Assembly: GCF_000469155.1 (NCBI RefSeq)
Contig: NZ_AWXE01000001.1
Span: 310,001 to 374,000, forward strand
Source of the DNA: Candidatus Micropelagos thuwalensis
GTDB lineage: Bacteria > Pseudomonadota > Alphaproteobacteria > RS24
Direction: 5' to 3'
DNA: 64,000 bases
Part shown: positions 1 to 64,000 of the stretch, one piece after another
How positions within the stretch are numbered: position 1 is the stretch's first letter
Layout: each line of letters starts with the position of its first letter
Program-made: the position numbers and the translations under genes
The notes under the pieces: model-generated
What the model saw: the letters and a program-made list of their open reading frames with translations, nothing else
Told to the model about the DNA's origin: nothing
Database searches by the model: none

Positions 1-420
1 ACAAAACATGCCGCACCCCTGATGATTAGAAACGGGCAGGGCGGACGTATCATCAATATTGCTAGTCAAGCTGCCAAATCTGGTTTTCCGCATGCCTCAT
101 CCTATGTGTCGTCAAAGCATGGTCTCATAGGTCTTACCCGCGTATCTGCGATTGAGCTTGGTGAGCATGGGATTACCGTTAATGCCGTTTGCCCAAATCA
201 CATAACGACAGGTCTTGGGAGCTGGCAAAATAGTTATTTCAGTGATTTATTAGGGCAGAGTGAGGAAGCCTATTTAGCTGCGATGCGCGAACGTATTCCT
301 CTCGGCCGTCCGGGAAAAGTCACAGATATTGCATCTATGTGTGGTTTTTTGTGTCAAGATGAAGCTGGCTATATAACTGGAGAGGCAATTAATGTCAGCG
401 GTGGTGAGGAAATGCACTAA
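1..420 (+). CDS. SDR-family oxidoreductase, 5' end outside window
   Basis: C-terminal part of a short-chain dehydrogenase/reductase, a cytosolic NAD(P)-dependent alcohol/ketone oxidoreductase. The frame is open from base 1, so the Rossmann glycine motif lies outside the window. The catalytic Ser is seen in RIINIAS and the Tyr/Lys pair in SYVSSKHG, followed by the usual ITVNAVCP segment and the C-terminal ITGEAINVSGG motif. About 140 residues of the usual 250 are present. It converges with the MmgE/PrpD gene, leaving only 5 bases between the two stop codons. The substrate is unknown; the catabolic neighbours suggest a pathway dehydrogenase. Confidence 0.9.
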   Translation, partial: TKHAAPLMIRNGQGGRIINIASQAAKSGFPHASSYVSSKHGLIGLTRVSAIELGEHGITVNAVCPNHITTGLGSWQNSYFSDLLGQSEEAYLAAMRERIPLGRPGKVTDIASMCGFLCQDEAGYITGEAINVSGGEEMH

Positions 421-425
421 TCATT

Positions 426-1778
426 TCATAGAGTTGCAATCACTTCCTCAAGTAATTTATCTTCCTTCATATCAAGCAGATCTGTAGCTTTGGATATATA
501 AGTTTTGCTTTCGTCATGTGTATCTGTTTGTAAGCAGTTCGTTATTTTTTCAATCTGATCGTCATAATTTAGAGGGTTGTCTGGATGACCGAGAGTTGCA
601 TGTATATCCAGTTCAAAAGTCTGTCCGTTGAATGTTTGTAAAATTATATGCTGTGGGGATAAGGCGTTTGGATCTTTCAGATCATTATCTATTAAGACTA
701 ATTTTCGTGAAATTATCTGCAGACTGTTATCTTTTAAATTGGCAGGAGAAAAGCTGTTTCTATCTATGCGCAAATCTCTCATCATAAGGGCGGAAAGATA
801 ATAAATACATAGCCTTGCATAACTTGCAGACATATCATTTTTTATGGGACGGTCAACGAGCCGTCTGATAAGTGGTGGCACAGCCGCTTTAATTTCTTTG
901 ATATCATCAACGACAAGATGATTTTCTCGCATAATGCTTCTTATGCCATCTAAAATAGCGTGGGCTGCACGACCGGTTGGGAAAGGCTTATGGGATAACT
1001 CTAAAACCCGTGACTTCGTTTTGAGTTCTGTTACGAAACTTTCGCAGTTTGCATCTTGCTCAAATAAGTTAAAATAGCCATAGGGTCCGGTCATGACGTT
1101 ATGCGGCCCGCCTATTCCTTCTCTAGACAGATCCAAAGCAGTGATAACAGATCTCGCAGCGGCACCAATTTGCAATGGCAAGGCTACAGACCCTTCGATA
1201 TGTGCTTGCATTGTACCTGCGAGTTGACTGTAGACGAGGCCCATAAAGTTTTTAAGTTTTACTTCATCCAATTTTACAAAAGTCCCAAAAGCGGCCGCGG
1301 TTCCCATGGCACCAGCCGTTGCCGGGCGAAAAAAGGTGAGCCCTTTCTTTGCAGCCAATCCCAATCCGGCAGCAACATCTACACCAACAACGATGGCTTT
1401 AAGTGCGTCTTCAATTGTTAGTTTCTCTCTATCAGCAACAGCCACGAGGCTTCCCGCCAAGACCGCCATCACATGAACCGTTGCAGCCTCATGCAGGCAA
1501 TCAAATTCTTGGCAATGTATCTGGAAGGCATTACAGAAAGCAGCACTGGTTGAAGGCTGACGCTCCTGAGTTCCTATGAGGCATGCTTGTTTGCTTGTTC
1601 CCCATTGTTTAGCAGTTTGTCTTAGCTGGGCGGCAACAGGCTCGTGATAGCCACTAAATCCAACCGCTAAAGAATCTGCGAGAAACTTTTTTGCAGCTTT
1701 TGTTGTTGCTTGATCAAGTGTTTTTTCCGAAACGGTATTAATCTTATCTATTATTGCAGTGACAGCTTTATCTTCCAT
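426..1778 (-). CDS. MmgE/PrpD family protein
   Basis: 450-residue member of the MmgE/PrpD family, which contains 2-methylcitrate dehydratase, cis-aconitate decarboxylase-type enzymes and many uncharacterised catabolic hydro-lyases. Length and the N-terminal all-helical arrangement (FLADSLAVGFSG near residue 33, HCQEFDCLHEAATVHV near 88-103, HKPFPTGRAAHAILDG near 263-278) match the family. It lies 3 bases downstream of the FAD-dependent oxidoreductase and is the last gene of a three-gene minus-strand operon. No prpB or prpC is present nearby, so a classical methylcitrate cycle role is not supported; action on a different dicarboxylate or cyclic acid is more likely. Confidence 0.85.
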   Translation of the reverse strand: MEDKAVTAIIDKINTVSEKTLDQATTKAAKKFLADSLAVGFSGYHEPVAAQLRQTAKQWGTSKQACLIGTQERQPSTSAAFCNAFQIHCQEFDCLHEAATVHVMAVLAGSLVAVADREKLTIEDALKAIVVGVDVAAGLGLAAKKGLTFFRPATAGAMGTAAAFGTFVKLDEVKLKNFMGLVYSQLAGTMQAHIEGSVALPLQIGAAARSVITALDLSREGIGGPHNVMTGPYGYFNLFEQDANCESFVTELKTKSRVLELSHKPFPTGRAAHAILDGIRSIMRENHLVVDDIKEIKAAVPPLIRRLVDRPIKNDMSASYARLCIYYLSALMMRDLRIDRNSFSPANLKDNSLQIISRKLVLIDNDLKDPNALSPQHIILQTFNGQTFELDIHATLGHPDNPLNYDDQIEKITNCLQTDTHDESKTYISKATDLLDMKEDKLLEEVIATL

Positions 1779-1781
1779 ATT

Positions 1782-3182
1782 CTAGATATCCTGTGCGTGG
1801 AGTGCCGCACTTTTTCCAGCGAGGCGACCAAGTGTTACTGCCGTGCATAACCCCATTCCCGGTAGATACGCTTGACAACTTGGACCTGAAACAGACCGCG
1901 CTGCTCCACCGCCAGCAAAAAGGTTTGGTAAAGGAGTCTTATCGGGTCTGACGACGGCGGCGTTATGGTCAATACATAACCCTCCTTGTGTATGAAACAG
2001 CGCACCTGTTACGCGAATAGCGTAAAAAGGAGCTTCCAAGCTACGCCCTGCCGTAAAGTCGCGCCCGAAAAGGTCTGTCTCTTTGCCGGCGACATAGTTA
2101 AAGGATGCCTGAATTGTTTTAGTAAAATTTTCAGAGGGTATTTTCATTTGCTCAGCAAGTGCAGCGGGTGTCTCTGCTTGGTTGGGAACACCTAGATTGA
2201 ATGCAGATAAATATTCTTCGAACCTTAATGCATCTTGATGCGCTTTTTCATCATAAACAATCCAGCAGATGGCCTCTGGCTGTTTCAGAATGGTTAGTGA
2301 CTGCCCTGAAATATCATCCAATTCATTTTGAAATCTTTCTCCATTCTTATTTACCTGTAGACCACCAGAAATAAGCAGAGTATGCGGTATCACAAGCATT
2401 TGCGGATAAGCCAAGGACCCCAATGCCTGATAAGAACTCATATCGCCAGTATCGGCACCGAGTTCCATACCCCAATTAATGCCATCACCTCGATTGCCTT
2501 CATGACCGTAATAAAGCGCATTGGCAATCTCAGGCATATATTTGCTAACCCAATCAGAGTTTGCTCCAAATCCACATGTTGCAAGAATTACCGATTTTGT
2601 TCCTATTTCTTCAATTGCACCATCTGAACGCTCCACCCGTAACCCGTGAATATTTCCGGTTTCGTCTGCAAAAAGATTTACGACTCGCGCTTGTGTTAAA
2701 ATATCAACTTCTGACTTGCTACACGCGGCACTCAACATGGACATTAATGTTTCACCGGATCTGTTAGGAGGTGCGTGAAGTCTAGGTTGACGATGACCAA
2801 GACCTGTCCAGCTTTTTTCAGTCGTTAGATTAATGGCATGTTTTTGATGCAACCAGTCGACGGTTGGCCCAGATAAATCTGCAAGCAAACGAGCCAGTTT
2901 TGGGTCAGTCTTACTATTTGTAATTGACAAGATGTCTTCATATAAGTCATCGGCACAATCTTCTATTCCGGAAGATTTTTGAATTTGACTACCAGCAGCG
3001 CAAATTGCGCCGTAGGACATGCCTGTTGATCCATATGGGACTTTATCTTGTTCAAAAATGATACACTCTGCGCCATTTTCCTTTGCCGAAAGGGCGGCTG
3101 TCATCCCGCAAGCACCACCGCCAATAATTGCAACAGAAACGTTTATATCGAAAGAACGCTTTTCAGATTTTATTACTGTCAT
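1782..3182 (-). CDS. FAD-dependent oxidoreductase, fumarate reductase flavoprotein-like
   Basis: 466-residue flavoprotein of the FAD-binding_2 family (fumarate reductase/succinate dehydrogenase flavoprotein, 3-ketosteroid dehydrogenase relatives). The N-terminal dinucleotide-binding motif IIGGGACGMTAALSA (residues about 20-34) is followed by an acidic residue ending the second strand (IIFEQ). The C-terminal FAD-contact segment LFAGGGAARSVSGPS is also present. No signal peptide or haem-binding motif is seen, so it should be cytosolic. The start 22 residues before the GGG motif gives a normal length. Gene order (serine hydrolase, this gene, MmgE/PrpD) suggests desaturation or reduction of a ring or acid intermediate. 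Confidence 0.85.
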   Translation of the reverse strand: MTVIKSEKRSFDINVSVAIIGGGACGMTAALSAKENGAECIIFEQDKVPYGSTGMSYGAICAAGSQIQKSSGIEDCADDLYEDILSITNSKTDPKLARLLADLSGPTVDWLHQKHAINLTTEKSWTGLGHRQPRLHAPPNRSGETLMSMLSAACSKSEVDILTQARVVNLFADETGNIHGLRVERSDGAIEEIGTKSVILATCGFGANSDWVSKYMPEIANALYYGHEGNRGDGINWGMELGADTGDMSSYQALGSLAYPQMLVIPHTLLISGGLQVNKNGERFQNELDDISGQSLTILKQPEAICWIVYDEKAHQDALRFEEYLSAFNLGVPNQAETPAALAEQMKIPSENFTKTIQASFNYVAGKETDLFGRDFTAGRSLEAPFYAIRVTGALFHTQGGLCIDHNAAVVRPDKTPLPNLFAGGGAARSVSGPSCQAYLPGMGLCTAVTLGRLAGKSAALHAQDI

Positions 3183-3217
3183 GATTAACCGTTTTCCGAT
3201 TTAAATTTTACTAAAAG

Positions 3218-4462
3218 TCAGGACTGAGTGGAGCCAAGTGATCTAATCAGCATATTTGGTATTTTGCTCTGGTCAAAAGGTTCCTTTGGCCAGTTATTTC
3301 CATTTATTCTGACTACCACCATATCTAGAGAGGGAATAATCCATGTTTTATGGTGTCCATAACCTGAAAAGTTATAGACCGTGTCGAGATATATTTCCGA
3401 AGACCACCAAATTTGAGGATTTTTAGGTACGGGTTCACCGACATATCCACCGCGAAGTTCAAGAGGTTTAAGCCATAACTGATATCCATAACCCTGATTG
3501 GTGGGGGAGGGGTTAGTCATTTGAGTTATGTATTCTTCGCTTATTACTTGTTTCTGATTAACTTCACCTTTGTCCAAAATGATTTGACCAAGCTTTAGCC
3601 AATCAATTGGTCGAGAAAAAATACAGCAAGACTTCATAATTGATCCGTTTTCTTTATCCAGATAGGCTTCCGCTTTTCCTAAACCAAAGGCTGGCCATAT
3701 TTCTTTTGAAAGGTATTCTTGGTAAGACATGCCTACAGCTTTCTCCAGAACCATACCAAGAAGATTGCTTTCATTATTGTTGTATTCAAACATTGTGCCT
3801 GGGGGATCAATTGATTGTAGTTGCATTACCCAATAATCAAAATCAGTTCCAAAGTGTTGTCTAACCCCTCGTGACCATGGATAGGGGCTATAATCCTTCG
3901 AAATCTGTTCAAGTCCTGCAGACATTTGAAGCAAATTTTTAACAGTTATGCTCCCTCGTCTATCTTTGCTTAAGTCAGGTAAATATTCCGAGATTGGCGT
4001 ATCTAGTGATTTTATGTCACCTTGAGTTAGTGCATATCCAATTGCGAGTGCCAGCAAACTCTTAGACATTGATTGGGGATTTATTAATGTTTCTCTTGTT
4101 GTGTCATTTTGGTAACGTTCATAAACAATTTTACCATACCTTGATATCAGAATTGCTTGTCCACTGTCATTTAATGCGTAGTCAGCAACTTTATCAAAAA
4201 TTAATTCATTTTTGCTTAATTCTGACGATTTTTTTGTATTGATTTCTTGATCAGATGCATAGTTTTCTGGGCTATCTTTAGAAATAATTAATCTAGGGTT
4301 ATACCAACTAAGCCCTATTACGTGGGGATCTCCGCCAGCATGGATAAAAGAAAAGTATCTTTTTAAAAATTGATAATCATAAATGACCCAACTCGTAGTG
4401 ATAATGATTGAAACTACCAAAAGAATTAAGAATTTTCGAAAACGTTTAGGGCGTTTATTCAT
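3218..4462 (-). CDS. Membrane-anchored serine hydrolase of the beta-lactamase (class C) family
   Basis: 414-residue protein with a single N-terminal membrane segment (about residues 9-27) and a periplasmic beta-lactamase-fold domain. The SxxK motif is seen as SMSK in NPQSMSKSLLALAIG, and the second motif as YNN in FEYNNNESNLLG. The third motif is atypical (GYGHHKTWI instead of HxG/KTG). Family members include esterases, lactamases and D-amino-peptidases; real antibiotic resistance is not implied. It is the first gene of a probable operon with the FAD enzyme and MmgE/PrpD (35-base gap), and is divergent from the TonB-dependent receptor, so hydrolysis of an imported ester or amide is a reasonable inference. 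Confidence 0.85.
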   Translation of the reverse strand: MNKRPKRFRKFLILLVVSIIITTSWVIYDYQFLKRYFSFIHAGGDPHVIGLSWYNPRLIISKDSPENYASDQEINTKKSSELSKNELIFDKVADYALNDSGQAILISRYGKIVYERYQNDTTRETLINPQSMSKSLLALAIGYALTQGDIKSLDTPISEYLPDLSKDRRGSITVKNLLQMSAGLEQISKDYSPYPWSRGVRQHFGTDFDYWVMQLQSIDPPGTMFEYNNNESNLLGMVLEKAVGMSYQEYLSKEIWPAFGLGKAEAYLDKENGSIMKSCCIFSRPIDWLKLGQIILDKGEVNQKQVISEEYITQMTNPSPTNQGYGYQLWLKPLELRGGYVGEPVPKNPQIWWSSEIYLDTVYNFSGYGHHKTWIIPSLDMVVVRINGNNWPKEPFDQSKIPNMLIRSLGSTQS

Positions 4463-4587
4463 TTACCCCCCCCAAAAAATAACTAAATTGAATTAAACAG
4501 TTTAGAGCATAAAATTTAATTGTATTGGATGTATACAATTGTTAGAGTTTTTTTTTATCTAATTTAAATTTTATTTATGGGGTGTGT

Positions 4588-6681
4588 ATGTTTAGAGGGA
4601 AATCTTTATATAGTAAATTTCTTCTTGCCGTTCCCGCAATTGCAGTGTCATTACCGGCACTTGCTGTTGACGAGATTATAGTAACGGCTGAAAGAATTGA
4701 AGCAAACCTTCAAGAAGTTCCAATGGCTGTTACTGCTTTGTCGGCTGCTGATTTAGAAACAAACAATATTACAACTACAATGGAACTGACAAAGACGGTT
4801 CCTGGCATGGTCTACAGACGAAATACTGGTACTGCTAGTGCATCCAACGTTTACATTCGCGGCTTCGGTGATGATGAAAGCCGTCTTACAGATCCCACAA
4901 CTGGATTGTATATTGATGGTGTTTATGTTGGACGTCCATATGGTTCACTTGTTGAACTAATTGACGCCGGAAGTGTTGAAGTGCTCCGTGGTCCTCAAGG
5001 TACGCTCTACGGTCGAAATACCATTGCTGGTGCCATCAAAATCAACTCTGCAGATAGGGGTGAAAATGGTGGTAATTTCGCTGTTTCAGTCGGTGACGAA
5101 GGTTATAGAAAAGTCAAAGGCGGGTTTAGTTATGGTATTAATGACTCATCTGGCATTATCTTTTCTGCACTTCATGAGGAGAGCGATGGCTATGTGAATG
5201 CTGGCGCTTTTGGAAAACAGGGCGGCAAAGATGTTACTGCCGTTCGTGTCGCATATGATAATGAGTTTGGTAATGACTGGAGTTTGAAAATCTCAGCTGA
5301 CTTAGTAGAAGATGACTCCGACCCTACACCGGCAACTGTTAGGGGAACCTATAATACAGCTGCTAACAGCTCTCGTGAATACGTTGATAATACAGAGTCC
5401 AGCGGTCTAACGATTGCTCTCAATGGCCCGGTGGGTGATTGGGATATGAGTGTTCTTTATGGTAACAGAAGTATTGAAAACTTTTTAGACACTCATATTC
5501 TTGCTCGCTACACTCAAATTATGGACCAGACACAGGACTCACTTGAGGTTTCTGGTAACAGAGATTTTGGAATGGTTAACGTTACCGCTGGTCTGTATTA
5601 TATGGAAGAGCAGTATGACTTCGAATATGATTTCTTCGGCTTCTCCTCATATGGCGCAACTTTTGACAGTGAAACAGAGCAAACTGCTGCGTTTGTTAAT
5701 GCCAAATGGTCATTATCTGATCAACTCATGTTGACTACTGGTTTGAGAACTATGCAAGAAGACCGGTATTTAAGTGTGACTGATACAAATACTCTTCAGA
5801 TTGCTGGCACAGGGGCATATAGCAGTGGTCCATCTTCTCCTACAGCCCTTGGACAATACGATTTGGATTTTGATCGTGAAGATTATCGTTTAGCTTTAGA
5901 TTATCAAATAAGCGATGATTTGATGTTGTATGTTTCCCATTCCACAGGATCAAGAACTGGTGGGTGGTCTTCAGACAACCTCGTTCCAGTTGACGAGGAA
6001 GAACTTGAAACTACAGAAATTGGTATTCGTTCAGTAATTGGTGGAATTCGTTTTAACCTTACATACTTCGATTCAGTCCTCGAGGGCTTCCAAACAGGCG
6101 TATCAAGAACAGGGGCTTTTGGTCGATCTAACGCAGATGAGGCAGAGTTTAAAGGTCTAGAAATTGAATTCGGTGGTAATCTAACAGATAGCCTTAGCTT
6201 TAATGGTTACATCACGACACTCGATGCTGAGTACACTGAGCTTACAGTTGGTCAAGCACAAGGCTTCCTTGGAAGTAGTCCTGCAGCTAGACAAGCTGCT
6301 TGTCCTGCTGCTGGAGCAGATCTCACAGCTAATGGTCCTATTTGGCAACAATGTGCTTACGGGTTAAACATCAAAGGCGCACCCGAAATGACTTGGAGTC
6401 TTGGATTACAGTATGCGGTTAATGATGCAATAACCATTGACCTACAAGGTTACGGTGCTGATGAAACTGACAACTTAACTGGAAATCCAGCATATGCTCG
6501 TACTGATACATATGATAAGTACGATATCGGCATTACATATGATGATGAAGACAGCCCTTACAGAATTAAGTTTTGGGGTAAGAATATTACTGATCAACAC
6601 GAAGTTGCAAACGGAACTGGTGGTCTAGTTTATATGTATAACCCAAGACATTATGGAATGACTGTCTCAGCAAAATTCTAA
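4588..6681 (+). CDS. TonB-dependent outer-membrane receptor
   Basis: About 697-residue outer-membrane beta-barrel receptor for TonB-driven import of a siderophore-like or organic substrate. A signal peptide ends in SLPALA, followed directly by a TonB-box-like DEIIVTA, a plug domain (QEVPMAVTAL, NVYIRGFG, EVLRGPQGTLYGRN) and a barrel ending in the expected C-terminal Phe (VSAKF). ATG 4588 is chosen over GTG 4582 because GGGG at 4579-4582 is correctly spaced for it. It is divergent from the serine hydrolase and ends at a strong terminator. The ExbB/ExbD/TonB cluster at 54.9-57.8 kb is the likely energy source. The plug style is the one common in Alphaproteobacteria for non-siderophore substrates. 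Confidence 0.95.
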   Translation: MFRGKSLYSKFLLAVPAIAVSLPALAVDEIIVTAERIEANLQEVPMAVTALSAADLETNNITTTMELTKTVPGMVYRRNTGTASASNVYIRGFGDDESRLTDPTTGLYIDGVYVGRPYGSLVELIDAGSVEVLRGPQGTLYGRNTIAGAIKINSADRGENGGNFAVSVGDEGYRKVKGGFSYGINDSSGIIFSALHEESDGYVNAGAFGKQGGKDVTAVRVAYDNEFGNDWSLKISADLVEDDSDPTPATVRGTYNTAANSSREYVDNTESSGLTIALNGPVGDWDMSVLYGNRSIENFLDTHILARYTQIMDQTQDSLEVSGNRDFGMVNVTAGLYYMEEQYDFEYDFFGFSSYGATFDSETEQTAAFVNAKWSLSDQLMLTTGLRTMQEDRYLSVTDTNTLQIAGTGAYSSGPSSPTALGQYDLDFDREDYRLALDYQISDDLMLYVSHSTGSRTGGWSSDNLVPVDEEELETTEIGIRSVIGGIRFNLTYFDSVLEGFQTGVSRTGAFGRSNADEAEFKGLEIEFGGNLTDSLSFNGYITTLDAEYTELTVGQAQGFLGSSPAARQAACPAAGADLTANGPIWQQCAYGLNIKGAPEMTWSLGLQYAVNDAITIDLQGYGADETDNLTGNPAYARTDTYDKYDIGITYDDEDSPYRIKFWGKNITDQHEVANGTGGLVYMYNPRHYGMTVSAKF

Positions 6682-6702
6682 TTTAAAATAAATCAAAATT
6701 AT

Positions 6703-6731
6703 AAAGGGCGGCCGAAGGGCCGCCCTTTTTT
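6703..6731 (+). terminator. Rho-independent terminator of the TonB receptor gene
   Basis: Perfect 8-bp GC-rich stem GGGCGGCC/GGCCGCCC with a 4-base GAAG loop, extended by AAA/TTT pairs and followed by a run of six T on the plus strand. It begins 22 bases after the receptor stop codon. The stem could also act on transcripts from the minus strand, where the tail is TTTAT. Confidence 0.9.
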
Positions 6732-6734
6732 ATA

Positions 6735-7797
6735 TCAGTTTATCTCTGTACCAGATTTTAGGTTAGGCTGAAATAATGTGACCAAACCAACTACAAAAAG
6801 TGATGGAATGATTGCTGCTGTGAAAGTCATTTTCCAACCAAGACTTCCGACAAGATTAGCTACAAGTAAAGGAAATAGAGCAAAACCAAGGTTGATACCT
6901 AAGCCAGATACAGCACCTACTGCTGTGGCTCTAATATGCGTCGGAAATAACTCAGCAATGAAAGTAGTGAGAACTGCAGATGTACCATAGAAGAAAATTG
7001 CCATTAAAGAAAACCACATCAAATGCATGTAATAGCTGTGGTCTGGCCATACCAAAGCAGCTACACAAACAGTTCCAACCCAAGTCCAAATGACAACGGT
7101 GTTTCGTCTCGTGGTCAAAAACTCACCAACAAAAGAAGCGCCAATATACCCAAGCACACCGCCCGTATGATATTCCTACTAATAATGTTGAAACTTCAGG
7201 GGTATATCCGCGAACTTCTTGAAAAAAGGTTGGAAAGTAAAATGCGGTACCCGCGTAAGCGCCCCCGAAAAAAAAGAAAGCAATAAATTCAAGAATAGCT
7301 CTAGAACGATATTCGTTTGATAAAAGTATTCCAAGACGTGCTTTCATGGATAATTTTTCAGGTTGTATATCGTCTTGTTCTTTTAATTCTGAAAATTTTA
7401 AGCTTTCAGGTAAGACCCTTCCCATTAAAAAGGCTATTGGTATAACAGCAAGAGCTGGAAGGAACATAGCTCTCCAACCAAAGTCTGTTAAAAGTGGTGT
7501 AGCGATTAAAGAAGTAAAAAACCATCCTAATGGATATCCACATTGCAGTATGCCGCTGTAAATACCTCGCAAACGAGTAGGCGCCGTTTCAACTACGAAA
7601 GAGTTGGTAATTGGTACGAGACCTGTGCTGACAGCAACGGGGGTGTCTGGTTCTCTTGCTGTAACGACAGCATGGCTATTGGCACCCTTGCTTATATCCT
7701 GGGGATCTGAGTCTATTGGGTGGCCGCTTACATTAACATATTTTGGTATAATCCCACTCTTTGTGAGTTCAGTCGTATTTCTGTTTTTACCAAACAA
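6735..7797 (-). pseudogene. MFS transporter, decayed (frameshift and missing N-terminus)
   Basis: Two overlapping minus-strand frames together encode the later part of a major facilitator superfamily permease. The upstream frame (7797-7123) contains the family segment ETAPTRLRG followed by GILQCGYPLGW, and transmembrane helices up to STLLVGISY. The downstream frame (7157-6735) continues with GYIGASFVGEFLTTRRNT and four more helices. One extra base at the C-run 7162-7164 (plus strand) separates them. The first 100 or so residues (helices 1-4) are absent: the 50 residues before VSTGLVPITNSF do not look like a permease. Either change alone would abolish function. It lies 21 bases downstream of the leuD-like gene, so it was probably the transporter of that operon. 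Confidence 0.8.
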
Positions 7798-7818
7798 GCA
7801 TTCAAATACGCAAATTTA

Positions 7819-8436
7819 CTAGCCAATTTCACTAATATAAACCCAGCTTCTGTTTTTTTTATCGGCATTGATAAAGGTGTCAATTTTTTCTGTATATTCA
7901 AGCGTTCTATCAATTTGATCCAAGCCTTCGAGCAATAAATTCAGCGCATGATTATCGATATCAAACGGCAGAGAATTTCCGCTGAAATTTATTGTTTTCG
8001 TTTCAAGGTTAATTTCTAACGGTGAGGCATTTAAACAGTAATTATTGAGAACTTCTAAAGCGCCATGTTCAATTATGGCGGGCAAGATACCGTTAACGAT
8101 ACAATTTTTATAAAATATATCGCCAAATGATGGCGCAATAATGACCCGAAAACCATATTCATATAGTCCCCACACGGCAAACTCTCTGCTTGATCCACAA
8201 CCGAAATTTTCACCGCCTAAAATTATTCGCGCGGATTCAAAGCGTTCATCATTCATAATGAAGTTGGGGTCAGGATCACGACTGCCTGGAAGATATCTCC
8301 AGTCTGCGAAAATTCCTTCCTTTAATCCCGTTCTTTCAACTTTTCGCATCTCCCGTGAAGGCATAATCACATCGGTATTGATATTAGGAATTAATAGGGA
8401 GATAGCCGGGGCACGAATAATTTTTAAAGCTTCCAT
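7819..8436 (-). CDS. leuD: LeuD-like hydro-lyase small subunit (isopropylmalate isomerase family)
   Basis: 205-residue small (swivel) subunit of the aconitase-superfamily heterodimer. Family signatures are NINTDVIMP near residue 19, GGENFGCGSSREFAVW (about residues 74-89) and APSFGDIFYKN. It partners the large subunit encoded 4 bases upstream. In leucine synthesis the complex isomerises 2- to 3-isopropylmalate, but no leuA or leuB is nearby and the neighbours are catabolic (MmgE/PrpD, MFS remnant, TonB receptor). A related reaction, such as citraconate or 2,3-dimethylmalate hydration, is therefore equally possible. The symbol marks family, not proven function. Confidence 0.85.
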   Translation of the reverse strand: MEALKIIRAPAISLLIPNINTDVIMPSREMRKVERTGLKEGIFADWRYLPGSRDPDPNFIMNDERFESARIILGGENFGCGSSREFAVWGLYEYGFRVIIAPSFGDIFYKNCIVNGILPAIIEHGALEVLNNYCLNASPLEINLETKTINFSGNSLPFDIDNHALNLLLEGLDQIDRTLEYTEKIDTFINADKKNRSWVYISEIG

Positions 8437-8440
8437 TACT

Positions 8441-9817
8441 CTAATGTTCTTTCTGATTTTTAGAAGTTATGAAGCCTAATACAGCTGAAGCGGCAACTGT
8501 TTCTGGGGCGGCAATATGTGTTTTAACTTGCGGTCCTTGCCGGCCTTCAAAATTACGGTTTGTACTGCTAATGACACGAGCTCCTTTTTCGAATGTCTCA
8601 CCACCAGCATAGAAACAAAATCCACATCCGGACTCACACCATTCAAATCCCGCATTTATAAAAATTTTATCAATACCTTCTTTTTCTGCTTCAGCTTTAA
8701 CGCGGCTAGATCCGGGAACACAAATAGCTTTTACATGAGGCGCCACTTTTTTACCTTTGAGGATAGCTGCGGCGCGACGCAGATCTGTTAACCGACCATT
8801 GGTGCATGACCCGATAAAGGCACCATCAATTTTTAACCCTAATAGGGGTGTCCCCACATTGAGTGTCATATAATCCAAAGCTGGCATCTCTGAGCCATCA
8901 ACTTGCGGTATCAGACTATCTATAGGAGCAGATTGATCGACTGAACTGCCCCAACTTACATATGGTTTGAGGGACGTGACATCAAAATTAATCTCTTCAT
9001 CAAAGACTGCTTCTTTATCACTGAATAATGCAGCGACATAATTTTCAATCTCAACGTCATTATCGGGTGAGTAGCGTCGGTTTTTTAGCCAAGAGATAGC
9101 TTTTTGGTCTGGCTTTATGATTGCTGTGAAAGCCCCGAATTCAACCGCCATATTGCAAAGTGTCATACGGTCTTCCATACAAAGGACCTCTGTCGCTGGC
9201 CCGGCAAATTCTATCGCAAAACCATTTCCGTGACTTGCGCCATATTTGGATACGATTGCGAGAATAGCATCTTTTGCGCTAACACCTTCTAACCACTTTC
9301 CATCCAGATTAATGCGCATATTTTTAGGTTTGCGTAACTTCAACGTTTTCGTTGCAAGTGCATGCTCAAGATCTGTGGTACCAACCCCCCATGCCAAAGC
9401 ACCAAATGCACCTTGCGTACAAGTATGGCTATCAGCACAAATAAGGGATAAACCAGGTTGCACGATACCAAGTTCTGGCGAGATAACATGAACAATGCCT
9501 TGCTCAGGGCTGTCTAAATCAAATAATTTAAGGTTATGTGCTTTTGCTGAATGCCGCATGGCTTCAATAAAACCTTGCCCTTCTGGCATTCTTGAAAGGT
9601 TTGGTCGCCCGGGTTTTATATCTACAATATGATCAATTGTGCAAAAGACACTGCTTGGCTCTTTAACACTTAGTTTCTTTGTTTCAAGAGATTTTAGTGC
9701 GAAAGCTCCGGTGCGCTCATGAAGAAAAATTCGATCAATGAGCAATAGGTCGTCTCCGTCCTCAAATTTATGTATGAGGTGAGACGCCCAAATTTTATCC
9801 ATTAAAGTATGGCTCAT
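8441..9817 (-). CDS. leuC: LeuC-like hydro-lyase large subunit (4Fe-4S)
   Basis: 458-residue large subunit of the isopropylmalate isomerase/homoaconitase family, carrying the labile [4Fe-4S] cluster. The three cluster cysteines are visible: one in FIGSCTNGRLTDL and the CxxC pair in SGCGFCFYAGG. ICADSHTCTQGAFGALAWGVG and NRNFEGRQGP are further family signatures. The CxxC surroundings (GFCFYAGG) differ from the SMCLAMN usual in biosynthetic LeuC, which favours a divergent substrate. It is cotranscribed with the small subunit and was probably followed by the MFS transporter that is now broken. The start MSHTLMDKIW matches the family N-terminus. Confidence 0.85.
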   Translation of the reverse strand: MSHTLMDKIWASHLIHKFEDGDDLLLIDRIFLHERTGAFALKSLETKKLSVKEPSSVFCTIDHIVDIKPGRPNLSRMPEGQGFIEAMRHSAKAHNLKLFDLDSPEQGIVHVISPELGIVQPGLSLICADSHTCTQGAFGALAWGVGTTDLEHALATKTLKLRKPKNMRINLDGKWLEGVSAKDAILAIVSKYGASHGNGFAIEFAGPATEVLCMEDRMTLCNMAVEFGAFTAIIKPDQKAISWLKNRRYSPDNDVEIENYVAALFSDKEAVFDEEINFDVTSLKPYVSWGSSVDQSAPIDSLIPQVDGSEMPALDYMTLNVGTPLLGLKIDGAFIGSCTNGRLTDLRRAAAILKGKKVAPHVKAICVPGSSRVKAEAEKEGIDKIFINAGFEWCESGCGFCFYAGGETFEKGARVISSTNRNFEGRQGPQVKTHIAAPETVAASAVLGFITSKNQKEH

Positions 9818-9914
9818 TTATCTGTTAATTCGTGTGACTTTTATCGAAACAAACTGAGGCTTACTCTTCACTATTTGTAGATAGAAGACAAGCTAACAAT
9901 AAATTTTGATTTAA

Positions 9915-10586
9915 TTAGAATGGCTTAACAGCCCCTAAAAAGCCGGTTCCAGCAATCCCCACCCAATAAAAATAAGCCATGATACGCGCTTTGCTTATTG
10001 AGCTGTCCAACTGAGCTTCTGCCTCAGCATTTGGGCCAGTTGCAAGAACTCTGAATAGTATTGTCCATTCACGCATAACAAAACGCAACAACAAGCCAAT
10101 AATAAGCATAACTCCGAAAGTTACCATTTTTGCTGGATACCAATATCCCCCAGAAACATCGACTGGACCAAGACTAAGCAGACCCATACCGCCAAGACCA
10201 ATTAAAAATCCGATTTGAATATATCGAGAAATTTCGACTATTTTACCTAAGGTTATTCCTCGATCTGTTTCGCGATAGTAAAAAGCCATTACTTCTGTCA
10301 GGAGAATTCCCAAAAAGAAGAACCACATAGCAATAAGCCATCCTTCCATAAAAGGAACAAACCCGTAGTAATAACCCATTTGAAGACCGAGAGGTAGCAT
10401 CAACGTGATGCCAATGCGTGCTAAGAGATCAATACGATATGCTGTTTCCATATGACGACGGCGTTCATCCATCGAGAGTTTGTGATTCACAACATTATAT
10501 GAGGATTGAAAAACTCCCCACTCGCCACCCAGCCAATAGACCATTGCAAGTATGTGAACCCACCTCAATATATCTATTTCATTCAT
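9915..10586 (-). CDS. Multi-helix inner-membrane protein, paralogue of the protein at 29460-30131
   Basis: 223-residue integral membrane protein with about five to six hydrophobic helices. It starts DILRWVHILAMVYWLGGEWGV, and this N-terminal His plus WLG pattern is shared with the protein at 29460-30131 (VHILLFVFWLGADMGV). The ATG at 10586 is preferred over one at 10646 because a strong AAGGTGAAGG ribosome site lies just before it. The conserved H in helix 1 and the general layout recall small CopD-like or haem-binding membrane proteins, but no confident family is recognised. It is divergent from the isochorismatase-deacetylase operon. Confidence 0.75.
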   Translation of the reverse strand: MNEIDILRWVHILAMVYWLGGEWGVFQSSYNVVNHKLSMDERRRHMETAYRIDLLARIGITLMLPLGLQMGYYYGFVPFMEGWLIAMWFFFLGILLTEVMAFYYRETDRGITLGKIVEISRYIQIGFLIGLGGMGLLSLGPVDVSGGYWYPAKMVTFGVMLIIGLLLRFVMREWTILFRVLATGPNAEAEAQLDSSISKARIMAYFYWVGIAGTGFLGAVKPF

Positions 10587-10719
10587 GCCTTCACCTTTAC
10601 TCGTATTAAGCCAATATTGAGTTATAGTAACATTGATATACATCAATCATCTTTTGAGATAATAGGCCAAACTGAATTATTTGGTTACACTAATTAGACT
10701 TGCGTTAGAGGATCATCCA

Positions 10720-11388
10720 ATGGAAGAGAGTGATAAAACTGCGCGTCAGATTTTTCAGGAAATTAAAGCAAATCCAACCCGTGCTAAATTTGGGTTTGGA
10801 AAAAAAGCAGCACTTGTGAATGTGGACTTGCAAAAAAGTTATACATGCATTGATGAGTTTAAAACGGCCTACCAGACTGACCCGAAACAGTTAGATTATG
10901 TTAATGACCTTGCGGTTAAGTTCAGAGCTTTGGAATGGCCTGTTATTTGGACTTATGTTGCCTATATGGAAGATGGAGGTGATGCCGGTATATGGGGAAC
11001 CAGAACAGATACGCCGGATTCTTTGCAAAACATTAAATTTGGTTCCCGGCGCTCTGAATTTGATGACAAATTAATCATCGATGATAAACGAGACGCTATA
11101 TATTTGAAAAAAATGCCATCAGCTTTTTTTGAAACGCCTTTACAAAGTTATTTGGTTTGGCATCAAGTTGACACTTTGATCCTTACTGGCGGTTCTACCT
11201 CAGGCTGTATAAGGGCAACGGCAGTTGATAGCTTGTCTCGGGGATATAGAACTATCGTGCCGGAAGAATGTGTCGCGGATAAACATGAGAGCTACCATTT
11301 CGCCAACCTAACAGACTTATTATTGAAATATGCTGATGTTGTGAGTGTATCTGAAGTTTTCGAATGGCTTAACGGGCAGGGCGTTTAG
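10720..11388 (+). CDS. Isochorismatase-family cysteine hydrolase
   Basis: 222-residue cysteine hydrolase of the isochorismatase/nicotinamidase/N-carbamoylsarcosine amidase superfamily. The catalytic triad is visible: Asp36 in VNVDLQKSY, Lys130 in KKMPSAFFET and Cys163 in TSGCIRATAVDS, preceded by the cis-peptide region LTGGSTSGC. ATG 10720 is preferred because AGAGGA at 10707-10712 is well spaced; a TTG at 10681 would only add 13 residues. It is followed after 8 bases by two deacetylase-fold genes. That pairing suggests the second, amide-hydrolysing step after ring opening of a cyclic amide or ureide (as in RutB or half-amidases); this is inference. Confidence 0.88.
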   Translation: MEESDKTARQIFQEIKANPTRAKFGFGKKAALVNVDLQKSYTCIDEFKTAYQTDPKQLDYVNDLAVKFRALEWPVIWTYVAYMEDGGDAGIWGTRTDTPDSLQNIKFGSRRSEFDDKLIIDDKRDAIYLKKMPSAFFETPLQSYLVWHQVDTLILTGGSTSGCIRATAVDSLSRGYRTIVPEECVADKHESYHFANLTDLLLKYADVVSVSEVFEWLNGQGV

Positions 11389-11395
11389 GCGAATA

Positions 11396-12343
11396 ATGAG
11401 ACAAGACCCTAATTTATATGATTACTGGCCATATAAGGGCAGACCAAAAATTGAATGGCCTAATGGTGCTCGGCTTGCATTTTGGGTTGCACCAAATATT
11501 GAATTTTATGAATTAAACCCACCGGAAAATCCTCACAGAAAACCATGGCCTCATCCCTATCCATCGGTAGCTGGTTATAGTATTCGCGATTGGGGTAATC
11601 GTGTGGGGCATCTCCGCCAAATGGAGGTTTTGGATAAGTATAATATCAGGGGTTCAATTTCTTTATCTACGGCGTTATGTGAACATCATCCAGAAATTAT
11701 TGAGATGTGCAAAGAACGTGATTGGGAGTTTTTCAGTCATGGAATTTATAATACGCGTTACACCTACGGTCTTGATGAGGCTCAAGAAAGAGCGATGATT
11801 AGAGACTCTATGGAAACAATTTATCAACATACTGGGCAAGCTTGTTCCGGCTATTTGGCACCTGCATTATCTCATTCTGAGGTCACTATGGACTTATTTG
11901 CTGAAGTCGGCGCTGAGCTATTCGGTGAGGGGGGTGGGATTTATACCTGCGACCTTTTTCATGATGATCAACCCACACCTATAAAGCTCCGCAGTAATAA
12001 AAAATTCGTTTCTATACCTTATTCATTGGAGATGAATGACACGATTGCCTATGTCGTTAATCGTGTGGAACCCCGACAATACGGGCACATGATTAAAGCT
12101 AGTTTTGACCGCCTATATCAAGAGGGCGCCCAGTCGGGCACTGTCATGTGTATTCCTACGCACAATTACCAAGTCGCTTGTCCACACCGTTTACGTGCTT
12201 TTGAAGAGGCGCTGGAATATATTACTGGTCATTCTGATGTTTGGGTCACAACAGGCCGAGAAATAGCCTCTTATTTTATAGAAAACTATTATGACGAGTC
12301 ATCAGCGTCTATCGCTTCTTATCAAGACAATGGAGGTGGTTAA
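11396..12343 (+). CDS. PuuE-like polysaccharide deacetylase-fold hydrolase, copy 1
   Basis: 315-residue protein of the carbohydrate esterase 4/PuuE branch, which includes the allantoinase PuuE and cyclic imide hydrolases. Diagnostic stretches are WPNGARLAFWVAPNIEF near the N-terminus, YSIRDWGNRVGHLRQ, FSHGIYNTRYTYG (family HG(I/W) motif) and the C-terminal PTHNYQVACPHRLRAFEEAL. The start at ATG 11396 sits 8 bases after the isochorismatase stop; the TTG at 11345 would overlap it by 44 bases. It shares the architecture of the next gene, so the two are tandem duplicates or a heteromeric pair. Cytosolic, no signal peptide. Confidence 0.85.
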   Translation: MRQDPNLYDYWPYKGRPKIEWPNGARLAFWVAPNIEFYELNPPENPHRKPWPHPYPSVAGYSIRDWGNRVGHLRQMEVLDKYNIRGSISLSTALCEHHPEIIEMCKERDWEFFSHGIYNTRYTYGLDEAQERAMIRDSMETIYQHTGQACSGYLAPALSHSEVTMDLFAEVGAELFGEGGGIYTCDLFHDDQPTPIKLRSNKKFVSIPYSLEMNDTIAYVVNRVEPRQYGHMIKASFDRLYQEGAQSGTVMCIPTHNYQVACPHRLRAFEEALEYITGHSDVWVTTGREIASYFIENYYDESSASIASYQDNGGG

Positions 12344-13272
12344 TGGGTCTGGATAAATCATATCTCGAATATCCGTTACGCCGTTATGGCATGGATCATG
12401 ACCGTTATGACTGGTCCTTAATGAGCGAGCGTCAGCCTTTAGTATGGCCGGATAATTGCAAATTAGCATTTTGGATTAATATAAGTGTTCAGTTTTTTCC
12501 TTTGAACCCAGAAAGCCCTCAACCTAGACCTCCCGGCGGCATGACAATGCCATATCCTGATTTAAGGCATTTTTCGCTCAGAGATTACGGTAATAGGATA
12601 GGTATTTATCGTATTCTTGACGCATTGGAAGTGCGCAACATTCCAGCTTCGTGTGCTGTTAATGCTCAAATAACGGAATACGCGCCATATTTGATACAAG
12701 CTTTACGCGACGCCGGAGTAGATTTTCTGGGTCACGGGTTAGATATGGATACACCGCACCATTCATTATCTGAAGCGCGTGAACGCGAGATTATTCGGCA
12801 ATCCGTTGATAGTTTATCTGAGGCTAGTCGGCAGGATATTACTGGCTGGATTAGTCCCGGAAGGTTTGAAAGCCCCGTTACTCCAGATTTGCTCTCCGAA
12901 GCAGGTATCCAATTCTTTGCAGATTGGGTAAATGACGACATGCCATATATTTTTAAGACCCGTAAAAAGCCTCTTGTATCGATGCCGTTACCCACAGAAT
13001 TAGAAGATAGGTTTGTTATGCTGGAAAATCTTCATTCAGAGACATCATATGGGGAGCAATTAAAGGATGCTTTTGAGTGGATGTATAATGACGCCACGGA
13101 GGAAAATGGACGAATTTTTAGCTTATCTATCCATCCATGGGTAATAGGGCAGCCACATCGTATTGGAGTATTAGAAAATTTTCTTGATTATGTGTGTCAA
13201 CACAAAGGCGTGTGGTTCGCTAAGCCAAGTGAGATTGTTGAAATATTTAATAAACAGGAATTGATTAATTAA
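12343..13272 (+). CDS. PuuE-like polysaccharide deacetylase-fold hydrolase, copy 2
   Basis: 309-residue paralogue of the preceding protein. It shares WPDNCKLAFWINISVQF, FSLRDYGNRIGIYRILD, FLGHGLDMDTPHH and PHRIGVLENFLDYV. Its C-terminal metal or active-site segment reads SIHPWVIGQPHR where copy 1 has PTHNYQVACPHR, so the two have diverged at a likely functional position. The ATG overlaps the previous stop by one base (TAATG), showing translational coupling. Two such proteins with an isochorismatase-like hydrolase resemble a ring-opening amidohydrolase pathway for a cyclic ureide, imide or pyrimidine-like compound; the substrate is not evident. Confidence 0.85.
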   Translation: MGLDKSYLEYPLRRYGMDHDRYDWSLMSERQPLVWPDNCKLAFWINISVQFFPLNPESPQPRPPGGMTMPYPDLRHFSLRDYGNRIGIYRILDALEVRNIPASCAVNAQITEYAPYLIQALRDAGVDFLGHGLDMDTPHHSLSEAREREIIRQSVDSLSEASRQDITGWISPGRFESPVTPDLLSEAGIQFFADWVNDDMPYIFKTRKKPLVSMPLPTELEDRFVMLENLHSETSYGEQLKDAFEWMYNDATEENGRIFSLSIHPWVIGQPHRIGVLENFLDYVCQHKGVWFAKPSEIVEIFNKQELIN

Positions 13273-13383
13273 ATTATCACGTCAATTTTTCGATTTTATT
13301 ACCAAGCGCTTTTTATTTGAGGGTGTTTTGCAAAATTAAAATAATTCTTATCAATTTAATATAAAATTATAGGGGAGGTTAGA

Positions 13384-14010
13384 TTGCAAGTTTATTATCA
13401 AAATTTAATGGGTTGTCTGATAAAGAGCGGACGCTCGCTAATTAAAAGTGCCTTAGCTTTAACGTTTATAATAATATCTCTGTTGTCATCACAGGTGAGT
13501 GCATCAGAAGATCCTTTTGATGAAAAGCTTGTGCTTAGACGTCAGACTCTAGTCGTGAGAGATATTGAAAAATCTTTGGCTCTGTACCGTGATGCTATAG
13601 GTATGGAAGTCATTTATGATCAAGTTATAAAGCGACCACTGTCAGGGTCTGACAGAGAGCAAGTGCTTAGATTAATATTTCTAAAAGCTTCTAATCAGTA
13701 TACGGGCGTTTTAGGTCTTGTAGACTATGAATATGGATATCCTGACCATCCAGCGCATACAAAACCCATACGACATGAAGGGTTTACGCCAGGGAATTCC
13801 ATTCTAGTCTTTAATTCAAATGAACTTTCCGAGTCTTGGCCATTAATTGAAAAATCTCCGGGCGTTAAAATTATTACAAAACCAAAATTAACGACTTATC
13901 CAGGATATGGTGGGGAAGGAATTATCCGAGTAATGGTTAGTAAATTCTATGATCCGGATGGGTTTTTAGTAGAGATGAACCAATTATTAGATCCGCTTGA
14001 GCCACAATAA
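13384..14010 (+). CDS. Exported VOC-fold (glyoxalase/dioxygenase-like) protein
   Basis: 208-residue protein with an N-terminal signal peptide (hydrophobic LALTFIIISLLSS, cleavage near VSAS-ED, about residue 42) and one vicinal-oxygen-chelate domain. The VOC signatures are TLVVRDIEKSLALYRDAIGM and the C-terminal FYDPDGFLVEMNQ. The usual first metal-ligand His is not visible (the position reads RQTLVV). TTG 13384 is taken as start because GGGGAGG at 13372-13378 is ideally spaced. It overlaps the next gene by one base (TAATG). It is close in motif pattern to the cytosolic VOC protein at 14922-15386. Its role is unknown; export makes binding or modification of a periplasmic small molecule likely. 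Confidence 0.85.
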   Translation: MQVYYQNLMGCLIKSGRSLIKSALALTFIIISLLSSQVSASEDPFDEKLVLRRQTLVVRDIEKSLALYRDAIGMEVIYDQVIKRPLSGSDREQVLRLIFLKASNQYTGVLGLVDYEYGYPDHPAHTKPIRHEGFTPGNSILVFNSNELSESWPLIEKSPGVKIITKPKLTTYPGYGGEGIIRVMVSKFYDPDGFLVEMNQLLDPLEPQ

Positions 14011-14918
14011 TGTCTAAATTTAAAAAATATAAGATTTATGAGTTAAATGTTTTTTTCTTAATGTCATTATTTGTCCTAGCAACAAATAAACCAGCTATTG
14101 CTCAAGGTCAGGATACCTCTCGCTCTGAACGTGATCAGCAGGTAATTGCCGCATTGTTGCCGGGAGAATATTTTAATGCCAACCAATCATATTTTGATAA
14201 ACGCACTGCTAAGTTACCTGCCCAAAATGCCTATAAACTTGCTATTCGGGCAGCGGGAAACGACCGGCATCCAAAAAGTTTTAAAATTTCAGTTGGTAAG
14301 AAGGGTGAAAAGCCAAAAGAATTGGTTGCGGTAATTTCTGATGCAAAAAATTCAGATGTTACAAAGCTAACCATATTATCTGAGAATAAAAGTGATACAC
14401 CTTGTACTCTATATTTTTCTCGTCAGGCAGGGCAATTCGGTACTGTGTCAAATAAAGACTGCAATAAGAACCCAAGCATGCCTAAATCTATTGAACTATC
14501 GGAAAGACATTTATGGTGGCACACTACGTCAGATGGTTTAATAAAATTCGATAAAAGCAGAAAATTTACTTGTCACGCCGATATACCTGGGGTGGGAGGC
14601 GGCAGAAATGAGCCATACAAGAGGTATTCTGATTTAAAAATCCACGATCAGGGTGGCCAAGAATGGATTAAAACGGACACAGGCAGAAATCTTGCTATTC
14701 GTCTTTTCCGAGTGGATTGGCCAATCAATAATTTTGATGGTGAATTTGCGCGCGACTCTCTAGCAATGTATGTGATTGAGAAAAACAGAGATGGGTCGTT
14801 TAAAGAGCATGGTTATGCTTTCGTGGATGATGAGGCTGACCGTATTGGATTAAATCTTAAATGGATATTGGTCTCATGTTACTTGCAATCTAACAAAGTA
14901 ACTACACCTGAGATGTAA
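14010..14918 (+). CDS. Exported CpcT/CpeT-like protein
   Basis: 302-residue exported protein: hydrophobic N-terminal segment (FFLMSLFVLATN, cleavage near AIA-QGQ about residue 32), then a domain resembling the CpcT/CpeT family. The resemblance rests on AALLPGEYFNANQSYFDKR near the start of the mature protein, the middle CHADIPG region and a DLKIHDQGGQEWIKTDTG segment. The family was named for phycobiliprotein lyases, but it also occurs in bacteria without phycobilisomes, where its role is unknown. A lyase function is not claimed. It is coupled to the upstream exported VOC gene. The family call is moderate and needs a profile search. Confidence 0.6.
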   Translation: MSKFKKYKIYELNVFFLMSLFVLATNKPAIAQGQDTSRSERDQQVIAALLPGEYFNANQSYFDKRTAKLPAQNAYKLAIRAAGNDRHPKSFKISVGKKGEKPKELVAVISDAKNSDVTKLTILSENKSDTPCTLYFSRQAGQFGTVSNKDCNKNPSMPKSIELSERHLWWHTTSDGLIKFDKSRKFTCHADIPGVGGGRNEPYKRYSDLKIHDQGGQEWIKTDTGRNLAIRLFRVDWPINNFDGEFARDSLAMYVIEKNRDGSFKEHGYAFVDDEADRIGLNLKWILVSCYLQSNKVTTPEM

Positions 14919-14921
14919 CTT

Positions 14922-15386
14922 TTATCCCGCAAGCCGTTGATTACATTCAAAAAAGTGTCCATCAGGGTCAAATAATCCTACCGATCGAACACGGACTTCC
15001 CCACCATTTGCGGCAGGGTATACAGCTTCACTTAATGGTGCACGTATTTTAATATTATATAATTGTGCAGTTTTAAATATTTCTTCAGCATCCTTAACGC
15101 CAGCTACAAAAACAGGTTGACCGTAGTCAAAGTCAAAGTTTATTGGGGGTGGTGGTGTTGATGGATTTAACCATTGAAGAAGTCCAATTTTACCTATTTC
15201 AGGATCTAGCGACTCCATAATAACAAGTCTTGTTAAATCTCCAGCTTTTCCACCTGGTAACAACTCACCAGAGAGCGTAATTTCATCGTCATAATATTTT
15301 TTCATTCCCAGAACTTTTTCATAGAAAATAAGGGACTTTTCCATGTTCCGTACTTTTAATGTTGTTCTCTTAATGATTGCTGTCAT
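14922..15386 (-). CDS. VOC-fold protein, cytosolic
   Basis: 154-residue single VOC-domain protein without signal peptide. Motifs are RTTLKVRNMEKSLIFYEKVLGM at the start and GLFDPDGHFFECNQR at the end; these parallel the exported VOC protein at 13384-14010, so they are paralogues. As there, the first metal-ligand His typical of glyoxalase I or extradiol dioxygenases is not visible, while the terminal Glu (FFECNQ) is. It converges with the CpcT-like gene with only 3 bases between the stops. Function unknown. Confidence 0.88.
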   Translation of the reverse strand: MTAIIKRTTLKVRNMEKSLIFYEKVLGMKKYYDDEITLSGELLPGGKAGDLTRLVIMESLDPEIGKIGLLQWLNPSTPPPPINFDFDYGQPVFVAGVKDAEEIFKTAQLYNIKIRAPLSEAVYPAANGGEVRVRSVGLFDPDGHFFECNQRLAG

Positions 15387-15477
15387 TGTATTCCTATAAT
15401 TTATATTTAAATTGCATGAATATTATAACAATATAACATTATAAGTATTTATAATTCGTTTTTTTGTGAGAAACTCA

Positions 15478-15915
15478 ATGAAAAAAGTAAGGTTCCAAAG
15501 AGCAAATTATGTTGTTTCCGATTTAGAACGTTCATTAGATTTTTATTGCAATGTTCTTGGATTCAAACTTGTTTTTCAAAAAGTATCAGACACAGACTCA
15601 TACACATATGATGTTTTTGAGATTGATCGGTCAGCAGGACTAAGGTTTGCAGTTTTAGCGACTGACACTCAGGAAAATGTGATGGCTTTGACCGAAGTCA
15701 CCGGTTTAGATTTGCCCTCAAAATCTCCGCCATTTACGTCTGCTATTGTACTTGATGTGAGCGACATTGATGACATAATCGCCGAGGTCAAAAATCGAGG
15801 TTTAACCTGTTACCGAGAAGATCATCTTGTAACGCAAGATGGTAGGGAAGGCCGTGAATATGGCTTCCTTGATTATGATGGAAATTTAATTGTGATTTAT
15901 AAGATAAATAAATAA
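15478..15915 (+). CDS. VOC-fold protein, cytosolic
   Basis: 145-residue single-domain VOC protein. It shows QRANYVVSDLERSLDFYCNVLGF at the N-terminus and EYGFLDYDGNLIVIYKI at the C-terminus, the two half-site signatures of the fold. The metal-ligand pattern is incomplete (Asn-Tyr instead of His). ATG 15478 is preferred to GTG 15466. It is the first gene of a probable operon with the alpha/beta hydrolase (10-base gap) and the exported two-domain VOC protein. Function is unknown; VOC members commonly act as dioxygenases, isomerases or lyases on metal-chelated substrates. Confidence 0.85.
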   Translation: MKKVRFQRANYVVSDLERSLDFYCNVLGFKLVFQKVSDTDSYTYDVFEIDRSAGLRFAVLATDTQENVMALTEVTGLDLPSKSPPFTSAIVLDVSDIDDIIAEVKNRGLTCYREDHLVTQDGREGREYGFLDYDGNLIVIYKINK

Positions 15916-15925
15916 GCATCAAGAT

Positions 15926-16729
15926 ATGTGTCAGACTCAGCAAATCAAAAAGAATTATTATTATGATGGTCTGAATCATATTCATTACCGAATAGCGGGT
16001 GATGCTAAATCTAAGCTTCCACTCGTTTGCTTCCATATGTCGCCATATAGTGGTGATCAGTTTGTTTTCTTACAAAAAGAATTAAGTGCCGAACGTTTGG
16101 TTTTATGTCCAGATACACCCGGTTACGGAAATTCTGATGCACCATCAACTCCACCCAGAATAGAAGATTATGTTGAGCTACTAATGTCGTTATGTGACAG
16201 ATTGGGTTTGGATATATTCAACGTTATGGGGTTTCATACTGGAAGTGTGATAGCCCTGGAAATGGGTAGATCCTTTCCTGATCGTATTAAAAAAATTATT
16301 CCGATTGGGATCCCCCTGATGGAGGCGGCACAGCAGAAGGAATTAAGTGAACAATATTCTGTTGAACGTGGTTATTTTTCTGAAGAAGAGTTTCTGTCTA
16401 ATAGATGGAAGCAAGGACTCGTTAATCGTGGCGGTCAATCCAATGAACGTTTTTTATCATATTTCTCTGATAGTCTTTCAGCTGGTGTCGAGAGAGGGAA
16501 TTGGGGATTTGCTGCTGTTTTTAAATTCGCACTTAGGGAGTGTCTAGCAGAAATTAACCAACCTGTGCTTATTCCGCTTCCAAATGAAAGTTTAAAAATG
16601 AATTCATTAGAAGCTTCAAAATTTCTAATAAACGCACAGACAATAGATTGGTCACACATGTCTAGTGATTTGTTTGAAGTTAATTTTAAAGAAATCGCTG
16701 ATGCCTTTAATATTTTTTTGGATAAATAA
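15926..16729 (+). CDS. Alpha/beta hydrolase-fold protein with His at the nucleophile position
   Basis: 267-residue alpha/beta hydrolase-fold protein. The oxyanion-side segment PLVCFHMSPYSGDQFVF, the DTPGYGNSD loop and the C-terminal His region (IDWSHMSSDLF) are normal. The nucleophile elbow, usually GxSxG, reads GFHTG with His104 where Ser, Cys or Asp is expected. The protein is otherwise intact, so it either belongs to a His-elbow branch of the fold or is non-hydrolytic (for example a lyase or binding protein). It sits between two VOC genes with gaps of 10 and 2 bases, so it probably works in the same pathway. No signal peptide. Confidence 0.85.
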   Translation: MCQTQQIKKNYYYDGLNHIHYRIAGDAKSKLPLVCFHMSPYSGDQFVFLQKELSAERLVLCPDTPGYGNSDAPSTPPRIEDYVELLMSLCDRLGLDIFNVMGFHTGSVIALEMGRSFPDRIKKIIPIGIPLMEAAQQKELSEQYSVERGYFSEEEFLSNRWKQGLVNRGGQSNERFLSYFSDSLSAGVERGNWGFAAVFKFALRECLAEINQPVLIPLPNESLKMNSLEASKFLINAQTIDWSHMSSDLFEVNFKEIADAFNIFLDK

Positions 16730-16731
16730 AA

Positions 16732-17793
16732 TTGATTATAACCCAGCCATATTTTCTGTTTCAGACACTCTTTAAATTTTTAATTTTAATGTGTTTATTT
16801 TCATATCCTAAAGCCCATGCTGAAGAAAAATTAATTACTGAAGGTTTTGAAGAAGTGGTTTTGATAACGGCTGATCATAGTTTGTGGCATCGTTTTTTTA
16901 CTTACCACGCTGGTTGGAAAAAAATTGATAAAGGCATAAGTGATGAAAATTGGATGACATATTGGGGGCTTGAAAATTATCAGGCCAGTTATGAGCTTTA
17001 TCAAAACCCTGGAAGTAATAAGGGGCGCGTCCGCGTCTTGAAATTTACTAAACCTGGTGGATATATAGCGCCAACTATTCGGTCGCACAGTCAAAGTTGG
17101 GATACGGGTGGTATTTTCGATTTCAATCTACGCATTAAAGATTTAGAGCATACAAAAAAATATCTGACATTAGACGGCTGGAAGGCACCAACAGATCCAA
17201 TAGAATTCCGCTTTGGAAAATTCCATGTTAAAGAATGGTTGCCTATTGGTCCTGATGGTGTGCAGCTCGCATTAATTGAACGTATAGATCCCCCCTTAGA
17301 GGGTTGGCCATATTTAAAAAAAATGTCTAGAAGCTTTAATGCCACAATGATTGTTGACGATTTATCTGCTGCCGAAAAGTTTTGGCGGGATATGCTAGGT
17401 TTTAAGAGCTATCTATATCACAAGGGGGCATCACCCGAGCCAGGGAAAAATGTTTTGGGACTACCGCATAATTTGGCCACTACTATTCAAAGAGAGGTTC
17501 AAATATTACATCCAACGGGGAAAAATGATGGTAGCATCGAATTATTAAAGTTTCATGGCGCAACTGGATATGATTTCAGCAATGCATCAAAACTCCCCAA
17601 TAGGGGGATATCCAGCCTCAGATTCCCTGTTAAAAATATTCGCAAATTAGTTGCCCGTGCCCATACCTTTGGTATTGAGCCATTCATGATTGGAAATAAA
17701 TTACCTTTCATGAAAAATCAAAGTGCAGATTTTGTTGCTTTTAAAGCTCCTGGCGGTGCAATCATTGAGTTTTTTCAAATTTTAAATAATTAA
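16732..17793 (+). CDS. Exported protein with two VOC domains
   Basis: 353-residue exported protein: signal peptide up to about residue 30 (FKFLILMCLFSYPKAHA), then two VOC-like modules (about residues 38-185 and 200-350). It is clearly paralogous to 26096-27172: shared features are EEVV at the start, H..WDTGG in the first module, LP.NLATT, GYDFS and PNRGISSLRFPVKNI in the second. The TTG at 16732 lies 2 bases after the previous stop and gives a proper signal peptide; the next ATG (residue 20) would shorten it severely. Last gene of the VOC-alpha/beta hydrolase-VOC operon. No enzymatic role is known; periplasmic location is inferred. Confidence 0.82.
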   Translation: MIITQPYFLFQTLFKFLILMCLFSYPKAHAEEKLITEGFEEVVLITADHSLWHRFFTYHAGWKKIDKGISDENWMTYWGLENYQASYELYQNPGSNKGRVRVLKFTKPGGYIAPTIRSHSQSWDTGGIFDFNLRIKDLEHTKKYLTLDGWKAPTDPIEFRFGKFHVKEWLPIGPDGVQLALIERIDPPLEGWPYLKKMSRSFNATMIVDDLSAAEKFWRDMLGFKSYLYHKGASPEPGKNVLGLPHNLATTIQREVQILHPTGKNDGSIELLKFHGATGYDFSNASKLPNRGISSLRFPVKNIRKLVARAHTFGIEPFMIGNKLPFMKNQSADFVAFKAPGGAIIEFFQILNN

Positions 17794-17812
17794 ATTTATT
17801 TGAGTAACTTTC

Positions 17813-18730
17813 TCAATGTCCCCCACGAGGTAATTTGCTGCCCTCTAATAAGTTTTTAAAAACTGTCCAACTTGTTTGGTTTGGACGTTGATCATCCAAT
17901 GGAGGCGGTTTTTTATATGTTGGTTCACGTTCATTAATATAATTTTTTAAGTTGACTGATAGGTCTTCAAATTCATCGACTTTCCAAGACATGGCATGTG
18001 CATAAAGAACACCTTCTCGACCCTGCATTTCCATCCAAGGTAAATAATCCGAAATACGGCTCCATCCTCCACCTCGTACTTTAGTTGAATCATTATCATT
18101 TAATAAATCATCAAGCGAACCAAAGGATGTAAACATTTCAGCAGCATGATATGCGCCTCCAACATATTTTTGATAATCACCTTGAAGCACATTGTGATAA
18201 AAAAGTGGTATAGTTTGCTGATTGTACCAACTATCTTCAGTTACTATGTCCGGCCATTTAATTGTTGGTTCACCATCTTTATTTCTTGCAAAAAATCCTT
18301 GACCAAAATTTACAGGATCATTAGCCACATGAATTACATTAACTTCTCGACCTAACCACGGGTTTTCCCATTTATCCAAAATTTCATTGGTTTTGGGATC
18401 CAGATAAAGCATTATTTCTCTGCTTACAGTGCGGAAGCCAGTGCCACGTTTTTTATCTTTCACTGTTCCACATTGTCTAATGTTCATCCCTTCAACGTTA
18501 AATAACTTCTGATCAGGTTCTCCACGTCTACGGGAGTAAATTTCGCCATGCCAGGTATAAATTACAGTTTTACCATCAACTGTTGAGCAAGTGTCTTTGC
18601 GCATTGCCATGAGCTGGCCATCGGGTGTGCTTAAATCAATTTTTGATTTTGTTTGGGCGGGTAGGGAATGAGTTGAGGTAACTAAAATTAAAAGTGTTAA
18701 GGAAAGTTTTAAAAAGTGTTTTCTAAGCAT
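17813..18730 (-). CDS. Exported DUF1838-family protein
   Basis: 305-residue protein with a signal peptide (LSLTLLILVTSTHSLPAQ). The body matches DUF1838: YTWHGEIYSRRRGEPDQ, LFNVEGMNIRQC, LYLDPKTNEILDKWENP and VIHVANDPVNFGQG are characteristic. The family is widespread in proteobacterial catabolic loci rich in TonB receptors, but its biochemical role is unknown. It lies downstream of the second TonB receptor gene on the same strand, separated by a hairpin terminator, and converges with the VOC operon. It may be expressed by read-through or from its own promoter. Confidence 0.85.
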   Translation of the reverse strand: MLRKHFLKLSLTLLILVTSTHSLPAQTKSKIDLSTPDGQLMAMRKDTCSTVDGKTVIYTWHGEIYSRRRGEPDQKLFNVEGMNIRQCGTVKDKKRGTGFRTVSREIMLYLDPKTNEILDKWENPWLGREVNVIHVANDPVNFGQGFFARNKDGEPTIKWPDIVTEDSWYNQQTIPLFYHNVLQGDYQKYVGGAYHAAEMFTSFGSLDDLLNDNDSTKVRGGGWSRISDYLPWMEMQGREGVLYAHAMSWKVDEFEDLSVNLKNYINEREPTYKKPPPLDDQRPNQTSWTVFKNLLEGSKLPRGGH

Positions 18731-18754
18731 TTATAGTGTCATCCGTTTTTATAT

Positions 18755-18783
18755 AAAAAAGGCCGGCAATATTTGCCGGCCTT
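18755..18783 (-). terminator. Terminator hairpin after the second TonB receptor gene
   Basis: 11-bp perfect stem AAGGCCGGCAA/TTGCCGGCCTT with a 3-base loop. On the minus strand it is followed by a run of six T (A-run at 18755-18760), as expected 15 bases downstream of the TonB receptor stop codon at 18798. Confidence 0.88.
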
Positions 18784-18797
18784 AAATTTTTTGTCAA

Positions 18798-21245
18798 TTA
18801 GAAGCGTCTAGAGACCTTAACACCTAATTGTGATCCCTTACGGAAGGATCTGAATACAGCTCTTGGACCAAGTGCACTTTCATCAATACCATTGTCAACT
18901 GCTGCAGGAATTGTTCCTTGGCCTTGAAGAACATCAAACCATCTAGTGCCCATTGGTATACTATCTTCGTCTGTTAGATTTTTGCCAAATAACATTAAAC
19001 TCCAATCATCTGATCTAACACCCACTTGTGCTCCTAGGATTGTCGCTTCTCCAGTTTCAAAACCATTATGAACCTGGACAAATTTTGAGTCTTCATAAGT
19101 TAAGTCAGCATTTAGGAACATAACTAACCCGTTCTCCATAGGAAAATCTGCATTAATGTATGCACTAAACTGATTTTCAGATGTCATTGGAACCTGTTTG
19201 CCAGCTATGGAACAATCAGCTGCTGCGCCTGTCCATCTTCCATCAGGGTCATTATCTGGAATTCCATCACCATTAGCATCTACACGAGGCCTGTTCCAAG
19301 TTGAGTTATCATTTATGTCAAATGGAGCAATCTGAAAACCTCCAGAAGTGAGGGTAAATTGCATATCATCACAACCCTTAACAATTTCTGCATCTGTATA
19401 CGCATAGGTTAAACCCATTTGAAGATTATCTGAAGGAAATGCAGTTAACTCAAGTTCAAGGCCGTTTACCTCCACATCACCCTGATTAGAAGCAATGGAT
19501 GTAACTGCGCCCGCTGCAGTCGCGACGGGTGTAGTAAGTTGATAATTAGTAATTTCATTTTTATATGCTGAAATATTAGTAATTAACTTACCGTCCATAA
19601 ATGTTGACTTTAAGCCTAATTCAATAGCTTCAACTTCCTCTTCATCATATGAAGGTATGCCAGCTGCAACTCCATTTGTACCGTTTACACCTCCTGATTT
19701 GTTGCCTTCAGAATAACTCGCGTATAACAGCGTATCATCTGAGACTTTATAATTAGCAACAAAACGTGGGGCGAACCCATCAAAAGATACTGATTGGTTC
19801 AAATTGTTGTCAGCAAAAGATTTTTCTTCATCATAAAACCTTCCCTCTGCAGATAGTGATAGATTGTCAGAAACATCATATTCAAGCATAGCAAAAAATG
19901 CTTCGTTTTCTATTTCGTTTAAGCTGGCAAATACATGTGCAGGAGCTTGAAGAGTAGCTGAGGATTCTTCATTTGAGAATTCATAAATGAATGCTCCAAC
20001 CATCCAGCTAAGATTACTATCGTTGTTAGATCTCAAAGTAATTTCAAGTTGGTTGTCTTCGTATTCATTAATACTATTAGTGCTAAACAGTGGGCTTCTA
20101 GCAAACGGTCTCTGGATTTCTACTGCCCCAAAAAAAGCTAGTGGATCTAAGAACCATAATGGATTGCCTAATGGGGTTGGCGCAAAAGTAGTTGCTCCAA
20201 GTTGATGGTCAGAGTCTGCGCCAGTTTGTCTCTCCTCATCTCTGAAGGCAAACTTTGCGGATAAGACTGTTTCTCCCACCTCATAATCAGCTGCAAGCAT
20301 TATATTGAATGTTTCTCTGTCAACCCCCATAAAGGTGTTACCATCAGTATCTTGTGTTCCCTGTGATGCAGGAGGTACAACACCACAAAAATATTGATTT
20401 ACATTTGTGCTTGGCCCTGAGTAGTAATTGTTTGATCTGTATCCAGGATAGCAATTGTTGTTGTCGGATTTAAATAATGAGAATGCTCTTGGGCCATCCT
20501 TATCTTCATTGTAGCTAATATTTAATTTTAGACTTGCGCCATTATCACTTTCGGTTTTTAGAGCAAGTTGAACTGATTTGCTTTCTTCTTCTCCAAGCAT
20601 TGCTCCATCAAAGGCATTAGTATATTCGCCGCCGTATTCATATTGACGATAGGACAATGACATTCCAGAGTTTTCGCTTAATGGGCCGCTAACTGATCCA
20701 TATAAATTATAAGTATCATGCTCTGCTATCTCTGCTTTAACGTTATATTCAGTTTCATCAGAAATACCTTTGGTAATAAAATTGATGGCACCTGCATATG
20801 AATTCCTTCCGAATAGAGCAGATTGAGGCCCCTTAACAACTTCAACCCTTTCAATCATATTCATATCTAGTGAAGATACCTCACCGGAGTAATATTGTCC
20901 GTCAATAAAGTAGGCGGTACCGGCCTCAACACCGTATTGAACACCTGCCAGAATATTACCTGCACCTCGAACAACGGGTCTTTCTGTTGCTCTACCAAAT
21001 GCTTGAGAGTAACTGAAGCCTGGTGTGTATCTTGCTATGTCGTCAATATCGTTAATATTTAAATTATCAATTGTCTCTCGTGTCAGTGCTGTTACAGCAA
21101 CAGGAATGTCTTGAAGACTTTCATCAACTTTACGAGCAGTAACAATTATTTCGTCAACATTTTGTTGTGCAAATGAAGGCGAGGAAATCATAGTTGTCGA
21201 TATCGCCAAACCCAGTGATATCTGCGATAAAATTTTAATATTCAT
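18798..21245 (-). CDS. TonB-dependent outer-membrane receptor, large
   Basis: 815-residue TonB-dependent receptor. Signal peptide (LGLAISTTMISSPSFAQ), TonB-box-like DEIIVTA, plug domain (QDIPVAVTAL, RPVVRGAGNI, VEVVKGPQSALFGRN) and a long barrel ending VSRRF with the terminal Phe. ATG 21245 is preferred over the ATG at 21257 because the four codons between them contain the ribosome site GGAGGGG. The extracellular loops hold a Ca-loop-like stretch (DANGDGIPDNDPDG). It is distinct from the first receptor but of the same non-siderophore style. The neighbouring DUF1838, VOC and amine oxidase genes suggest uptake of an organic substrate processed in the periplasm. Confidence 0.95.
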   Translation of the reverse strand: MNIKILSQISLGLAISTTMISSPSFAQQNVDEIIVTARKVDESLQDIPVAVTALTRETIDNLNINDIDDIARYTPGFSYSQAFGRATERPVVRGAGNILAGVQYGVEAGTAYFIDGQYYSGEVSSLDMNMIERVEVVKGPQSALFGRNSYAGAINFITKGISDETEYNVKAEIAEHDTYNLYGSVSGPLSENSGMSLSYRQYEYGGEYTNAFDGAMLGEEESKSVQLALKTESDNGASLKLNISYNEDKDGPRAFSLFKSDNNNCYPGYRSNNYYSGPSTNVNQYFCGVVPPASQGTQDTDGNTFMGVDRETFNIMLAADYEVGETVLSAKFAFRDEERQTGADSDHQLGATTFAPTPLGNPLWFLDPLAFFGAVEIQRPFARSPLFSTNSINEYEDNQLEITLRSNNDSNLSWMVGAFIYEFSNEESSATLQAPAHVFASLNEIENEAFFAMLEYDVSDNLSLSAEGRFYDEEKSFADNNLNQSVSFDGFAPRFVANYKVSDDTLLYASYSEGNKSGGVNGTNGVAAGIPSYDEEEVEAIELGLKSTFMDGKLITNISAYKNEITNYQLTTPVATAAGAVTSIASNQGDVEVNGLELELTAFPSDNLQMGLTYAYTDAEIVKGCDDMQFTLTSGGFQIAPFDINDNSTWNRPRVDANGDGIPDNDPDGRWTGAAADCSIAGKQVPMTSENQFSAYINADFPMENGLVMFLNADLTYEDSKFVQVHNGFETGEATILGAQVGVRSDDWSLMLFGKNLTDEDSIPMGTRWFDVLQGQGTIPAAVDNGIDESALGPRAVFRSFRKGSQLGVKVSRRF

Positions 21246-21364
21246 TGGCCCCTCCATAAAAAGTAGTTAAATTTATTTGTATTATGGTTATATCAATAAA
21301 ACATTAGAGTAATATTTCTATAATTTTTTGATATAAATCATATTTATTGAATTATTGTTTTTGA

Positions 21365-21577
21365 TCATTTTCTCTTATTTAAATTAATATTTAGCTGTTT
21401 GATTTGTTTACTCCCAGTATTTGAGAATAAGCATGGAAATATTGCATGAATTGATACAATCAATGATAAAGCCAAAAGCTTAAGGCTAATTTTAAAGGCA
21501 TTCTTTTGATGTTCAAAATATCCTTCACCTATTTCGGCAGGGTGTTCAAAAAAGATTTTTTTAAAAGTTGATGTCAT
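21365..21577 (-). CDS. Small membrane protein, DUF6356-like
   Basis: 70-residue protein: an N-terminal FFEHPAEIGEGYFEHQKNAF stretch followed by one hydrophobic segment (LKLLALSLIVSIHAIFPCLF) and NTGSKQI. This combination (EHP.EvGE.Y.EH, then HA.FPflF..TGS) fits the small DUF6356 family of uncharacterised alphaproteobacterial proteins. ATG 21577 is chosen over a TTG at 21583. It lies between the TonB receptor and the divergent Lrp-type regulator. Function unknown. Confidence 0.7.
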   Translation of the reverse strand: MTSTFKKIFFEHPAEIGEGYFEHQKNAFKISLKLLALSLIVSIHAIFPCLFSNTGSKQIKQLNINLNKRK

Positions 21578-21693
21578 TCTCAAACCCTAAAAAGATTAAT
21601 CAAAAATAAATTAATTCGAAGAAGAAAGAAAAGGATACGAAAATTTTATAAAAATACTTAGATTTTTGAGAATTTTTCCCATAAATTTGATAT

Positions 21694-22143
21694 ATGGATA
21701 ATATCGATCTCAAAATAATGAAATTAATTCAAAAAGATGCATCTCTTTCTTTAGATACATTATCTAAAGAGGTTGGTTTGTCTCGTAATGCCTGTTGGCG
21801 TCGTGTAAATATATTAGAAAAATCAGGAGTAATTAAAGGCCGCGTAGCATTGTTATCTTCTGAAAAATTAGGTTTCGGTCTGACAATGATTGTTCTAATT
21901 AAAACTAATCAGCATGCTAAAAGTTGGCTAGAAACTTTTGATAAAGTAACAAAAAGAATGCCTGAAATTGTCTCTGTTTATCGTTTAGGTGGTGACATTG
22001 ATTATATGATGAAAATAATAGTTAAGGATGCTAACGCATATGATGAAACCTACCAGCGGCTTATTAAGGAAATTGAAATTTTCGACATATCAGCAAGTTT
22101 CGTGATGGAAACTCTAAAAGATACGACTGAATTACCTATTTAA
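21694..22143 (+). CDS. Lrp/AsnC-family transcriptional regulator
   Basis: 149-residue regulator: N-terminal winged helix-turn-helix (LDTLSKEVGLSRNACWRRV, residues about 20-38) and a C-terminal RAM ligand-binding domain (IVSVYRLGGDIDYMMKIIV). Lrp/AsnC proteins bind amino acids or related small acids and control nearby uptake and catabolic genes. It is divergent from the small DUF6356-like gene and converges, with 1 base between stops, on the amine oxidase. Together with the oxidase, reductase and MFS genes it may form an amine or amino-acid responsive unit. No clear Shine-Dalgarno sequence precedes the ATG. Confidence 0.92.
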   Translation: MDNIDLKIMKLIQKDASLSLDTLSKEVGLSRNACWRRVNILEKSGVIKGRVALLSSEKLGFGLTMIVLIKTNQHAKSWLETFDKVTKRMPEIVSVYRLGGDIDYMMKIIVKDANAYDETYQRLIKEIEIFDISASFVMETLKDTTELPI

Positions 22144-22144
22144 A

Positions 22145-23611
22145 TTATGATGTGAAATCTATCAATTCAAATGCAGCACGACTACCTGAGGCGCAAGCTG
22201 CCTCCATCCCTGCAGAGAATTTAGCCATATGTTCACCTGCAAAAAACAAGCCTGGGTGATTTTTAAAAGAATTTTTAATGAGTTCACGCGCTAAATTTTT
22301 TATTTGTCCGGGCTTCCAGTAAGACCATGCGCCTGCTGAGTATTGAGATTTTGACCAACTATGAATATGTAAATTCTCTAGACTCCCCCGCGCTGATGGA
22401 CGAATTTTAAAAATCTCATCCATCAAAACCTTCTCTTGTTGTTCATTGGGTATTCTATCAAACTCGATAGCTTTGCGGCCATTAATGAGCCCCCATAGAA
22501 TTTGATTATTTCCACCCTTTCGATCATCAAGGGTAAAAATACGTTCTGTGAGACCATCGCTCCACATATTAACTCCAAGACCATCTTCTTCCCAGAAAGG
22601 CCTTTTGACTTTTAAGAAGTAAGCAGTAACCGGGGCGTAACCAATATTATTAATTATTTTTTGAATATTCGGGGGAAGGGAGGGGGCAAAGTTTACATGT
22701 CTCAATGCTGAAAATGGAATTGCGATTATTATTGTGTTTGAACTGTAGCGTTCACCATTTTTGCAGGTAACTACGTATTTATTGCCATGGAATTCAATTA
22801 ATTTAACGGGCTTGTTTTTGTGAATTTCATTACTTAATGTTACCGCCATTGCATCAGTTATTCTGGAAGTACCTCCCAGAACCCTTTTAGAGGGGCCAAA
22901 CTCTTTTTCATCTTCATAAGCCCGGTATTTTCTTATTTCATTTAATGCTGATAGTTCATTTATATCTAATGTATTTAAAGCAACAGATATTAACCGCCTA
23001 ACTTCTTCATTGGCGCCTTTATTGATTAGATATTGCTCAAGAGAAATATCTAGATTATGGGCGGAGTCTTCAAGCCAGGTTAAAGTGTCTCCTAGTGGAG
23101 TAGTGTCTATAAATTTACTTAATAAAAAAGGGGGTGGTAAATGTTTTAAATTTTCTGGCAATTTGTTTATGTTGGATTTAGCCCACATTTTTTGACTTAC
23201 TGACTCTCCCCCAATAGATATGCAAAGACTTGTGTCAGCAGCTGGGAATGGTTCAAGCTCAACATTCATTTCATCTGCGAGTGTTTTAAAATGTGCATAG
23301 CCTCCCCCTACTTGAAGACCCCCTGCATCTGGGGAGCCTTCAATATCATCTAGTGTCATTACACGCCCGCCATATCTGTTTGACGCTTCGAGAATTCTTA
23401 CATTGTATCCTTCAGATTTAAGAGTGCGAGCTGCGTTCATGCCTGACAAACCAGCACCGATGACCAAAACATCGGAGTGTTCAATACTCCCTCTGGAGGG
23501 GTTAATAAAAGAGGGTGCAAAAACGGCACTAGCAATTATTGTTTTTGTAAAATTTCTACGGGTAAATTTTTGCATTAACAATTCATCTATGTTTGCTTTT
23601 ATATGCTTCAC
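22145..23611 (-). CDS. Tat-exported flavin amine oxidase
   Basis: 488-residue FAD-dependent amine oxidase-family protein. A twin-arginine motif (FTRRNFTK, residues about 16-23) precedes a short hydrophobic stretch, so the folded flavoprotein is probably exported to the periplasm. The dinucleotide motif VIGAGLSGMNAARTL, ILEASNRYGGRVMT and the C-terminal FAD motif LFFAGEHMAKFSAGMEAAC are all present. The GTG at 23611 gives an N-terminus (IDELLMQKFTRRNF) typical of Tat amine oxidases; ATG 23575 is an alternative. Substrate unknown: monoamines, polyamines or a ring compound. Confidence 0.88.
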   Translation of the reverse strand: MKHIKANIDELLMQKFTRRNFTKTIIASAVFAPSFINPSRGSIEHSDVLVIGAGLSGMNAARTLKSEGYNVRILEASNRYGGRVMTLDDIEGSPDAGGLQVGGGYAHFKTLADEMNVELEPFPAADTSLCISIGGESVSQKMWAKSNINKLPENLKHLPPPFLLSKFIDTTPLGDTLTWLEDSAHNLDISLEQYLINKGANEEVRRLISVALNTLDINELSALNEIRKYRAYEDEKEFGPSKRVLGGTSRITDAMAVTLSNEIHKNKPVKLIEFHGNKYVVTCKNGERYSSNTIIIAIPFSALRHVNFAPSLPPNIQKIINNIGYAPVTAYFLKVKRPFWEEDGLGVNMWSDGLTERIFTLDDRKGGNNQILWGLINGRKAIEFDRIPNEQQEKVLMDEIFKIRPSARGSLENLHIHSWSKSQYSAGAWSYWKPGQIKNLARELIKNSFKNHPGLFFAGEHMAKFSAGMEAACASGSRAAFELIDFTS

Positions 23612-23720
23612 AACAAAATTATATAAAATTGATTAGACAATATTGATTTAGGTCAACTGCTATTACGATAACGGAAATAAGATTTTATTCAAAATTACAT
23701 ATTAATTTTGGTATTTTTTC

Positions 23721-24758
23721 ATGGATGAAAATAAAAATTACAAATGGGTTGTTGCTCGTCGACCAAAAGGAAAGCCAGTAAAAAAAGATTTTGAGTTGGT
23801 TACAAGTGACATACCTGTAATAAGTGACGGTGAGGTGTTGCTTAAAACTCTGTACCTAGGTTTGGCACCAGTAATGCGTATGTATATGCAAGGTAATCCA
23901 ACCGCAGGTGAAAAGTCGCTAAATATTGGTGACATTATCCACGGTCGCGGGGTTGCAGAAATAATTGAAAGTCGAAATCCAGATTATAAAGTGGGTGAAA
24001 AAGTGCAGGGTCAAATCGGATGGCAAAGCTATAAAGCCTCGAAGCTTTCATTCTCTGAAAAATTTTTTAACTGCCCAGATAAAGGTATAAATTATGCCCA
24101 TTACACTGCGACGTTAGGTATGACTGGCTTGAGTGCATGGGGAGGCTTCTTAGATTGTGGTCAACCTAAAGAAGGAGATGTGGTTGTAGTTTCAGGTGCA
24201 GCTGGGGGCGTAGGTTCGATTGTTGTTCAATTAGCGAAAATTTATGGATGTAAGGTAATTGGTATTGCTGGTAGTGCGGAAAAATGTTTTTGGCTGAGTG
24301 AGCTCGGGGTTGACGAGGTAATTAATTACAAAAAGGAGAATGTTGATACTAGATTGGGACATTTATGCCCATCTGGCATAGATATTTACTTTGATAATGT
24401 TGGCGGTGAAATATTACAGGCGGCTTTAGAGCATTTGGCATTTGAAGCGAGGATAGTTTTATGCGGATCAATTTCTGAATATACGCAAATTAATTCTACT
24501 GGCCCGAAGAACTATACGAATTTGAGAAGGGTTAATGGGATGATGAAGGGGTTTTTTGTCTATAATTATTTAAATAAATTCGATAACTGTATGGAAGCAT
24601 TGGGGGGGTATATATCAAATAAAAAACTTATACCGAAACTCGATATTTCGGATGGAATAGAGACGATGCCTGAAGCATTAATGCGATTGTACGATAGGAA
24701 AAATTTTGGTGTTCAGTGCTGTCGTGTGAGAAGGGGACCCTATGACAACGCAATCTAA
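23721..24758 (+). CDS. NADP-dependent medium-chain reductase (PTGR/CurA-like)
   Basis: 345-residue zinc-independent medium-chain reductase of the leukotriene B4 dehydrogenase/curcumin reductase group, which reduces the double bond of alpha,beta-unsaturated ketones or aldehydes with NADPH. Signatures are RRPKGKPVKKDFE at the N-terminus, TLGMTGLSAWGGFLD and the cofactor motif SGAAGGVGSIVVQLAK near residue 155. No zinc-ligand cysteines. It overlaps the MFS transporter gene downstream by 17 bases, so the two are translated together. Confidence 0.9.
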   Translation: MDENKNYKWVVARRPKGKPVKKDFELVTSDIPVISDGEVLLKTLYLGLAPVMRMYMQGNPTAGEKSLNIGDIIHGRGVAEIIESRNPDYKVGEKVQGQIGWQSYKASKLSFSEKFFNCPDKGINYAHYTATLGMTGLSAWGGFLDCGQPKEGDVVVVSGAAGGVGSIVVQLAKIYGCKVIGIAGSAEKCFWLSELGVDEVINYKKENVDTRLGHLCPSGIDIYFDNVGGEILQAALEHLAFEARIVLCGSISEYTQINSTGPKNYTNLRRVNGMMKGFFVYNYLNKFDNCMEALGGYISNKKLIPKLDISDGIETMPEALMRLYDRKNFGVQCCRVRRGPYDNAI

Positions 24759-26091
24759 TATAGAAACTCAAGTTAATAAATTTAACTACCCCAGTCCTTT
24801 GCGCGCTTGGATGTTAGTTCTTTTGCTAACAGTTGCTTATGTTTTTTCATTCATTGATCGCTGGATACTGGGACTGCTTATTGAGCCCATAAAGGCTGAT
24901 ATGGGCTTAACAGATTTTCAAATTGGTCTGATGCTGGGCCCTGCCTTCGCAATTTTTTATGCCACTCTTGGTGTGCCTTTAGGGTGGGCCGCTGATCATG
25001 TAAAACGCGTCTGGATTGTAGCTGCAGGTATCATAGTCTGGTCTATGGCAACTGCAGCATCTGGATTAGCAAAAACTTTCCCTCATTTATTTGTAGCTCG
25101 TATGAGTGTTGGGGTTGGAGAGGCAACATTGAGCCCCTGTGCTATGTCGATGATAACTGACAGCTTTCCTGCAGAAAAAAGAGGTTTACCTATTGCGTTT
25201 TATTCTGCTGCCCTGAGTGTTGGAGCTGCAATAGCTAATTTGTTAGGTGCTGCAATATTAACTTGGGCCAACCAAACTAGTAGTTTGTCTCTTCCGATTG
25301 TTGGAACTGTTGCACCATGGCAATTAACATTTTTTGTTCTTGGAATACCTGGAATTTTTTTAGGTATTATTTTTCTATTTTTAAAAGAACCTAAGCGCCA
25401 ACAAAATACAAACACAAATTTAGAGGTGCGCTCAAATCCCATTCATGTTCTAGGGTATATAAAACAACGTTTGGTGTTATTTGCATGCTTTATGAGTATT
25501 TTTTGTTATCTAACAATTACCGCCTATTCACAGGGATGGCTTGCACCAATGTTCCAAAGAACGTGGGGTTGGTCACCAGTGGACTATGCCCTTGTTAATG
25601 GTCTTGTATTACTCGCGATAGGCCCAATTTCAATCAGCTTGGCCGGTATCATATCTGATAAATGGTATCAAAATGGAAGAAAAGAAGCGCCATTAATAAT
25701 TGCTATCATTGGAACTCTAATAGTTTTGCCTACTGGTGTGATGGCTCCTTTGATGCCCAGTGGAGAGTTGTCGATAGCAGTCTATGCTATCAATACAGTT
25801 GGTATAACATGGATGTCAGCGACAGGAATTACGGCTTTGGTAAATATTGTTCCTTCAAATATCCGAGCGCAAATGGTGGCATATTATTATATGACTATAA
25901 GTTTAGCGGGATTGTTTTTAGGGCCAACAATGGTCGGATATATTAGTGACAATTATTTTGAGGCAAACTCATTACGTAATGCAATGTCCATAGTCCCTCT
26001 GATTTTTGGACTACCTGTTTTAATGCTTATACCAATTACCAGAAAACTTTATCTTCGAGAGTATAATGCTGTAAATACCGAAGCTAATTAG
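24742..26091 (+). CDS. MFS transporter, spinster-like
   Basis: 449-residue major facilitator superfamily permease with about 12 transmembrane helices. Family motifs are DRWILGLLIEPIK after helix 1, PLGWAADHVKRVWI (the loop 2-3 motif) and RMSVGVGEATLSPCAMSMI in helix 4, of the type often called spinster-like. It begins inside the reductase gene at an ATG with AAGGGG upstream. Inner-membrane uptake or export of the molecule handled by the reductase is likely. It converges with the exported VOC gene with 4 bases between stops. Confidence 0.9.
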   Translation: MTTQSNIETQVNKFNYPSPLRAWMLVLLLTVAYVFSFIDRWILGLLIEPIKADMGLTDFQIGLMLGPAFAIFYATLGVPLGWAADHVKRVWIVAAGIIVWSMATAASGLAKTFPHLFVARMSVGVGEATLSPCAMSMITDSFPAEKRGLPIAFYSAALSVGAAIANLLGAAILTWANQTSSLSLPIVGTVAPWQLTFFVLGIPGIFLGIIFLFLKEPKRQQNTNTNLEVRSNPIHVLGYIKQRLVLFACFMSIFCYLTITAYSQGWLAPMFQRTWGWSPVDYALVNGLVLLAIGPISISLAGIISDKWYQNGRKEAPLIIAIIGTLIVLPTGVMAPLMPSGELSIAVYAINTVGITWMSATGITALVNIVPSNIRAQMVAYYYMTISLAGLFLGPTMVGYISDNYFEANSLRNAMSIVPLIFGLPVLMLIPITRKLYLREYNAVNTEAN

Positions 26092-26095
26092 TAGT

Positions 26096-27172
26096 TTATT
26101 GGGGTTTATAGAATTCAATGCGTGCTCCATCCGGAGTATTGATAGACAATGCATCAAGTAAACCAAGTTTTGGAATGTAAATTTTTGAACTTTCATGATC
26201 AATATTAACACCCCTCTTTAAAAGTAATTGTTTCGTGGTCTTAATATCTCGAACAGGAAAACGCACTGAGAGAATTCCATAATTAGGTGCAACACAATTT
26301 TTAGAAAAGTCGTACCCTTTTAGATCAATAGTTTCAATCATCTCCATACGTCCAAATTCTCCGGGTTTTGGAGAAACAATTGATGCTACATATCGAGATT
26401 GAGTTGTAATATTTGCAGGAATACCGATTGGCATTGGCTTAGGCTTTTTAGATACATATGGCTTGCCATGATAAAAAGTGTGAAACCCAAGCTTTTCTGT
26501 GAAAAATTTAAACGAATGATTTCGATTTCTGACCATTTGCATTATGTTGAATGGGGCGCTTAAAATATCAAAATCAGGAATTGTTTCAGGAAGTGATGGT
26601 GAAAGTCTTTCGTAGCCTTGAATTTGAATACCCTGTGGACCTCTAAAAATAACTACTTTTAGTTTTGATGCACCAAAATCTAATGGGGTAATGGGTGTTT
26701 CAGTCCACCATCCTAACTCAATTGCATCTTCATATATTTTTTCAATATTTTTCATGCGCACCATTAAGCTAAAATAACAACCACTATCCCATGCATGACC
26801 TCCCGGACGCATGGGCTTTTGTTTTCCAGCATTATTAAATTTAATCAGTCGAATTTGACCCGTGGGAAATTTTTTATGACCAAGTAACAAGCTTTCAGCA
26901 GTTACATTTTCATTAATTTCAGTAGAGACCCCAAGAAATGATATTTCCGATTTATCAGCAAAACCTCTCCATAGAACTTCGTATTTTCCTATCTTAGTAA
27001 AGAATGCTGCAATACCTTCCAAATCTCTTACAATAATAACCACTTCTTGCCATGGTTGATCAGCAATAGAGCTATTATAAACTTTCTGTGAACCATGAAC
27101 TGGAATAATAAGTGAATAAAAAACGAAAAAGACAGCAACTATTAGACCTGAAAAATTTAATAACCTTCTCAT
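26096..27172 (-). CDS. Exported protein with two VOC domains, paralogue of 16732-17793
   Basis: 358-residue exported protein with a hydrophobic signal segment (LIVAVFFVFYSLIIPVHG) and two VOC-like modules (about residues 40-190 and 205-356). Shared with 16732-17793: QEVVIIV, GHAWDSG, IPANITTQ, KGYDFS, PNYGILSVRFPVRDI and the final GARIEFY. Its start overlaps the stop of the AhpD-like gene by 4 bases (ATGA), so the pair is translationally coupled. Neither VOC module shows the full His/His/Glu metal triad. A periplasmic small-molecule role is inferred. Confidence 0.82.
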   Translation of the reverse strand: MRRLLNFSGLIVAVFFVFYSLIIPVHGSQKVYNSSIADQPWQEVVIIVRDLEGIAAFFTKIGKYEVLWRGFADKSEISFLGVSTEINENVTAESLLLGHKKFPTGQIRLIKFNNAGKQKPMRPGGHAWDSGCYFSLMVRMKNIEKIYEDAIELGWWTETPITPLDFGASKLKVVIFRGPQGIQIQGYERLSPSLPETIPDFDILSAPFNIMQMVRNRNHSFKFFTEKLGFHTFYHGKPYVSKKPKPMPIGIPANITTQSRYVASIVSPKPGEFGRMEMIETIDLKGYDFSKNCVAPNYGILSVRFPVRDIKTTKQLLLKRGVNIDHESSKIYIPKLGLLDALSINTPDGARIEFYKPQ

Positions 27173-27717
27173 AATTTGCAGCTGTCCTCTTTTTCAACCA
27201 TTTCAAATGCAAATAAAAAATGGGCCATACCAGATAGAAGTGCAAATATCATTGATAATTCGAGTATCTGACCATCATTAAAATTATTTCGTAAATCTTC
27301 ATATATTGACTGCGAAAGTTTTTGACCTTTAGCATGAAGAGACATTAAGTCAGCTAGTCTCATAACTGATTTATCAGCCTCATCAAAAACTGGGTTATTT
27401 ACATCATCGATAAAAGAGATTTTATCGCCAAGTCCCGCTGCATGTGCGTCAACTCTGTTTCCCTTATTGCAGGATTTGCATCCATGAACCTCAGATAAAC
27501 GTAATCTTCCTAGTTCCTTATATTTTATCGGGACATTCCCACTATAAAATAACTGCTCATAAAAGGAACTCATATACCATTCAAATAAGTCGGGGGCATG
27601 GCCCATTGCGCTGATAAGTCTGGCTTCGCCTCGTCTCTCCAAAGATCTTTCAAACGCGGCTTGCATCTTATCGCTTAAGTCTGATTTATCCAAAAATGGA
27701 AAAATTGGTCTGTCCAT
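27169..27717 (-). CDS. Carboxymuconolactone decarboxylase/AhpD-like protein
   Basis: 182-residue all-helical protein of the carboxymuconolactone decarboxylase/AhpD fold. The CxxC motif is present as GCKSCNKGNRVDAH at about residues 80-92, with the family-typical LRLSEVHGC lead-in and a C-terminal ELSMIFALLSGMAHF helix. AhpD-type proteins are peroxidase reductants; other members act in aromatic degradation. It is the first gene of a two-gene operon with the exported VOC protein and is divergent from the MFS transporter. Cytosolic. Confidence 0.85.
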   Translation of the reverse strand: MDRPIFPFLDKSDLSDKMQAAFERSLERRGEARLISAMGHAPDLFEWYMSSFYEQLFYSGNVPIKYKELGRLRLSEVHGCKSCNKGNRVDAHAAGLGDKISFIDDVNNPVFDEADKSVMRLADLMSLHAKGQKLSQSIYEDLRNNFNDGQILELSMIFALLSGMAHFLFAFEMVEKEDSCKL

Positions 27718-27809
27718 TTAATTCTGTCCTAGTAAATGTATTAGATTAATTATCTAATGCCTGTCATACATTGCCACAGTTGCTTATCAATTTCAAAAGG
27801 GTGCGTTAT

Positions 27810-28931
27810 ATGTCCTCAACCAGAGTTCTTTTACCAGCCATCATCACCTCAGGTATGGTCGGATATCAATGTCTGATTTCTATGCCTTTAATGGTAGGCG
27901 CTCTGGTCGATTACCGCGGGTTTACTGTCGGAACAGTTGGTATTGTTGGGACACTTGAACTCTTAGGTATGGCTGTAGCCACTATTTGCATTTCACAATT
28001 CATCCATAAAATAGATACTGCACGTCTCGGACTCGTATGCGCTGTTATATTATCCGGCATGCAAATCATGTCGGGTCTAAATTTCTTCCCTCAGACATTT
28101 TATTTGGAGAGAGCAACCACTGGATTAGCGGCGGGGATACAAACTGGGATAATGGCGCTGATCATAGCTAGATCAAGTTCCCCAGAAAGATTGACAGCTC
28201 TGGCTATTCTTGGTGTCGCTTTTTTTGGCGGGATTCTTAATATCATTATGCCTCATATTATTGCACAAGCTGGTGCAGGGGGAGGGTATTTATCTCTAGC
28301 TGGAATAACGGCTTTATGTTTGCCGGGTTATTTTTTCTTTCCCCCGCGTTTAGATGACACGGAAAGGAATCAAACGCCATTTCGGGCTAAATTTCTGATA
28401 CTTGCCGGATTTGCCTTTATTTTTGGTGTAGCGAGTTCTGGCATGTGGGCTTTTACAGAACGAATGGGTGTCGCTATTGGCATGAACGTGACTGATGTTG
28501 GTTATTTACTTGGTATTGGCACATTTTTTGGATTAGTAGGCGCAGGCATAGCTGCTGTCATTGGTGATAAATTTGGCAGTGCATTTCCAATCATAATCGC
28601 CACCTCGGTACTAACCCTGGGTGGCTTTGCCATTCCTCAAGTTTCATATGTACCTTTTTTCATTGCATTATTTCTGATTTTCAGGTTTGCCCAGAACTTC
28701 AACGACCCTTTTGTGGTGGGTCTTGTTGCGCGTCATGACCAACAGGGAAGTTTAATAGCCTTAAATACAGGTTTTGGGCTTCTTGGTTCTGCATTTGGGC
28801 CATTAACGGCGGGATTAATGGTTGGTGATGACCAAAATTATGAAAAATTAGGTTGGCTATATTTTATATTTACATCCTTTGCATTCTTTTTGTTCTATAA
28901 CTTCATAAAATATATAAAGAAAATTAACTGA
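27810..28931 (+). CDS. MFS transporter
   Basis: 373-residue MFS-type permease with about 12 helices, no soluble domain. The typical loop 2-3 motif is weak (QFIHKIDTARLG), but helix pattern, Gly-rich helix 4-5 region (TTGLAAGIQTGIMALII) and the pseudo-repeat in the second half (GDKFGSAFPIIIAT) fit. ATG 27810, preceded by AAAAGGG, is preferred to a TTG at 27771. It converges on the SnoaL-like gene with 4 bases between stops. Substrate unknown. Confidence 0.85.
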   Translation: MSSTRVLLPAIITSGMVGYQCLISMPLMVGALVDYRGFTVGTVGIVGTLELLGMAVATICISQFIHKIDTARLGLVCAVILSGMQIMSGLNFFPQTFYLERATTGLAAGIQTGIMALIIARSSSPERLTALAILGVAFFGGILNIIMPHIIAQAGAGGGYLSLAGITALCLPGYFFFPPRLDDTERNQTPFRAKFLILAGFAFIFGVASSGMWAFTERMGVAIGMNVTDVGYLLGIGTFFGLVGAGIAAVIGDKFGSAFPIIIATSVLTLGGFAIPQVSYVPFFIALFLIFRFAQNFNDPFVVGLVARHDQQGSLIALNTGFGLLGSAFGPLTAGLMVGDDQNYEKLGWLYFIFTSFAFFLFYNFIKYIKKIN

Positions 28932-28935
28932 ATAA

Positions 28936-29418
28936 TTAGTTCGCATCAGGCGTCTTTTGATCAATATCAACGTCAATAAGCCATTTTCCTAAGTCCGATT
29001 TTTTGTAAACAATCAGAGACCGGCCGCCGACAGTCTCAATCCTTTCTTCGAAAGGATAATCTAAATAGAATTTAGCGACGACGACGGCTATATTTTGATT
29101 AATACTGATTTTTTCATAATCCAATCGCATATCTACATTTTTTTTGCCAATTCGAGACTCAAAATAGGCCTGAATAGCCTCTTTCCCCTTCAATGCAGGC
29201 TTACCATTTAAAGCGACAAGAGCATCCTCAGTATATTGATCCATAAATTTTTCAATATTTGAGGAGCGATATAACTCCAGCCATTTCTTTCCCAGAGTTT
29301 TGATTTCAAGGATGTCAGTATTAATGGGATTGTCATCAGCCAATAAGACTGAAGGAACCATTATTATTTTTAAAATAATAAAACCAAACAAAAATTGATT
29401 TAACAGATAGCTCCTCAT
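28936..29418 (-). CDS. Exported SnoaL/NTF2-like protein
   Basis: 160-residue protein: hydrophobic signal segment (FLFGFIILKIIMVPSVLLA) followed by an NTF2/SnoaL-like cone fold of the DUF4440 type. Characteristic segments are WLELYRSSNIEKFMDQYTEDALVAL and LKGKEAIQAYFESR, ending with GKWLIDVDIDQ. The family contains ketosteroid isomerase-like enzymes and non-enzymatic ligand-binding proteins. Export places it with the other periplasmic small-molecule-binding folds in this region. It is divergent from the membrane protein at 29460. Confidence 0.82.
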   Translation of the reverse strand: MRSYLLNQFLFGFIILKIIMVPSVLLADDNPINTDILEIKTLGKKWLELYRSSNIEKFMDQYTEDALVALNGKPALKGKEAIQAYFESRIGKKNVDMRLDYEKISINQNIAVVVAKFYLDYPFEERIETVGGRSLIVYKKSDLGKWLIDVDIDQKTPDAN

Positions 29419-29459
29419 GAATTATTCCGATATCTTAAGAGAGTTAGTGGGGAAAAGTG

Positions 29460-30131
29460 ATGCTGATTACACTATACGATTTTTTAGTATTTGTTCATAT
29501 TTTGTTATTTGTGTTTTGGCTTGGGGCAGATATGGGAGTGGCGGTACTGGGTCATCACTTCCGAAAGCGCTCATATTTAATGTCTGAAAGACTAATAATA
29601 TTGAAATTGCTTGGTATCATTGACATGTTTCCACGCTCAGCATGGGCGTTGATGGTGCCTTTATCCCTTAGTTTATTAACGGTAGGGGGGTATTGGACAT
29701 TAACCACTGAAGCCGTCCTATTAATTTGGTTGTTAGGTTTCGGATGGTTATTACTTGTCTGGCAAATTCATCTTAAGCCTAAAAACCCTACAATAAGTAA
29801 GCTTAAAAAAATCGAATTTGTTTTAAAACTTTTGTTAGCTTCCTTTTATACTCTTCTAGGTCTTATTTCATTGTATTGGAATGATCCGCTTTCGGAATAC
29901 TGGCTGGCTACAAAATCACTTCTTTTTGGCTTTATATTTTGGTCAGCGATAATGATCGATTTACGTTTTCGTGACCTGAGTCCGGCACTTATTAAACTGG
30001 TAGAGCGGGGCTCAACTGATGAAACTGAGGCCGAAACATTGAAAATTATGAATAGAAGCCGTTTTTGGGTTAGAGTAGTTTACGTCTTGCTCGTTATTAC
30101 TGCTTTCGTAGGAACAACTAAATTTTATTAA
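29460..30131 (+). CDS. Multi-helix inner-membrane protein, paralogue of 9915-10586
   Basis: 223-residue integral membrane protein with five to six helices. The N-terminus FLVFVHILLFVFWLGADMGV matches the start of the protein at 9915-10586, and both end in a helix with V(R/Y)..YW or RVVYVLL followed by a short G-x-x-K-x-[FY] tail. ATG 29460 with GGGG upstream is preferred to GTG 29457. Family not recognised beyond a loose similarity to CopD-like membrane proteins. The presence of two copies bracketing the catabolic region is noted as a finding. Confidence 0.75.
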   Translation: MLITLYDFLVFVHILLFVFWLGADMGVAVLGHHFRKRSYLMSERLIILKLLGIIDMFPRSAWALMVPLSLSLLTVGGYWTLTTEAVLLIWLLGFGWLLLVWQIHLKPKNPTISKLKKIEFVLKLLLASFYTLLGLISLYWNDPLSEYWLATKSLLFGFIFWSAIMIDLRFRDLSPALIKLVERGSTDETEAETLKIMNRSRFWVRVVYVLLVITAFVGTTKFY

Positions 30132-30331
30132 TTTTTGTGAGATACAAATTAGTTATTATTTTCATATATAATTTTACTTTTGCCACACACGTTTAAATTA
30201 TCAATAAGGAAAATGGATACAAAAGGGGTAATGCCTTAACAGCATTAAACCCCACGTGTTAGTATGCATTTTTATTTATAAAGATTACTAAAGCTTAACC
30301 CTAATATTCGCATAATATATATTATGACAAA
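30132..30331. other. AT-rich intergenic region with an imperfect hairpin
   Basis: 200-base gap between convergent genes. It contains an imperfect inverted repeat at about 30225-30253 (GGGGTAATGC...GCATTAAACCCC) without a T-run on the plus side. It may be a weak terminator or transcript-stability element for the plus-strand membrane-protein gene. Nothing else recognised. Confidence 0.35.
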
Positions 30332-30646
30332 TTATTGATGTGTTGTGGAGCCGTCAGTAATAGTCAACGCCGAAAAGTCAATGTTATCGCATGTGGCGGT
30401 ATGAGTTACCGAAATAGTTTTATTATCGTTGGAAAGATTATGCGTGCCGGACATAGAGACGCCATCAAGTTGAATAATGGCGCCTGATGAAAGCGAGCTG
30501 TCATCATCGACCGTGACACTAATAACCGAATTATTACATTCTGGCGGCTGTGAAATTTCTGCACGCACATCTGCCATCATAAAAACCGTAGTCATTAGAC
30601 AGGCCACGAAAGCAATAACATTGTCTTGAACAAACGTATATTTCAT
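30332..30646 (-). CDS. Small exported protein with one Cys pair
   Basis: 104-residue exported protein not recognised as any family. The signal peptide ends near MADVRA-EI (about residue 30). The mature 75 residues are Ser/Thr/Asp-rich and predicted beta (SVTVDDDSSLSSGAIIQLDG, HNLSNDNKTISVTH), with two cysteines (PPECNN and TATCDN) that could form one disulphide. GGAGGA precedes the start. It is the third gene of the prepilin operon, 25 bases after the 812-residue secreted protein, so it may be a small surface or chaperone-type component of the same structure. Confidence 0.6.
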   Translation of the reverse strand: MKYTFVQDNVIAFVACLMTTVFMMADVRAEISQPPECNNSVISVTVDDDSSLSSGAIIQLDGVSMSGTHNLSNDNKTISVTHTATCDNIDFSALTITDGSTTHQ

Positions 30647-30671
30647 TTTTTAATCCTCCATGATTATCATA

Positions 30672-33110
30672 TTAGTTGCACGTATAGGTCGCAGCGTTAC
30701 GGCACCAATAACTGTAGCCGGTGCCACCAGCAGATGTGCCGCAGGCAGATGTGACGATGGTGTTGGCTGCATTGCGGTACTTGGCTTTGTGAGGACGATG
30801 CCCATGATTACGCCAAGTATGCCAAGCAGTTACTATATTATTCTGCCCCCAGCTTGAGCCACACGACGGCACTGTTTGGGCATTTGTATTGGCTGCGGCA
30901 TAAACTTTGGTGCCGCTAGCCGCATTTTTCAACGATGTTGAAACTTCTGCTGATTCGGCAAGCTCCCAACCTAACCCCTTATTTATACAATTGTTCCATG
31001 GGGTTATAGCATGGTTGCCGGACGTGGTATGGGATGTCAATTGCACATTGGCCGAGGCATTGCTTGATGCCGGTATATTGAGACTATAAGCAAAATCTTT
31101 GTAATAGCTTCCGCCGGTATAGTTCAAAGACTTACGAATGGTGTAGCTGACCCCATTTACCGGCCCACCCCCGGAAACCGCCAGTTTCACATTGCCGTCA
31201 GTAACATCAAGCGTTAGCGATGATGGCGATTTGCTTCCTTGAAATGTGCAAGTCCAACTAGAATGGTCGCAGCCGCCCGGTATCGGCATTGTGACCGTAT
31301 TGGTTGTATTGGAGGCCGCACAAGCATCGCCCGACGAGGTTGGGTTAGATGGAGCGGACTGATTGGCAGCCACAGTATTTTGAAAATGACTTCGCATCGT
31401 CGAATTAATCCAATTTTGCACTGCAGTTGGCGACGAGTCTGCTGTCAAACTTGCGGATGCTATTGCTGAACTAATAACAGACAAACATGAAGAATTTCCT
31501 GAAGTGCCGCAGTAATTCTGACCGATTATTCCGCTTTCGTGTGAGCCTAAACCAATGTTCACCATATCACTCTGAGTAACAGTTGACGTGGTATACGTTC
31601 CGCTATTCGTAGCTGCTATTTTGCCAAGTTTAAAAGCAGTCACATTTTTCTTGAGAACTGCTTCTGTAATACCGCCAGATCCGCCAGACCCACTGGATAC
31701 ACAGTTCACAACCGCATCAACTGCATCACTTTGACCTGATATACAATTATTAAGATACCCCATCATGACAGCATTACTGCTGTCGAAGAAACTATGTGCT
31801 GTAACAGATGCCGCAGAGAGAATGTTTGTTGCATCTGAAGCTGTAATATCTTGTGACGTATCGGAAACGGCAGCTATTGCAGAGGCAACAGAATTCCAAT
31901 TCGAATTGTTCAACGTACAGCTGCCTGCGCCGCCGGTGGTACTTTGAGTAGAGCTGTAACAGCTACTCCAATTTGAAAGAGTAAAGTTAGAACTATCTGA
32001 GTTCGCCAGATAAGCCGTGAATGACGCTGCGGACGCAAAGCCAACATGCGTCCCTACCCAGTCCTGAACAGCGCTTGCAGTTGGTGAACTACCAAGCCCT
32101 GAACTTGACAGCGCTGTGCGTAAAGTGTTGATGGTTTTCGTACTATCAAGCGCTAAAGTATCTGATGTGCTGAAAGAGTTTCCGATTGCGTTATCAATCA
32201 AAGCTTCGGTTAAACCGGATGACGGATGATTAGTGCTATCAGAAACCATTTTACCGATTTTCCATAAAGCAACATTCCTAGCTGTCGCACCAACCACATA
32301 GGATGTTAGTTGTGATGGCTGAGTTGTGGTCGAGGAGTCGAGTGTAGCAAATTGTACGGCAAGATAATCAATGACATTACTATCTGTTAGATCGATAGAA
32401 GAAGTATCCAAATCAACAATATCATCAATTAAGGCTTTCGTGAGTGTGTGCGGCGTGTTATCCGCAGCATCTAACGCTGCTGCTATTGCCACTGCCCCGC
32501 TTGCGATATTTTCATATTCGGACTTTGGAATACAGGCACAATTGCTGATTGAGGATGAACAGGTTGTTAGCGGCGATGTATCTGAATTACTGCATTGGGT
32601 TTGCAAATTGCTGACGGCAGAGGCGGCGGCTTCATAAGTTGTGTTGTGATCCGATGTTGCATTATAGCCGAGCTGGTTCGCGTAAATCGCCTTGGTATTT
32701 GTAAGATAAATATCAAAATATGACTTCTGTTCTGTGTAGGATGTAAATCCATTACCACCAGAAGTAATGGCGAGCGTAGCTTGCCCGAGTGCTGTTTTGA
32801 AACTTGTATATTGCGAGTAACTCAGCCCTGAACAGTTGCTAACTGAAACAACAGGGCTTTGATCAAGCCCCCAATTTGTGCAATCCGAGTCATATGTACC
32901 GGCTGTCACCTCCTGACATAAATTGGCCCCGGCACTATCTGATGGAAAGCCATTGGTTACACATGTACTTGTGATTGTTGAAATAGATGAGCCATCAAAT
33001 TTACCCTTCCCTGTTTTTGCTGTTCTGAATGCCGCTTCCGCAAATGGCGACAAAAATAGTCCGGTAATTATCAGCAGGGCTAGTTGTATTTTATGCTTAT
33101 AAATAGACAT
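30672..33110 (-). CDS. Large secreted Ser/Thr-rich protein of a prepilin operon
   Basis: 812-residue exported protein with no recognised family. A signal peptide (LALLIITGLFLSPFAEA) is followed by a low-charge, Ser/Thr/Ala/Asn-rich body with many cysteines, most as spaced pairs. Degenerate internal repeats are visible: LTKALIDD, LTEALIDN and ITEAVLKK near residues 223, 298 and 477; RNVALWKIGKM and KNVTAFKLGKI near 277 and 485; SPTASAVQDWV and SPTAVQNWI near 340 and 558. The last 200 residues form a distinct aromatic/Cys-rich domain ending WCRNAATYTCN. ATG 33110 with AGAGG upstream is preferred over GTG 33128. Position after a prepilin gene suggests a pilus-associated or surface adhesin. Confidence 0.65.
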   Translation of the reverse strand: MSIYKHKIQLALLIITGLFLSPFAEAAFRTAKTGKGKFDGSSISTITSTCVTNGFPSDSAGANLCQEVTAGTYDSDCTNWGLDQSPVVSVSNCSGLSYSQYTSFKTALGQATLAITSGGNGFTSYTEQKSYFDIYLTNTKAIYANQLGYNATSDHNTTYEAAASAVSNLQTQCSNSDTSPLTTCSSSISNCACIPKSEYENIASGAVAIAAALDAADNTPHTLTKALIDDIVDLDTSSIDLTDSNVIDYLAVQFATLDSSTTTQPSQLTSYVVGATARNVALWKIGKMVSDSTNHPSSGLTEALIDNAIGNSFSTSDTLALDSTKTINTLRTALSSSGLGSSPTASAVQDWVGTHVGFASAASFTAYLANSDSSNFTLSNWSSCYSSTQSTTGGAGSCTLNNSNWNSVASAIAAVSDTSQDITASDATNILSAASVTAHSFFDSSNAVMMGYLNNCISGQSDAVDAVVNCVSSGSGGSGGITEAVLKKNVTAFKLGKIAATNSGTYTTSTVTQSDMVNIGLGSHESGIIGQNYCGTSGNSSCLSVISSAIASASLTADSSPTAVQNWINSTMRSHFQNTVAANQSAPSNPTSSGDACAASNTTNTVTMPIPGGCDHSSWTCTFQGSKSPSSLTLDVTDGNVKLAVSGGGPVNGVSYTIRKSLNYTGGSYYKDFAYSLNIPASSNASANVQLTSHTTSGNHAITPWNNCINKGLGWELAESAEVSTSLKNAASGTKVYAAANTNAQTVPSCGSSWGQNNIVTAWHTWRNHGHRPHKAKYRNAANTIVTSACGTSAGGTGYSYWCRNAATYTCN

Positions 33111-33140
33111 GGTTTTACCTCTTCTCACTAAACCCTAAAC

Positions 33141-33806
33141 TCAACAAATTGGTGAAACGGTTGCATCGGAAAATGTCGTCTGGGGAACAGGGCAATAGCC
33201 GTCAGGAATATCGGGCCCTACAAGAATTGGATCTCCTGTTGAAATTGTTCCGTCATCATCGCTGTCCAGGAACAAATCAGTTGGGTTGCTGGGGGTTGAT
33301 GATTCACTTGTGTAGTCGGCAGCATCAGCATCACCAAAAGTGAAATTATCAAGCTCACAATCACCGTCTGTACAGGTGCAGCGCATAAAGAAATATGACG
33401 AGTCGCTAAATGTGGAGCAGACATTTGCGCATTGAAGACCAAGTTGCCCTTCCCTCAGGGTTGTTGTGCCAGATACATGAAGATTTACTGCATAGGGTAT
33501 ATCTTTATTATAGGCATTTTCAAAACTGGCATTGATACCTACCACTGACGCTTTCAGATAGTCATAACAATTAGAACTTGAATTGATGTTCGTTTCACCA
33601 ACAATATCCGTAGTACCGGATAGATCGTTAGAAAGTGAAATGTAATCTTGATCTATTGATCTGTTGATACGGTCATCCGAGGCAAATGTTGCTTCCCTTT
33701 TGGCTTCATCCAGAAAATCATTGTAAACAGTAAGACCTACCGCAGCGATAATCCCTAATATGGCGATAACAACAAGCAACTCAATCAATGAAAAACCATC
33801 ACGCAT
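33141..33806 (-). CDS. Type IV prepilin-like protein
   Basis: 221-residue prepilin: four-residue leader MRDG, then the prepilin peptidase site G/FSLIELLVVIAILGIIAA with the invariant Glu at mature position 5, and an N-terminal alpha-helix. The globular part holds six or more cysteines and, at residues 181-192, a calcium-loop-like DxDxDG motif (DSDDDGTISTGD). Length is larger than a minor pseudopilin and close to a major or type II/IVb pilin. No assembly ATPase, platform protein or prepilin peptidase is in the window, so it must rely on machinery elsewhere. First gene of the three-gene operon. Confidence 0.85.
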   Translation of the reverse strand: MRDGFSLIELLVVIAILGIIAAVGLTVYNDFLDEAKREATFASDDRINRSIDQDYISLSNDLSGTTDIVGETNINSSSNCYDYLKASVVGINASFENAYNKDIPYAVNLHVSGTTTLREGQLGLQCANVCSTFSDSSYFFMRCTCTDGDCELDNFTFGDADAADYTSESSTPSNPTDLFLDSDDDGTISTGDPILVGPDIPDGYCPVPQTTFSDATVSPIC

Positions 33807-33939
33807 AATATACCCTATATACCCTCGCTTTATTACTTAAGCTAGTTTAACCCTGCCTTTGAATTATTCAATCCATATAAGAGTAATCGGCGATTCTTAT
33901 CTGGTTTATGGCAAAAATACCAGTTTTATCTGGACAAAA

Positions 33940-34740
33940 TTAACCAAGGTTAATTTCAAGCCCATCATAGGCCGGACGGATGTAATCCGGCAGATCTTTG
34001 CAGAGAGTAGCGTAATCCATATCAATATGAAGATTTGTAAGGTATGCTTTTTTAACATTTAATCTTTCAATATGCTCGAGCGTTTTCTCAAGATGAAAAT
34101 GGGTGGGATGAGGCGTTTGGCGTAATGCATCAACAATCCAAACATCTACACCCTCTATATATTTCAGACTTTCCTCTGGTAATTCACTTATATCACTCGA
34201 ATATGCCATATTGCCTATTTTGTAGCCGAGAGATCTAATACGACCATGTTGTTGATAAAATGGGATGACGTCTACTGTGCCGCCTTCCCCCTCTAACTGT
34301 AAAGGTGTGAGTGGGTCTGTAATCCGGCAATCCTCTAAAATAGACGGATAGCCACTGTTCTTTAACTCCTCAAAACAATACTTAAACCTTGTTTTAATGG
34401 TTTGAGCCGTCGCCTCATCCATCCAGACTGGTATACGTCTCATATGTTTATAAACCAAGGGGCGCAAATCATCGATACCATGCGTTTGATCGGCATGGTC
34501 ATGCGTCAGTAAGACTGAATCAATGCGATTAATACCCGCATCAATAATCTGCTCTCTTAAATCGGGCGAGGTATCTATCACAATGTTTGTGACGCCTTGC
34601 GTGTTTTCAACTTGGATTAGTAATGAACAACGTCTTCGTCTGTTTTTTGGTTCATTTGGGTCACAAATACCCCAATCACCGTCAATGCGTGGGACGCCTC
34701 CAGAAGATCCACATCCCAAAATTGTGAACTTTAATTTCAT
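33940..34740 (-). CDS. PhnP-like metallo-beta-lactamase-fold hydrolase
   Basis: 266-residue MBL-fold metallohydrolase of the PhnP/YcbN type (cyclic phosphodiesterase-like). Visible are the N-terminal LGCGSSGGVPRIDGDWGICD, RRRCSLLI and the metal motif LLTHDHADQTHGIDDLRPL, with later His residues (HPTHFH, TNLHIDMDY). It overlaps the tatD gene by 4 bases, an arrangement common in Alphaproteobacteria (TatD followed by an MBL protein). Exact substrate unknown. Confidence 0.9.
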   Translation of the reverse strand: MKLKFTILGCGSSGGVPRIDGDWGICDPNEPKNRRRRCSLLIQVENTQGVTNIVIDTSPDLREQIIDAGINRIDSVLLTHDHADQTHGIDDLRPLVYKHMRRIPVWMDEATAQTIKTRFKYCFEELKNSGYPSILEDCRITDPLTPLQLEGEGGTVDVIPFYQQHGRIRSLGYKIGNMAYSSDISELPEESLKYIEGVDVWIVDALRQTPHPTHFHLEKTLEHIERLNVKKAYLTNLHIDMDYATLCKDLPDYIRPAYDGLEINLG

Positions 34741-35558
34741 GTGTTGCTGCTTGAGGCAATATGAGATTGATTAGATATTTTTGGTGGTGAAGCTTTACTA
34801 AAAAGATTGAAGAAATTAGTTCCACTTATATCTATAAATTCTTGATAAGAAATATTTTTTATATTTGCAATAAGTTCTGCTGTATGGCGAACAAAGCTTG
34901 GTTCATTTCTTTTCCCTCGATGCGGCGTCGGTGCAAGAAATGGTGCATCTGTTTCGACCAATATTCGGTCTAAGGGTACAATTTCGATAACATCTCTGAT
35001 TTCTTTAGCATTTTTAAAAGTTGCTATGCCGGAAAAAGAAATATACATACCTATATTCAACGCACGTTCAGCCAATTCCGGCCCGGCGGTGAAGCAATGT
35101 ATCAGCCCGGGAAAGCGCCCTTTCGCGACTTCTTGCTCCAATATCATAGCGGTATCAGTATCCGCATCACGGGCATGAACAATAAGAGGCAGATTTGTAT
35201 CTCGGCTAGCGGCAATATGGGCTTGAAAATTTTTCTTCTGTGCTTCGCGTGGGCTGTGCTCGTAATAATAATCAAGTCCTGTCTCACCAATGCCGACCAC
35301 TTTAGGATGTGAGGCAATACGCGCAAGTTCTTCGGCTGTTGTTTCTGGCTCCCGCCCAGCTTCATGCGGATGAATGCCGATGGAGCAAACTATGTCGTCA
35401 TAAGCTTCAGCAAGTGAAATGATTTTATCTGCTTCGGTTATCTTGGTAGAAATTGTGAGCATAAGACGAACCCCCACCTCCCGGGCGCGCCGGATAACGT
35501 CATCCCGATCTTCAATAAAATCGGGGAAATCTAAATGGCAATGGCTGTCAATCAACAT
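34737..35558 (-). CDS. TatD-family metal-dependent hydrolase
   Basis: 273-residue TatD-type TIM-barrel hydrolase (3'-5' DNA exonuclease/deoxyribonuclease family). Metal and catalytic motifs are DSHCHLDFP at the N-terminus, GIGETGLDYYYEHSP, VHARDADTDT, LIHCFTAG and ETDAPFLAPTPHRGKRNEP. It overlaps the MBL gene downstream by 4 bases and starts 25 bases after mfd. In other Alphaproteobacteria it follows metG and holB; those are absent here, so the block has been rearranged. Confidence 0.92.
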   Translation of the reverse strand: MLIDSHCHLDFPDFIEDRDDVIRRAREVGVRLMLTISTKITEADKIISLAEAYDDIVCSIGIHPHEAGREPETTAEELARIASHPKVVGIGETGLDYYYEHSPREAQKKNFQAHIAASRDTNLPLIVHARDADTDTAMILEQEVAKGRFPGLIHCFTAGPELAERALNIGMYISFSGIATFKNAKEIRDVIEIVPLDRILVETDAPFLAPTPHRGKRNEPSFVRHTAELIANIKNISYQEFIDISGTNFFNLFSKASPPKISNQSHIASSSNT

Positions 35559-35583
35559 TGTGTCTGTCTAGCATATCTGCAGG

Positions 35584-38500
35584 TTAAGCAACAGTATCCG
35601 CAGACACTAAATCAACAAGTTGTTCAATAATTTTACGCGTTGGCCCCAACCTTTCATCATCCGGCTTCCAATTCATTCTAAAAACTATTGAATGATCAGG
35701 CCGTAATTTAGCATGAGAAGCATGTTGAGATAGATAGTCAACAAGGCCGGCGGGGTTAGCAAATTCATTATTTCTGAATGTCATAATGACCCCCTTATTC
35801 CCGACATCAATTTTTTCGATTCCTGCTTTACGGCAAAGAGTTTTAACAATCACCACTTGTAGAAGGTTTTCTGTTTCATCCGGGAGGGAACCAAAACGGT
35901 CAATCAATTCGATGGCAAAGCCGTCAACTTGTTCTGGCTCCAGGAGGTTGGAAAGACGACGATACATAGCCATACGAAGTTCAAAATCTTCAATATAAGT
36001 TTCTGGAAGAAGCACCGGTGTGTCGATGTTAATCTGTGGTGACCAGCTTTCTTCATGGGCGACGCCTTTTTGAAGCGCGACAGCCTCCTCAAGCATTGAT
36101 TGATAAAGTTCATAACCCACTTCTTTAATATGACCGGATTGTTCTTCACCCAAAACGTTACCAGCACCGCGCAAATCTAGATCGTGGCTGGCTAATGTAA
36201 ATCCGGCACCAAGACTGTCCAATGATTGCAGAACTTTAAGCCGTTTTTCTGCAGGCCCCGTCAAAGGTTTTTGATCGTCATAGGTTATATACGCATAGGC
36301 ACGGAGTTTTGACCGACCGACGCGTCCGCGCATTTGATAAAGTTGCGCTAATCCGAAAAGATGAGCGTTGTGAATAATCATTGTGTTTGCGGACGGAATA
36401 TCAAGTCCGCTTTCAATGATTGAGGTCGATACCAACACATCATATTGTCCATCATAAAATGCGGTCATACGGCTTTCGAGTTCTTTGCCCGCCATTTGAC
36501 CATGTGCAGTGATAAAATTAACTTCCGGCACATTTTCTGTGAGGAATTTTGTGATTTCATCCAGATTGGTAATATGTGGGCAGATAAAGAAACTTTGTCC
36601 GGCGCGATATTTTTCACGTAACAGAGCTTCTCTTACAATCACAGGGTCAAAAGGCGTTACATAAGTTCTCACAGCGAGTCTGTCGACTGGCGGAGTTGCG
36701 ATAAGAGACAAATCGCGCACACCAGTCAACGCAAGTTGAAGTGTACGAGGTATCGGCGTCGCGGATAATGTCAGCACATGAATTTCTGATTTCAGTTTTT
36801 TAAGTTGTTCTTTGTGTTTAACCCCAAATCGTTGCTCTTCATCAATAATAACAAGACCGGGATTTTGAAGCTCGACTTCTTTTGATAACAGTGCATGAGT
36901 GCCGATTACGATATCAATTTTACCGTCTTTCAATTCTTGTTTGACAGTCGTGATTTCTTTCTGTCCAACCAAGCGTGACATTTCACGAATTTCAATCGGT
37001 AGGCCCTCAAATCTCTCTCTAAAAGTTTTGGCATGTTGTCGCGCAAGTAAAGTTGTTGGGGCGATGATTGCAGTTTGAGCACCGGACATGGCCACGATAA
37101 AGGCGGCACGTAAAGCCACTTCGGTTTTACCAAAGCCAACATCACCACATATAAGTCTGTCCATCGGTCGACCAGAAGCAAAATCTTCAATGACGGCCTC
37201 AATACTCTCAAGCTGGTCATCCGTTTCATTGTAAGGGAAACGTGCACAAAAGGTTTCGTAAAGCTTATTGTCGACTTCAAAAACCCGCCCTTCCCGCAAT
37301 TCTCTCGCTGCAGCAATTTTAATAAGCTCGTCGGCAATATCTCGGAGTTTATTTTTAAGCCTGGCTTTTCGGGTTTGCCAATTCGCTGTACCAAGTCTGT
37401 CGAGTTGTGCGCCAACATCATCCGGCCCGTACCGACTTAACAAATCAATATTTTCAACGGGCAAATAAAGCCGGTCATCACCATAGTAAACAAGTTTAAG
37501 ACAATCATGCGGTGAGCTTGATACTGTGATTGTCTCTAGTCCCTCAAATCGTGCAACCCCATGATCAACATGCACAACAAGGTCACCTTTAGATAAAGTG
37601 CTTGCTTCTGTAATAAAATTAGCGGCTTTTTTGGTGGCCTTACGCTTTACAAGACGGTCACCAAAAACATCTTGCTCGGTGATTACAACAATGTTGTTGG
37701 CTTCAAATCCGGTTTCGAGAGGTAAAACCCCAATACCGGCTTGATCATCCGGCAATTTTGCAAAGCTGTTCCAACTGTTAACTTGCGTTAATTGTGTTAA
37801 ATTGTTGTCTGCAAGCATATTACTTAGTCGTTCACTGGCGCCAGCAGACCAACTGGTAATCAGAACTTTTTTATTATCTTTAATTAAAGAATTAATATAA
37901 TCAGATAATACATTAAATATATTGATATTTTCTCTATTTCTTTCAGCAGTAAAATTGCGCCCCTCTCGCGCGCCAAAACTCATGCTTTCAGCAGTTTGAG
38001 AAGAATTATCTGTTTCAAATGGCGTTATAGTGATTGGCGAAAGGCGTTTTTTTGCATCCTCCCAGTCATCTTGAGACATATAAAGATATTCAGGCGGCAA
38101 CGGATGTAACGCTGACGTTTCATTTTTAAGTGCCATTTCTAACGCCTGATACCGCGCTTCGTAATAATCGTTAATTTGTTCAAAGCGAACATCTGCAGCA
38201 TTTTGGGCGAGATGATCCATGGTAACTTTCATGTCCCCGCAATGGTCAAAAATACTCTCCAAATTTTCATGAAATAAAGGGAGCCAATGTTCCATACCTT
38301 GATGCCGCCTCTTGTCAGATACGGCTTCATAGAGTTGATCGCGTGATGTTGCTGGCCCAAATTGTTTGATATAGCCTTGTCGGAAGCGGGTTACCGTTTC
38401 ATCATCAAGTCTAATTTCACTGGCCTGATAAAGGTTTATTTCTTCCCGATTGTCCAGACTGCGCTGACTCTCTGGTTCAAATACCCGAATGGTCTCAAGT

Positions 38501-39096
38501 GTTTCTCCAAAGAAATCCAAACGAAATGGTTTGTCTTCGCCAGGTGGATACAAATCAACAATGCTCCCCCTCATGGCGAAATCCCCCTGCTCCATTACTA
38601 ATGAATTTTTTATGAATCCATTTTCTGACAAAAACAAAAGCAGATCATTTATATCTACACTATCGCCGACACGCGCTGAAAAACTTTGCTTCGAGATAAT
38701 GTCTCTGGCTGGAAACTTTTGCAAAACAGCATTGATGCTTGTAAGCAAAATATAAGGGGTATTGTATTCTTTTAGATTTGCAAGGCTTGCCAATGTCGAC
38801 ATGCGTTGTGACATCACAGTTTGCCCAGGCCCAACACGATCATATGGCAAGCAATCCCATGCGGGGAGTGATAAAACAGTGATATCAGGCGCAAAAAAAG
38901 CCAGCAAAGTTTCAAGTTCTTCGCGTTTCCCTGCGTCACGGGCAATATGTAAAAGGCCGGGTTTACCCGCAGCTGAGAGCGCGCGACAATAATCAGCTAA
39001 AATGAGCGCATCATACCCATCTGCCACCCCCGAAAAACTTTGAGGTGGATTATCAATTATTCTATTTAATTCAATGGACTGTGTAGACAACTTCAA
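35584..39096 (-). CDS. mfd: Transcription-repair coupling factor Mfd
   Basis: 1170-residue DNA translocase that removes stalled RNA polymerase and recruits UvrA. Domain order is complete: UvrB-like N-terminal domains, the RNA polymerase-interaction domain (GDLVVHVDHGVARFEGL, about residue 500), the translocase core with Walker A GDVGFGKTEVALR (about residue 650), the DEEQRFGVKHKEQ box (about 750), LSATPIPRTLQ and RGRVGRSKLRAYAY, and the C-terminal TRCF domain. It overlaps sdhE upstream by 4 bases, the usual alphaproteobacterial arrangement. Nothing unusual seen. Confidence 0.98.
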   Translation of the reverse strand: MKLSTQSIELNRIIDNPPQSFSGVADGYDALILADYCRALSAAGKPGLLHIARDAGKREELETLLAFFAPDITVLSLPAWDCLPYDRVGPGQTVMSQRMSTLASLANLKEYNTPYILLTSINAVLQKFPARDIISKQSFSARVGDSVDINDLLLFLSENGFIKNSLVMEQGDFAMRGSIVDLYPPGEDKPFRLDFFGETLETIRVFEPESQRSLDNREEINLYQASEIRLDDETVTRFRQGYIKQFGPATSRDQLYEAVSDKRRHQGMEHWLPLFHENLESIFDHCGDMKVTMDHLAQNAADVRFEQINDYYEARYQALEMALKNETSALHPLPPEYLYMSQDDWEDAKKRLSPITITPFETDNSSQTAESMSFGAREGRNFTAERNRENINIFNVLSDYINSLIKDNKKVLITSWSAGASERLSNMLADNNLTQLTQVNSWNSFAKLPDDQAGIGVLPLETGFEANNIVVITEQDVFGDRLVKRKATKKAANFITEASTLSKGDLVVHVDHGVARFEGLETITVSSSPHDCLKLVYYGDDRLYLPVENIDLLSRYGPDDVGAQLDRLGTANWQTRKARLKNKLRDIADELIKIAAARELREGRVFEVDNKLYETFCARFPYNETDDQLESIEAVIEDFASGRPMDRLICGDVGFGKTEVALRAAFIVAMSGAQTAIIAPTTLLARQHAKTFRERFEGLPIEIREMSRLVGQKEITTVKQELKDGKIDIVIGTHALLSKEVELQNPGLVIIDEEQRFGVKHKEQLKKLKSEIHVLTLSATPIPRTLQLALTGVRDLSLIATPPVDRLAVRTYVTPFDPVIVREALLREKYRAGQSFFICPHITNLDEITKFLTENVPEVNFITAHGQMAGKELESRMTAFYDGQYDVLVSTSIIESGLDIPSANTMIIHNAHLFGLAQLYQMRGRVGRSKLRAYAYITYDDQKPLTGPAEKRLKVLQSLDSLGAGFTLASHDLDLRGAGNVLGEEQSGHIKEVGYELYQSMLEEAVALQKGVAHEESWSPQINIDTPVLLPETYIEDFELRMAMYRRLSNLLEPEQVDGFAIELIDRFGSLPDETENLLQVVIVKTLCRKAGIEKIDVGNKGVIMTFRNNEFANPAGLVDYLSQHASHAKLRPDHSIVFRMNWKPDDERLGPTRKIIEQLVDLVSADTVA

Positions 39097-39365
39097 GTCA
39101 TATGTTTGAGGCTTAAAAGCTTGTCAAGCAAAGGAGATCTCAGCGCATCAGGAAGTTCCTGACGTCCTGTCGACCAGGCGAATAAATCTGTATCGGAAAG
39201 CTCAAGAATCCGTTCATAATCATCCAATTCTTCGTCATTAAGATCAGCGAGAATTTGTTCGGCAAATTTGGAGAATATAATATCCATTTCCTTAATACCG
39301 CGATGACAGGATCGGAAATAGAGTTTTTTACGTCTATCATCAAGTGTGGCTATATTTGTTGGCAT
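39093..39365 (-). CDS. sdhE: SdhE/Sdh5 flavinylation factor
   Basis: 90-residue succinate dehydrogenase assembly factor 2 (promotes covalent FAD attachment to SdhA). The conserved RGxxEMD motif is present as HRGIKEMDIIFSKF (about residues 21-34), with LYFRSCHRG before it and the Y-E-x-I-L-x-x-x-D-x-D-L-F-x-W segment after it. It overlaps mfd by 4 bases and is divergent from recG. Confidence 0.95.
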   Translation of the reverse strand: MPTNIATLDDRRKKLYFRSCHRGIKEMDIIFSKFAEQILADLNDEELDDYERILELSDTDLFAWSTGRQELPDALRSPLLDKLLSLKHMT

Positions 39366-39432
39366 AACTCATCCCATGTAAAACCGTATTGAATGCATAA
39401 TATAGTTTCATTCTTTTGAACAGGTAGAAGAT

Positions 39433-41520
39433 ATTAGACCATCAATTTTAAATCCGTTATTTACCAGTCTTGAAACGCTGGCAGGTGTAGGGCCTAAATT
39501 GTCAGCCCTGCTTGAAAAGCTGTGCGGTCCTGCTCCCATTGATTTGTGTTTACATTTGCCCAGCGGGATAATTGACCGCTGTTATCAGCCAACAATTCAG
39601 GATGCCGAAGATAACCGAATTGCAACATTCGAAATTGTGGTTGAGAAACACAACGCCCCGCCGCGAAAATATCGCCGCGCGCCCTATAAAATTTTATGCA
39701 GTCACGAGACCGGTTATCTGACGCTGATTTATTTTAATGCAAAAGCCGACTGGTTGTCGCGTAGTCTGCCGGTTGGTAAAAGACGCATTGTTTCCGGACG
39801 TGTTGAACGCTTTAGGGATACGTTGCAAATGGTTCATCCAGACCATGTTCTCACACTAGAAGAATTTGAAAAAATGCCTCTGATTGAGCCGGTATATCCA
39901 ATGACAGCAGGCGTTACATCAAAGCCACTTTATAAGGCCGTAAGGGGCGCACTAGCACATCTTCCAGAGGTTGATGAATGGCAGGATAAAGAGTGGCTTA
40001 AACGGCAGAACTGGCCAAGTTGGAAGGCCGCATTGTTGGCGGCACATGCCCCGAATGGTACGGAAAACTTGCGCCCAGATGACATAAATCGTCAACGGCT
40101 GGCTTATGACGAGCTACTGGCAAACCAGCTTGCTCTTGGGCTGGTTAGGTCTCAGCGTCGGTCAAAGCCCGGGCGCATATTGATGGGTACAGGAGAGCTA
40201 AAATCTTCGTTGCTTAAGGAACTCCCCTTCACCCTTACCAGTTCTCAGGAACTTGTATTGAAGGAGATATTTGAAGACCTCCAATCCGACCAAAGAATGC
40301 TCCGATTGCTTCAGGGTGACGTCGGGAGTGGAAAGACAATCATTGCGCTATTGTCGATGTTACATGCTGTTGAAAGTGGTACTCAAGCTGTCCTGATGGC
40401 CCCGACAGAAATTCTTGCTCGTCAGCATGCTGAGACCATCATGCCGCTTTGTGATGCTATCAATATTCGTGTGGAGCTACTGACTGGACGCGACAAAGGT
40501 ATTAAGCGCGAAGAAAAATTATCTGGCTTCAGTCAGGGTGAAACACATATTGCGATTGGAACACATGCTTTGTTCCAAGAAGATGTGATTTTTGAAAATC
40601 TCGGCATGGTTGTTGTAGACGAGCAGCATCGCTTCGGGGTGCATCAGCGAATGCGTCTTTCTGCCAAGGGTCAGGGGACAGATGTTTTGGTGATGACCGC
40701 AACGCCTATACCCCGCACGCTCACGCTTGCGGCGTATGGAGATATGGATGTGTCGCGCTTAACTGAAAAGCCTGCAGGTCGGCAGCCCATAGAAACAACT
40801 TTAATAGATGTCACGCGCATTGATGAGGTTTTGGCGGGGCTTAAGCGTCAAATTGAGAAGAAAAGCCGTATTTATTGGGTTTGCCCGCTAGTTGAAGAAA
40901 GTGAAATGCTTGATTTAGCTGCCGCAGAGGCGCGCTTTGAGGATTTAAAAGCAGTTTTTGGGGCACGGGTTGGTATTGTTCACGGCAAAATGAAGTCGAC
41001 TGATAAAGATAAAATCATGGCGCAATTTCAAGCTGGAGATATTGAGTTGCTTGTATCGACTACAGTTATTGAAGTTGGCGTGAATGCGCCAGAGGCAACT
41101 ATTATGGTGATTGAGCATGCGGAGCGATTTGGGCTGGCGCAACTTCATCAGCTTCGCGGACGCGTTGGGCGTGGTGCAGATAAATCATTTTGCATTTTAT
41201 TATATCGCACACCATTAAGTGAAACGGCAAAAGCGCGATTGAAGATTATGAGAGAAACAGAAGACGGATTCTTAATTGCCGAAGAAGATTTACGCCTACG
41301 AGGTGCTGGTGAATTATTGGGAACACGCCAAAGTGGATTGCCACATTTTCGACTTGTGAATCTCGATAGTCATAGCGGCATGCTTCCGGCTATTCATGAT
41401 GATGCACGTTATATACTTGAGACAGACCCCAAGCTTACATCACCGCGTGGCGAAGCTCTCAGACTTTTGCTCTATCTGTTTAGACGAGATGAAGCAATCA
41501 GATTGCTGGAGTCAGGATAA
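39433..41520 (+). CDS. recG: ATP-dependent DNA helicase RecG, probable ATT start
   Basis: Branch-migration helicase for stalled forks and recombination intermediates. Core motifs are intact: Walker A GDVGSGKT (residues 295-302 counted from 39433), VDEQHRFGVHQR, MTATPIPRTL, RGRVGRGADKS. The first ATG/GTG/TTG-type codon in frame is TTG 39499, but the frame upstream encodes RPSILNPLF and then LAGVGPK, the conserved RecG N-terminus (helix-hairpin-helix GVGP). The frame is closed at 39403-39405 and holds no ATG, GTG or CTG in between that fits. ATT 39433 falls exactly where Met precedes RPSILNPLF in relatives, with AGG eight bases before it. Length from ATT is 695 residues, normal for RecG. It is divergent from sdhE and converges on DUF502. 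Confidence 0.95.
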   Translation: MRPSILNPLFTSLETLAGVGPKLSALLEKLCGPAPIDLCLHLPSGIIDRCYQPTIQDAEDNRIATFEIVVEKHNAPPRKYRRAPYKILCSHETGYLTLIYFNAKADWLSRSLPVGKRRIVSGRVERFRDTLQMVHPDHVLTLEEFEKMPLIEPVYPMTAGVTSKPLYKAVRGALAHLPEVDEWQDKEWLKRQNWPSWKAALLAAHAPNGTENLRPDDINRQRLAYDELLANQLALGLVRSQRRSKPGRILMGTGELKSSLLKELPFTLTSSQELVLKEIFEDLQSDQRMLRLLQGDVGSGKTIIALLSMLHAVESGTQAVLMAPTEILARQHAETIMPLCDAINIRVELLTGRDKGIKREEKLSGFSQGETHIAIGTHALFQEDVIFENLGMVVVDEQHRFGVHQRMRLSAKGQGTDVLVMTATPIPRTLTLAAYGDMDVSRLTEKPAGRQPIETTLIDVTRIDEVLAGLKRQIEKKSRIYWVCPLVEESEMLDLAAAEARFEDLKAVFGARVGIVHGKMKSTDKDKIMAQFQAGDIELLVSTTVIEVGVNAPEATIMVIEHAERFGLAQLHQLRGRVGRGADKSFCILLYRTPLSETAKARLKIMRETEDGFLIAEEDLRLRGAGELLGTRQSGLPHFRLVNLDSHSGMLPAIHDDARYILETDPKLTSPRGEALRLLLYLFRRDEAIRLLESG

Positions 41521-41522
41521 GT

Positions 41523-42182
41523 CTACGCCTCATCCTCTTCGATTGTATTTGTCATGCCTGCAGAAATGACAAGACGTGCCCCCTCCTCTATCGACATGTC
41601 CAAAACGCGCACATCTTTGCGTGCATAGAACAGAAGAAATCCGGAGGTCGGGTTTGGCGTTGTCGGCACAAAGACAGATACAGTCTCATCGCCCACAATA
41701 TCAGCAATTTGCCCTTCGATATCATTGGTAATAAAACCCACGGCCCAACATTCTTTCCGCGGGTATTCAACCAAAACGACCTGTGAGAAAGAGCGTTGGC
41801 CGTTCTCAACAGCCGCCTTAAAAATTTGCCTCAGCGCATTATATATCGTTCCGGCAATCGGGGTTTGGGAAATCAGATTTTCACCAAACTTAACAAGAGA
41901 TCGACCAAAGAAATTTGTTGTCAATGCGCCAACGATAAACACAATGATAAGAGCTAAAATGACACCGATGCCGGGCACATCAAACGGCAGATATTCCGAA
42001 GGTTGAAATTGAGAAGGGATAAGCGGTGTAAACCAACTGTCCAGCAAACCAATAAACCAAGTGATGAGTAAAATCGTTATCCCAATCGGACCAGTCACGA
42101 CAAGCCCCGTTAGGAAACTATTTCGCAAGGTACGCATTATTGATTTGGATGGTTTTGGTTCTTCAAGCAGAGGATCAGACAT
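41523..42182 (-). CDS. DUF502 membrane protein
   Basis: 219-residue DUF502 protein with two N-terminal membrane helices (GLVVTGPIGITILLITWFIGLLD type, and IGVILALIIVFIVGALTTN) and a conserved soluble part: GRSLVKFGENLISQTPIAGTIYNALRQ, VVLVEYPRKECWAVGF and VFVPTTPNPTSGFLLF. Function unknown; in Alphaproteobacteria it lies beside recG, as here (2 bases between converging stops). It marks the left end of conserved gene order before the AT-rich insertion. Confidence 0.92.
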   Translation of the reverse strand: MSDPLLEEPKPSKSIMRTLRNSFLTGLVVTGPIGITILLITWFIGLLDSWFTPLIPSQFQPSEYLPFDVPGIGVILALIIVFIVGALTTNFFGRSLVKFGENLISQTPIAGTIYNALRQIFKAAVENGQRSFSQVVLVEYPRKECWAVGFITNDIEGQIADIVGDETVSVFVPTTPNPTSGFLLFYARKDVRVLDMSIEEGARLVISAGMTNTIEEDEA

Positions 42183-42249
42183 AGATAAAATCTATCTTAT
42201 TCTGATTGATTTGAAAACAGATGCGTCACTCATTTTAAGTACCGTATTT

Positions 42250-42657
42250 TTAAATATCGCATTGCTTACGGTTTTTAATGCTTCGCATATATCGTTTGTA
42301 AAGTGTTGGAGCCAGAATGTGATCATATACCTTTACGGCAAGGTGTTTGATGAATGGTAGGTTTATTAAAAAGGCAAGACCTTTGAAACCTGGCACTTGT
42401 CTCCACAATGTGATGAAGGCAGGTACACCACTAATAATTTCCCCGTTCGGAAGTTTTGCATGCAAACGCTTTAACATATCTTCCTGCGAAAAGCCTTCAG
42501 TTACTGAAACGGATATATCAACGAAATCAAGCGGGCTATCTTTTACCCCCTTTTTCTGCGTGACTAGTTTTTTATACATTTGGATTTCCGGTGCACAAAT
42601 AGAGCAACTACCATTGTAAAATATCTGGATTTTCGGTTTTTTCGTGCCTGATTTCAT
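42250..42657 (-). CDS. DCC-family thiol-disulfide oxidoreductase-like protein
   Basis: 135-residue DUF393/DCC-family protein. The N-terminal motif FYNGSCSICAPEIQMYKK (CxxC at about residues 19-22) corresponds to the family D/N-G-x-C-x-x-C pattern of a thioredoxin-like fold. The C-terminal half contains GVPAFITLWRQVPGFKGL, matching the family G.dA......P......L segment. It is transcribed toward DUF502 and starts just before the AT-rich region. Predicted role in thiol chemistry; no partner is evident. Confidence 0.85.
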   Translation of the reverse strand: MKSGTKKPKIQIFYNGSCSICAPEIQMYKKLVTQKKGVKDSPLDFVDISVSVTEGFSQEDMLKRLHAKLPNGEIISGVPAFITLWRQVPGFKGLAFLINLPFIKHLAVKVYDHILAPTLYKRYMRSIKNRKQCDI

Positions 42658-42865
42658 ATAAAATATATAGGGTGATAATATTTATATGGAAAAAATTTTT
42701 TCTTTTTTAAAATACTGTTTTTGGAGACGTAAAATAAGTATTTTTTAGGGCTTGATTTTGGAAGTTTTATAATTTCATTATATATATCATTAAGTAAGCA
42801 GAAGATGATAAAGTTTACATCTCGACTTTAAAACGGCACAAATTTTGCTGTTTTTTTAGTAAAAA
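42658..42865. other. AT-rich intergenic sequence between DCC gene and integrase-like gene
   Basis: Very AT-rich spacer with long A and T tracts. It holds the promoters of two divergent genes presumably, but no motif convincing enough to mark apart from the TGTATC cluster that follows. Confidence 0.4.
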
Positions 42866-42907
42866 TGTATCTCGCTGTATCCTGATTTTTTCTGCAGTTT
42901 TTGTATC
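42866..42907 (+). repeat. Cluster of three TGTATC repeats upstream of the integrase-like gene
   Basis: TGTATC occurs at 42866-42871, 42876-42881 and 42902-42907, the first two 10 bases apart. The same hexamer, extended to TGTATCTTA, occurs twice downstream of the gene. Such spacing suggests a protein-binding array (operator or arm-type integrase sites); this is inference. Confidence 0.45.
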
Positions 42908-42918
42908 TTGAGTTTTGT

Positions 42919-44154
42919 ATGCGTAAAGTTGATGTAAATAAGTTGTCACGTCCCGGTTTTCACCGTCTGGAAAAAAAGCTGTATCTTCGCTGTTATCAGG
43001 GGGGGTCTAAGGCCTATGTTCACCGTCATAGAAATTACTGGATACTCATTGGGGACTTTCACAAGGTAGATATTGATGATGCGGAGGCCATTAATGATGC
43101 GATACATACGGCTTTGGCGCGCGGATACGATGTTGACAAAATAAGAAGTAAAATTGCACGGCGTGAAAAACTTGAGACACTATGGGAAGTAGAAGAGGTA
43201 GCCAAAGCAGAGGAAGCAGTTGTTTTAGAAAACCGTATTCTCTTCAACCGCGTGGCAACTGAGTGGTTCAATAAAAACAAATCTTCATGGGCGCGAGATA
43301 AAACTGTTACGCAAATGTGGCGAATGCTTGAGGTGTACTGCCTCCCCCATCTTGGTGAAATGCCAGTTGAAGATATCAGCACATCCGATGTTGTTAAGTG
43401 CCTTGCCCCTATTTGGTTGAAGAAACCGGAAACTGCGGACCGTTTGATGAGTAAATTGAAACGGATTTTCGAGTATGCACAATCGCGTAAATATTGTGTG
43501 TTTAATCCCGCTGTGTTTTCTGTTGATTTTGAATTACCCCGTAGAACAAAAACGTTACGTCGAGATACAACAAAAATTGATTATGTCCGCGCTGCGCATT
43601 TCTGGAATGAGTTTAATACTAAGGCCGACCCGCAATCCCTGTCCGTTCAGGCAGCTAAGATATTGATGTTATTATGCAAATCGCCAATGCAAGTTTCCCA
43701 GATGAATTGGATAGATTTGGATCTTACAAATTCACGCTGGATGATTGGCTCATTTTCTGAAACTGAGCTTGAACTGAATATGTATACCCCTATCCCTTCA
43801 TTGGCGTTGGATATTTTGAAAAATTTGAGGATGCAAACCGGTAATGAGCCGTTTGTTTTTTATAAACAGAATAAAAAATCCGATACGATAACGGAGGCGT
43901 CTATCCGTCACGCTATTCAAAATATTTGGGGTAAAGGATTAACGCCCCATGGGTGGCTCGGGACTTTCAAAACCTGGAGCCACTCCACCGGCTATTCGCA
44001 ATCATTGTTGGAAGTATATTTTCACCAATCAGCATTCTTAAATCTAAACATTACAGAGCGTCAGGAAATGTACCGACAATCACGCATCATGCTAACACAC
44101 TGGCAGGATTATTTAACTGGCAATGCAAAACTAACAGAACGCGCGCGTCTATAA
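42919..44154 (+). CDS. P4-type tyrosine recombinase-like protein with degenerate active site
   Basis: 411-residue protein with the layout of a P4-type integrase: N-terminal DNA-binding domain (about 1-95), core-binding SAM-like domain (about 105-205) and C-terminal catalytic-fold domain. Fold landmarks are retained: LMLLCKSPMQVSQMNW (normally LLTGxRPGELxxxxW), HGWLGTFKTW (normally HGLRATFRTW), EVYFHQ (normally ExxLAH) and HWQDYL at the end. The catalytic Arg I position is Ser255, Arg II is Leu347, and no Tyr is found at the usual place (Glu380; the nearest is Tyr385). The two His (344, 369) remain. The frame is intact, so this looks like a domesticated DNA-binding protein rather than an active integrase. 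ATG 42919 preferred over TTG 42901. Confidence 0.75.
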   Translation: MRKVDVNKLSRPGFHRLEKKLYLRCYQGGSKAYVHRHRNYWILIGDFHKVDIDDAEAINDAIHTALARGYDVDKIRSKIARREKLETLWEVEEVAKAEEAVVLENRILFNRVATEWFNKNKSSWARDKTVTQMWRMLEVYCLPHLGEMPVEDISTSDVVKCLAPIWLKKPETADRLMSKLKRIFEYAQSRKYCVFNPAVFSVDFELPRRTKTLRRDTTKIDYVRAAHFWNEFNTKADPQSLSVQAAKILMLLCKSPMQVSQMNWIDLDLTNSRWMIGSFSETELELNMYTPIPSLALDILKNLRMQTGNEPFVFYKQNKKSDTITEASIRHAIQNIWGKGLTPHGWLGTFKTWSHSTGYSQSLLEVYFHQSAFLNLNITERQEMYRQSRIMLTHWQDYLTGNAKLTERARL

Positions 44155-44357
44155 GTTTTCAAAGACGTATTCACATACATTTTAATTAAATTGTATTGCA
44201 ACTCTTGTTTTATAAATTTAAAAAACCTGGGAACAATGAAGTTAAAAAATAAACTTTTCGAAACCTTTATGGTTCCGTGCCATTACTTATGGAATAAATT
44301 TTTTTATCAAAAAAAATATTCTATTAAATACTATTAATTATAAATAGTTAACTTAAG
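44155..44357. other. AT-rich stretch after the integrase-like gene, no gene
   Basis: No coding frame or RNA recognised on either strand. With the repeat pair that follows, it makes a gap of about 340 bases up to the sufS remnant. Confidence 0.5.
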
Positions 44358-44378
44358 TGTATCTTAATTTGTATCTTA
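44358..44378 (+). repeat. Two TGTATCTTA repeats downstream of the integrase-like gene
   Basis: TGTATCTTA at 44358-44366 and again at 44370-44378, a 12-base spacing. They share the TGTATC core with the three copies at 42866-42907, so the integrase-like gene is bracketed by five copies in the same orientation. Confidence 0.45.
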
Positions 44379-44493
44379 AAATATAGCCGTCATAAACAAT
44401 TGTTTTTATATCGTTTTTTTATTTTTTCTACCCGATTTTTTGAAAACGTAAAAAAAAGCAAGAATCAGTACTAATTTTGGTTTCTTGTGAATA

Positions 44494-45710
44494 TCACCTT
44501 GAGCAAATTCGATATAGTCTAGAAACCAGACGATCTACATCTTCGAAACTCTTGTAAATTGCAAATGAATAACGTGAAGACTTCTCCTCACTAAATATGT
44601 ATAAAATAATTTGAGTACAATGATGCCCCGATATATTGGCAATACCCCCGGCGTTAAGCCCTTCAGCAATTTCCTATGCACAAAAACCATCAATATTAAA
44701 AGACAATCCTCCTCCTTTTTGGGTGATTGGCCGATAATGGAACAGCCGGGTTTATACAAAAATGCATCAGTTGCCATGGCAAGTAATGCCGACACTTGTA
44801 AACCCGCAGCTTGAAGGTCTGGCGTGTTAGGATAGTTAAGCGCTGCCACGAGAGCAACTGCATCAGTAAGGCTCTCCGTTCTTGCCTCAAATTTAGTTGG
44901 GCGACCTGCATAAGTTGTTTTTGTGAATATGACATCATTGATTATGCTACCGCCCCTTGCCACGGAAACATGCTATCTAGTAAGTCACTTTGTCCGTAAG
45001 GAGCACCAATACAGGTGGGTGAAAAATTTTATGTCCGGAAAAAGTGAAGAAATCAAAACCCAGTGATTGCACATCGACCTTGAAATGAGGCAATCATTAA
45101 GCCCCGTCAACTAGACTAACTTCACCGATAGTACGCGTCATAACATAAACCCCTTCTACCGGGTTGATTGTCACTAACACATTGATAAAATTAGCAATTA
45201 TGACAATTTTTTGTCTTCGGGCTAAGCATATTCGCATAAGCTAAAATGTCCAACTCACCGCTATCTGTAGTGGGAATTAACTAATAATAGCCTCTATTAT
45301 TTGGGACACTGTTTACCATGGAAAAATGTTAGCGTGATGCTTTATTTGTGAGAGAATTATCTGTTCACCAATTTGAAATTTTCACGTCCATAGCTATTGA
45401 CAACTAGATTGGTTCTTTCCGTTATAACCCAAAATAAAAATTCCTCAGGGCGCGCAATATTTATATATTTTTGAACTTAGTCACTTTAATCCTTATACAT
45501 ATCTGATGCTTCTCTTCCAAGTTCTTGTGAGCTCTGATGTATATTTGAATTTGATTTCTGATAAAATGGATTTACTTCGTTAAACACTTGATTTGGATTT
45601 TTACTCTCTGCCACATTATCCAACCGAGTTAACTGGTGAACATTAACTTCTTGTTCTAAGGTCGGGATGCCCTCCCTAACCTTTGCACTATCGAAATGCA
45701 CAACTTTCAT
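44494..45710 (-). pseudogene. sufS: sufS (SufS-type cysteine desulfurase) pseudogene, full length but decayed
   Basis: All segments of a roughly 405-codon SufS-type cysteine desulfurase can be read in order on the minus strand, but in shifting frames with stops. Frame 45710-45486: VHFDSAKVREGIPTLEQEVN, TRLDNVAESKNPNQVF, SNSNIHQSSQELGREASDMY. Then NLVVNSYGRENF and LSQIKHHANIFPW (about 45420-45310), SPKTKIVIIANFINVL and INPVEG (about 45230-45150), LVDGA and DFFTFSGHK with the PLP lysine (about 45110-45030). Then IFTKTTYAGRPTKFEA (about 44935-44890), EIAEGLNAGGIA and GHHCTQ with the catalytic Cys codon (about 44660-44605), and RYSFAIYKSFEDVD near the end (about 44565). No other suf gene is in the window. 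Relaxed selection on a duplicate or transferred copy is likely. Confidence 0.88.
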
Positions 45711-46110
45711 TTGGCTTTGTTTTTTCTAAAACCTGAGTTGACTGATTGATAAAGTAGTAACTGCCACGAAGTATATTAAACCCCTGCACTTCAAGGCTCC
45801 GCTAGTACATATTATTAGCTGAGTGCTATTTATTACCTTGAGTCAAGTTAGTGTCGTCTTTACAGTTTAATGATAAGACAAATTTTTCGTCCCCTAAAAC
45901 CTCCAATGATCGATTTGTCCCCCATAGGAAAGTTATTAAGGCATGCCTTATTTGCTAAAAGAGTGGGTGCGCGGCCTTTATAATCTAATTCATTACCTGA
46001 TTTTATATTACTAAATATATGTAATATATGTAAATTTAAGGATTTAGCCCCTTAAAATTGCCATGTAGTCATTCAACGGAGACTGAATAGATTTATACTA
46101 CCCATAATAA
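45711..46110. other. 400-base stretch without an intact gene, possibly decayed coding sequence
   Basis: Directly upstream of the sufS remnant in transcription direction. Short open stretches exist on the minus strand (for example LEVLGDEKFVLSLNCK near 45920), but none could be matched to a Suf or other protein. It may be further decayed sequence of the same former operon. Confidence 0.4.
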
Positions 46111-46206
46111 TCAAAGTATAAACTCGAAAAAGAACCAAAAAATAAAACCCCAGATAATTGTATTAAAAATAATGGATCCAATAAAACTTTTTACATGTGG
46201 TTTCAT
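46111..46206 (-). CDS. 31-residue single-pass membrane micro-protein
   Basis: A 31-codon frame starts 1 base after the stop of the six-helix membrane-protein gene (TAA-A-ATG). It encodes MKPHVKSFIGSIIF followed by NTIIWGFIFWFFFEFIL, one strongly hydrophobic helix with a positively charged N-terminus. The coupled start, the clean transmembrane profile and similar micro-genes nearby argue for a real gene, perhaps a small subunit of the haem-binding membrane protein. No homologue is known to me. Confidence 0.45.
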   Translation of the reverse strand: MKPHVKSFIGSIIFNTIIWGFIFWFFFEFIL

Positions 46207-46207
46207 T

Positions 46208-46780
46208 TTATGACTTTGCAAACTTAATTATTTTTAACATCCAGATAATTAGAATTACTAAAACATAAACTGTATAAGTTGAGTATAGAGATGTTTCAAT
46301 CATGCTTCCAGAAAATGTATAGAAAAAGATAATAACCAAGTAGTTAACTCCAGTCGCATGGAGCATCTTCCAGTTTTTTATTCCAATTCTTTTTACCATG
46401 GCATCGGTGGATGTTAAGGTCATTGCATACATTAGTAAGTATCCCAATCCACCCCCTAAAATTGAAACAAGTTCAGGGTTTTCATTGTTTGTATAAAAAA
46501 AATAAATCAATGCGGCTAGGTGAACGGAGTGAGTAATAGAAAAACTCAAACCAAAATATCTTCGGTTAGTTGCTAGATTGTTAATCGCATCAAAATTAAA
46601 TGTATCTTTGAGAATGCTTACGGAGTATGCGGCAATCAAATATAAGAAAGAAAGGTGGGCACTATATCTTGTCCAAAGTCCTGCACTATCATCAGAAGGG
46701 GCAATGATAAAAAAGTATATTGCCAAGGCAAATGAAAATAAGACACTTGAAAAAAGTAAGTTGAATTTAGTTAAAAGCAT
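46208..46780 (-). CDS. Ferric reductase-like/MsrQ-like membrane protein
   Basis: 190-residue membrane protein with six predicted helices. Two segments resemble the ferric reductase-like/MsrQ (YedZ) haem-binding domain: RRYFGLSFSITHSVHLAALIYF with two His in one helix, and TSTDAMVKRIGIKNWKMLHATGVNYL with a third His. This LTSTD...W..LH pattern is typical of that group. No FAD/NAD domain is attached, and no MsrP gene is near. It follows the 130-residue membrane protein and is followed after 1 base by the 31-residue frame. A role in transmembrane electron transfer is inferred. Confidence 0.7.
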   Translation of the reverse strand: MLLTKFNLLFSSVLFSFALAIYFFIIAPSDDSAGLWTRYSAHLSFLYLIAAYSVSILKDTFNFDAINNLATNRRYFGLSFSITHSVHLAALIYFFYTNNENPELVSILGGGLGYLLMYAMTLTSTDAMVKRIGIKNWKMLHATGVNYLVIIFFYTFSGSMIETSLYSTYTVYVLVILIIWMLKIIKFAKS

Positions 46781-46859
46781 TTATTGTAGTTATAGACAGT
46801 AGACAGTTATATCAACTTCACGGACGGTGAGCATTTTCATTTGCAGAATAAATTCCATT

Positions 46860-47252
46860 TTACCCTATTAATTTATTTCTGTTTTTTGGCAAACATAATA
46901 TTAAAGTGATTATAAAAGAAATTAATGAAATTGGCATAGTAAATGCCAAGACATACATGGTTGTTTCAACCAATTCTGTTGCCGTTCCATCAATTACATC
47001 ATCAAATCTCCATGCCCAAGTCCTATAGTGAAGACAGAATGCAAACCCCCAAGCACCACACAGAATACCTATAGCACTTGAATCCTTTACAGTTAGAAAT
47101 CCTGCGGTTATTAGTAAGGCAACTGCAATGAGGTCAGGCAAATAACCAGCAATAGTTTGTCCAAACTTTATCGTAAATAAGGTCTCAAGTGTAAAGTGAA
47201 CAAGGGCAATAAAAATAGTGAAGATAGAAAATTTATAAAGAAATGCTTTCAT
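46860..47252 (-). CDS. Four-helix membrane protein of unknown function
   Basis: 130-residue integral membrane protein with four hydrophobic segments (IFTIFIALVHF, LIAVALLITAGFL, IGILCGAWGFAFCLHY, VLAFTMPISLISFIITLI). Between helices 3 and 4 lies an aromatic polar stretch (YRTWAWRFDDVIDGT). Family not recognised. Third from last in the small-gene run of the AT-rich insertion. Confidence 0.65.
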   Translation of the reverse strand: MKAFLYKFSIFTIFIALVHFTLETLFTIKFGQTIAGYLPDLIAVALLITAGFLTVKDSSAIGILCGAWGFAFCLHYRTWAWRFDDVIDGTATELVETTMYVLAFTMPISLISFIITLILCLPKNRNKLIG

Positions 47253-47371
47253 GTTTAATGGATTAAACCTGTACTTAAATCTATTCGACAGCCACGAAAT
47301 AAAAAAGGTGTCTACTTGTTGGTTTGAGAAATCTTATTAAAACTCATTATGGTTTCTTAAATTTATAAAGT

Positions 47372-47875
47372 CTAAACCTTTTCTTTAAATGTCCTTTCAT
47401 ATAAGTTTTTAGCGAATAAGGGTGTTTCTTCTTCATTATGTTTCCGCACAAAATAACCACCTAATGCTAAAGCAGACAAAATTTTCATAATGAAATTAGG
47501 GTGTTCTACCAACACGGTATTTTGGAATTTACATTCATTTTTAGAAACAGAAATGAGACGCATTTCCCATGTAACTTTCACAACAATATGTATTAATTTC
47601 ATTAACCAAAGATCCGACATAGAAACCATCTTAATGTAATCAGGTTCTTTAGCTTCCGCTACATAGTGTTGGACCAATAAGTTTCCTCCAACGCTCTCTA
47701 CATTGACAGACGTCTGTGTTCCATCAGTGTGAATGCTTGATCCAGCAGCAATATGACCGCGTGCTGTGGTTTGATAGTCCTTGTCTGATAGAGTGAAAAC
47801 CCAATCATGAAGATTAAATGCTTCCTTAGGTGCATTAATTGTTGTTTCACATACAGTTTGAAATAATTTTTTCAT
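47372..47875 (-). CDS. SRPBCC-like protein
   Basis: 167-residue protein that begins LFQTVCETTINAPKEAFNL, a pattern seen in START/SRPBCC ligand-binding proteins, followed by alternating beta segments and a long C-terminal helix region (NFIMKILSALALGGYFVRKHNEEE). No transmembrane export signal. The family is suggested only from this pattern. It lies within the small-gene run, 74 bases after the 64-residue gene. Confidence 0.55.
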   Translation of the reverse strand: MKKLFQTVCETTINAPKEAFNLHDWVFTLSDKDYQTTARGHIAAGSSIHTDGTQTSVNVESVGGNLLVQHYVAEAKEPDYIKMVSMSDLWLMKLIHIVVKVTWEMRLISVSKNECKFQNTVLVEHPNFIMKILSALALGGYFVRKHNEEETPLFAKNLYERTFKEKV

Positions 47876-47949
47876 TCATATTCTATTTATATCTTAATTG
47901 ACAACTTTATCTACTCCACGGTAACAGAGTGTCCATAACCAAATTATAT

Positions 47950-48144
47950 TTACCCATAATTATCTGAATAATGTTTTTCTCTCTCTTCTTTCTTCATGCC
48001 GACTGTATCGTTCATAAAATTATTTCCATCTTCTCTAGATTTGAAAACCCAAATACAAACGGTGTCATGCGAATGATAAATTGCTTTTAACTCGTCATCT
48101 ATTTCACAAATCTCTTTTGGTATTTCTGTTTTAATACAAATCAT
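47950..48144 (-). CDS. 64-residue protein of unknown function
   Basis: Small soluble protein (MICIKTEIPKEICEIDDEL..., ending REKHYSDNYG), mixed charge, one central AIYHSHDTVCIWVFKS segment. Its ATG overlaps the stop codon of the 33-residue frame (ATGA), which supports both. Family not recognised. Confidence 0.6.
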   Translation of the reverse strand: MICIKTEIPKEICEIDDELKAIYHSHDTVCIWVFKSREDGNNFMNDTVGMKKEEREKHYSDNYG

Positions 48145-48242
48145 GATTCAAATCTTAATATGGTTTGCGACCAACCAGGAAATTTTTCTTTATTCAACAG
48201 TGGTGGATTTATTTTGTTTGTAACTGTTTTTTTATTTTTCAT
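48141..48242 (-). CDS. 33-residue micro-protein, coupled at both ends
   Basis: Frame MKNKKTVTNKINPPLLNK followed by EKFPGWSQTILRFES. It starts 1 base after the 42-residue gene and its stop overlaps the start of the 64-residue gene. Basic, Pro-containing, no membrane helix. Support comes mainly from the tight coupling; no homologue is known to me. Confidence 0.4.
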   Translation of the reverse strand: MKNKKTVTNKINPPLLNKEKFPGWSQTILRFES

Positions 48243-48243
48243 T

Positions 48244-48372
48244 TTAATTCTCTTCGAGAATTCCTTTTTCTTTTAATTTCTTTGTAAGTTTTTTTGTTTT
48301 AACAAATGATATTAGTCCAAATACAAATCCAACTGTTCCTAATGACATTCCCATCACTCCAAATACTTCCAT
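48244..48372 (-). CDS. 42-residue single-pass membrane micro-protein
   Basis: Frame MEVFGVMGMSLGTVGFVFG followed by LISFVKTKKLTKKLKEKG and ILEEN: one N-terminal hydrophobic helix and a strongly basic amphipathic tail. An excellent ribosome site, AGGAG, lies 6 bases before the ATG (48372). It heads the chain of coupled small genes and is 67 bases from the end of glmS. The form is that of small membrane regulators or short DUF-type proteins; function unknown. Confidence 0.65.
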   Translation of the reverse strand: MEVFGVMGMSLGTVGFVFGLISFVKTKKLTKKLKEKGILEEN

Positions 48373-48439
48373 AATTAACTCCTATTAAATAACAGTTCGA
48401 AACTACAGTTATTCTTTAAAAGAATTGTTACATACAAAA

Positions 48440-50254
48440 TCATTCGACCGTTACTGACTTTGCGAGATTACGCGGTTGATCGACATCTGTCCCTTTTGCA
48501 ACAGCTGTGTGATAGGCAAGTAATTGTAAAGGAATGGTATAAAGAATTGGTGTCAAAACCGGATCAATTTCTGGTAAAAATATGAGGTCCGAAATATTGT
48601 CTGTGTCAGTATTACCAGGATCCTCGGTTAGCAAAATAATGTCTCCCTGTCGGGCAATCACTTCCTGCATATTTGAAATAGTTTTAGGATACATTGCATC
48701 TTTCGGCGCAATAGTAATAACAGGCATATTATCTTCAATTAAGGCAATTGAGCCGTGTTTTAGCTCGCCTGCGGCAAAACCCTCTGCATGGATATAAGAT
48801 ATTTCTTTCAGTTTCAGAGCGCCCTCTAGTGCCAGAGGATTCATCAGGCCACGCCCGATAAAAATAGCATTTTCTTTCTTGGAAAGCCGCACAGCAATTT
48901 GTTCAATGCTCGTCTCAAGTTTAAGTGCCTCACCCATGAGCCTTGGCAAGGTTAAAAGTGCTTTGACAAGTTCATTTTCACGCTCAGAAGCAATGCGTGC
49001 TTTCCCAAGTGCGAGGGCAAAGCAAAACAGAACCGCAAGTTGACAAATAAAGGCCTTAGTTGAAGCCACGCCAATTTCCGGCCCAGCAAAAGTTGGCAAA
49101 GTAATATCGGCTTCGCGTTGCATGGAACTGTCTGGTGCATTGACAATAGCAAGCGTTTTAACATTCTGTGCTTTACAAGCCTTTAAAGCTGCAAGTGTAT
49201 CCGCTGTTTCCCCGGATTGAGAAACAAACACCGCCAGGGTGTTTTTATCCATAGGGACATCGCGATAGCGAAACTCGGAAGCAATATCAATATCTGTGGA
49301 TATACCCGCCAGTGTTTCCAGCCAGTAACGTCCGGTCATCGCCGCATAATAAGCTGAGCCGCAGGCGATAAGCACAATGCGCTTAATATCTGAGGTATCA
49401 AAATCAATTTCGGGAATTTTAACTGTAGCTTCATGGGCATTAACATAATGCGCAAATGTATGTGAAATGACTTCCGGCTGTTCAAATATTTCCTTAGCCA
49501 TAAAATGCTTGTGCCGACCTTTGTCGACAATAGAAGCAGAGGCATCTTTAACTTGGATAGGACGTTCTACGGACTTACCGTCAGCGTCAAAAATATCAAG
49601 GCTGTTATCAGTAAGAATGGCCCAGTCGCCATCTTCCAGATAAGTAATCCGGTTTGTCATAGGTGCGAGTGAGAAAGCGTCTGACCCAACAAACATTTCG
49701 TTATCACCGTGGCCAATAACGAGCGGGCTACCCTGTCGGGCAGCAATCATCATCCTATCCTCGTTCTCGATTAACAAGGCAACGGCATAAGCACCTTCAA
49801 GCATGGCAAAAGTTTTGCGTGCCGCTATTTTGATGCTTTCAGCTTGAGCCAAATGATAGGAAAACAAATGGGCAATAACTTCCGTATCTGTTTCCGTAGA
49901 AAAAACATAACCATGAGACGTTAAGGTGTTTTTCAGTTCCAGGTAATTTTCGATAATGCCGTTATGCACCACCATAACGCTATCAGCCTTGTGTGGATGC
50001 GCATTTTGTTGTGTAGGGGCTCCATGAGTTGCCCAGCGCGTATGCCCAATACCTATATTCCCCTTAAGGGGTGTCTGCTTTAGTTCGGCTTCAAGATTGA
50101 TGAGTTTTCCCTGACTTCTCCGTCGATCAATTTTATCATCATTAATGGTTGCTATTCCAGCGCTGTCATAACCGCGATATTCCAACCGTTTCAGCGCGTC
50201 ATAAATAACAGGCGTAACTTCTGTTTGACCAATTATACCAATTATTCCACACAT
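48440..50254 (-). CDS. glmS: Glucosamine-6-phosphate synthase GlmS
   Basis: 604-residue glutamine:fructose-6-phosphate aminotransferase, first step of UDP-GlcNAc synthesis. N-terminal glutaminase domain with nucleophile Cys2 (MCGIIGIIG), RWATHGAPTQQNAHPH and VVHNGIIENY; two SIS domains (ACGSAYYAAMTGRYWLE, VSQSGETADTLAAL, STKAFICQL); C-terminal loop DQPRNLAKSVTVE with the catalytic Lys. It follows glmU after 2 bases on the same strand, so the two are cotranscribed. Conserved order resumes here after the insertion. Confidence 0.98.
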   Translation of the reverse strand: MCGIIGIIGQTEVTPVIYDALKRLEYRGYDSAGIATINDDKIDRRRSQGKLINLEAELKQTPLKGNIGIGHTRWATHGAPTQQNAHPHKADSVMVVHNGIIENYLELKNTLTSHGYVFSTETDTEVIAHLFSYHLAQAESIKIAARKTFAMLEGAYAVALLIENEDRMMIAARQGSPLVIGHGDNEMFVGSDAFSLAPMTNRITYLEDGDWAILTDNSLDIFDADGKSVERPIQVKDASASIVDKGRHKHFMAKEIFEQPEVISHTFAHYVNAHEATVKIPEIDFDTSDIKRIVLIACGSAYYAAMTGRYWLETLAGISTDIDIASEFRYRDVPMDKNTLAVFVSQSGETADTLAALKACKAQNVKTLAIVNAPDSSMQREADITLPTFAGPEIGVASTKAFICQLAVLFCFALALGKARIASERENELVKALLTLPRLMGEALKLETSIEQIAVRLSKKENAIFIGRGLMNPLALEGALKLKEISYIHAEGFAAGELKHGSIALIEDNMPVITIAPKDAMYPKTISNMQEVIARQGDIILLTEDPGNTDTDNISDLIFLPEIDPVLTPILYTIPLQLLAYHTAVAKGTDVDQPRNLAKSVTVE

Positions 50255-50256
50255 AT

Positions 50257-51612
50257 TTAGTCGCCCTTAGCCTCACTTGCTTTACTTTTTTTCATTCGAA
50301 ATTTAACAGCCCATCCGTCAATCTTTCGTAACGGAGCACGTGTAAGTGCGAGGCTGTCAGCCTCTACCTCGCCGGAAATGCTGGAAGACGACCCGATATA
50401 AGCGCCTTCACCAATATTAACCGGTGCAATTAAGGACGAGTTAGAACCAATAAATGCCCCTGCACCAATGTTGGTAAAATGTTTATCGTACCCATCATAA
50501 TTACAGGTAATAGTACCCGCACCTATATTTGCACCTTCACCAATATATGCATCGCCAATATAAGAAAGGTGATTAACCTTTGCGTAATCCTTAATTTGGG
50601 CTTTTTTTGTTTCAACAAAATTGCCTATTTTAGCGCCTGTCCCCAGCTGCGTACCGGGACGAAGGCGTGCATAAGGGCCAATCTGAACACCAGTTTCTGC
50701 TAATACACCCTCTAGGTGACTAAACCCTTTAATCGTGACTGCTGCACCAATTTTAACGCCTATGCCGAAGATACAATGTGGCTCTATCGAACTATCCGGC
50801 CCAATCTCTGTATCATGTGAGAAATAAATAGTTTCAGGGGCAATCATGGAGACGCCATTATCAAGATGTTTTTGGCGTAATCTGTTTTGCATGAGCGTTT
50901 CGGCTTTTGCCAAACCGCTTTTCGTATCAACGCCCATCGTATCCTCTTTTTGGCACCTGACGAGACCGATATTAATATTTTGTTTGTTAGCCAGCCCAAC
51001 AATATCTGGCAAATAATATTCTGATTGAGCGTTATTATTTTCAAGACCATTAAGTAAATCGGGCAATAGTGCTGCATTTATTGCTAAAGCGCCCCCATTA
51101 CACAGGTTAATCTGGCGAGTCGCCGCATCGGCGTCTTTATGTTCAACAATACTTACCGGCTTACCATCCTCACAAATAATGCGCCCATAGCCCTCAGGCG
51201 TATCGGTGTTAAAACCAAGCAAGGTTAGGTCGGCACTGTCTTCAACCATTTGCTTGAGTACTTCTGGGCGCATTAATGGCGTATCCCCAAAAAGGATAAG
51301 CACTTTATCGGGGGCGCCAGAAAGTGGCATCGCTGCTTTCACGGCATCGCCTGTGCCAAGCTGATCTTCTTGAATTGCCATGGTCAACTTTTCGGTCTGC
51401 GCATTGGCAAGAATGTTATTTCTTAAATCTTCCTGAAAAGGTGATGTAACGATGGTGGTACTCGAAACGCCGGCAGATTGGGCAGCGTTGATGACATGAA
51501 ATATCATTTCAAGGCCTGCAACCTTATGCAACACCTTGGGTATATCTGACTTCATTCTGGTGCCTTTACCCGCGGCGAGAATAATTGCTGAGAATTTACC
51601 ACTAATAGTCAT
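50257..51612 (-). CDS. glmU: Bifunctional UDP-GlcNAc pyrophosphorylase/acetyltransferase GlmU
   Basis: 451-residue enzyme for the last two steps of UDP-GlcNAc synthesis. N-terminal nucleotidyltransferase motif ILAAGKGTRMKSDIPKVLH (residues about 11-29), GDTPLMRPE, and a C-terminal left-handed beta-helix with hexapeptide repeats and the acetyltransferase residues around ARLRPGTQLG, YIGDAYIGEGANIGAG and NYDGYDKHFT. First gene of the glmU-glmS operon. Confidence 0.98.
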   Translation of the reverse strand: MTISGKFSAIILAAGKGTRMKSDIPKVLHKVAGLEMIFHVINAAQSAGVSSTTIVTSPFQEDLRNNILANAQTEKLTMAIQEDQLGTGDAVKAAMPLSGAPDKVLILFGDTPLMRPEVLKQMVEDSADLTLLGFNTDTPEGYGRIICEDGKPVSIVEHKDADAATRQINLCNGGALAINAALLPDLLNGLENNNAQSEYYLPDIVGLANKQNINIGLVRCQKEDTMGVDTKSGLAKAETLMQNRLRQKHLDNGVSMIAPETIYFSHDTEIGPDSSIEPHCIFGIGVKIGAAVTIKGFSHLEGVLAETGVQIGPYARLRPGTQLGTGAKIGNFVETKKAQIKDYAKVNHLSYIGDAYIGEGANIGAGTITCNYDGYDKHFTNIGAGAFIGSNSSLIAPVNIGEGAYIGSSSSISGEVEADSLALTRAPLRKIDGWAVKFRMKKSKASEAKGD

Positions 51613-51722
51613 GCTTCACTTCTGTATGAGTCACGATTACTTAAATAGAATGAATGATGCGATAAATAAACTCAAAGAGTTTTTCAAATTATTTCAGTAG
51701 TTTGATGCGCAATTCAGACAAA

Positions 51723-53471
51723 TTATCCAACAATGTGAAAAATCTCTTCATTGTCGAGATGCTCTTTTGACGACAGAATAGAAGCCAAATGACTTTTGGT
51801 GCGTGGCAGAAGGCGATCCATGAAAAACTTAGCTGTTTTGACCTTATGGGTCATTTCATTAGTTTTCATTGTGCCAAGCGCGCCTCTGGCAAGATAATGC
51901 CCGCCTGCAACTAAGCCGAAAAGCGTAAGATAATCTGTAGCACCATACAGGCGATCAAGATTATTGGGGTGCGTCAGCATGAAATCTGTGGCTGCTTGCA
52001 AGTCAGCAAAACCGTTTTTAAGAGCAGAAGATAACTCTTTAAGTGTTTCTTCTTCGGCGCATTGAGTAATGGTTTCTTCAATTTGAGCCAAATACTCAGA
52101 TATGATAGCGCCATTAGCAAGTGGAAGTTTCCGATTAATTAAGTCTATGGCCTGAATACCGTTGGTGCCTTCATAAATAGGCAGAATTTTTGCATCTCTG
52201 GAAAATTGAGCAATGCCTGTTTCTTCAATAAAGCCCATGCCGCCATGTATTTGAACGCCCAGACTAGAAACTTCGTTGGCAATATCCGTGCTAAATGCTT
52301 TAGAGATAGGCGTAAGAAGATCATTAAAAGCTTTCGCTTTCTCATCTCCCCCGAAATGGGCAAGATCATGAAATACCCCGTTTTCATAACAAATAGCGCG
52401 CGCCGCATCTGTCAGCGACCTCATTGTCATCAGCATATTGCGAACATCTGGATGAGTTGCGATGGGAACAGGTGTATTATCACCCCTATCAGCATCCGGT
52501 GCACGGCCCTGAACTCTGTCTGCGGCATAAGACATAGCAATTTGTGTTGCTTGTTCAGCCAAACCAACACCCTGAATACCAACATTTAAACGTGCATTGT
52601 TCATCATAGTGAACATTGCCGCCATGCCGGTATTTTCAGCACCAATGAGCCAGCCGACAGCACCATCATTCTCACCAAATGACATGACACAGGTTGGGCT
52701 TGCATGGATACCGAGTTTATCTTCCAGACCGATACATTTAACATCGTTTCTATCGCCAAGAGAGCCATCATCATTTACGAAAAACTTCGGCACAATAAAC
52801 AACGAAATACCTTTCGTGCCTTCAGGTGCGCCAGGCGTGCGAGCTAGAACAAGATGAATTATGTTCTCGGCCATGTCGTGATCGCCGTAAGTTATGTAAA
52901 TTTTTGTACCATAAATTTTGTAAGTACCGTCTGGCTGGGGTTCGGCTTTGGTTTTCACAGCTCCGACATCTGAACCAGCTTGAGGTTCTGTCAAATTCAT
53001 AGTTGCGGACCAGTTACCTGAAATAATCTGACGAAGATATTTCTCTTTTTGCGCCTCTGAAGCATGAGCCTCGAGTGCTTCAACTGCACCAGAAGTCAGC
53101 ATCTGACACAGTGTGAAAGCTATATTGGAATTAAGCATTTCAAATACTGCATTTGCCAAAGAGATGGGTAACCCCTGTCCACCATATTTTTCCGAAGCTG
53201 AGAGTGTTGGCCAGCCATTATCGACAAGTTGTTTATAGGCGTCTTTGAACGCTTCCGGCACCACAACACCGTGTGACTCCAAATGGGCTTTCTCTTCATC
53301 ACCAATTCTGTTGGTGGGGGCAATAACTTCAGTTGTAAATTTACCAGCTTCTTCGAGAATGGAAGAAATCACATCTGCATCAAGTTCTGGAATTGCTTCA
53401 TAAAGACGATCAAAACCTGCCTCATGCTTCAGGCTGAAACTTATTCTATCGACTGGTGCTGTGTAAGACAT
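51723..53471 (-). CDS. Acyl-CoA dehydrogenase with C-terminal extension (FadE/DmdC-like)
   Basis: 582-residue FAD acyl-CoA dehydrogenase of the long subgroup that carries an extra C-terminal domain. Seen are NLTEPQAGSDVGAVKTKA (flavin/substrate loop), VQIHGGMGFIEETGIAQF and the catalytic Glu loop IYEGTNGIQAIDLINRKL. The subgroup includes general long-chain dehydrogenases and DmdC (methylmercaptopropionyl-CoA dehydrogenase of DMSP degradation); the two cannot be separated by eye. No other beta-oxidation or dmd gene is adjacent. Single gene between the TonB cluster and glmU. Confidence 0.92.
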   Translation of the reverse strand: MSYTAPVDRISFSLKHEAGFDRLYEAIPELDADVISSILEEAGKFTTEVIAPTNRIGDEEKAHLESHGVVVPEAFKDAYKQLVDNGWPTLSASEKYGGQGLPISLANAVFEMLNSNIAFTLCQMLTSGAVEALEAHASEAQKEKYLRQIISGNWSATMNLTEPQAGSDVGAVKTKAEPQPDGTYKIYGTKIYITYGDHDMAENIIHLVLARTPGAPEGTKGISLFIVPKFFVNDDGSLGDRNDVKCIGLEDKLGIHASPTCVMSFGENDGAVGWLIGAENTGMAAMFTMMNNARLNVGIQGVGLAEQATQIAMSYAADRVQGRAPDADRGDNTPVPIATHPDVRNMLMTMRSLTDAARAICYENGVFHDLAHFGGDEKAKAFNDLLTPISKAFSTDIANEVSSLGVQIHGGMGFIEETGIAQFSRDAKILPIYEGTNGIQAIDLINRKLPLANGAIISEYLAQIEETITQCAEEETLKELSSALKNGFADLQAATDFMLTHPNNLDRLYGATDYLTLFGLVAGGHYLARGALGTMKTNEMTHKVKTAKFFMDRLLPRTKSHLASILSSKEHLDNEEIFHIVG

Positions 53472-53537
53472 GAAACCTCAAAGCAAATATAGGGTTTAAT
53501 CTAAACCCTGCTGGTCACTGATAATTAAATTAATGCC

Positions 53538-53567
53538 AAAACGCCGGTAATAACAGGATTAACCGGC
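53538..53567 (-). terminator. Terminator of the TonB-TPR operon, overlapping the last stop codon
   Basis: On the minus strand the sequence GCCGGTTAAT pairs with ATTACCGGC (one bulged T) across a short loop and is followed by GTTTT. The first arm contains the TAA stop codon of the TPR gene, so the hairpin starts inside the coding sequence. The opposite strand also has a T-run, so it may act in both directions. Confidence 0.7.
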
Positions 53568-54866
53568 TTTTTGCTTCTCTTTTTCCTCACGCGCCTTTTC
53601 CGCAAGCTGTCTTTCAAGAGATCTAATCCACTTAAATGCATCCTTCGCTGTGTCGTCAAAGTCACCAGCTTTACGGAATGTTTTAATGGCTTTTTCATAC
53701 TTGCCTAAGCGCGCTTGAGTAATACCAAGAACGAGATAGGTGTTGCTTTCTCTCTTTTCAAGTTTGCCTTTATCGACGGCTTTAATGAGATATTTTTCAG
53801 CATTTTTCCAATCTTCATCCTGAATATAGGCCTGACCCAATTGAGCGTAAAGCTTGCCACTCTTTGATTTTGATGCTGCTTTTAGCAATGGTGAACGGGA
53901 TTTTTTCCATTCACGCGAATGCATCCACGCCGTTGCAAGCAATTCCCAATTCTTAGATGTCTTTTTAATAGAACCATCTTTTAGCCCCTTATCTAAGATA
54001 CGTGCAGCTTTATAGGGAAAATCATTATAAAGATAAAGTTGGGCTATACGCACAAGTTCTTTACTTGTTGTGAGCATATCTTGACTGTGCATAGCTTGCT
54101 GGGCGGCGAAAGCTTTCTGCTCTTTACCCAATTCTTGATAAACGGCTGATAATTGCTGCCAGAATGCTTTTTTACCGGGGAAGCGATCAACAACAAGCTC
54201 TAGGATAGGAAGAGATTCTTTATAACGTTCTTGTTGAAGGTAAACAGAGAGCAAGATGCGATACCAAGCCTCCTTTGGCGATTCAGACATACTAATCGCT
54301 TTTGTGACATTCTTTTCGGCTTGCTTCAGATTATCCATAATGAGATATATCTGTGCCTTCAAACCATACGCAGATGCACTCGGCTCTTCGACTTGCGAGA
54401 ACCAGCGATTCAAATAACGAAGTGCTTGCTTCGGTTTATCCTCAGCAATGCTGAGCTGAGCCAAATTATATGTCAGATCGAGTTGAACTTGTTCAGGCAA
54501 GACACCTAAATTTAAAGCACGTTCAAATTCAACGAGCGCACGGCTATAATCACCTTTATCGGCCCAAACATAAGCATATGTTTGCTGGGCAACCCCTTTT
54601 TCATAGGAGTTATACCGATCACTTTTCATCATGTTCAGCAAGATATTCATTGCTGTTTCATGATTGCCTTCAGACAAAGCTTCTTGGGCTGACGTAATCT
54701 GGTTAAAAGCCGCTTTACTCAATACTTGTGAACGGCGGGTTTTCGGCTTTTTCTTTTTCTCCTCCTGCGCTGTTGCCGTATCAATCAAGCGAATTGCTTC
54801 GGGCATGATAGGAGATGCCATGAAAGAAAAAATCAGAATAAGTGAGCTAAAGCGAAGCTTTGACAT
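53559..54866 (-). CDS. Exported tetratricopeptide-repeat protein of the TonB cluster
   Basis: 435-residue TPR protein with a signal peptide (LILIFSFMASPIMPEA). At least eight 34-residue TPR-like helical pairs follow (for example ALVEFERALNLGVLP, EKNVTKAISMSESPKEAWY, KTFRKAGDFDDTAKDAF), and a basic/Lys-rich C-terminus. TPR proteins accompany TonB2-type systems (DUF3450, TtpC, ExbB2, ExbD2, TonB2), where one is needed for full function. Last gene of the operon, 2 bases after tonB. Confidence 0.9.
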   Translation of the reverse strand: MSKLRFSSLILIFSFMASPIMPEAIRLIDTATAQEEKKKKPKTRRSQVLSKAAFNQITSAQEALSEGNHETAMNILLNMMKSDRYNSYEKGVAQQTYAYVWADKGDYSRALVEFERALNLGVLPEQVQLDLTYNLAQLSIAEDKPKQALRYLNRWFSQVEEPSASAYGLKAQIYLIMDNLKQAEKNVTKAISMSESPKEAWYRILLSVYLQQERYKESLPILELVVDRFPGKKAFWQQLSAVYQELGKEQKAFAAQQAMHSQDMLTTSKELVRIAQLYLYNDFPYKAARILDKGLKDGSIKKTSKNWELLATAWMHSREWKKSRSPLLKAASKSKSGKLYAQLGQAYIQDEDWKNAEKYLIKAVDKGKLEKRESNTYLVLGITQARLGKYEKAIKTFRKAGDFDDTAKDAFKWIRSLERQLAEKAREEKEKQKAG

Positions 54867-54868
54867 AA

Positions 54869-55471
54869 CTAGTCCTTACTAATCTGGAAGGTAATCATCT
54901 GACGAACCCCCGGTCTCGAAACAGCACGACCTTCCTCTGTTTTGGGTCTATATTTCCATTTCCGAACTGCGTTAATGGCAGCGCGGTCAAATATACCAGC
55001 TGGATCAGAGTCAATCACGACAGGATTCATAGCCTGCCCAATAGGGCTGATTGTAAATTCAAGCAACACCCAGCCTTCAATTCCGCGCGACAGCGCACGG
55101 TTTGGATATCTCGGCAGAACACGAACAATCGCGAGGGCATCACCATCAACAGGAGCATTCAAATTAAGACCCATTGACAGTCCAAAATCTGCATCGATAT
55201 TTGACGGGTCTATATCTGGACGATCTACCTGATCCATGGGTGGTGGCGGGGGCGGTGGTTCAGCTTCTTTACGAGATGGTCGCTTAACACGGTCTTTGGT
55301 GTTAACCTCCTCCTCTCTCTCAAGACGGACGAAATCAATGGCTACACCGCCAAAAGCTTCCTCAATCTCATATTGCTGACCGGTCACCATGATTTTCATT
55401 ACGAGGAATAGAGCTGTTGTCGTAACAGCAGCCAAAAACCAATTAGGTAAACCTTGGATAAATGAAGGCAT
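54869..55471 (-). CDS. tonB: TonB-family energy transducer
   Basis: 200-residue TonB protein: N-terminal membrane helix (LAAVTTTALFLVMKIMV), a short Pro-rich spacer (EAEPPPPPPPMDQ) and a C-terminal TonB domain (RYPNRALSRGIEGWVLLEFTISPIG, NAVRKWKYRPKTEEG). The short spacer and absence of long PE/PK repeats resemble TonB2-type proteins. It lies in the ExbB-ExbD-TonB-TPR operon and should drive the two TonB receptors in the window, among others. Confidence 0.95.
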   Translation of the reverse strand: MPSFIQGLPNWFLAAVTTTALFLVMKIMVTGQQYEIEEAFGGVAIDFVRLEREEEVNTKDRVKRPSRKEAEPPPPPPPMDQVDRPDIDPSNIDADFGLSMGLNLNAPVDGDALAIVRVLPRYPNRALSRGIEGWVLLEFTISPIGQAMNPVVIDSDPAGIFDRAAINAVRKWKYRPKTEEGRAVSRPGVRQMITFQISKD

Positions 55472-55485
55472 GCCCGGAGACTCCT

Positions 55486-55887
55486 TTACCGTTCTTCTGC
55501 AGCAATGGAAATTGCTTGCACACCTGCCAGACGGATTTGATCCATAACTTCAACCAATGTACCGGTTTGAGCATTTTTATCTGCCTGAATGACAGCACCC
55601 CCCTGAGGGTTTTCGGCATGCAGACGTTCAATGTTAGCACGAACGGCATTAATGTCGACCTCACGGCGATTAATCCAAATCTCATTGTATTCATTGATTG
55701 CGACAAGAATACCTACACGGTTCTGCTTAGTGGCAGTTTGTGCATCAGGACGGGTAACATCAATACCGCTTTCTTTCACAAAAGTGGCTGTCACAATGAA
55801 GAAGATGAGCATGATAAACACGACATCCATCATTGGTGTGATGTCAATATCGGACTCTTCGGTATTTCTTTGACGTTTGCGACGCAT
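55486..55887 (-). CDS. exbD: ExbD/TolR-family proton-channel subunit
   Basis: 133-residue ExbD/TolR protein: cytosolic N-terminus (RRKRQRNTEESDIDITPMMD), one membrane helix with the conserved Asp (PMMDVVFIMLIFFIVTATF) and a periplasmic domain (QADKNAQTGTLVEVMDQIRLAGV). It forms the proton-driven motor with the ExbB proteins encoded upstream. Gene gaps of about 10-15 bases show a single operon. Confidence 0.95.
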   Translation of the reverse strand: MRRKRQRNTEESDIDITPMMDVVFIMLIFFIVTATFVKESGIDVTRPDAQTATKQNRVGILVAINEYNEIWINRREVDINAVRANIERLHAENPQGGAVIQADKNAQTGTLVEVMDQIRLAGVQAISIAAEER

Positions 55888-55897
55888 AAGATCCCCC

Positions 55898-56449
55898 CTA
55901 CATCAATATTAATTTATCTTCGAGTTCTGAGACAGCACGATCTGCGCGCCGTTCCAAAACAGTCGAAAAAGCAATACCAGCTACTGCGGTTACAAGGCCT
56001 GCCATTGTTGGCAGAGTTGCCTTGGATATGCCCGCAGCCATGGCTCTAGCATTTCCTGATCCAGTAATCGCCATCACATCAAACACTTCTACCATGCCAG
56101 TAACGGTCCCGACGAGACCGAGTAAAGGTGACAATGCAACAAGTGCTTTAATGGAGCCCATATTTTTCTGGGCACCGATTTTGGCAATTGAGATGAGTTG
56201 CTCTCTGATACGATGAGCCGTCCATGACTTATGATCGCTACGCGCGTTCCAAGCATTCAATGTTTCATCATGTAGTTGCACAAATCCACGTCTGAAGTAA
56301 CTGAAACGTTCGTAAATCAATCCCATAAGAATGACATTAACAATCATGATGACAAACAAAACGTTGCCACCCATCTCTAGGAAGTCCCTAACGCCACGAA
56401 TGGCGTTAAAGGGATTAAGAAACAGCCAGATGATCTCGCTGAATTCCAT
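55898..56449 (-). CDS. exbB: ExbB/TolQ/MotA-family proton-channel protein, short
   Basis: 183-residue ExbB-type protein with three membrane helices and the conserved LLGLVGTVTGMVEVFDVMAITG and TLPTMAGLVTAVAGIAFSTVLERRAD segments. It is the second MotA/TolQ/ExbB member of the operon, corresponding to ExbB2, while the longer one before it corresponds to TtpC. Confidence 0.95.
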   Translation of the reverse strand: MEFSEIIWLFLNPFNAIRGVRDFLEMGGNVLFVIMIVNVILMGLIYERFSYFRRGFVQLHDETLNAWNARSDHKSWTAHRIREQLISIAKIGAQKNMGSIKALVALSPLLGLVGTVTGMVEVFDVMAITGSGNARAMAAGISKATLPTMAGLVTAVAGIAFSTVLERRADRAVSELEDKLILM

Positions 56450-56462
56450 ATTCGGCTCCTAC

Positions 56463-57836
56463 CTATCGACCTTTGTTGGCTTCAGCATGCGCGGCAACAA
56501 GACCGGTAGCTTGCTCTTCAAGGATTTGAACAACTTCACGAGAACGAGAAGCCGCAACCGAATGAAGCAATAAAGTCGGAATAGCAACACAAAGACCCAG
56601 AACAGTTGTCATGAGAGCTTGTGAAATACCACCAGCCATGAGTTTTGGATCACCCGTACCAAACAATGTAATCGCCTGGAAGGTCAGAATCATACCTGTC
56701 ACCGTACCCAATAGGCCCAACAATGGTGCAACACCAGAAATCAGTTTAATGGTGCTTAGGCCACGCTCAAGCGCTGGCATCTCTTTCAAGATTGCATCAT
56801 CAAGTTTCAATTCGAGTGTCTCAACGTCAACCGTACGGTTGTTGGTGTAAGCTTCCCAGACGCGACCCAGTGGATTATCGCCACCAGGCTGACCCGACTC
56901 AAGCTGTTGATTTATGGATTTAGCTGTCAGTGTCAGACGGAAAATCCGCTCGAATGCCAATAGGACACCGGCAATACCAAGAAGGATAATGATGTAACCG
57001 ACAAGACCACCCTGCCCGATACGCTCACTAAGATTTGGCGTCTGCAGGAAAAGATCCAAAATTGCCCCGCGAGACGGATCAACAACACCTGCAGTCAACT
57101 CACCTGGATCCGCATCAAGCAAATCGTCCGCACCATCCATGAAGCGTGCTGGTGGTTGACGACCCAGTTCAACAAATTTACCGTCACCTGCATAGCGGAG
57201 GAAACGATTATCACTAATGGCTGTAAATGGGCCAACACGGGTAATTTCTGCCGGACCAGCGATACCATCAGAGCCGACAATCTTACCGGTAAATGTTTTG
57301 ACTTCACCTTGTGCTGTCATTTCTTGCTGGAGTGCATACCAGAGCCCCTCAAGCTCTTTAATCTTTGGAAGACCTTTAGACTTTGCAAGCTCATCAAGAG
57401 CAGGCAGACGACCAATAATCTCACCACTGATTATACTTGAACCGACTTGTGCGCTGGTTTCACCGGAAACCTGACGGACAACACCGAATAGTTCACCAAA
57501 AACACCAAGGCGTTCGTTTAACAAACCTTCAAGTTCAGCAAGTTGCAGTTCGTTCGCGTTAAATGTTGCTTCGAGACGCTCGCTTCGAGCCTCTTCGATA
57601 CCGATTTTTCGGTTAACATTATCAAGCATAGATTTACGCTTGTTGCGCTCATTAATAAATTGGCGCTCGCGTTTTTTATTGGCTGAGTTGTCAGTAACAC
57701 GACCTTCTTTGACGCGCTCAAGTAATTGTTGAAGGGTAAGTGGTTCGTCTTTAGCAGTTGCTTCAGCGTCCTGGGCAAAGACATTGGTAGCGAAAAAACC
57801 GCATACCAGAAATGTTAAAAGTGTTTTACGAAACAT
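56463..57836 (-). CDS. ExbB/TolQ/MotA-family protein with periplasmic N-terminal coiled coil (TtpC-like)
   Basis: 457-residue ExbB-family protein with a signal peptide (FLVCGFFATNVFAQ), a long periplasmic N-terminal part with a coiled coil (about residues 50-115, for example FINERNKRKSMLDNVNRKIG) and a C-terminal ExbB domain (VAPLLGLLGTVTGMILTFQA, TTVLGLCVAIPTLLLHSVAASRS). This layout is that of TtpC, the extra component of TonB2 systems in Vibrio and other bacteria. It lies between the DUF3450 gene and exbB. Confidence 0.92.
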   Translation of the reverse strand: MFRKTLLTFLVCGFFATNVFAQDAEATAKDEPLTLQQLLERVKEGRVTDNSANKKRERQFINERNKRKSMLDNVNRKIGIEEARSERLEATFNANELQLAELEGLLNERLGVFGELFGVVRQVSGETSAQVGSSIISGEIIGRLPALDELAKSKGLPKIKELEGLWYALQQEMTAQGEVKTFTGKIVGSDGIAGPAEITRVGPFTAISDNRFLRYAGDGKFVELGRQPPARFMDGADDLLDADPGELTAGVVDPSRGAILDLFLQTPNLSERIGQGGLVGYIIILLGIAGVLLAFERIFRLTLTAKSINQQLESGQPGGDNPLGRVWEAYTNNRTVDVETLELKLDDAILKEMPALERGLSTIKLISGVAPLLGLLGTVTGMILTFQAITLFGTGDPKLMAGGISQALMTTVLGLCVAIPTLLLHSVAASRSREVVQILEEQATGLVAAHAEANKGR

Positions 57837-57838
57837 GA

Positions 57839-58645
57839 TTAGTTACCCCCATTAGCGCCAAACAAAGGCACAACCATTAGATTTGGCGCGGCTTGTTCGC
57901 GGGCAATTCTTAAATTGGTGCGAATTTCAGCGTCAAAGTCACCATCTAGGTCAATCCAATCGCTAGCAGCTTGTGACCACACACCACTCTCTTCGCCGTC
58001 AAGTGTTTGATAAAGCCATGAAACGCGACCAAGACGAAGGAAATTAACAGTACGCTCGACGCCATCAACTGTAAGCTCACCTTCATAGGCCTCAATCGTA
58101 CGACCGTATTCATTTTCTATTTCGAAAGCTTCGAGAATTTTACGATATTTTTCAGCAGGGTTAGCATCTGACCGGTCCATGAGAGAACGTAAACGGGCAA
58201 CACGTGCTTTACGCTCATCAATAAGGAAAGGTGTGTCAAGATTTACGAAAGCTTCCAGACCATCAATCATTTTAAACATGTGAGGGATGATTGTCCGGTC
58301 GATGGTTGTTACGTCTTCGATTTCCTGACGAATTTTAACCATCTCTTCTCGTTGAGCAGCGATAAGTTTTTCCAACTGAGCGTTGTACTCTCTTAACTCT
58401 TCAAGCTGTCTAACGGATGCTCTGTACTCCATAACAAGTTCAGCAGTTTGATCATCCAGTTTATCAATCTTCTTTTGAGATTTTGATCCGTCAGTCACAG
58501 TACCGTTTGCTGTGGACTGAACTTGAGCTAGCACTTCCTGTGCATTCGTCTGAAATATTAAAGCAATTAAAACAAAAAAACTTGCAATCGCTGTTATTAA
58601 ACCACGATGCAAGAGGGCATTGCTGTTTGAATAAGCCTTCGGCAT
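57839..58645 (-). CDS. DUF3450 exported coiled-coil protein of the TonB cluster
   Basis: 268-residue DUF3450 protein: signal peptide (ITAIASFFVLIALIFQTNA), then a long coiled coil (MEYRASVRQLEELREYNAQL, IAAQREEMVKIRQEIE) and a C-terminal globular region (RLGRVSWLYQTLDGEESGVW). DUF3450 proteins are the first gene of many TonB2-type operons (DUF3450-ttpC-exbB-exbD-tonB-TPR) and are thought to support the motor in the periplasm. ATG 58645 with GAGGGA upstream is preferred to ATG 58717. Confidence 0.92.
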   Translation of the reverse strand: MPKAYSNSNALLHRGLITAIASFFVLIALIFQTNAQEVLAQVQSTANGTVTDGSKSQKKIDKLDDQTAELVMEYRASVRQLEELREYNAQLEKLIAAQREEMVKIRQEIEDVTTIDRTIIPHMFKMIDGLEAFVNLDTPFLIDERKARVARLRSLMDRSDANPAEKYRKILEAFEIENEYGRTIEAYEGELTVDGVERTVNFLRLGRVSWLYQTLDGEESGVWSQAASDWIDLDGDFDAEIRTNLRIAREQAAPNLMVVPLFGANGGN

Positions 58646-58795
58646 ATCTAGTCCCTCACTAAAATAAGAATACGGCTTAAAACCGTTATTTGAAAATATC
58701 CATTGATTTACTTTCATATCAACGCGCTAAAATCAAGTCGTGTGATGTTAGAAACTCAATAAATTTCCTATCAAGAATGTTAGTAAAAATCTGAA

Positions 58796-59815
58796 TTAGC
58801 GGTAAATTTTCTTAATTGTTCTAAAACCGAGATGATTTGTACCCAACCCTGTTTCTTGAGGTTGTCTTGCTGCGGGTCTGTATCTGAGACAATAATTCTG
58901 AGCACACAAATAAGAACCCCCTTTAATAACATATACTTCCTCTAGGTCATTTGCCTTTATCTTATCTTTCAAGAACGCATCAGGATGGCTATGATCAATC
59001 GCTTCACGTTCAGCGGAGTAAATGTCATCTGTCCACTCCCAAACGTTACCAATCATATCCAGAAGTCCATTATTGTTTTCCGGAAAACAACCCACAGGTG
59101 CAATAAATTCATATCCATCTTCCCCAGTACCCATCGTAGGGAATCGCCCCTGCCATGTATTTGCCATAAAAATGTCGTCTGGATAAGCTTCATCGCCCCA
59201 TGCATAGCGGGAGTCAGACCCAGCCTTAGCAGCATATTCCCATTCTGCTTCGCTAGGTAACTCATGCCCTTTCCATTTTGCGTAGGCTTTAGCATCAGCT
59301 AAGGCAATATGCACAACCGGATAATGCTCTTTACCTATTATCGAACTTGATGGCCCTTCCGGATGACGCCAGTTCGCGCCAGCTACAAATTGCCACCAAT
59401 TCATGAAATTTAGACTGTAAAACTTTTCAGGTGGACTGAAGACCGCAGATCCAGGAACCCTTAGCTCATCATCAATATCTGGATAGGCTTCTTTAGAAAG
59501 GCCACGTTCTGCAAGCGTGACGTAACCTGTTGCATCGACAAATTCTAAGAATTGTGCATTCGTGACTTCATACTTGTCCATGTAAAAGTCATTTATAACG
59601 ATGTTCTCGCGTACCCGTTCCTCAGGATAACCAGTGCTGTCCCCGATTATAAAATTTCCACCTTTAATCAAAACCATTTTGTGCTGGGGATTGTCACACT
59701 GAGCTTTCTGCTGAGGTTTATGGGTGCCAAAATAGTAATAAACACCTAAACACAGACATGCGATGAATAATATTACCAACGCCGCAAAATGAATCTTTTT
59801 TTCGGTAAGGCGCAT
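58796..59815 (-). CDS. Formylglycine-generating enzyme (SUMF1)-family protein, membrane-anchored
   Basis: 339-residue FGE-sulfatase domain protein with an N-terminal membrane anchor (about residues 10-30). Domain signatures: VLIKGGNFIIGD, DFYMDKYEVTNAQF, HVALADAKAYAKWKG, LPSEAEWEYAAKAG, GNVWEWTDD and NHLGFRTIKK. KGGSYLCAQNYCLRYRPAAR keeps the Cys-x4-Cys pair that holds copper in true formylglycine-generating enzymes. Most look-alikes lack it, so this one may be active on a sulfatase (Cys to formylglycine) in the periplasm. No sulfatase gene is in the window. Confidence 0.85.
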   Translation of the reverse strand: MRLTEKKIHFAALVILFIACLCLGVYYYFGTHKPQQKAQCDNPQHKMVLIKGGNFIIGDSTGYPEERVRENIVINDFYMDKYEVTNAQFLEFVDATGYVTLAERGLSKEAYPDIDDELRVPGSAVFSPPEKFYSLNFMNWWQFVAGANWRHPEGPSSSIIGKEHYPVVHIALADAKAYAKWKGHELPSEAEWEYAAKAGSDSRYAWGDEAYPDDIFMANTWQGRFPTMGTGEDGYEFIAPVGCFPENNNGLLDMIGNVWEWTDDIYSAEREAIDHSHPDAFLKDKIKANDLEEVYVIKGGSYLCAQNYCLRYRPAARQPQETGLGTNHLGFRTIKKIYR

Positions 59816-59899
59816 GCTCCAGAATTCCCTGACTTATTATTAAGTTACAAAAATTATAATAAACAAATTGTCTTGTTATACAGGTAATGTCCGGGTAAC

Positions 59900-59975
59900 T
59901 GGTGAGCCCTGCAGGAATCGAACCTGCGACCCACTGATTAAAAGTCAGTTGCTCTACCAACTGAGCTAAGGGCCC
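59900..59975 (-). tRNA. tRNA-Lys (anticodon TTT), CCA encoded
   Basis: 76-base tRNA on the minus strand. Acceptor arms GGGCCCT and AGGGCTC pair over 7 bp (one G-U), with A73 and an encoded CCA end. D-arm TTAGCTCAGTTGGTAGAGC, anticodon loop CTTTTAA with anticodon TTT, T-arm GGTTCGATTCC. It lies between the FGE-family gene and tgt. Confidence 0.95.
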
Positions 59976-60062
59976 TTCCAGTAAGCGGGATATAGACCAA
60001 CTTACACGTCACTTCCAGCCTTATTTTTATAATAGGTACAATTCGTCTCACCCTTCACAAAA

Positions 60063-61199
60063 TCATGCCTTTTCAAATGGCGGTATATCGCCCTCATTCT
60101 GGTCTCTATAAAAAGCCGCTACAAAAGCTTCAAATGAACCCGCCTCAATATTTTGCCGCATTTCTTGCATGAGTGATTGGTAATAATGAAGATTATTCCA
60201 GGTCAATAACATTGCCGCGAGATATTCACCACATCTGACCAAATGATGCAAATAGGCTCGGCTATACTGACTTGCCGCTGGGCAATCACATTCTTCATCA
60301 AGTGGCCTCGGGTCATTAGCGTGACGGGCATTCTTTAAATTAACTTTACCTTTGCGTGTATAGGCCAAACCATGACGCCCGGCGCGAGTCGGCATCACAC
60401 AATCAAACATATCAATACCTTTGGCAACGGAAAGGACGAGATCTTCGGGCGTACCGACCCCCATAAGATATCGCGGTTTATCTTCAGGTAAGGCGGGAAC
60501 CGTGAATTCCAGCACCTTTAACATTTCTTCTTGTCCCTCACCAACAGCAAGACCACCAACGGCATATCCGTCAAAACCGATATCAAGGAGATTTGACACG
60601 CTTTCCAGTCGAAGATTTTCATAAACCCCGCCCTGGACAATCCCAAACAGCGCATCACCTTCGCCTTTATCGTAAAGCTGGAAAGCCTTTTTCGATCTTT
60701 CAGCCCAACGCGTAGACAACGCCATCGAGTCACGCGCCTGTTTTTCGGTTGCCGGGAATGGGGTACATTCATCCAAAATCATGCGTATATTCGCACCCAA
60801 AAGTGTTTGTATTTCTATACTGCGCTCGGGGGTAAGCATGTAGGACTTTCCATCAATATGGCTCTGAAAATTGACACCTTCCTCACTCATTTTTCGGAGC
60901 TTAGAAAGCGACATCACCTGAAACCCTCCACTATCGGTAAGTATGGGTCCCTCCCATTTCATAAAATCATGCAAACCGCCAAGTTCGGCAACTTCTTCAG
61001 CACCAGGTCGCAACATCAAATGATAGGTGTTGCCAAGAACAATGTCCGCGCCAAGGTCTTTTACCTGTTCCATATACATCGCCTTGACAGTGCCAGCCGT
61101 CCCAACAGGCATAAAAGCAGGCGTTCTTATCTCACCTCTAGGGGTAATGACTTTGCCACGCCGTGCATTTTTATCCTTTGAATGAAGTATGAAATCCAT
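60063..61199 (-). CDS. tgt: tRNA-guanine transglycosylase Tgt with incomplete zinc site
   Basis: 378-residue enzyme exchanging guanine 34 for preQ1 (or queuine) in queuosine synthesis. Present are [12 protein letters not shown] with the substrate-binding Asp, [12 protein letters not shown] and [12 protein letters not shown] with the catalytic Asp. The zinc-binding region reads [18 protein letters not shown] and later [11 protein letters not shown]. Compared with the normal C-x-C-x2-C ... H pattern, Cys304 and Cys306 remain, but the third Cys is Ala309 and the His position is Asn335. The rest is intact, so either zinc binding differs or the protein has changed role. It follows queA after 9 bases, in the usual order. 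Confidence 0.95.
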
Positions 61200-61208
61200 G
61201 GCGTAATT

Positions 61209-62297
61209 TTAATTAACTTTATCAGCTAATTCCAGCAGGCAGGCATCGCCATAGGAATAAAATCTGTAATTATTTTGAACGGCATGGTTATAGGCTTTTT
61301 TCATTGTGTTCAGCCCTGAAAAAGCTGAAACGAGCATAAATAATGTTGATTTGGGCAAGTGAAAATTGGTCAAAAGCATGTCGGCAGCTCTGAAACGATA
61401 ACCGGGTTTAATAAAAATATCAGTCGCTTTTGCAAACGGCATTATCCGTCCGTCATCTCTTGCCGCAGACTCCAATAGTCTTAAAGACGTCGTCCCAACA
61501 CAACAAATTTTATGGCCGTCTTGCTTTGATCTATTGAGCCTTTCAGCGATCTCAGGCTTAACTTCGCCCCACTCTGCATGCATTTTATGATTAGCAGTGT
61601 TTTCGACTTTGACAGGCAAAAAGGTTCCTGCACCTACATGTAATGTCACACGGCATATCTCAACCCCTATCACTTCAAGCTTTGCCTGTAAATCGGGAGT
61701 AAAATGAAGCCCCGCAGTCGGTGCCGCTACCGCGCCGTCATGTTCAGCGAATAAAGTTTGATAATCTTGGTTATCTTTATCATCTGGTTGGCGTTTACCA
61801 GCTATATACGGGGGTAAAGGCATGGATCCGATAAGCCCAAGAAGCTCATCCATTTTGTTTAATGATAAATTAAAATCAATTAACGCCTCGCCTTGTTCTT
61901 TTTCCAAAACGGTTGCTTGATATGTAATGCCAGCCGTATCCTCAAAACGGATAACATCACCTTGCTTCACCTTTTTTGCAGGCTTGAGCAGACATTTCCA
62001 AGCACTCGCACCTTGTCGTTCAATAAGGTTAAGCTCTATTTTAGCGCCCAGATTTTGTTCTGCATCTATAGCAGCATCACTAAGCCGGGTTCCTGAAAGT
62101 TTGGCCGGAATCACCCGTGTATCATTGACAACCAGTGCATCGCCCTTTGAAAAGTAGGATGGTAAGTTTCGGATAATTCTATCAGTGAGATGACCGTTAG
62201 GTGCAACATGAAGGAGTTTTGCAGCGTCACGCGGTGAGGCAGGACGCAACGCAATCAGTTCGTCTGGCAGGTCAAAGTCAAATGCTTCAACCTGCAT
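61209..62297 (-). CDS. queA: S-adenosylmethionine:tRNA ribosyltransferase-isomerase QueA
   Basis: 362-residue QueA, which converts preQ1-tRNA to epoxyqueuosine-tRNA with SAM. Motifs: DFDLPDELIALRP at the N-terminus, LVVNDTRVIPAKLSG, AAPTAGLHFTPDL, VTLHVGAGTFLPVKVE and LTNFHLPKSTLFMLVSAFSG. Complete. It lies between the PPIase and tgt genes, with 5 and 9 base gaps, so this is one operon. Confidence 0.97.
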   Translation of the reverse strand: MQVEAFDFDLPDELIALRPASPRDAAKLLHVAPNGHLTDRIIRNLPSYFSKGDALVVNDTRVIPAKLSGTRLSDAAIDAEQNLGAKIELNLIERQGASAWKCLLKPAKKVKQGDVIRFEDTAGITYQATVLEKEQGEALIDFNLSLNKMDELLGLIGSMPLPPYIAGKRQPDDKDNQDYQTLFAEHDGAVAAPTAGLHFTPDLQAKLEVIGVEICRVTLHVGAGTFLPVKVENTANHKMHAEWGEVKPEIAERLNRSKQDGHKICCVGTTSLRLLESAARDDGRIMPFAKATDIFIKPGYRFRAADMLLTNFHLPKSTLFMLVSAFSGLNTMKKAYNHAVQNNYRFYSYGDACLLELADKVN

Positions 62298-62302
62298 ACG
62301 TT

Positions 62303-62845
62303 TTACTTTTCGTCATCAGTTTCCGCAAGACGCATGGTTACGATATAATCAGGTTCTTCCGGTGGCTCACCTTTGGCTATAGCATCAACATGCTCCATGC
62401 CCTCAATGACTTCAGCAAAAACTGTATATTGCCGGTTCAAGAATTCTGCATCTTCCAGACAAATAAAGAACTGACTGTTCGCACTGTCAGGATGTTGGGC
62501 GCGCGCCATACCAATCGTACCGCGTAAAAATGGTTCAGTCGAAAATTCCGCCCGTAAATCAGGATAGTCAGAACCACCCATACCAGTTCCCGTTGGATCT
62601 CCGGTTTGAGCCATGAAACCGTCAATAACGCGATGAAAGATAATGTTATCGTAGAATTTTTGTTCAGCGAGTTGTTTAATTCTCTCGACATGTTTTGGCG
62701 CCAAATCATCTCTGAGGCGTATTTTAACTACGCCTGTGCTAAGCTCCAATATCATAACAGACTCCTTTTCTGACGCGGAAGCAGGGGTTAGGGAAAGAGG
62801 TAGGATGATACAGAAAAATGCAAATAAATATTTAATGTTACGCAT
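62303..62845 (-). CDS. Cyclophilin-type peptidylprolyl isomerase, exported
   Basis: 180-residue cyclophilin with a signal peptide (FAFFCIILPLSLTPASA). Motifs FYDNIIFHRVIDGFMAQTGD, GTGMGGSDYPD and NSQFFICLED correspond to the catalytic Arg/Phe/Gln set. A periplasmic folding helper encoded between coaD and queA, as in many Alphaproteobacteria. Confidence 0.95.
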   Translation of the reverse strand: MRNIKYLFAFFCIILPLSLTPASASEKESVMILELSTGVVKIRLRDDLAPKHVERIKQLAEQKFYDNIIFHRVIDGFMAQTGDPTGTGMGGSDYPDLRAEFSTEPFLRGTIGMARAQHPDSANSQFFICLEDAEFLNRQYTVFAEVIEGMEHVDAIAKGEPPEEPDYIVTMRLAETDDEK

Positions 62846-62865
62846 TGAATAACACTCCTAACACA

Positions 62866-63357
62866 TTAATTTAGTTTAGCTTTTAGTTTTTCACAAATTG
62901 ATGTTGGGCAAAACATGCTTACATCACCTTTTAGCTGAGCAATTTGACGAACTTGAGTTGACGAAATATGAGAAATTTCCGGCGAGGCCGCCAGGAAAAC
63001 TGTTTCAACTGGTGATGATGTCTGACGATTAATATTTGCCATTTGAGTTTCGTAATTAAAATCACCAGTATTACGAAGACCTCGCAAGATCACATTGGCG
63101 CCATATTGCTCTGCAGCATGAACCATAAGTCCTTCAAAAGCTACAACTTGAACCTTGTCTACTTGGTCAGGAAGGCAATTTGAGATTTCCAGACTTATCA
63201 TTTCAAGACGTTCTTCAATTGTGAAAATCGGTTTTTTGGTTGCGCTTACACCCACACCAATTACCAGACTGTTCACAAGGCTTAAGCCGCGCGTGATGAT
63301 ATCGAGATGACCGAAAGTTAATGGATCAAAACTTCCCGGATAAAAACCTTTTAGCAT
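62866..63357 (-). CDS. coaD: Phosphopantetheine adenylyltransferase CoaD
   Basis: 163-residue enzyme of coenzyme A synthesis. Nucleotidyltransferase motif YPGSFDPLTFGHLDII at the N-terminus (GSFDP and T-x-G-H), GLRNTGDFNYETQMA and the C-terminal ISSTQVRQIAQL. The start overlaps the gyrA stop by one base (TAATG). Confidence 0.97.
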   Translation of the reverse strand: MLKGFYPGSFDPLTFGHLDIITRGLSLVNSLVIGVGVSATKKPIFTIEERLEMISLEISNCLPDQVDKVQVVAFEGLMVHAAEQYGANVILRGLRNTGDFNYETQMANINRQTSSPVETVFLAASPEISHISSTQVRQIAQLKGDVSMFCPTSICEKLKAKLN

Positions 63358-64000
63358 TATGCATCCCCTGCATCTGATGTGTCATCAGATGACGCACTTG
63401 AAGTCGTGGAAGTTTCATCATTTCCCAAACCATCATCAGGTATGGCCTCATCAGAAGTTTCGTTAAGACAAATTACGGAAACAACATGAGCATCCTCATC
63501 AGTCTTAAAGATGGTAACACCCTGCGTATTCCGCCCAGCAACACGAACATCATTGACGGGACATCTTATCAAAGTCCCGCTATCGGTCACCAACATAATC
63601 TGATCGGTTTCTTTGATAGGGAATGAAGCAACCAAAGGCCCGTTCCGGTCGGTCACAGTCATGGCAATAATACCCTTCCCGCCACGACCTGAAACGCGGT
63701 ATTCATATGCTGAGGATCGTTTGCCATAGCCGTTTTCACTTACAGTCAACAGGAATTGTTCTTGTGCCCCCATTGCGGCATAGCGCTCAGGGCTTAGCAC
63801 AGCTTCTTCACTTGTCTCCTCAAGTTCAGTGTCGTTCACATCTTCATCAGTTTCATCGGTAGCACGCCGGAGCATCGCAGCTTGTTTCAGATAGCTGTTG
63901 CGCTCTGCCGGTGAGGCATCACTATGCATCAAAATGGAAAGAGAAATAACCTTTTCATCCTTACCCAGCTTGATACCTCTCACACCTGTAGAGTTACGAC
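63357..64000 (-). CDS. gyrA: DNA gyrase subunit A, C-terminal part
   Basis: Last about 214 residues of GyrA; the frame continues past the right edge of the window (the sequence runs NSTGVRGIKLG at the border). It contains the final beta-propeller blades (GGKGIIAMTVTDRNG, VTDSGTLIRCPVNDVRVAGRNTQG), an alphaproteobacterial insertion (YLKQAAMLRRATDETDEDV) and an acidic Ser/Asp-rich tail (DDTSDAGDA). It is coupled to coaD by a one-base overlap. Confidence 0.96.
   Translation of the reverse strand, partial: RNSTGVRGIKLGKDEKVISLSILMHSDASPAERNSYLKQAAMLRRATDETDEDVNDTELEETSEEAVLSPERYAAMGAQEQFLLTVSENGYGKRSSAYEYRVSGRGGKGIIAMTVTDRNGPLVASFPIKETDQIMLVTDSGTLIRCPVNDVRVAGRNTQGVTIFKTDEDAHVVSVICLNETSDEAIPDDGLGNDETSTTSSASSDDTSDAGDA

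Follow-up and report, generated by a model that had tools for sequence, protein, structure and literature searches.

Nicotinate fermentation ends with dimethylmaleate hydratase (DmdAB) and 2,3-dimethylmalate lyase, whereas the nicotine/nicotinate maleamate pathway uses NicF/Ami, and the degradation of itaconate and citramalate depends on a CoA-transferase and a citramalyl-CoA lyase, such as RipC. The window analyzed here, a stretch of 64,000 nucleotides from Candidatus Micropelagos thuwalensis (contig NZ_AWXE01000001.1, positions 310,001 to 374,000), contains in its positions 1-30131 (Table 1) the right part of what is probably a catabolic island of ~51 kb (G000:C1:288.5-340.1 kb) targeting one or more large N-heterocycles. 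The putative route leads from import and periplasmic handling of an N-heterocycle, via a cyclic imide, half-amide, substituted maleate, and malyl-CoA-type ester, to pyruvate and acyl-CoA, and we give both the island and the route a probability of about 0.6.

Extent and recurrence of the island

An earlier note had placed a periplasmic VOC-protein system with a TonB receptor at 13384-29418. These coordinates split the unit, which extends well to the left of 13384 and a little beyond 29418, and the conserved core enzymes are located to the left of 13384. The membrane protein at 29457..30131 is proposed as the right end, and genes for CaiB (58%), HMGL (56-60%), CN-hydrolase (55%), aldehyde dehydrogenase (49%), a cytosolic double VOC protein (39%), and GntR lie just upstream in the same genome. 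Island marker genes were absent from a 99%-complete congener (G001), and matching families reached 8.5 per 20 kb in island loci versus 0.25 in a control of 400 kb, made of stretches from two of the same genomes. The gene order of 13384-18730 was kept in a second species of the genus with 70-87% amino acid identity, and dN/dS values of 0.04-0.12 between the two indicate purifying selection. Genes 14010, 21694 (Lrp), 27771 (second MFS), and 28936 (SnoaL) had no match in other islands and no support as island parts from relatives outside the genus.

The exported VOC, DUF1838, and TonB receptor genes, whose failure to co-occur in other genomes would have refuted the earlier note, were neighbours in three genomes from a different alphaproteobacterial family, in which two exported VOC genes flank the DUF1838-TonB pair (L015, L016, L048). 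Across 289 genomes of the class, the core isochorismatase was present in four of the five with DUF1838 and in 14 of the 284 without it (Fisher p = 5e-5; two of the four co-carriers represent one genus), and 17 further genomes of the class carried copies of this amidase with 60-72% identity. The core of amidase, PuuE-A, and PuuE-B was accompanied by LeuCD and either an ICL/PEP-mutase lyase or CaiB and HMGL on Sphingomonas, Acidiphilium, and Burkholderia plasmids and could be found in several further alphaproteobacteria. L019, L016, and Novosphingobium have this core together with DUF1838 and a TonB receptor. The Novosphingobium region spans ~95 kb and may contain several pathways side by side. 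TonB receptor genes are conserved next to catabolic genes in several lineages (L015, L016, L019, L048, L050, L054). In the plasmid records, the core enzymes are annotated as polysaccharide deacetylase, isochorismatase, and leucine biosynthesis.

Table 1. Features of the island within the window (positions in the window; L numbers denote loci in other genomes)
Position	Strand	Feature	Evidence
22..420	+	SDR dehydrogenase, 3' part (start upstream of window)	PF13561; 65-68% identity to Novosphingobium island genes
426..1778	-	MmgE/PrpD-family enzyme	PF03972/PF19305; PDB relatives IRG1, IDS-epimerase; 37-38% homologues in Novosphingobium islands
1782..3182	-	Fumarate/urocanate-reductase-like FAD enzyme (FAD_binding_2)	PDB 1d4d E=8e-57; 41-50% homologues in Novosphingobium islands; matches in L021, L022, L026, L030
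3218..4462	-	Beta-lactamase-fold serine hydrolase, N-terminal membrane/signal segment	PF00144; homologues in Novosphingobium islands
4582..6681	+	TonB-dependent receptor 1	PF00593/PF07715
7819..8436	-	LeuD-like small subunit, putative recruited hydratase	PF00694; homologues adjoin LeuC in islands
8441..9817	-	LeuC-like large subunit, putative recruited hydratase	PF00330; 535 bits to Acidiphilium island copy
9915..10646	-	DUF2269-like polytopic membrane protein 1	Weak PF10027; 50-54% homologues in three other islands
10681..11388	+	Isochorismatase-superfamily amidase, maleamate-amidase-like	PF00857; closest PDB relatives 4l07/26st/3ot4; 4l07 E=9e-28
11345..12343	+	PuuE-like hydrolase A, proposed cyclic imide hydrolase	PF01522; PuuE 3cl6 and 3qbu relatives; directly 3' of amidase in other islands
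12343..13272	+	PuuE-like hydrolase B (paralogue of A)	PF01522; PDB 1z7a/3cl6; after PuuE-A in other islands
13384..14010	+	Single-domain VOC protein, predicted exported	PF00903; signal peptide; Arg replaces canonical His
14010..14918	+	Predicted exported protein without known family	Signal peptide; 71% identical orthologue in genus; no family match
14922..15386	-	Cytosolic VOC protein	PF00903; 81% orthologue in L004
15466..15915	+	VOC protein without signal peptide	PF00903 54.7 bits; 35-39% relatives in other islands (L015, L016, L048) exported
15926..16729	+	Alpha/beta hydrolase	PF00561; homologues in islands
16732..17793	+	Double-VOC protein 1, predicted exported	C-terminal PF00903; signal peptide; 31-34% homologues on Novosphingobium plasmids
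17813..18730	-	DUF1838 protein, predicted exported	PF08894 227 bits vs cut-off 25; sole copy in genome; adjoins TonB receptors in several genomes
18798..21257	-	TonB-dependent receptor 2, adjoining DUF1838	PF00593/PF07715; 264-268 bits to DUF1838-adjacent receptors in L015, L016, L019, L048
22145..23611	-	Flavin amine oxidase (MAO/LAAO-like), Tat motif	PF01593; TRRNFT; MAO-type PDB relatives; homologues in L020, L022, L050
23721..24758	+	Curcumin/prostaglandin reductase-like NADPH ene-reductase	NF058644 below cut-off; homologues in islands
24742..26091	+	MFS transporter	PF07690; homologues in L018, L025, L050, L051
26096..27172	-	Double-VOC protein 2, predicted exported	C-terminal PF00903; signal peptide; 25-28% matches in five Novosphingobium plasmids
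29457..30131	+	Polytopic membrane protein 2	No Pfam match; relatives in islands L025, L051, L052 and upstream at C1:308576

Exported proteins and VOC domains

As the earlier note had proposed, five VOC-fold genes lie within 14 kb, PF00903 being above cut-off in all of them (13384, 14922, 15466, 16732, 26096), and a signal-peptide heuristic (not SignalP) predicts export for three of them (13384, 16732, 26096). In the whole 1.96-Mb genome, PF00903 has only eight matches at E<=1e-3, and since four of these lie in this region, the clustering is not due to chance. For the two double-domain paralogues, Pfam detects the C-terminal VOC domain only, and we infer the N-terminal half from length and alignment. 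The AlphaFold model of the 13384 protein (pLDDT 72) has the VOC fold, with glyoxalase matches of Z up to 12.8 over 126-144 residues (rmsd 3.6-5.0), and TnmS1/TnmS3 were among the Foldseek matches. The canonical His/Glu metal ligands of the first and last strands are missing at the positions examined, unusual ligands elsewhere being possible; the first-strand His position is occupied by Arg in all three single-domain groups, of which the 15466 group has no Glu either, and by Asn in the C-terminal domain of the double-VOC proteins. Since the usual first-strand His ligand is missing, ligand binding is likelier than oxygenation, and this suggests that the VOC proteins may bind or shuttle a ligand rather than cleave rings.

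Export was also predicted for the DUF1838 and 14010 proteins, and family matches agree with the DUF1838 protein, TonB receptor, and Tat amine oxidase named earlier (Table 1). No solved structure related by sequence to the DUF1838 protein was found. The SnoaL-like protein (28936), previously listed as exported, has a weakly supported signal. The label "CpcT-like" (CpcT/CpeT bilin lyase) for 14010..14918 was not supported, because this protein has no Pfam match at E<=0.1 and CpeT PF06206, which does match a cyanobacterial control, finds nothing in the whole genome at E<=10; the structural model of the 14010 protein, built from two sequences only (pLDDT 43, mostly beta), was too poor for fold comparison.

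Core enzymes and proposed route

For the cytosolic enzymes, family membership and recurrent linkage are observed, and only their reactions are our reading. The amidase contains the Asp-Lys-Cys triad motif D..KxxxSAF..C (NVDLQ, LKKMPSAF, GSTSGCI), and its relatives 4l07 and 3ot4 are maleamate amidases. The LeuC-like subunit, in which C338, C398, and C401 are found, scores 462 bits against a leuC equivalog cut-off of 560, and a true LeuC on C4 scores 796 bits, which rules out a 3-isopropylmalate dehydratase of leucine biosynthesis; the LeuCD paralogue is proposed to be a substituted-maleate hydratase. The PuuE-like pair belongs to the NodB-fold PuuE/HP0310-type hydrolases (PF01522; PDB relatives 3cl6, 1z7a, 3qbu), among which cyclic imide hydrolases have been characterized (PMC9304392), a likeness at the level of families. 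Given its linkage to the amidase, LeuCD, and lyases, we infer that the pair acts on cyclic imides, though it could instead hydrolyze allantoin, hydantoins, or other cyclic amides. A succinate/maleate-type redox role is proposed for the FAD enzyme (1782..3182), and the MmgE/PrpD enzyme, related to iminodisuccinate epimerase and cis-aconitate decarboxylase, would by family function use unsaturated di- or tricarboxylates. The island CaiB is closest to succinate-glutarate and mesaconate CoA-transferases, the HMGL-like enzyme scores above the HMGL subfamily cut-off, and no PEP-mutase-type lyase was found near the island in this genome.

According to the proposed route, the TonB receptors, identified as such by family, would import the compound, which the DUF1838 protein, the single and double VOC proteins, and the Tat flavin amine oxidase, predicted from sequence to be exported, could bind and oxidize in the periplasm, before MFS carriers take fragments across the inner membrane. 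In the cytosol, the PuuE-like enzymes would open a five-membered, probably alkyl-substituted cyclic imide, and the maleamate-amidase-like enzyme would free ammonia from the half-amide. The fumarate-reductase-like and PrpD-like enzymes may alter saturation or geometry, the LeuCD paralogue may hydrate the substituted maleate, and the product could be activated by the CaiB CoA-transferase and cleaved to pyruvate and acyl-CoA by the HMG-CoA-lyase-like enzyme.

Candidate substrates and comparison with known systems

As a special case of this route, which we consider doubtful, a linear tetrapyrrole (chlorophyll/bilin) or an oxidation fragment would be imported, captured and cleaved in the periplasm by the VOC, DUF1838, and amine oxidase proteins to alkyl maleimides (methyl-ethyl- and methyl-vinyl-maleimide, hematinic acid), and converted by the core to pyruvate and acyl-CoA. 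These two maleimides, methylmaleimide, and hematinic acid are documented oxidation products of chlorophyll and heme (PMC7318184) and fit the core chemistry, the two separate hydratase/lyase modules of pJE1 would suit two differently substituted maleates, TonB import is expected for a large substrate, and the islands include a lipocalin-like gene whose DUF3598 match barely passes the Pfam cut-off, as well as oxoprolinase-type HydAB, suited to lactams and also present in the own genome. Nevertheless, the genome has no match to heme oxygenase PF01126 at E<=1, the CpcT-like label failed, the families searched (PF01126 and CpeT PF06206) yielded no tetrapyrrole-specific gene, the amidase/PuuE core exists elsewhere without the TonB/DUF1838/VOC part, and a literature search found no paper on such a pathway from tetrapyrrole via alkyl maleimide to pyruvate and acyl-CoA.

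About equally unlikely is the catabolism of an alkaloid or other N-heterocycle of pyrrolidine/pyridine type, similar to the nicotine-maleamate route, in which the exported amine oxidase would attack a cyclic amine first and the product would reach maleimide or maleamate. The MAO-type and distant 6-hydroxynicotine-oxidase PDB relatives of the amine oxidase, the maleamate-amidase-like amidase, and the soil, plant, and sludge origin of the plasmid hosts are consistent with it, but the amine oxidase is present in only part of the other islands, small alkaloids need no TonB receptors, and the nicotine pathway, to our knowledge, has no PuuE pair, CoA-transferase, or HMGL. Ureide or hydantoin degradation, in which the PuuE-like proteins would serve as allantoinases and the isochorismatase would act as an N-carbamoyl amidase, seems still less probable: allantoinase is the closest named solved PuuE relative and N-carbamoylsarcosine amidohydrolase 26st a close relative of the amidase, yet the PuuE NCBIfam scores are 106-120 against a cut-off of 425, and ureide breakdown would have no evident need for LeuCD and C-C lyases, to which these genes are repeatedly linked. 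A periplasmic VOC pathway complete in itself, with one TonB receptor and the boundaries 13384-29418, is similarly improbable. The exported VOC-DUF1838-TonB group does recur and is colinear in the second species, but the associated enzymes that are conserved best are found beyond these boundaries, and relatives lack counterparts of four genes inside them (14010, 21694, 27771, 28936); the group would rather be the import and periplasmic front end of the larger island.

The module of imidase-like pair, amidase, LeuCD paralogue, and C-C lyase is found repeatedly on chromosomes or plasmids of Alpha- and Betaproteobacteria, and its assignment would offer a pathway for substituted cyclic imides that can be tested, as well as a metabolic context for DUF1838 and exported VOC proteins. 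It might be a sink by which bacteria remove nitrogen and carbon derived from tetrapyrroles; if true, the tetrapyrrole reading would represent an undescribed aerobic pathway mineralizing linear tetrapyrroles or chlorophyll fragments, which are among the most abundant pigment classes.

Compared with known systems, the Pseudomonas putida imidase (AAY98498) and Aspergillus nidulans nicotinate (HxnM-HxnN, PMC9304392) routes both have a PuuE/HP0310-related imide hydrolase followed by an ammonia-freeing amide hydrolase, a likeness at the level of families, to which the island adds a second PuuE paralogue, an isochorismatase-type amidase, a hydratase, a CoA-transferase, a C-C lyase, and the TonB/periplasmic front end. 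The end steps of nicotinate fermentation, a LeuCD-type hydratase and an ICL/PEP-mutase-family lyase, resemble islands L025, L019, and L030, whereas the own genome has CaiB and an HMGL-like enzyme instead, and the dicarboxylate would come via an imide. Itaconate/citramalate degradation shares CoA activation and cleavage to pyruvate and acyl-CoA, but the island lyase is HMGL-like and the LeuCD paralogue is linked to imidase-like genes. Separately, a CitE-like gene with similarity to RipC is located in a second locus (C4:384 kb). The maleamate pathway shares a maleamate-amidase-like isochorismatase-fold enzyme, but the island has imide-hydrolase-like genes, and no dihydroxypyridine dioxygenase was noticed in it. 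VOC antibiotic-binding proteins, such as TnmS and bleomycin resistance proteins, likewise use the VOC fold for ligand binding, while the island VOC proteins are predicted to be exported, in some cases double-domain, and linked to a TonB receptor.

Gene content, predicted export and selection

All genes that the earlier note had named between 13384 and 29418 are present, and PF00903 (VOC) matched eight times across the whole 1.96-Mb genome at E ≤ 1e-3, four of them within this stretch. The signal peptides claimed for three VOC proteins were supported by a simple signal-peptide test, which likewise predicted export of the 14010 protein and of the DUF1838 protein; the VOC protein at 15466 has no predicted signal peptide in the window, and its relatives in three compared island loci (L015, L016 and L048) do. 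The CpcT-like label given to 14010-14918 was dropped, since this protein had zero Pfam, PF06206, PDB-sequence or plasmid matches and its structure model was unusable. Another species in the genus, represented by MAG CPC66 (labelled Rhodobiaceae, Alphaproteobacteria), contains a 6.9-kb contig with identical order from PuuE-B to the TonB receptor, and 13384-18730 shares 70-87% amino-acid identity with it at dN/dS of 0.04-0.12. These are therefore real genes under selection.

Features of the VOC/DUF1838 region and of the island part directly upstream of the window
Feature	Location	Basis or identity
VOC domain	13384-14010	Pfam
VOC domain	14922-15386	Pfam
VOC domain	15466-15915	Pfam
VOC domain	16732-17793	Pfam
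VOC domain	26096-27172	Pfam
DUF1838	17813-18730	Pfam
TonB receptor, complete	18798-21257	Pfam
Amine oxidase	22145-23611	Pfam; Tat motif
MFS	C1:288.5-310 kb	
Double VOC, cytosolic	C1:288.5-310 kb	
FAD_binding_4 oxidase	C1:288.5-310 kb	
CN-hydrolase	C1:288.5-310 kb	55% identity to gene adjoining DUF1838 in L015
Cupin	C1:288.5-310 kb	
Aldehyde dehydrogenase	C1:288.5-310 kb	49%
DUF1330	C1:288.5-310 kb	
GntR	C1:288.5-310 kb	
CaiB	C1:288.5-310 kb	58%
HMGL	C1:288.5-310 kb	56-60%
Third membrane protein	C1:288.5-310 kb	

The exported single-domain VOC protein at 13384 is modelled with a glyoxalase-type fold (pLDDT 72; Z up to 12.8). Because the first-strand His ligand is replaced by Arg in every single-domain island VOC, and by Asn in the C-terminal domain of the double VOCs, ligand binding or shuttling appears likelier for these proteins than metal-dependent oxygenation. 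A role as extradiol-type ring-cleaving dioxygenases was put aside, the canonical ligand residues being absent.

Proposed cyclic-imide route and possible substrate

The nearest solved proteins to the isochorismatase-type amidase (10681-11388) are 4l07 and 26st, and its Asp-Lys-Cys motif is retained. PuuE-A and PuuE-B are kin to PuuE and HP0310, a group that includes characterised cyclic imide hydrolases (PMC9304392), and both fall far under the allantoinase PuuE cut-off. Leucine biosynthesis was rejected for the island-linked LeuCD, which is, by sequence, a paralogue, with the true LeuC retained elsewhere in the genome. The closest matches to CaiB are succinate-glutarate and mesaconate CoA-transferases, and the island lyase passes the HMGL subfamily cut-off. 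The FAD enzyme resembles fumarate reductase; for the PrpD-like enzyme, the resemblance is to iminodisuccinate epimerase/IRG1. All these downstream enzymes belong to families acting on C4- to C6-type di- and tricarboxylates. A PEP-mutase lyase was represented in the genome by a single 46-bit match, on C4 and distant from the island. Judging from families and linkage, the simplest chain would convert an imide to a half-amide, then to a substituted maleate, a malate and a malyl-CoA, which would be cleaved to pyruvate and an acyl-CoA.

Tetrapyrrole-derived maleimides would suit this chemistry and explain why TonB import is needed, and a gene of the lipocalin-like DUF3598 family is present in some islands; however, no heme oxygenase was found in the genome, CpeT had no match, and other islands have the core but lack the periplasmic part, so that this substrate seems unlikely. 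Literature on the pathway, DUF1838 or the Sphingomonas JE1 substrate yielded nothing useful beyond one imidase paper and one chlorophyll-product paper.

Extent and relatives of the island

The unit exceeds the 13384-29418 given in the earlier note: associated families continue left of 13384. In unrelated alphaproteobacteria, DUF1838 lies near homologues of the TonB receptor and exported VOC proteins, and also of membrane protein 9915, isochorismatase 10681, the PuuE-like pair 11345/12343 and LeuCD 7819/8441. Among 289 genomes of the class, the core amidase occurs in four of the five with DUF1838 versus 14 of the 284 without (p = 5e-5, uncorrected for relatedness; two of the four share one genus). 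Neighbourhoods of DUF1838 in Streptomyces and Calothrix gave no clue to function, and a sequence search of PDB entries found no DUF1838 relatives. Island families number 8.5 per 20 kb in the island loci of two genomes (G200 and G295) and a congener, versus 0.25 in 20 control stretches of 20 kb from G200 and G295.

Several further features were observed in and around the island. An MFS transporter inside it, at 6735-7797 (minus strand), is split across two overlapping frames (7123-7797 and 6735-7157), and thus reflects a frameshift, pseudogene or sequencing error. Upstream, L055:17091-18260 (own-genome locus, C1:307.1 kb) encodes a class I methyltransferase domain with an additional N-terminal region and has homologues in L016, L021, L022, L050 and L051. 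Immediately to the right, 30672-33128 (minus strand) encodes an 818-aa Ser/Thr-rich protein with a signal-like N-terminal segment. A second catabolic locus of the genome (L057, C4:374.5-388 kb), with GntR, CaiB, HMGL, a TonB receptor, a CitE-like lyase and HydAB (58-60% to relatives), is probably a companion of the island.

Since its marker genes are absent from a 99%-complete congener, its AT content exceeds that of most of the window's right part and its relatives are frequently plasmid-borne, the island was probably moved horizontally as a catabolic unit. Plasmids of Sphingomonas sp. JE1, Acidiphilium multivorum and Burkholderia plantarii combine amidase-PuuE-PuuE and LeuCD with either an ICL/PEP-mutase gene or CaiB plus HMG-CoA lyase, and most window families are found side by side in a ~95-kb region of the Novosphingobium KACC 22771 megaplasmid, among them the PrpD-like and fumarate-reductase-like enzymes, the two membrane proteins, a double VOC, the amine oxidase and DUF1838. 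On Thioclava and Terrarubrum plasmids (L028 and L029), the same amidase accompanies 4-HPA-3-hydroxylase-like, flavin reductase, leucyl aminopeptidase, amidase and ABC transporter genes, which would represent a different N-heterocycle cluster with the amidase in common.
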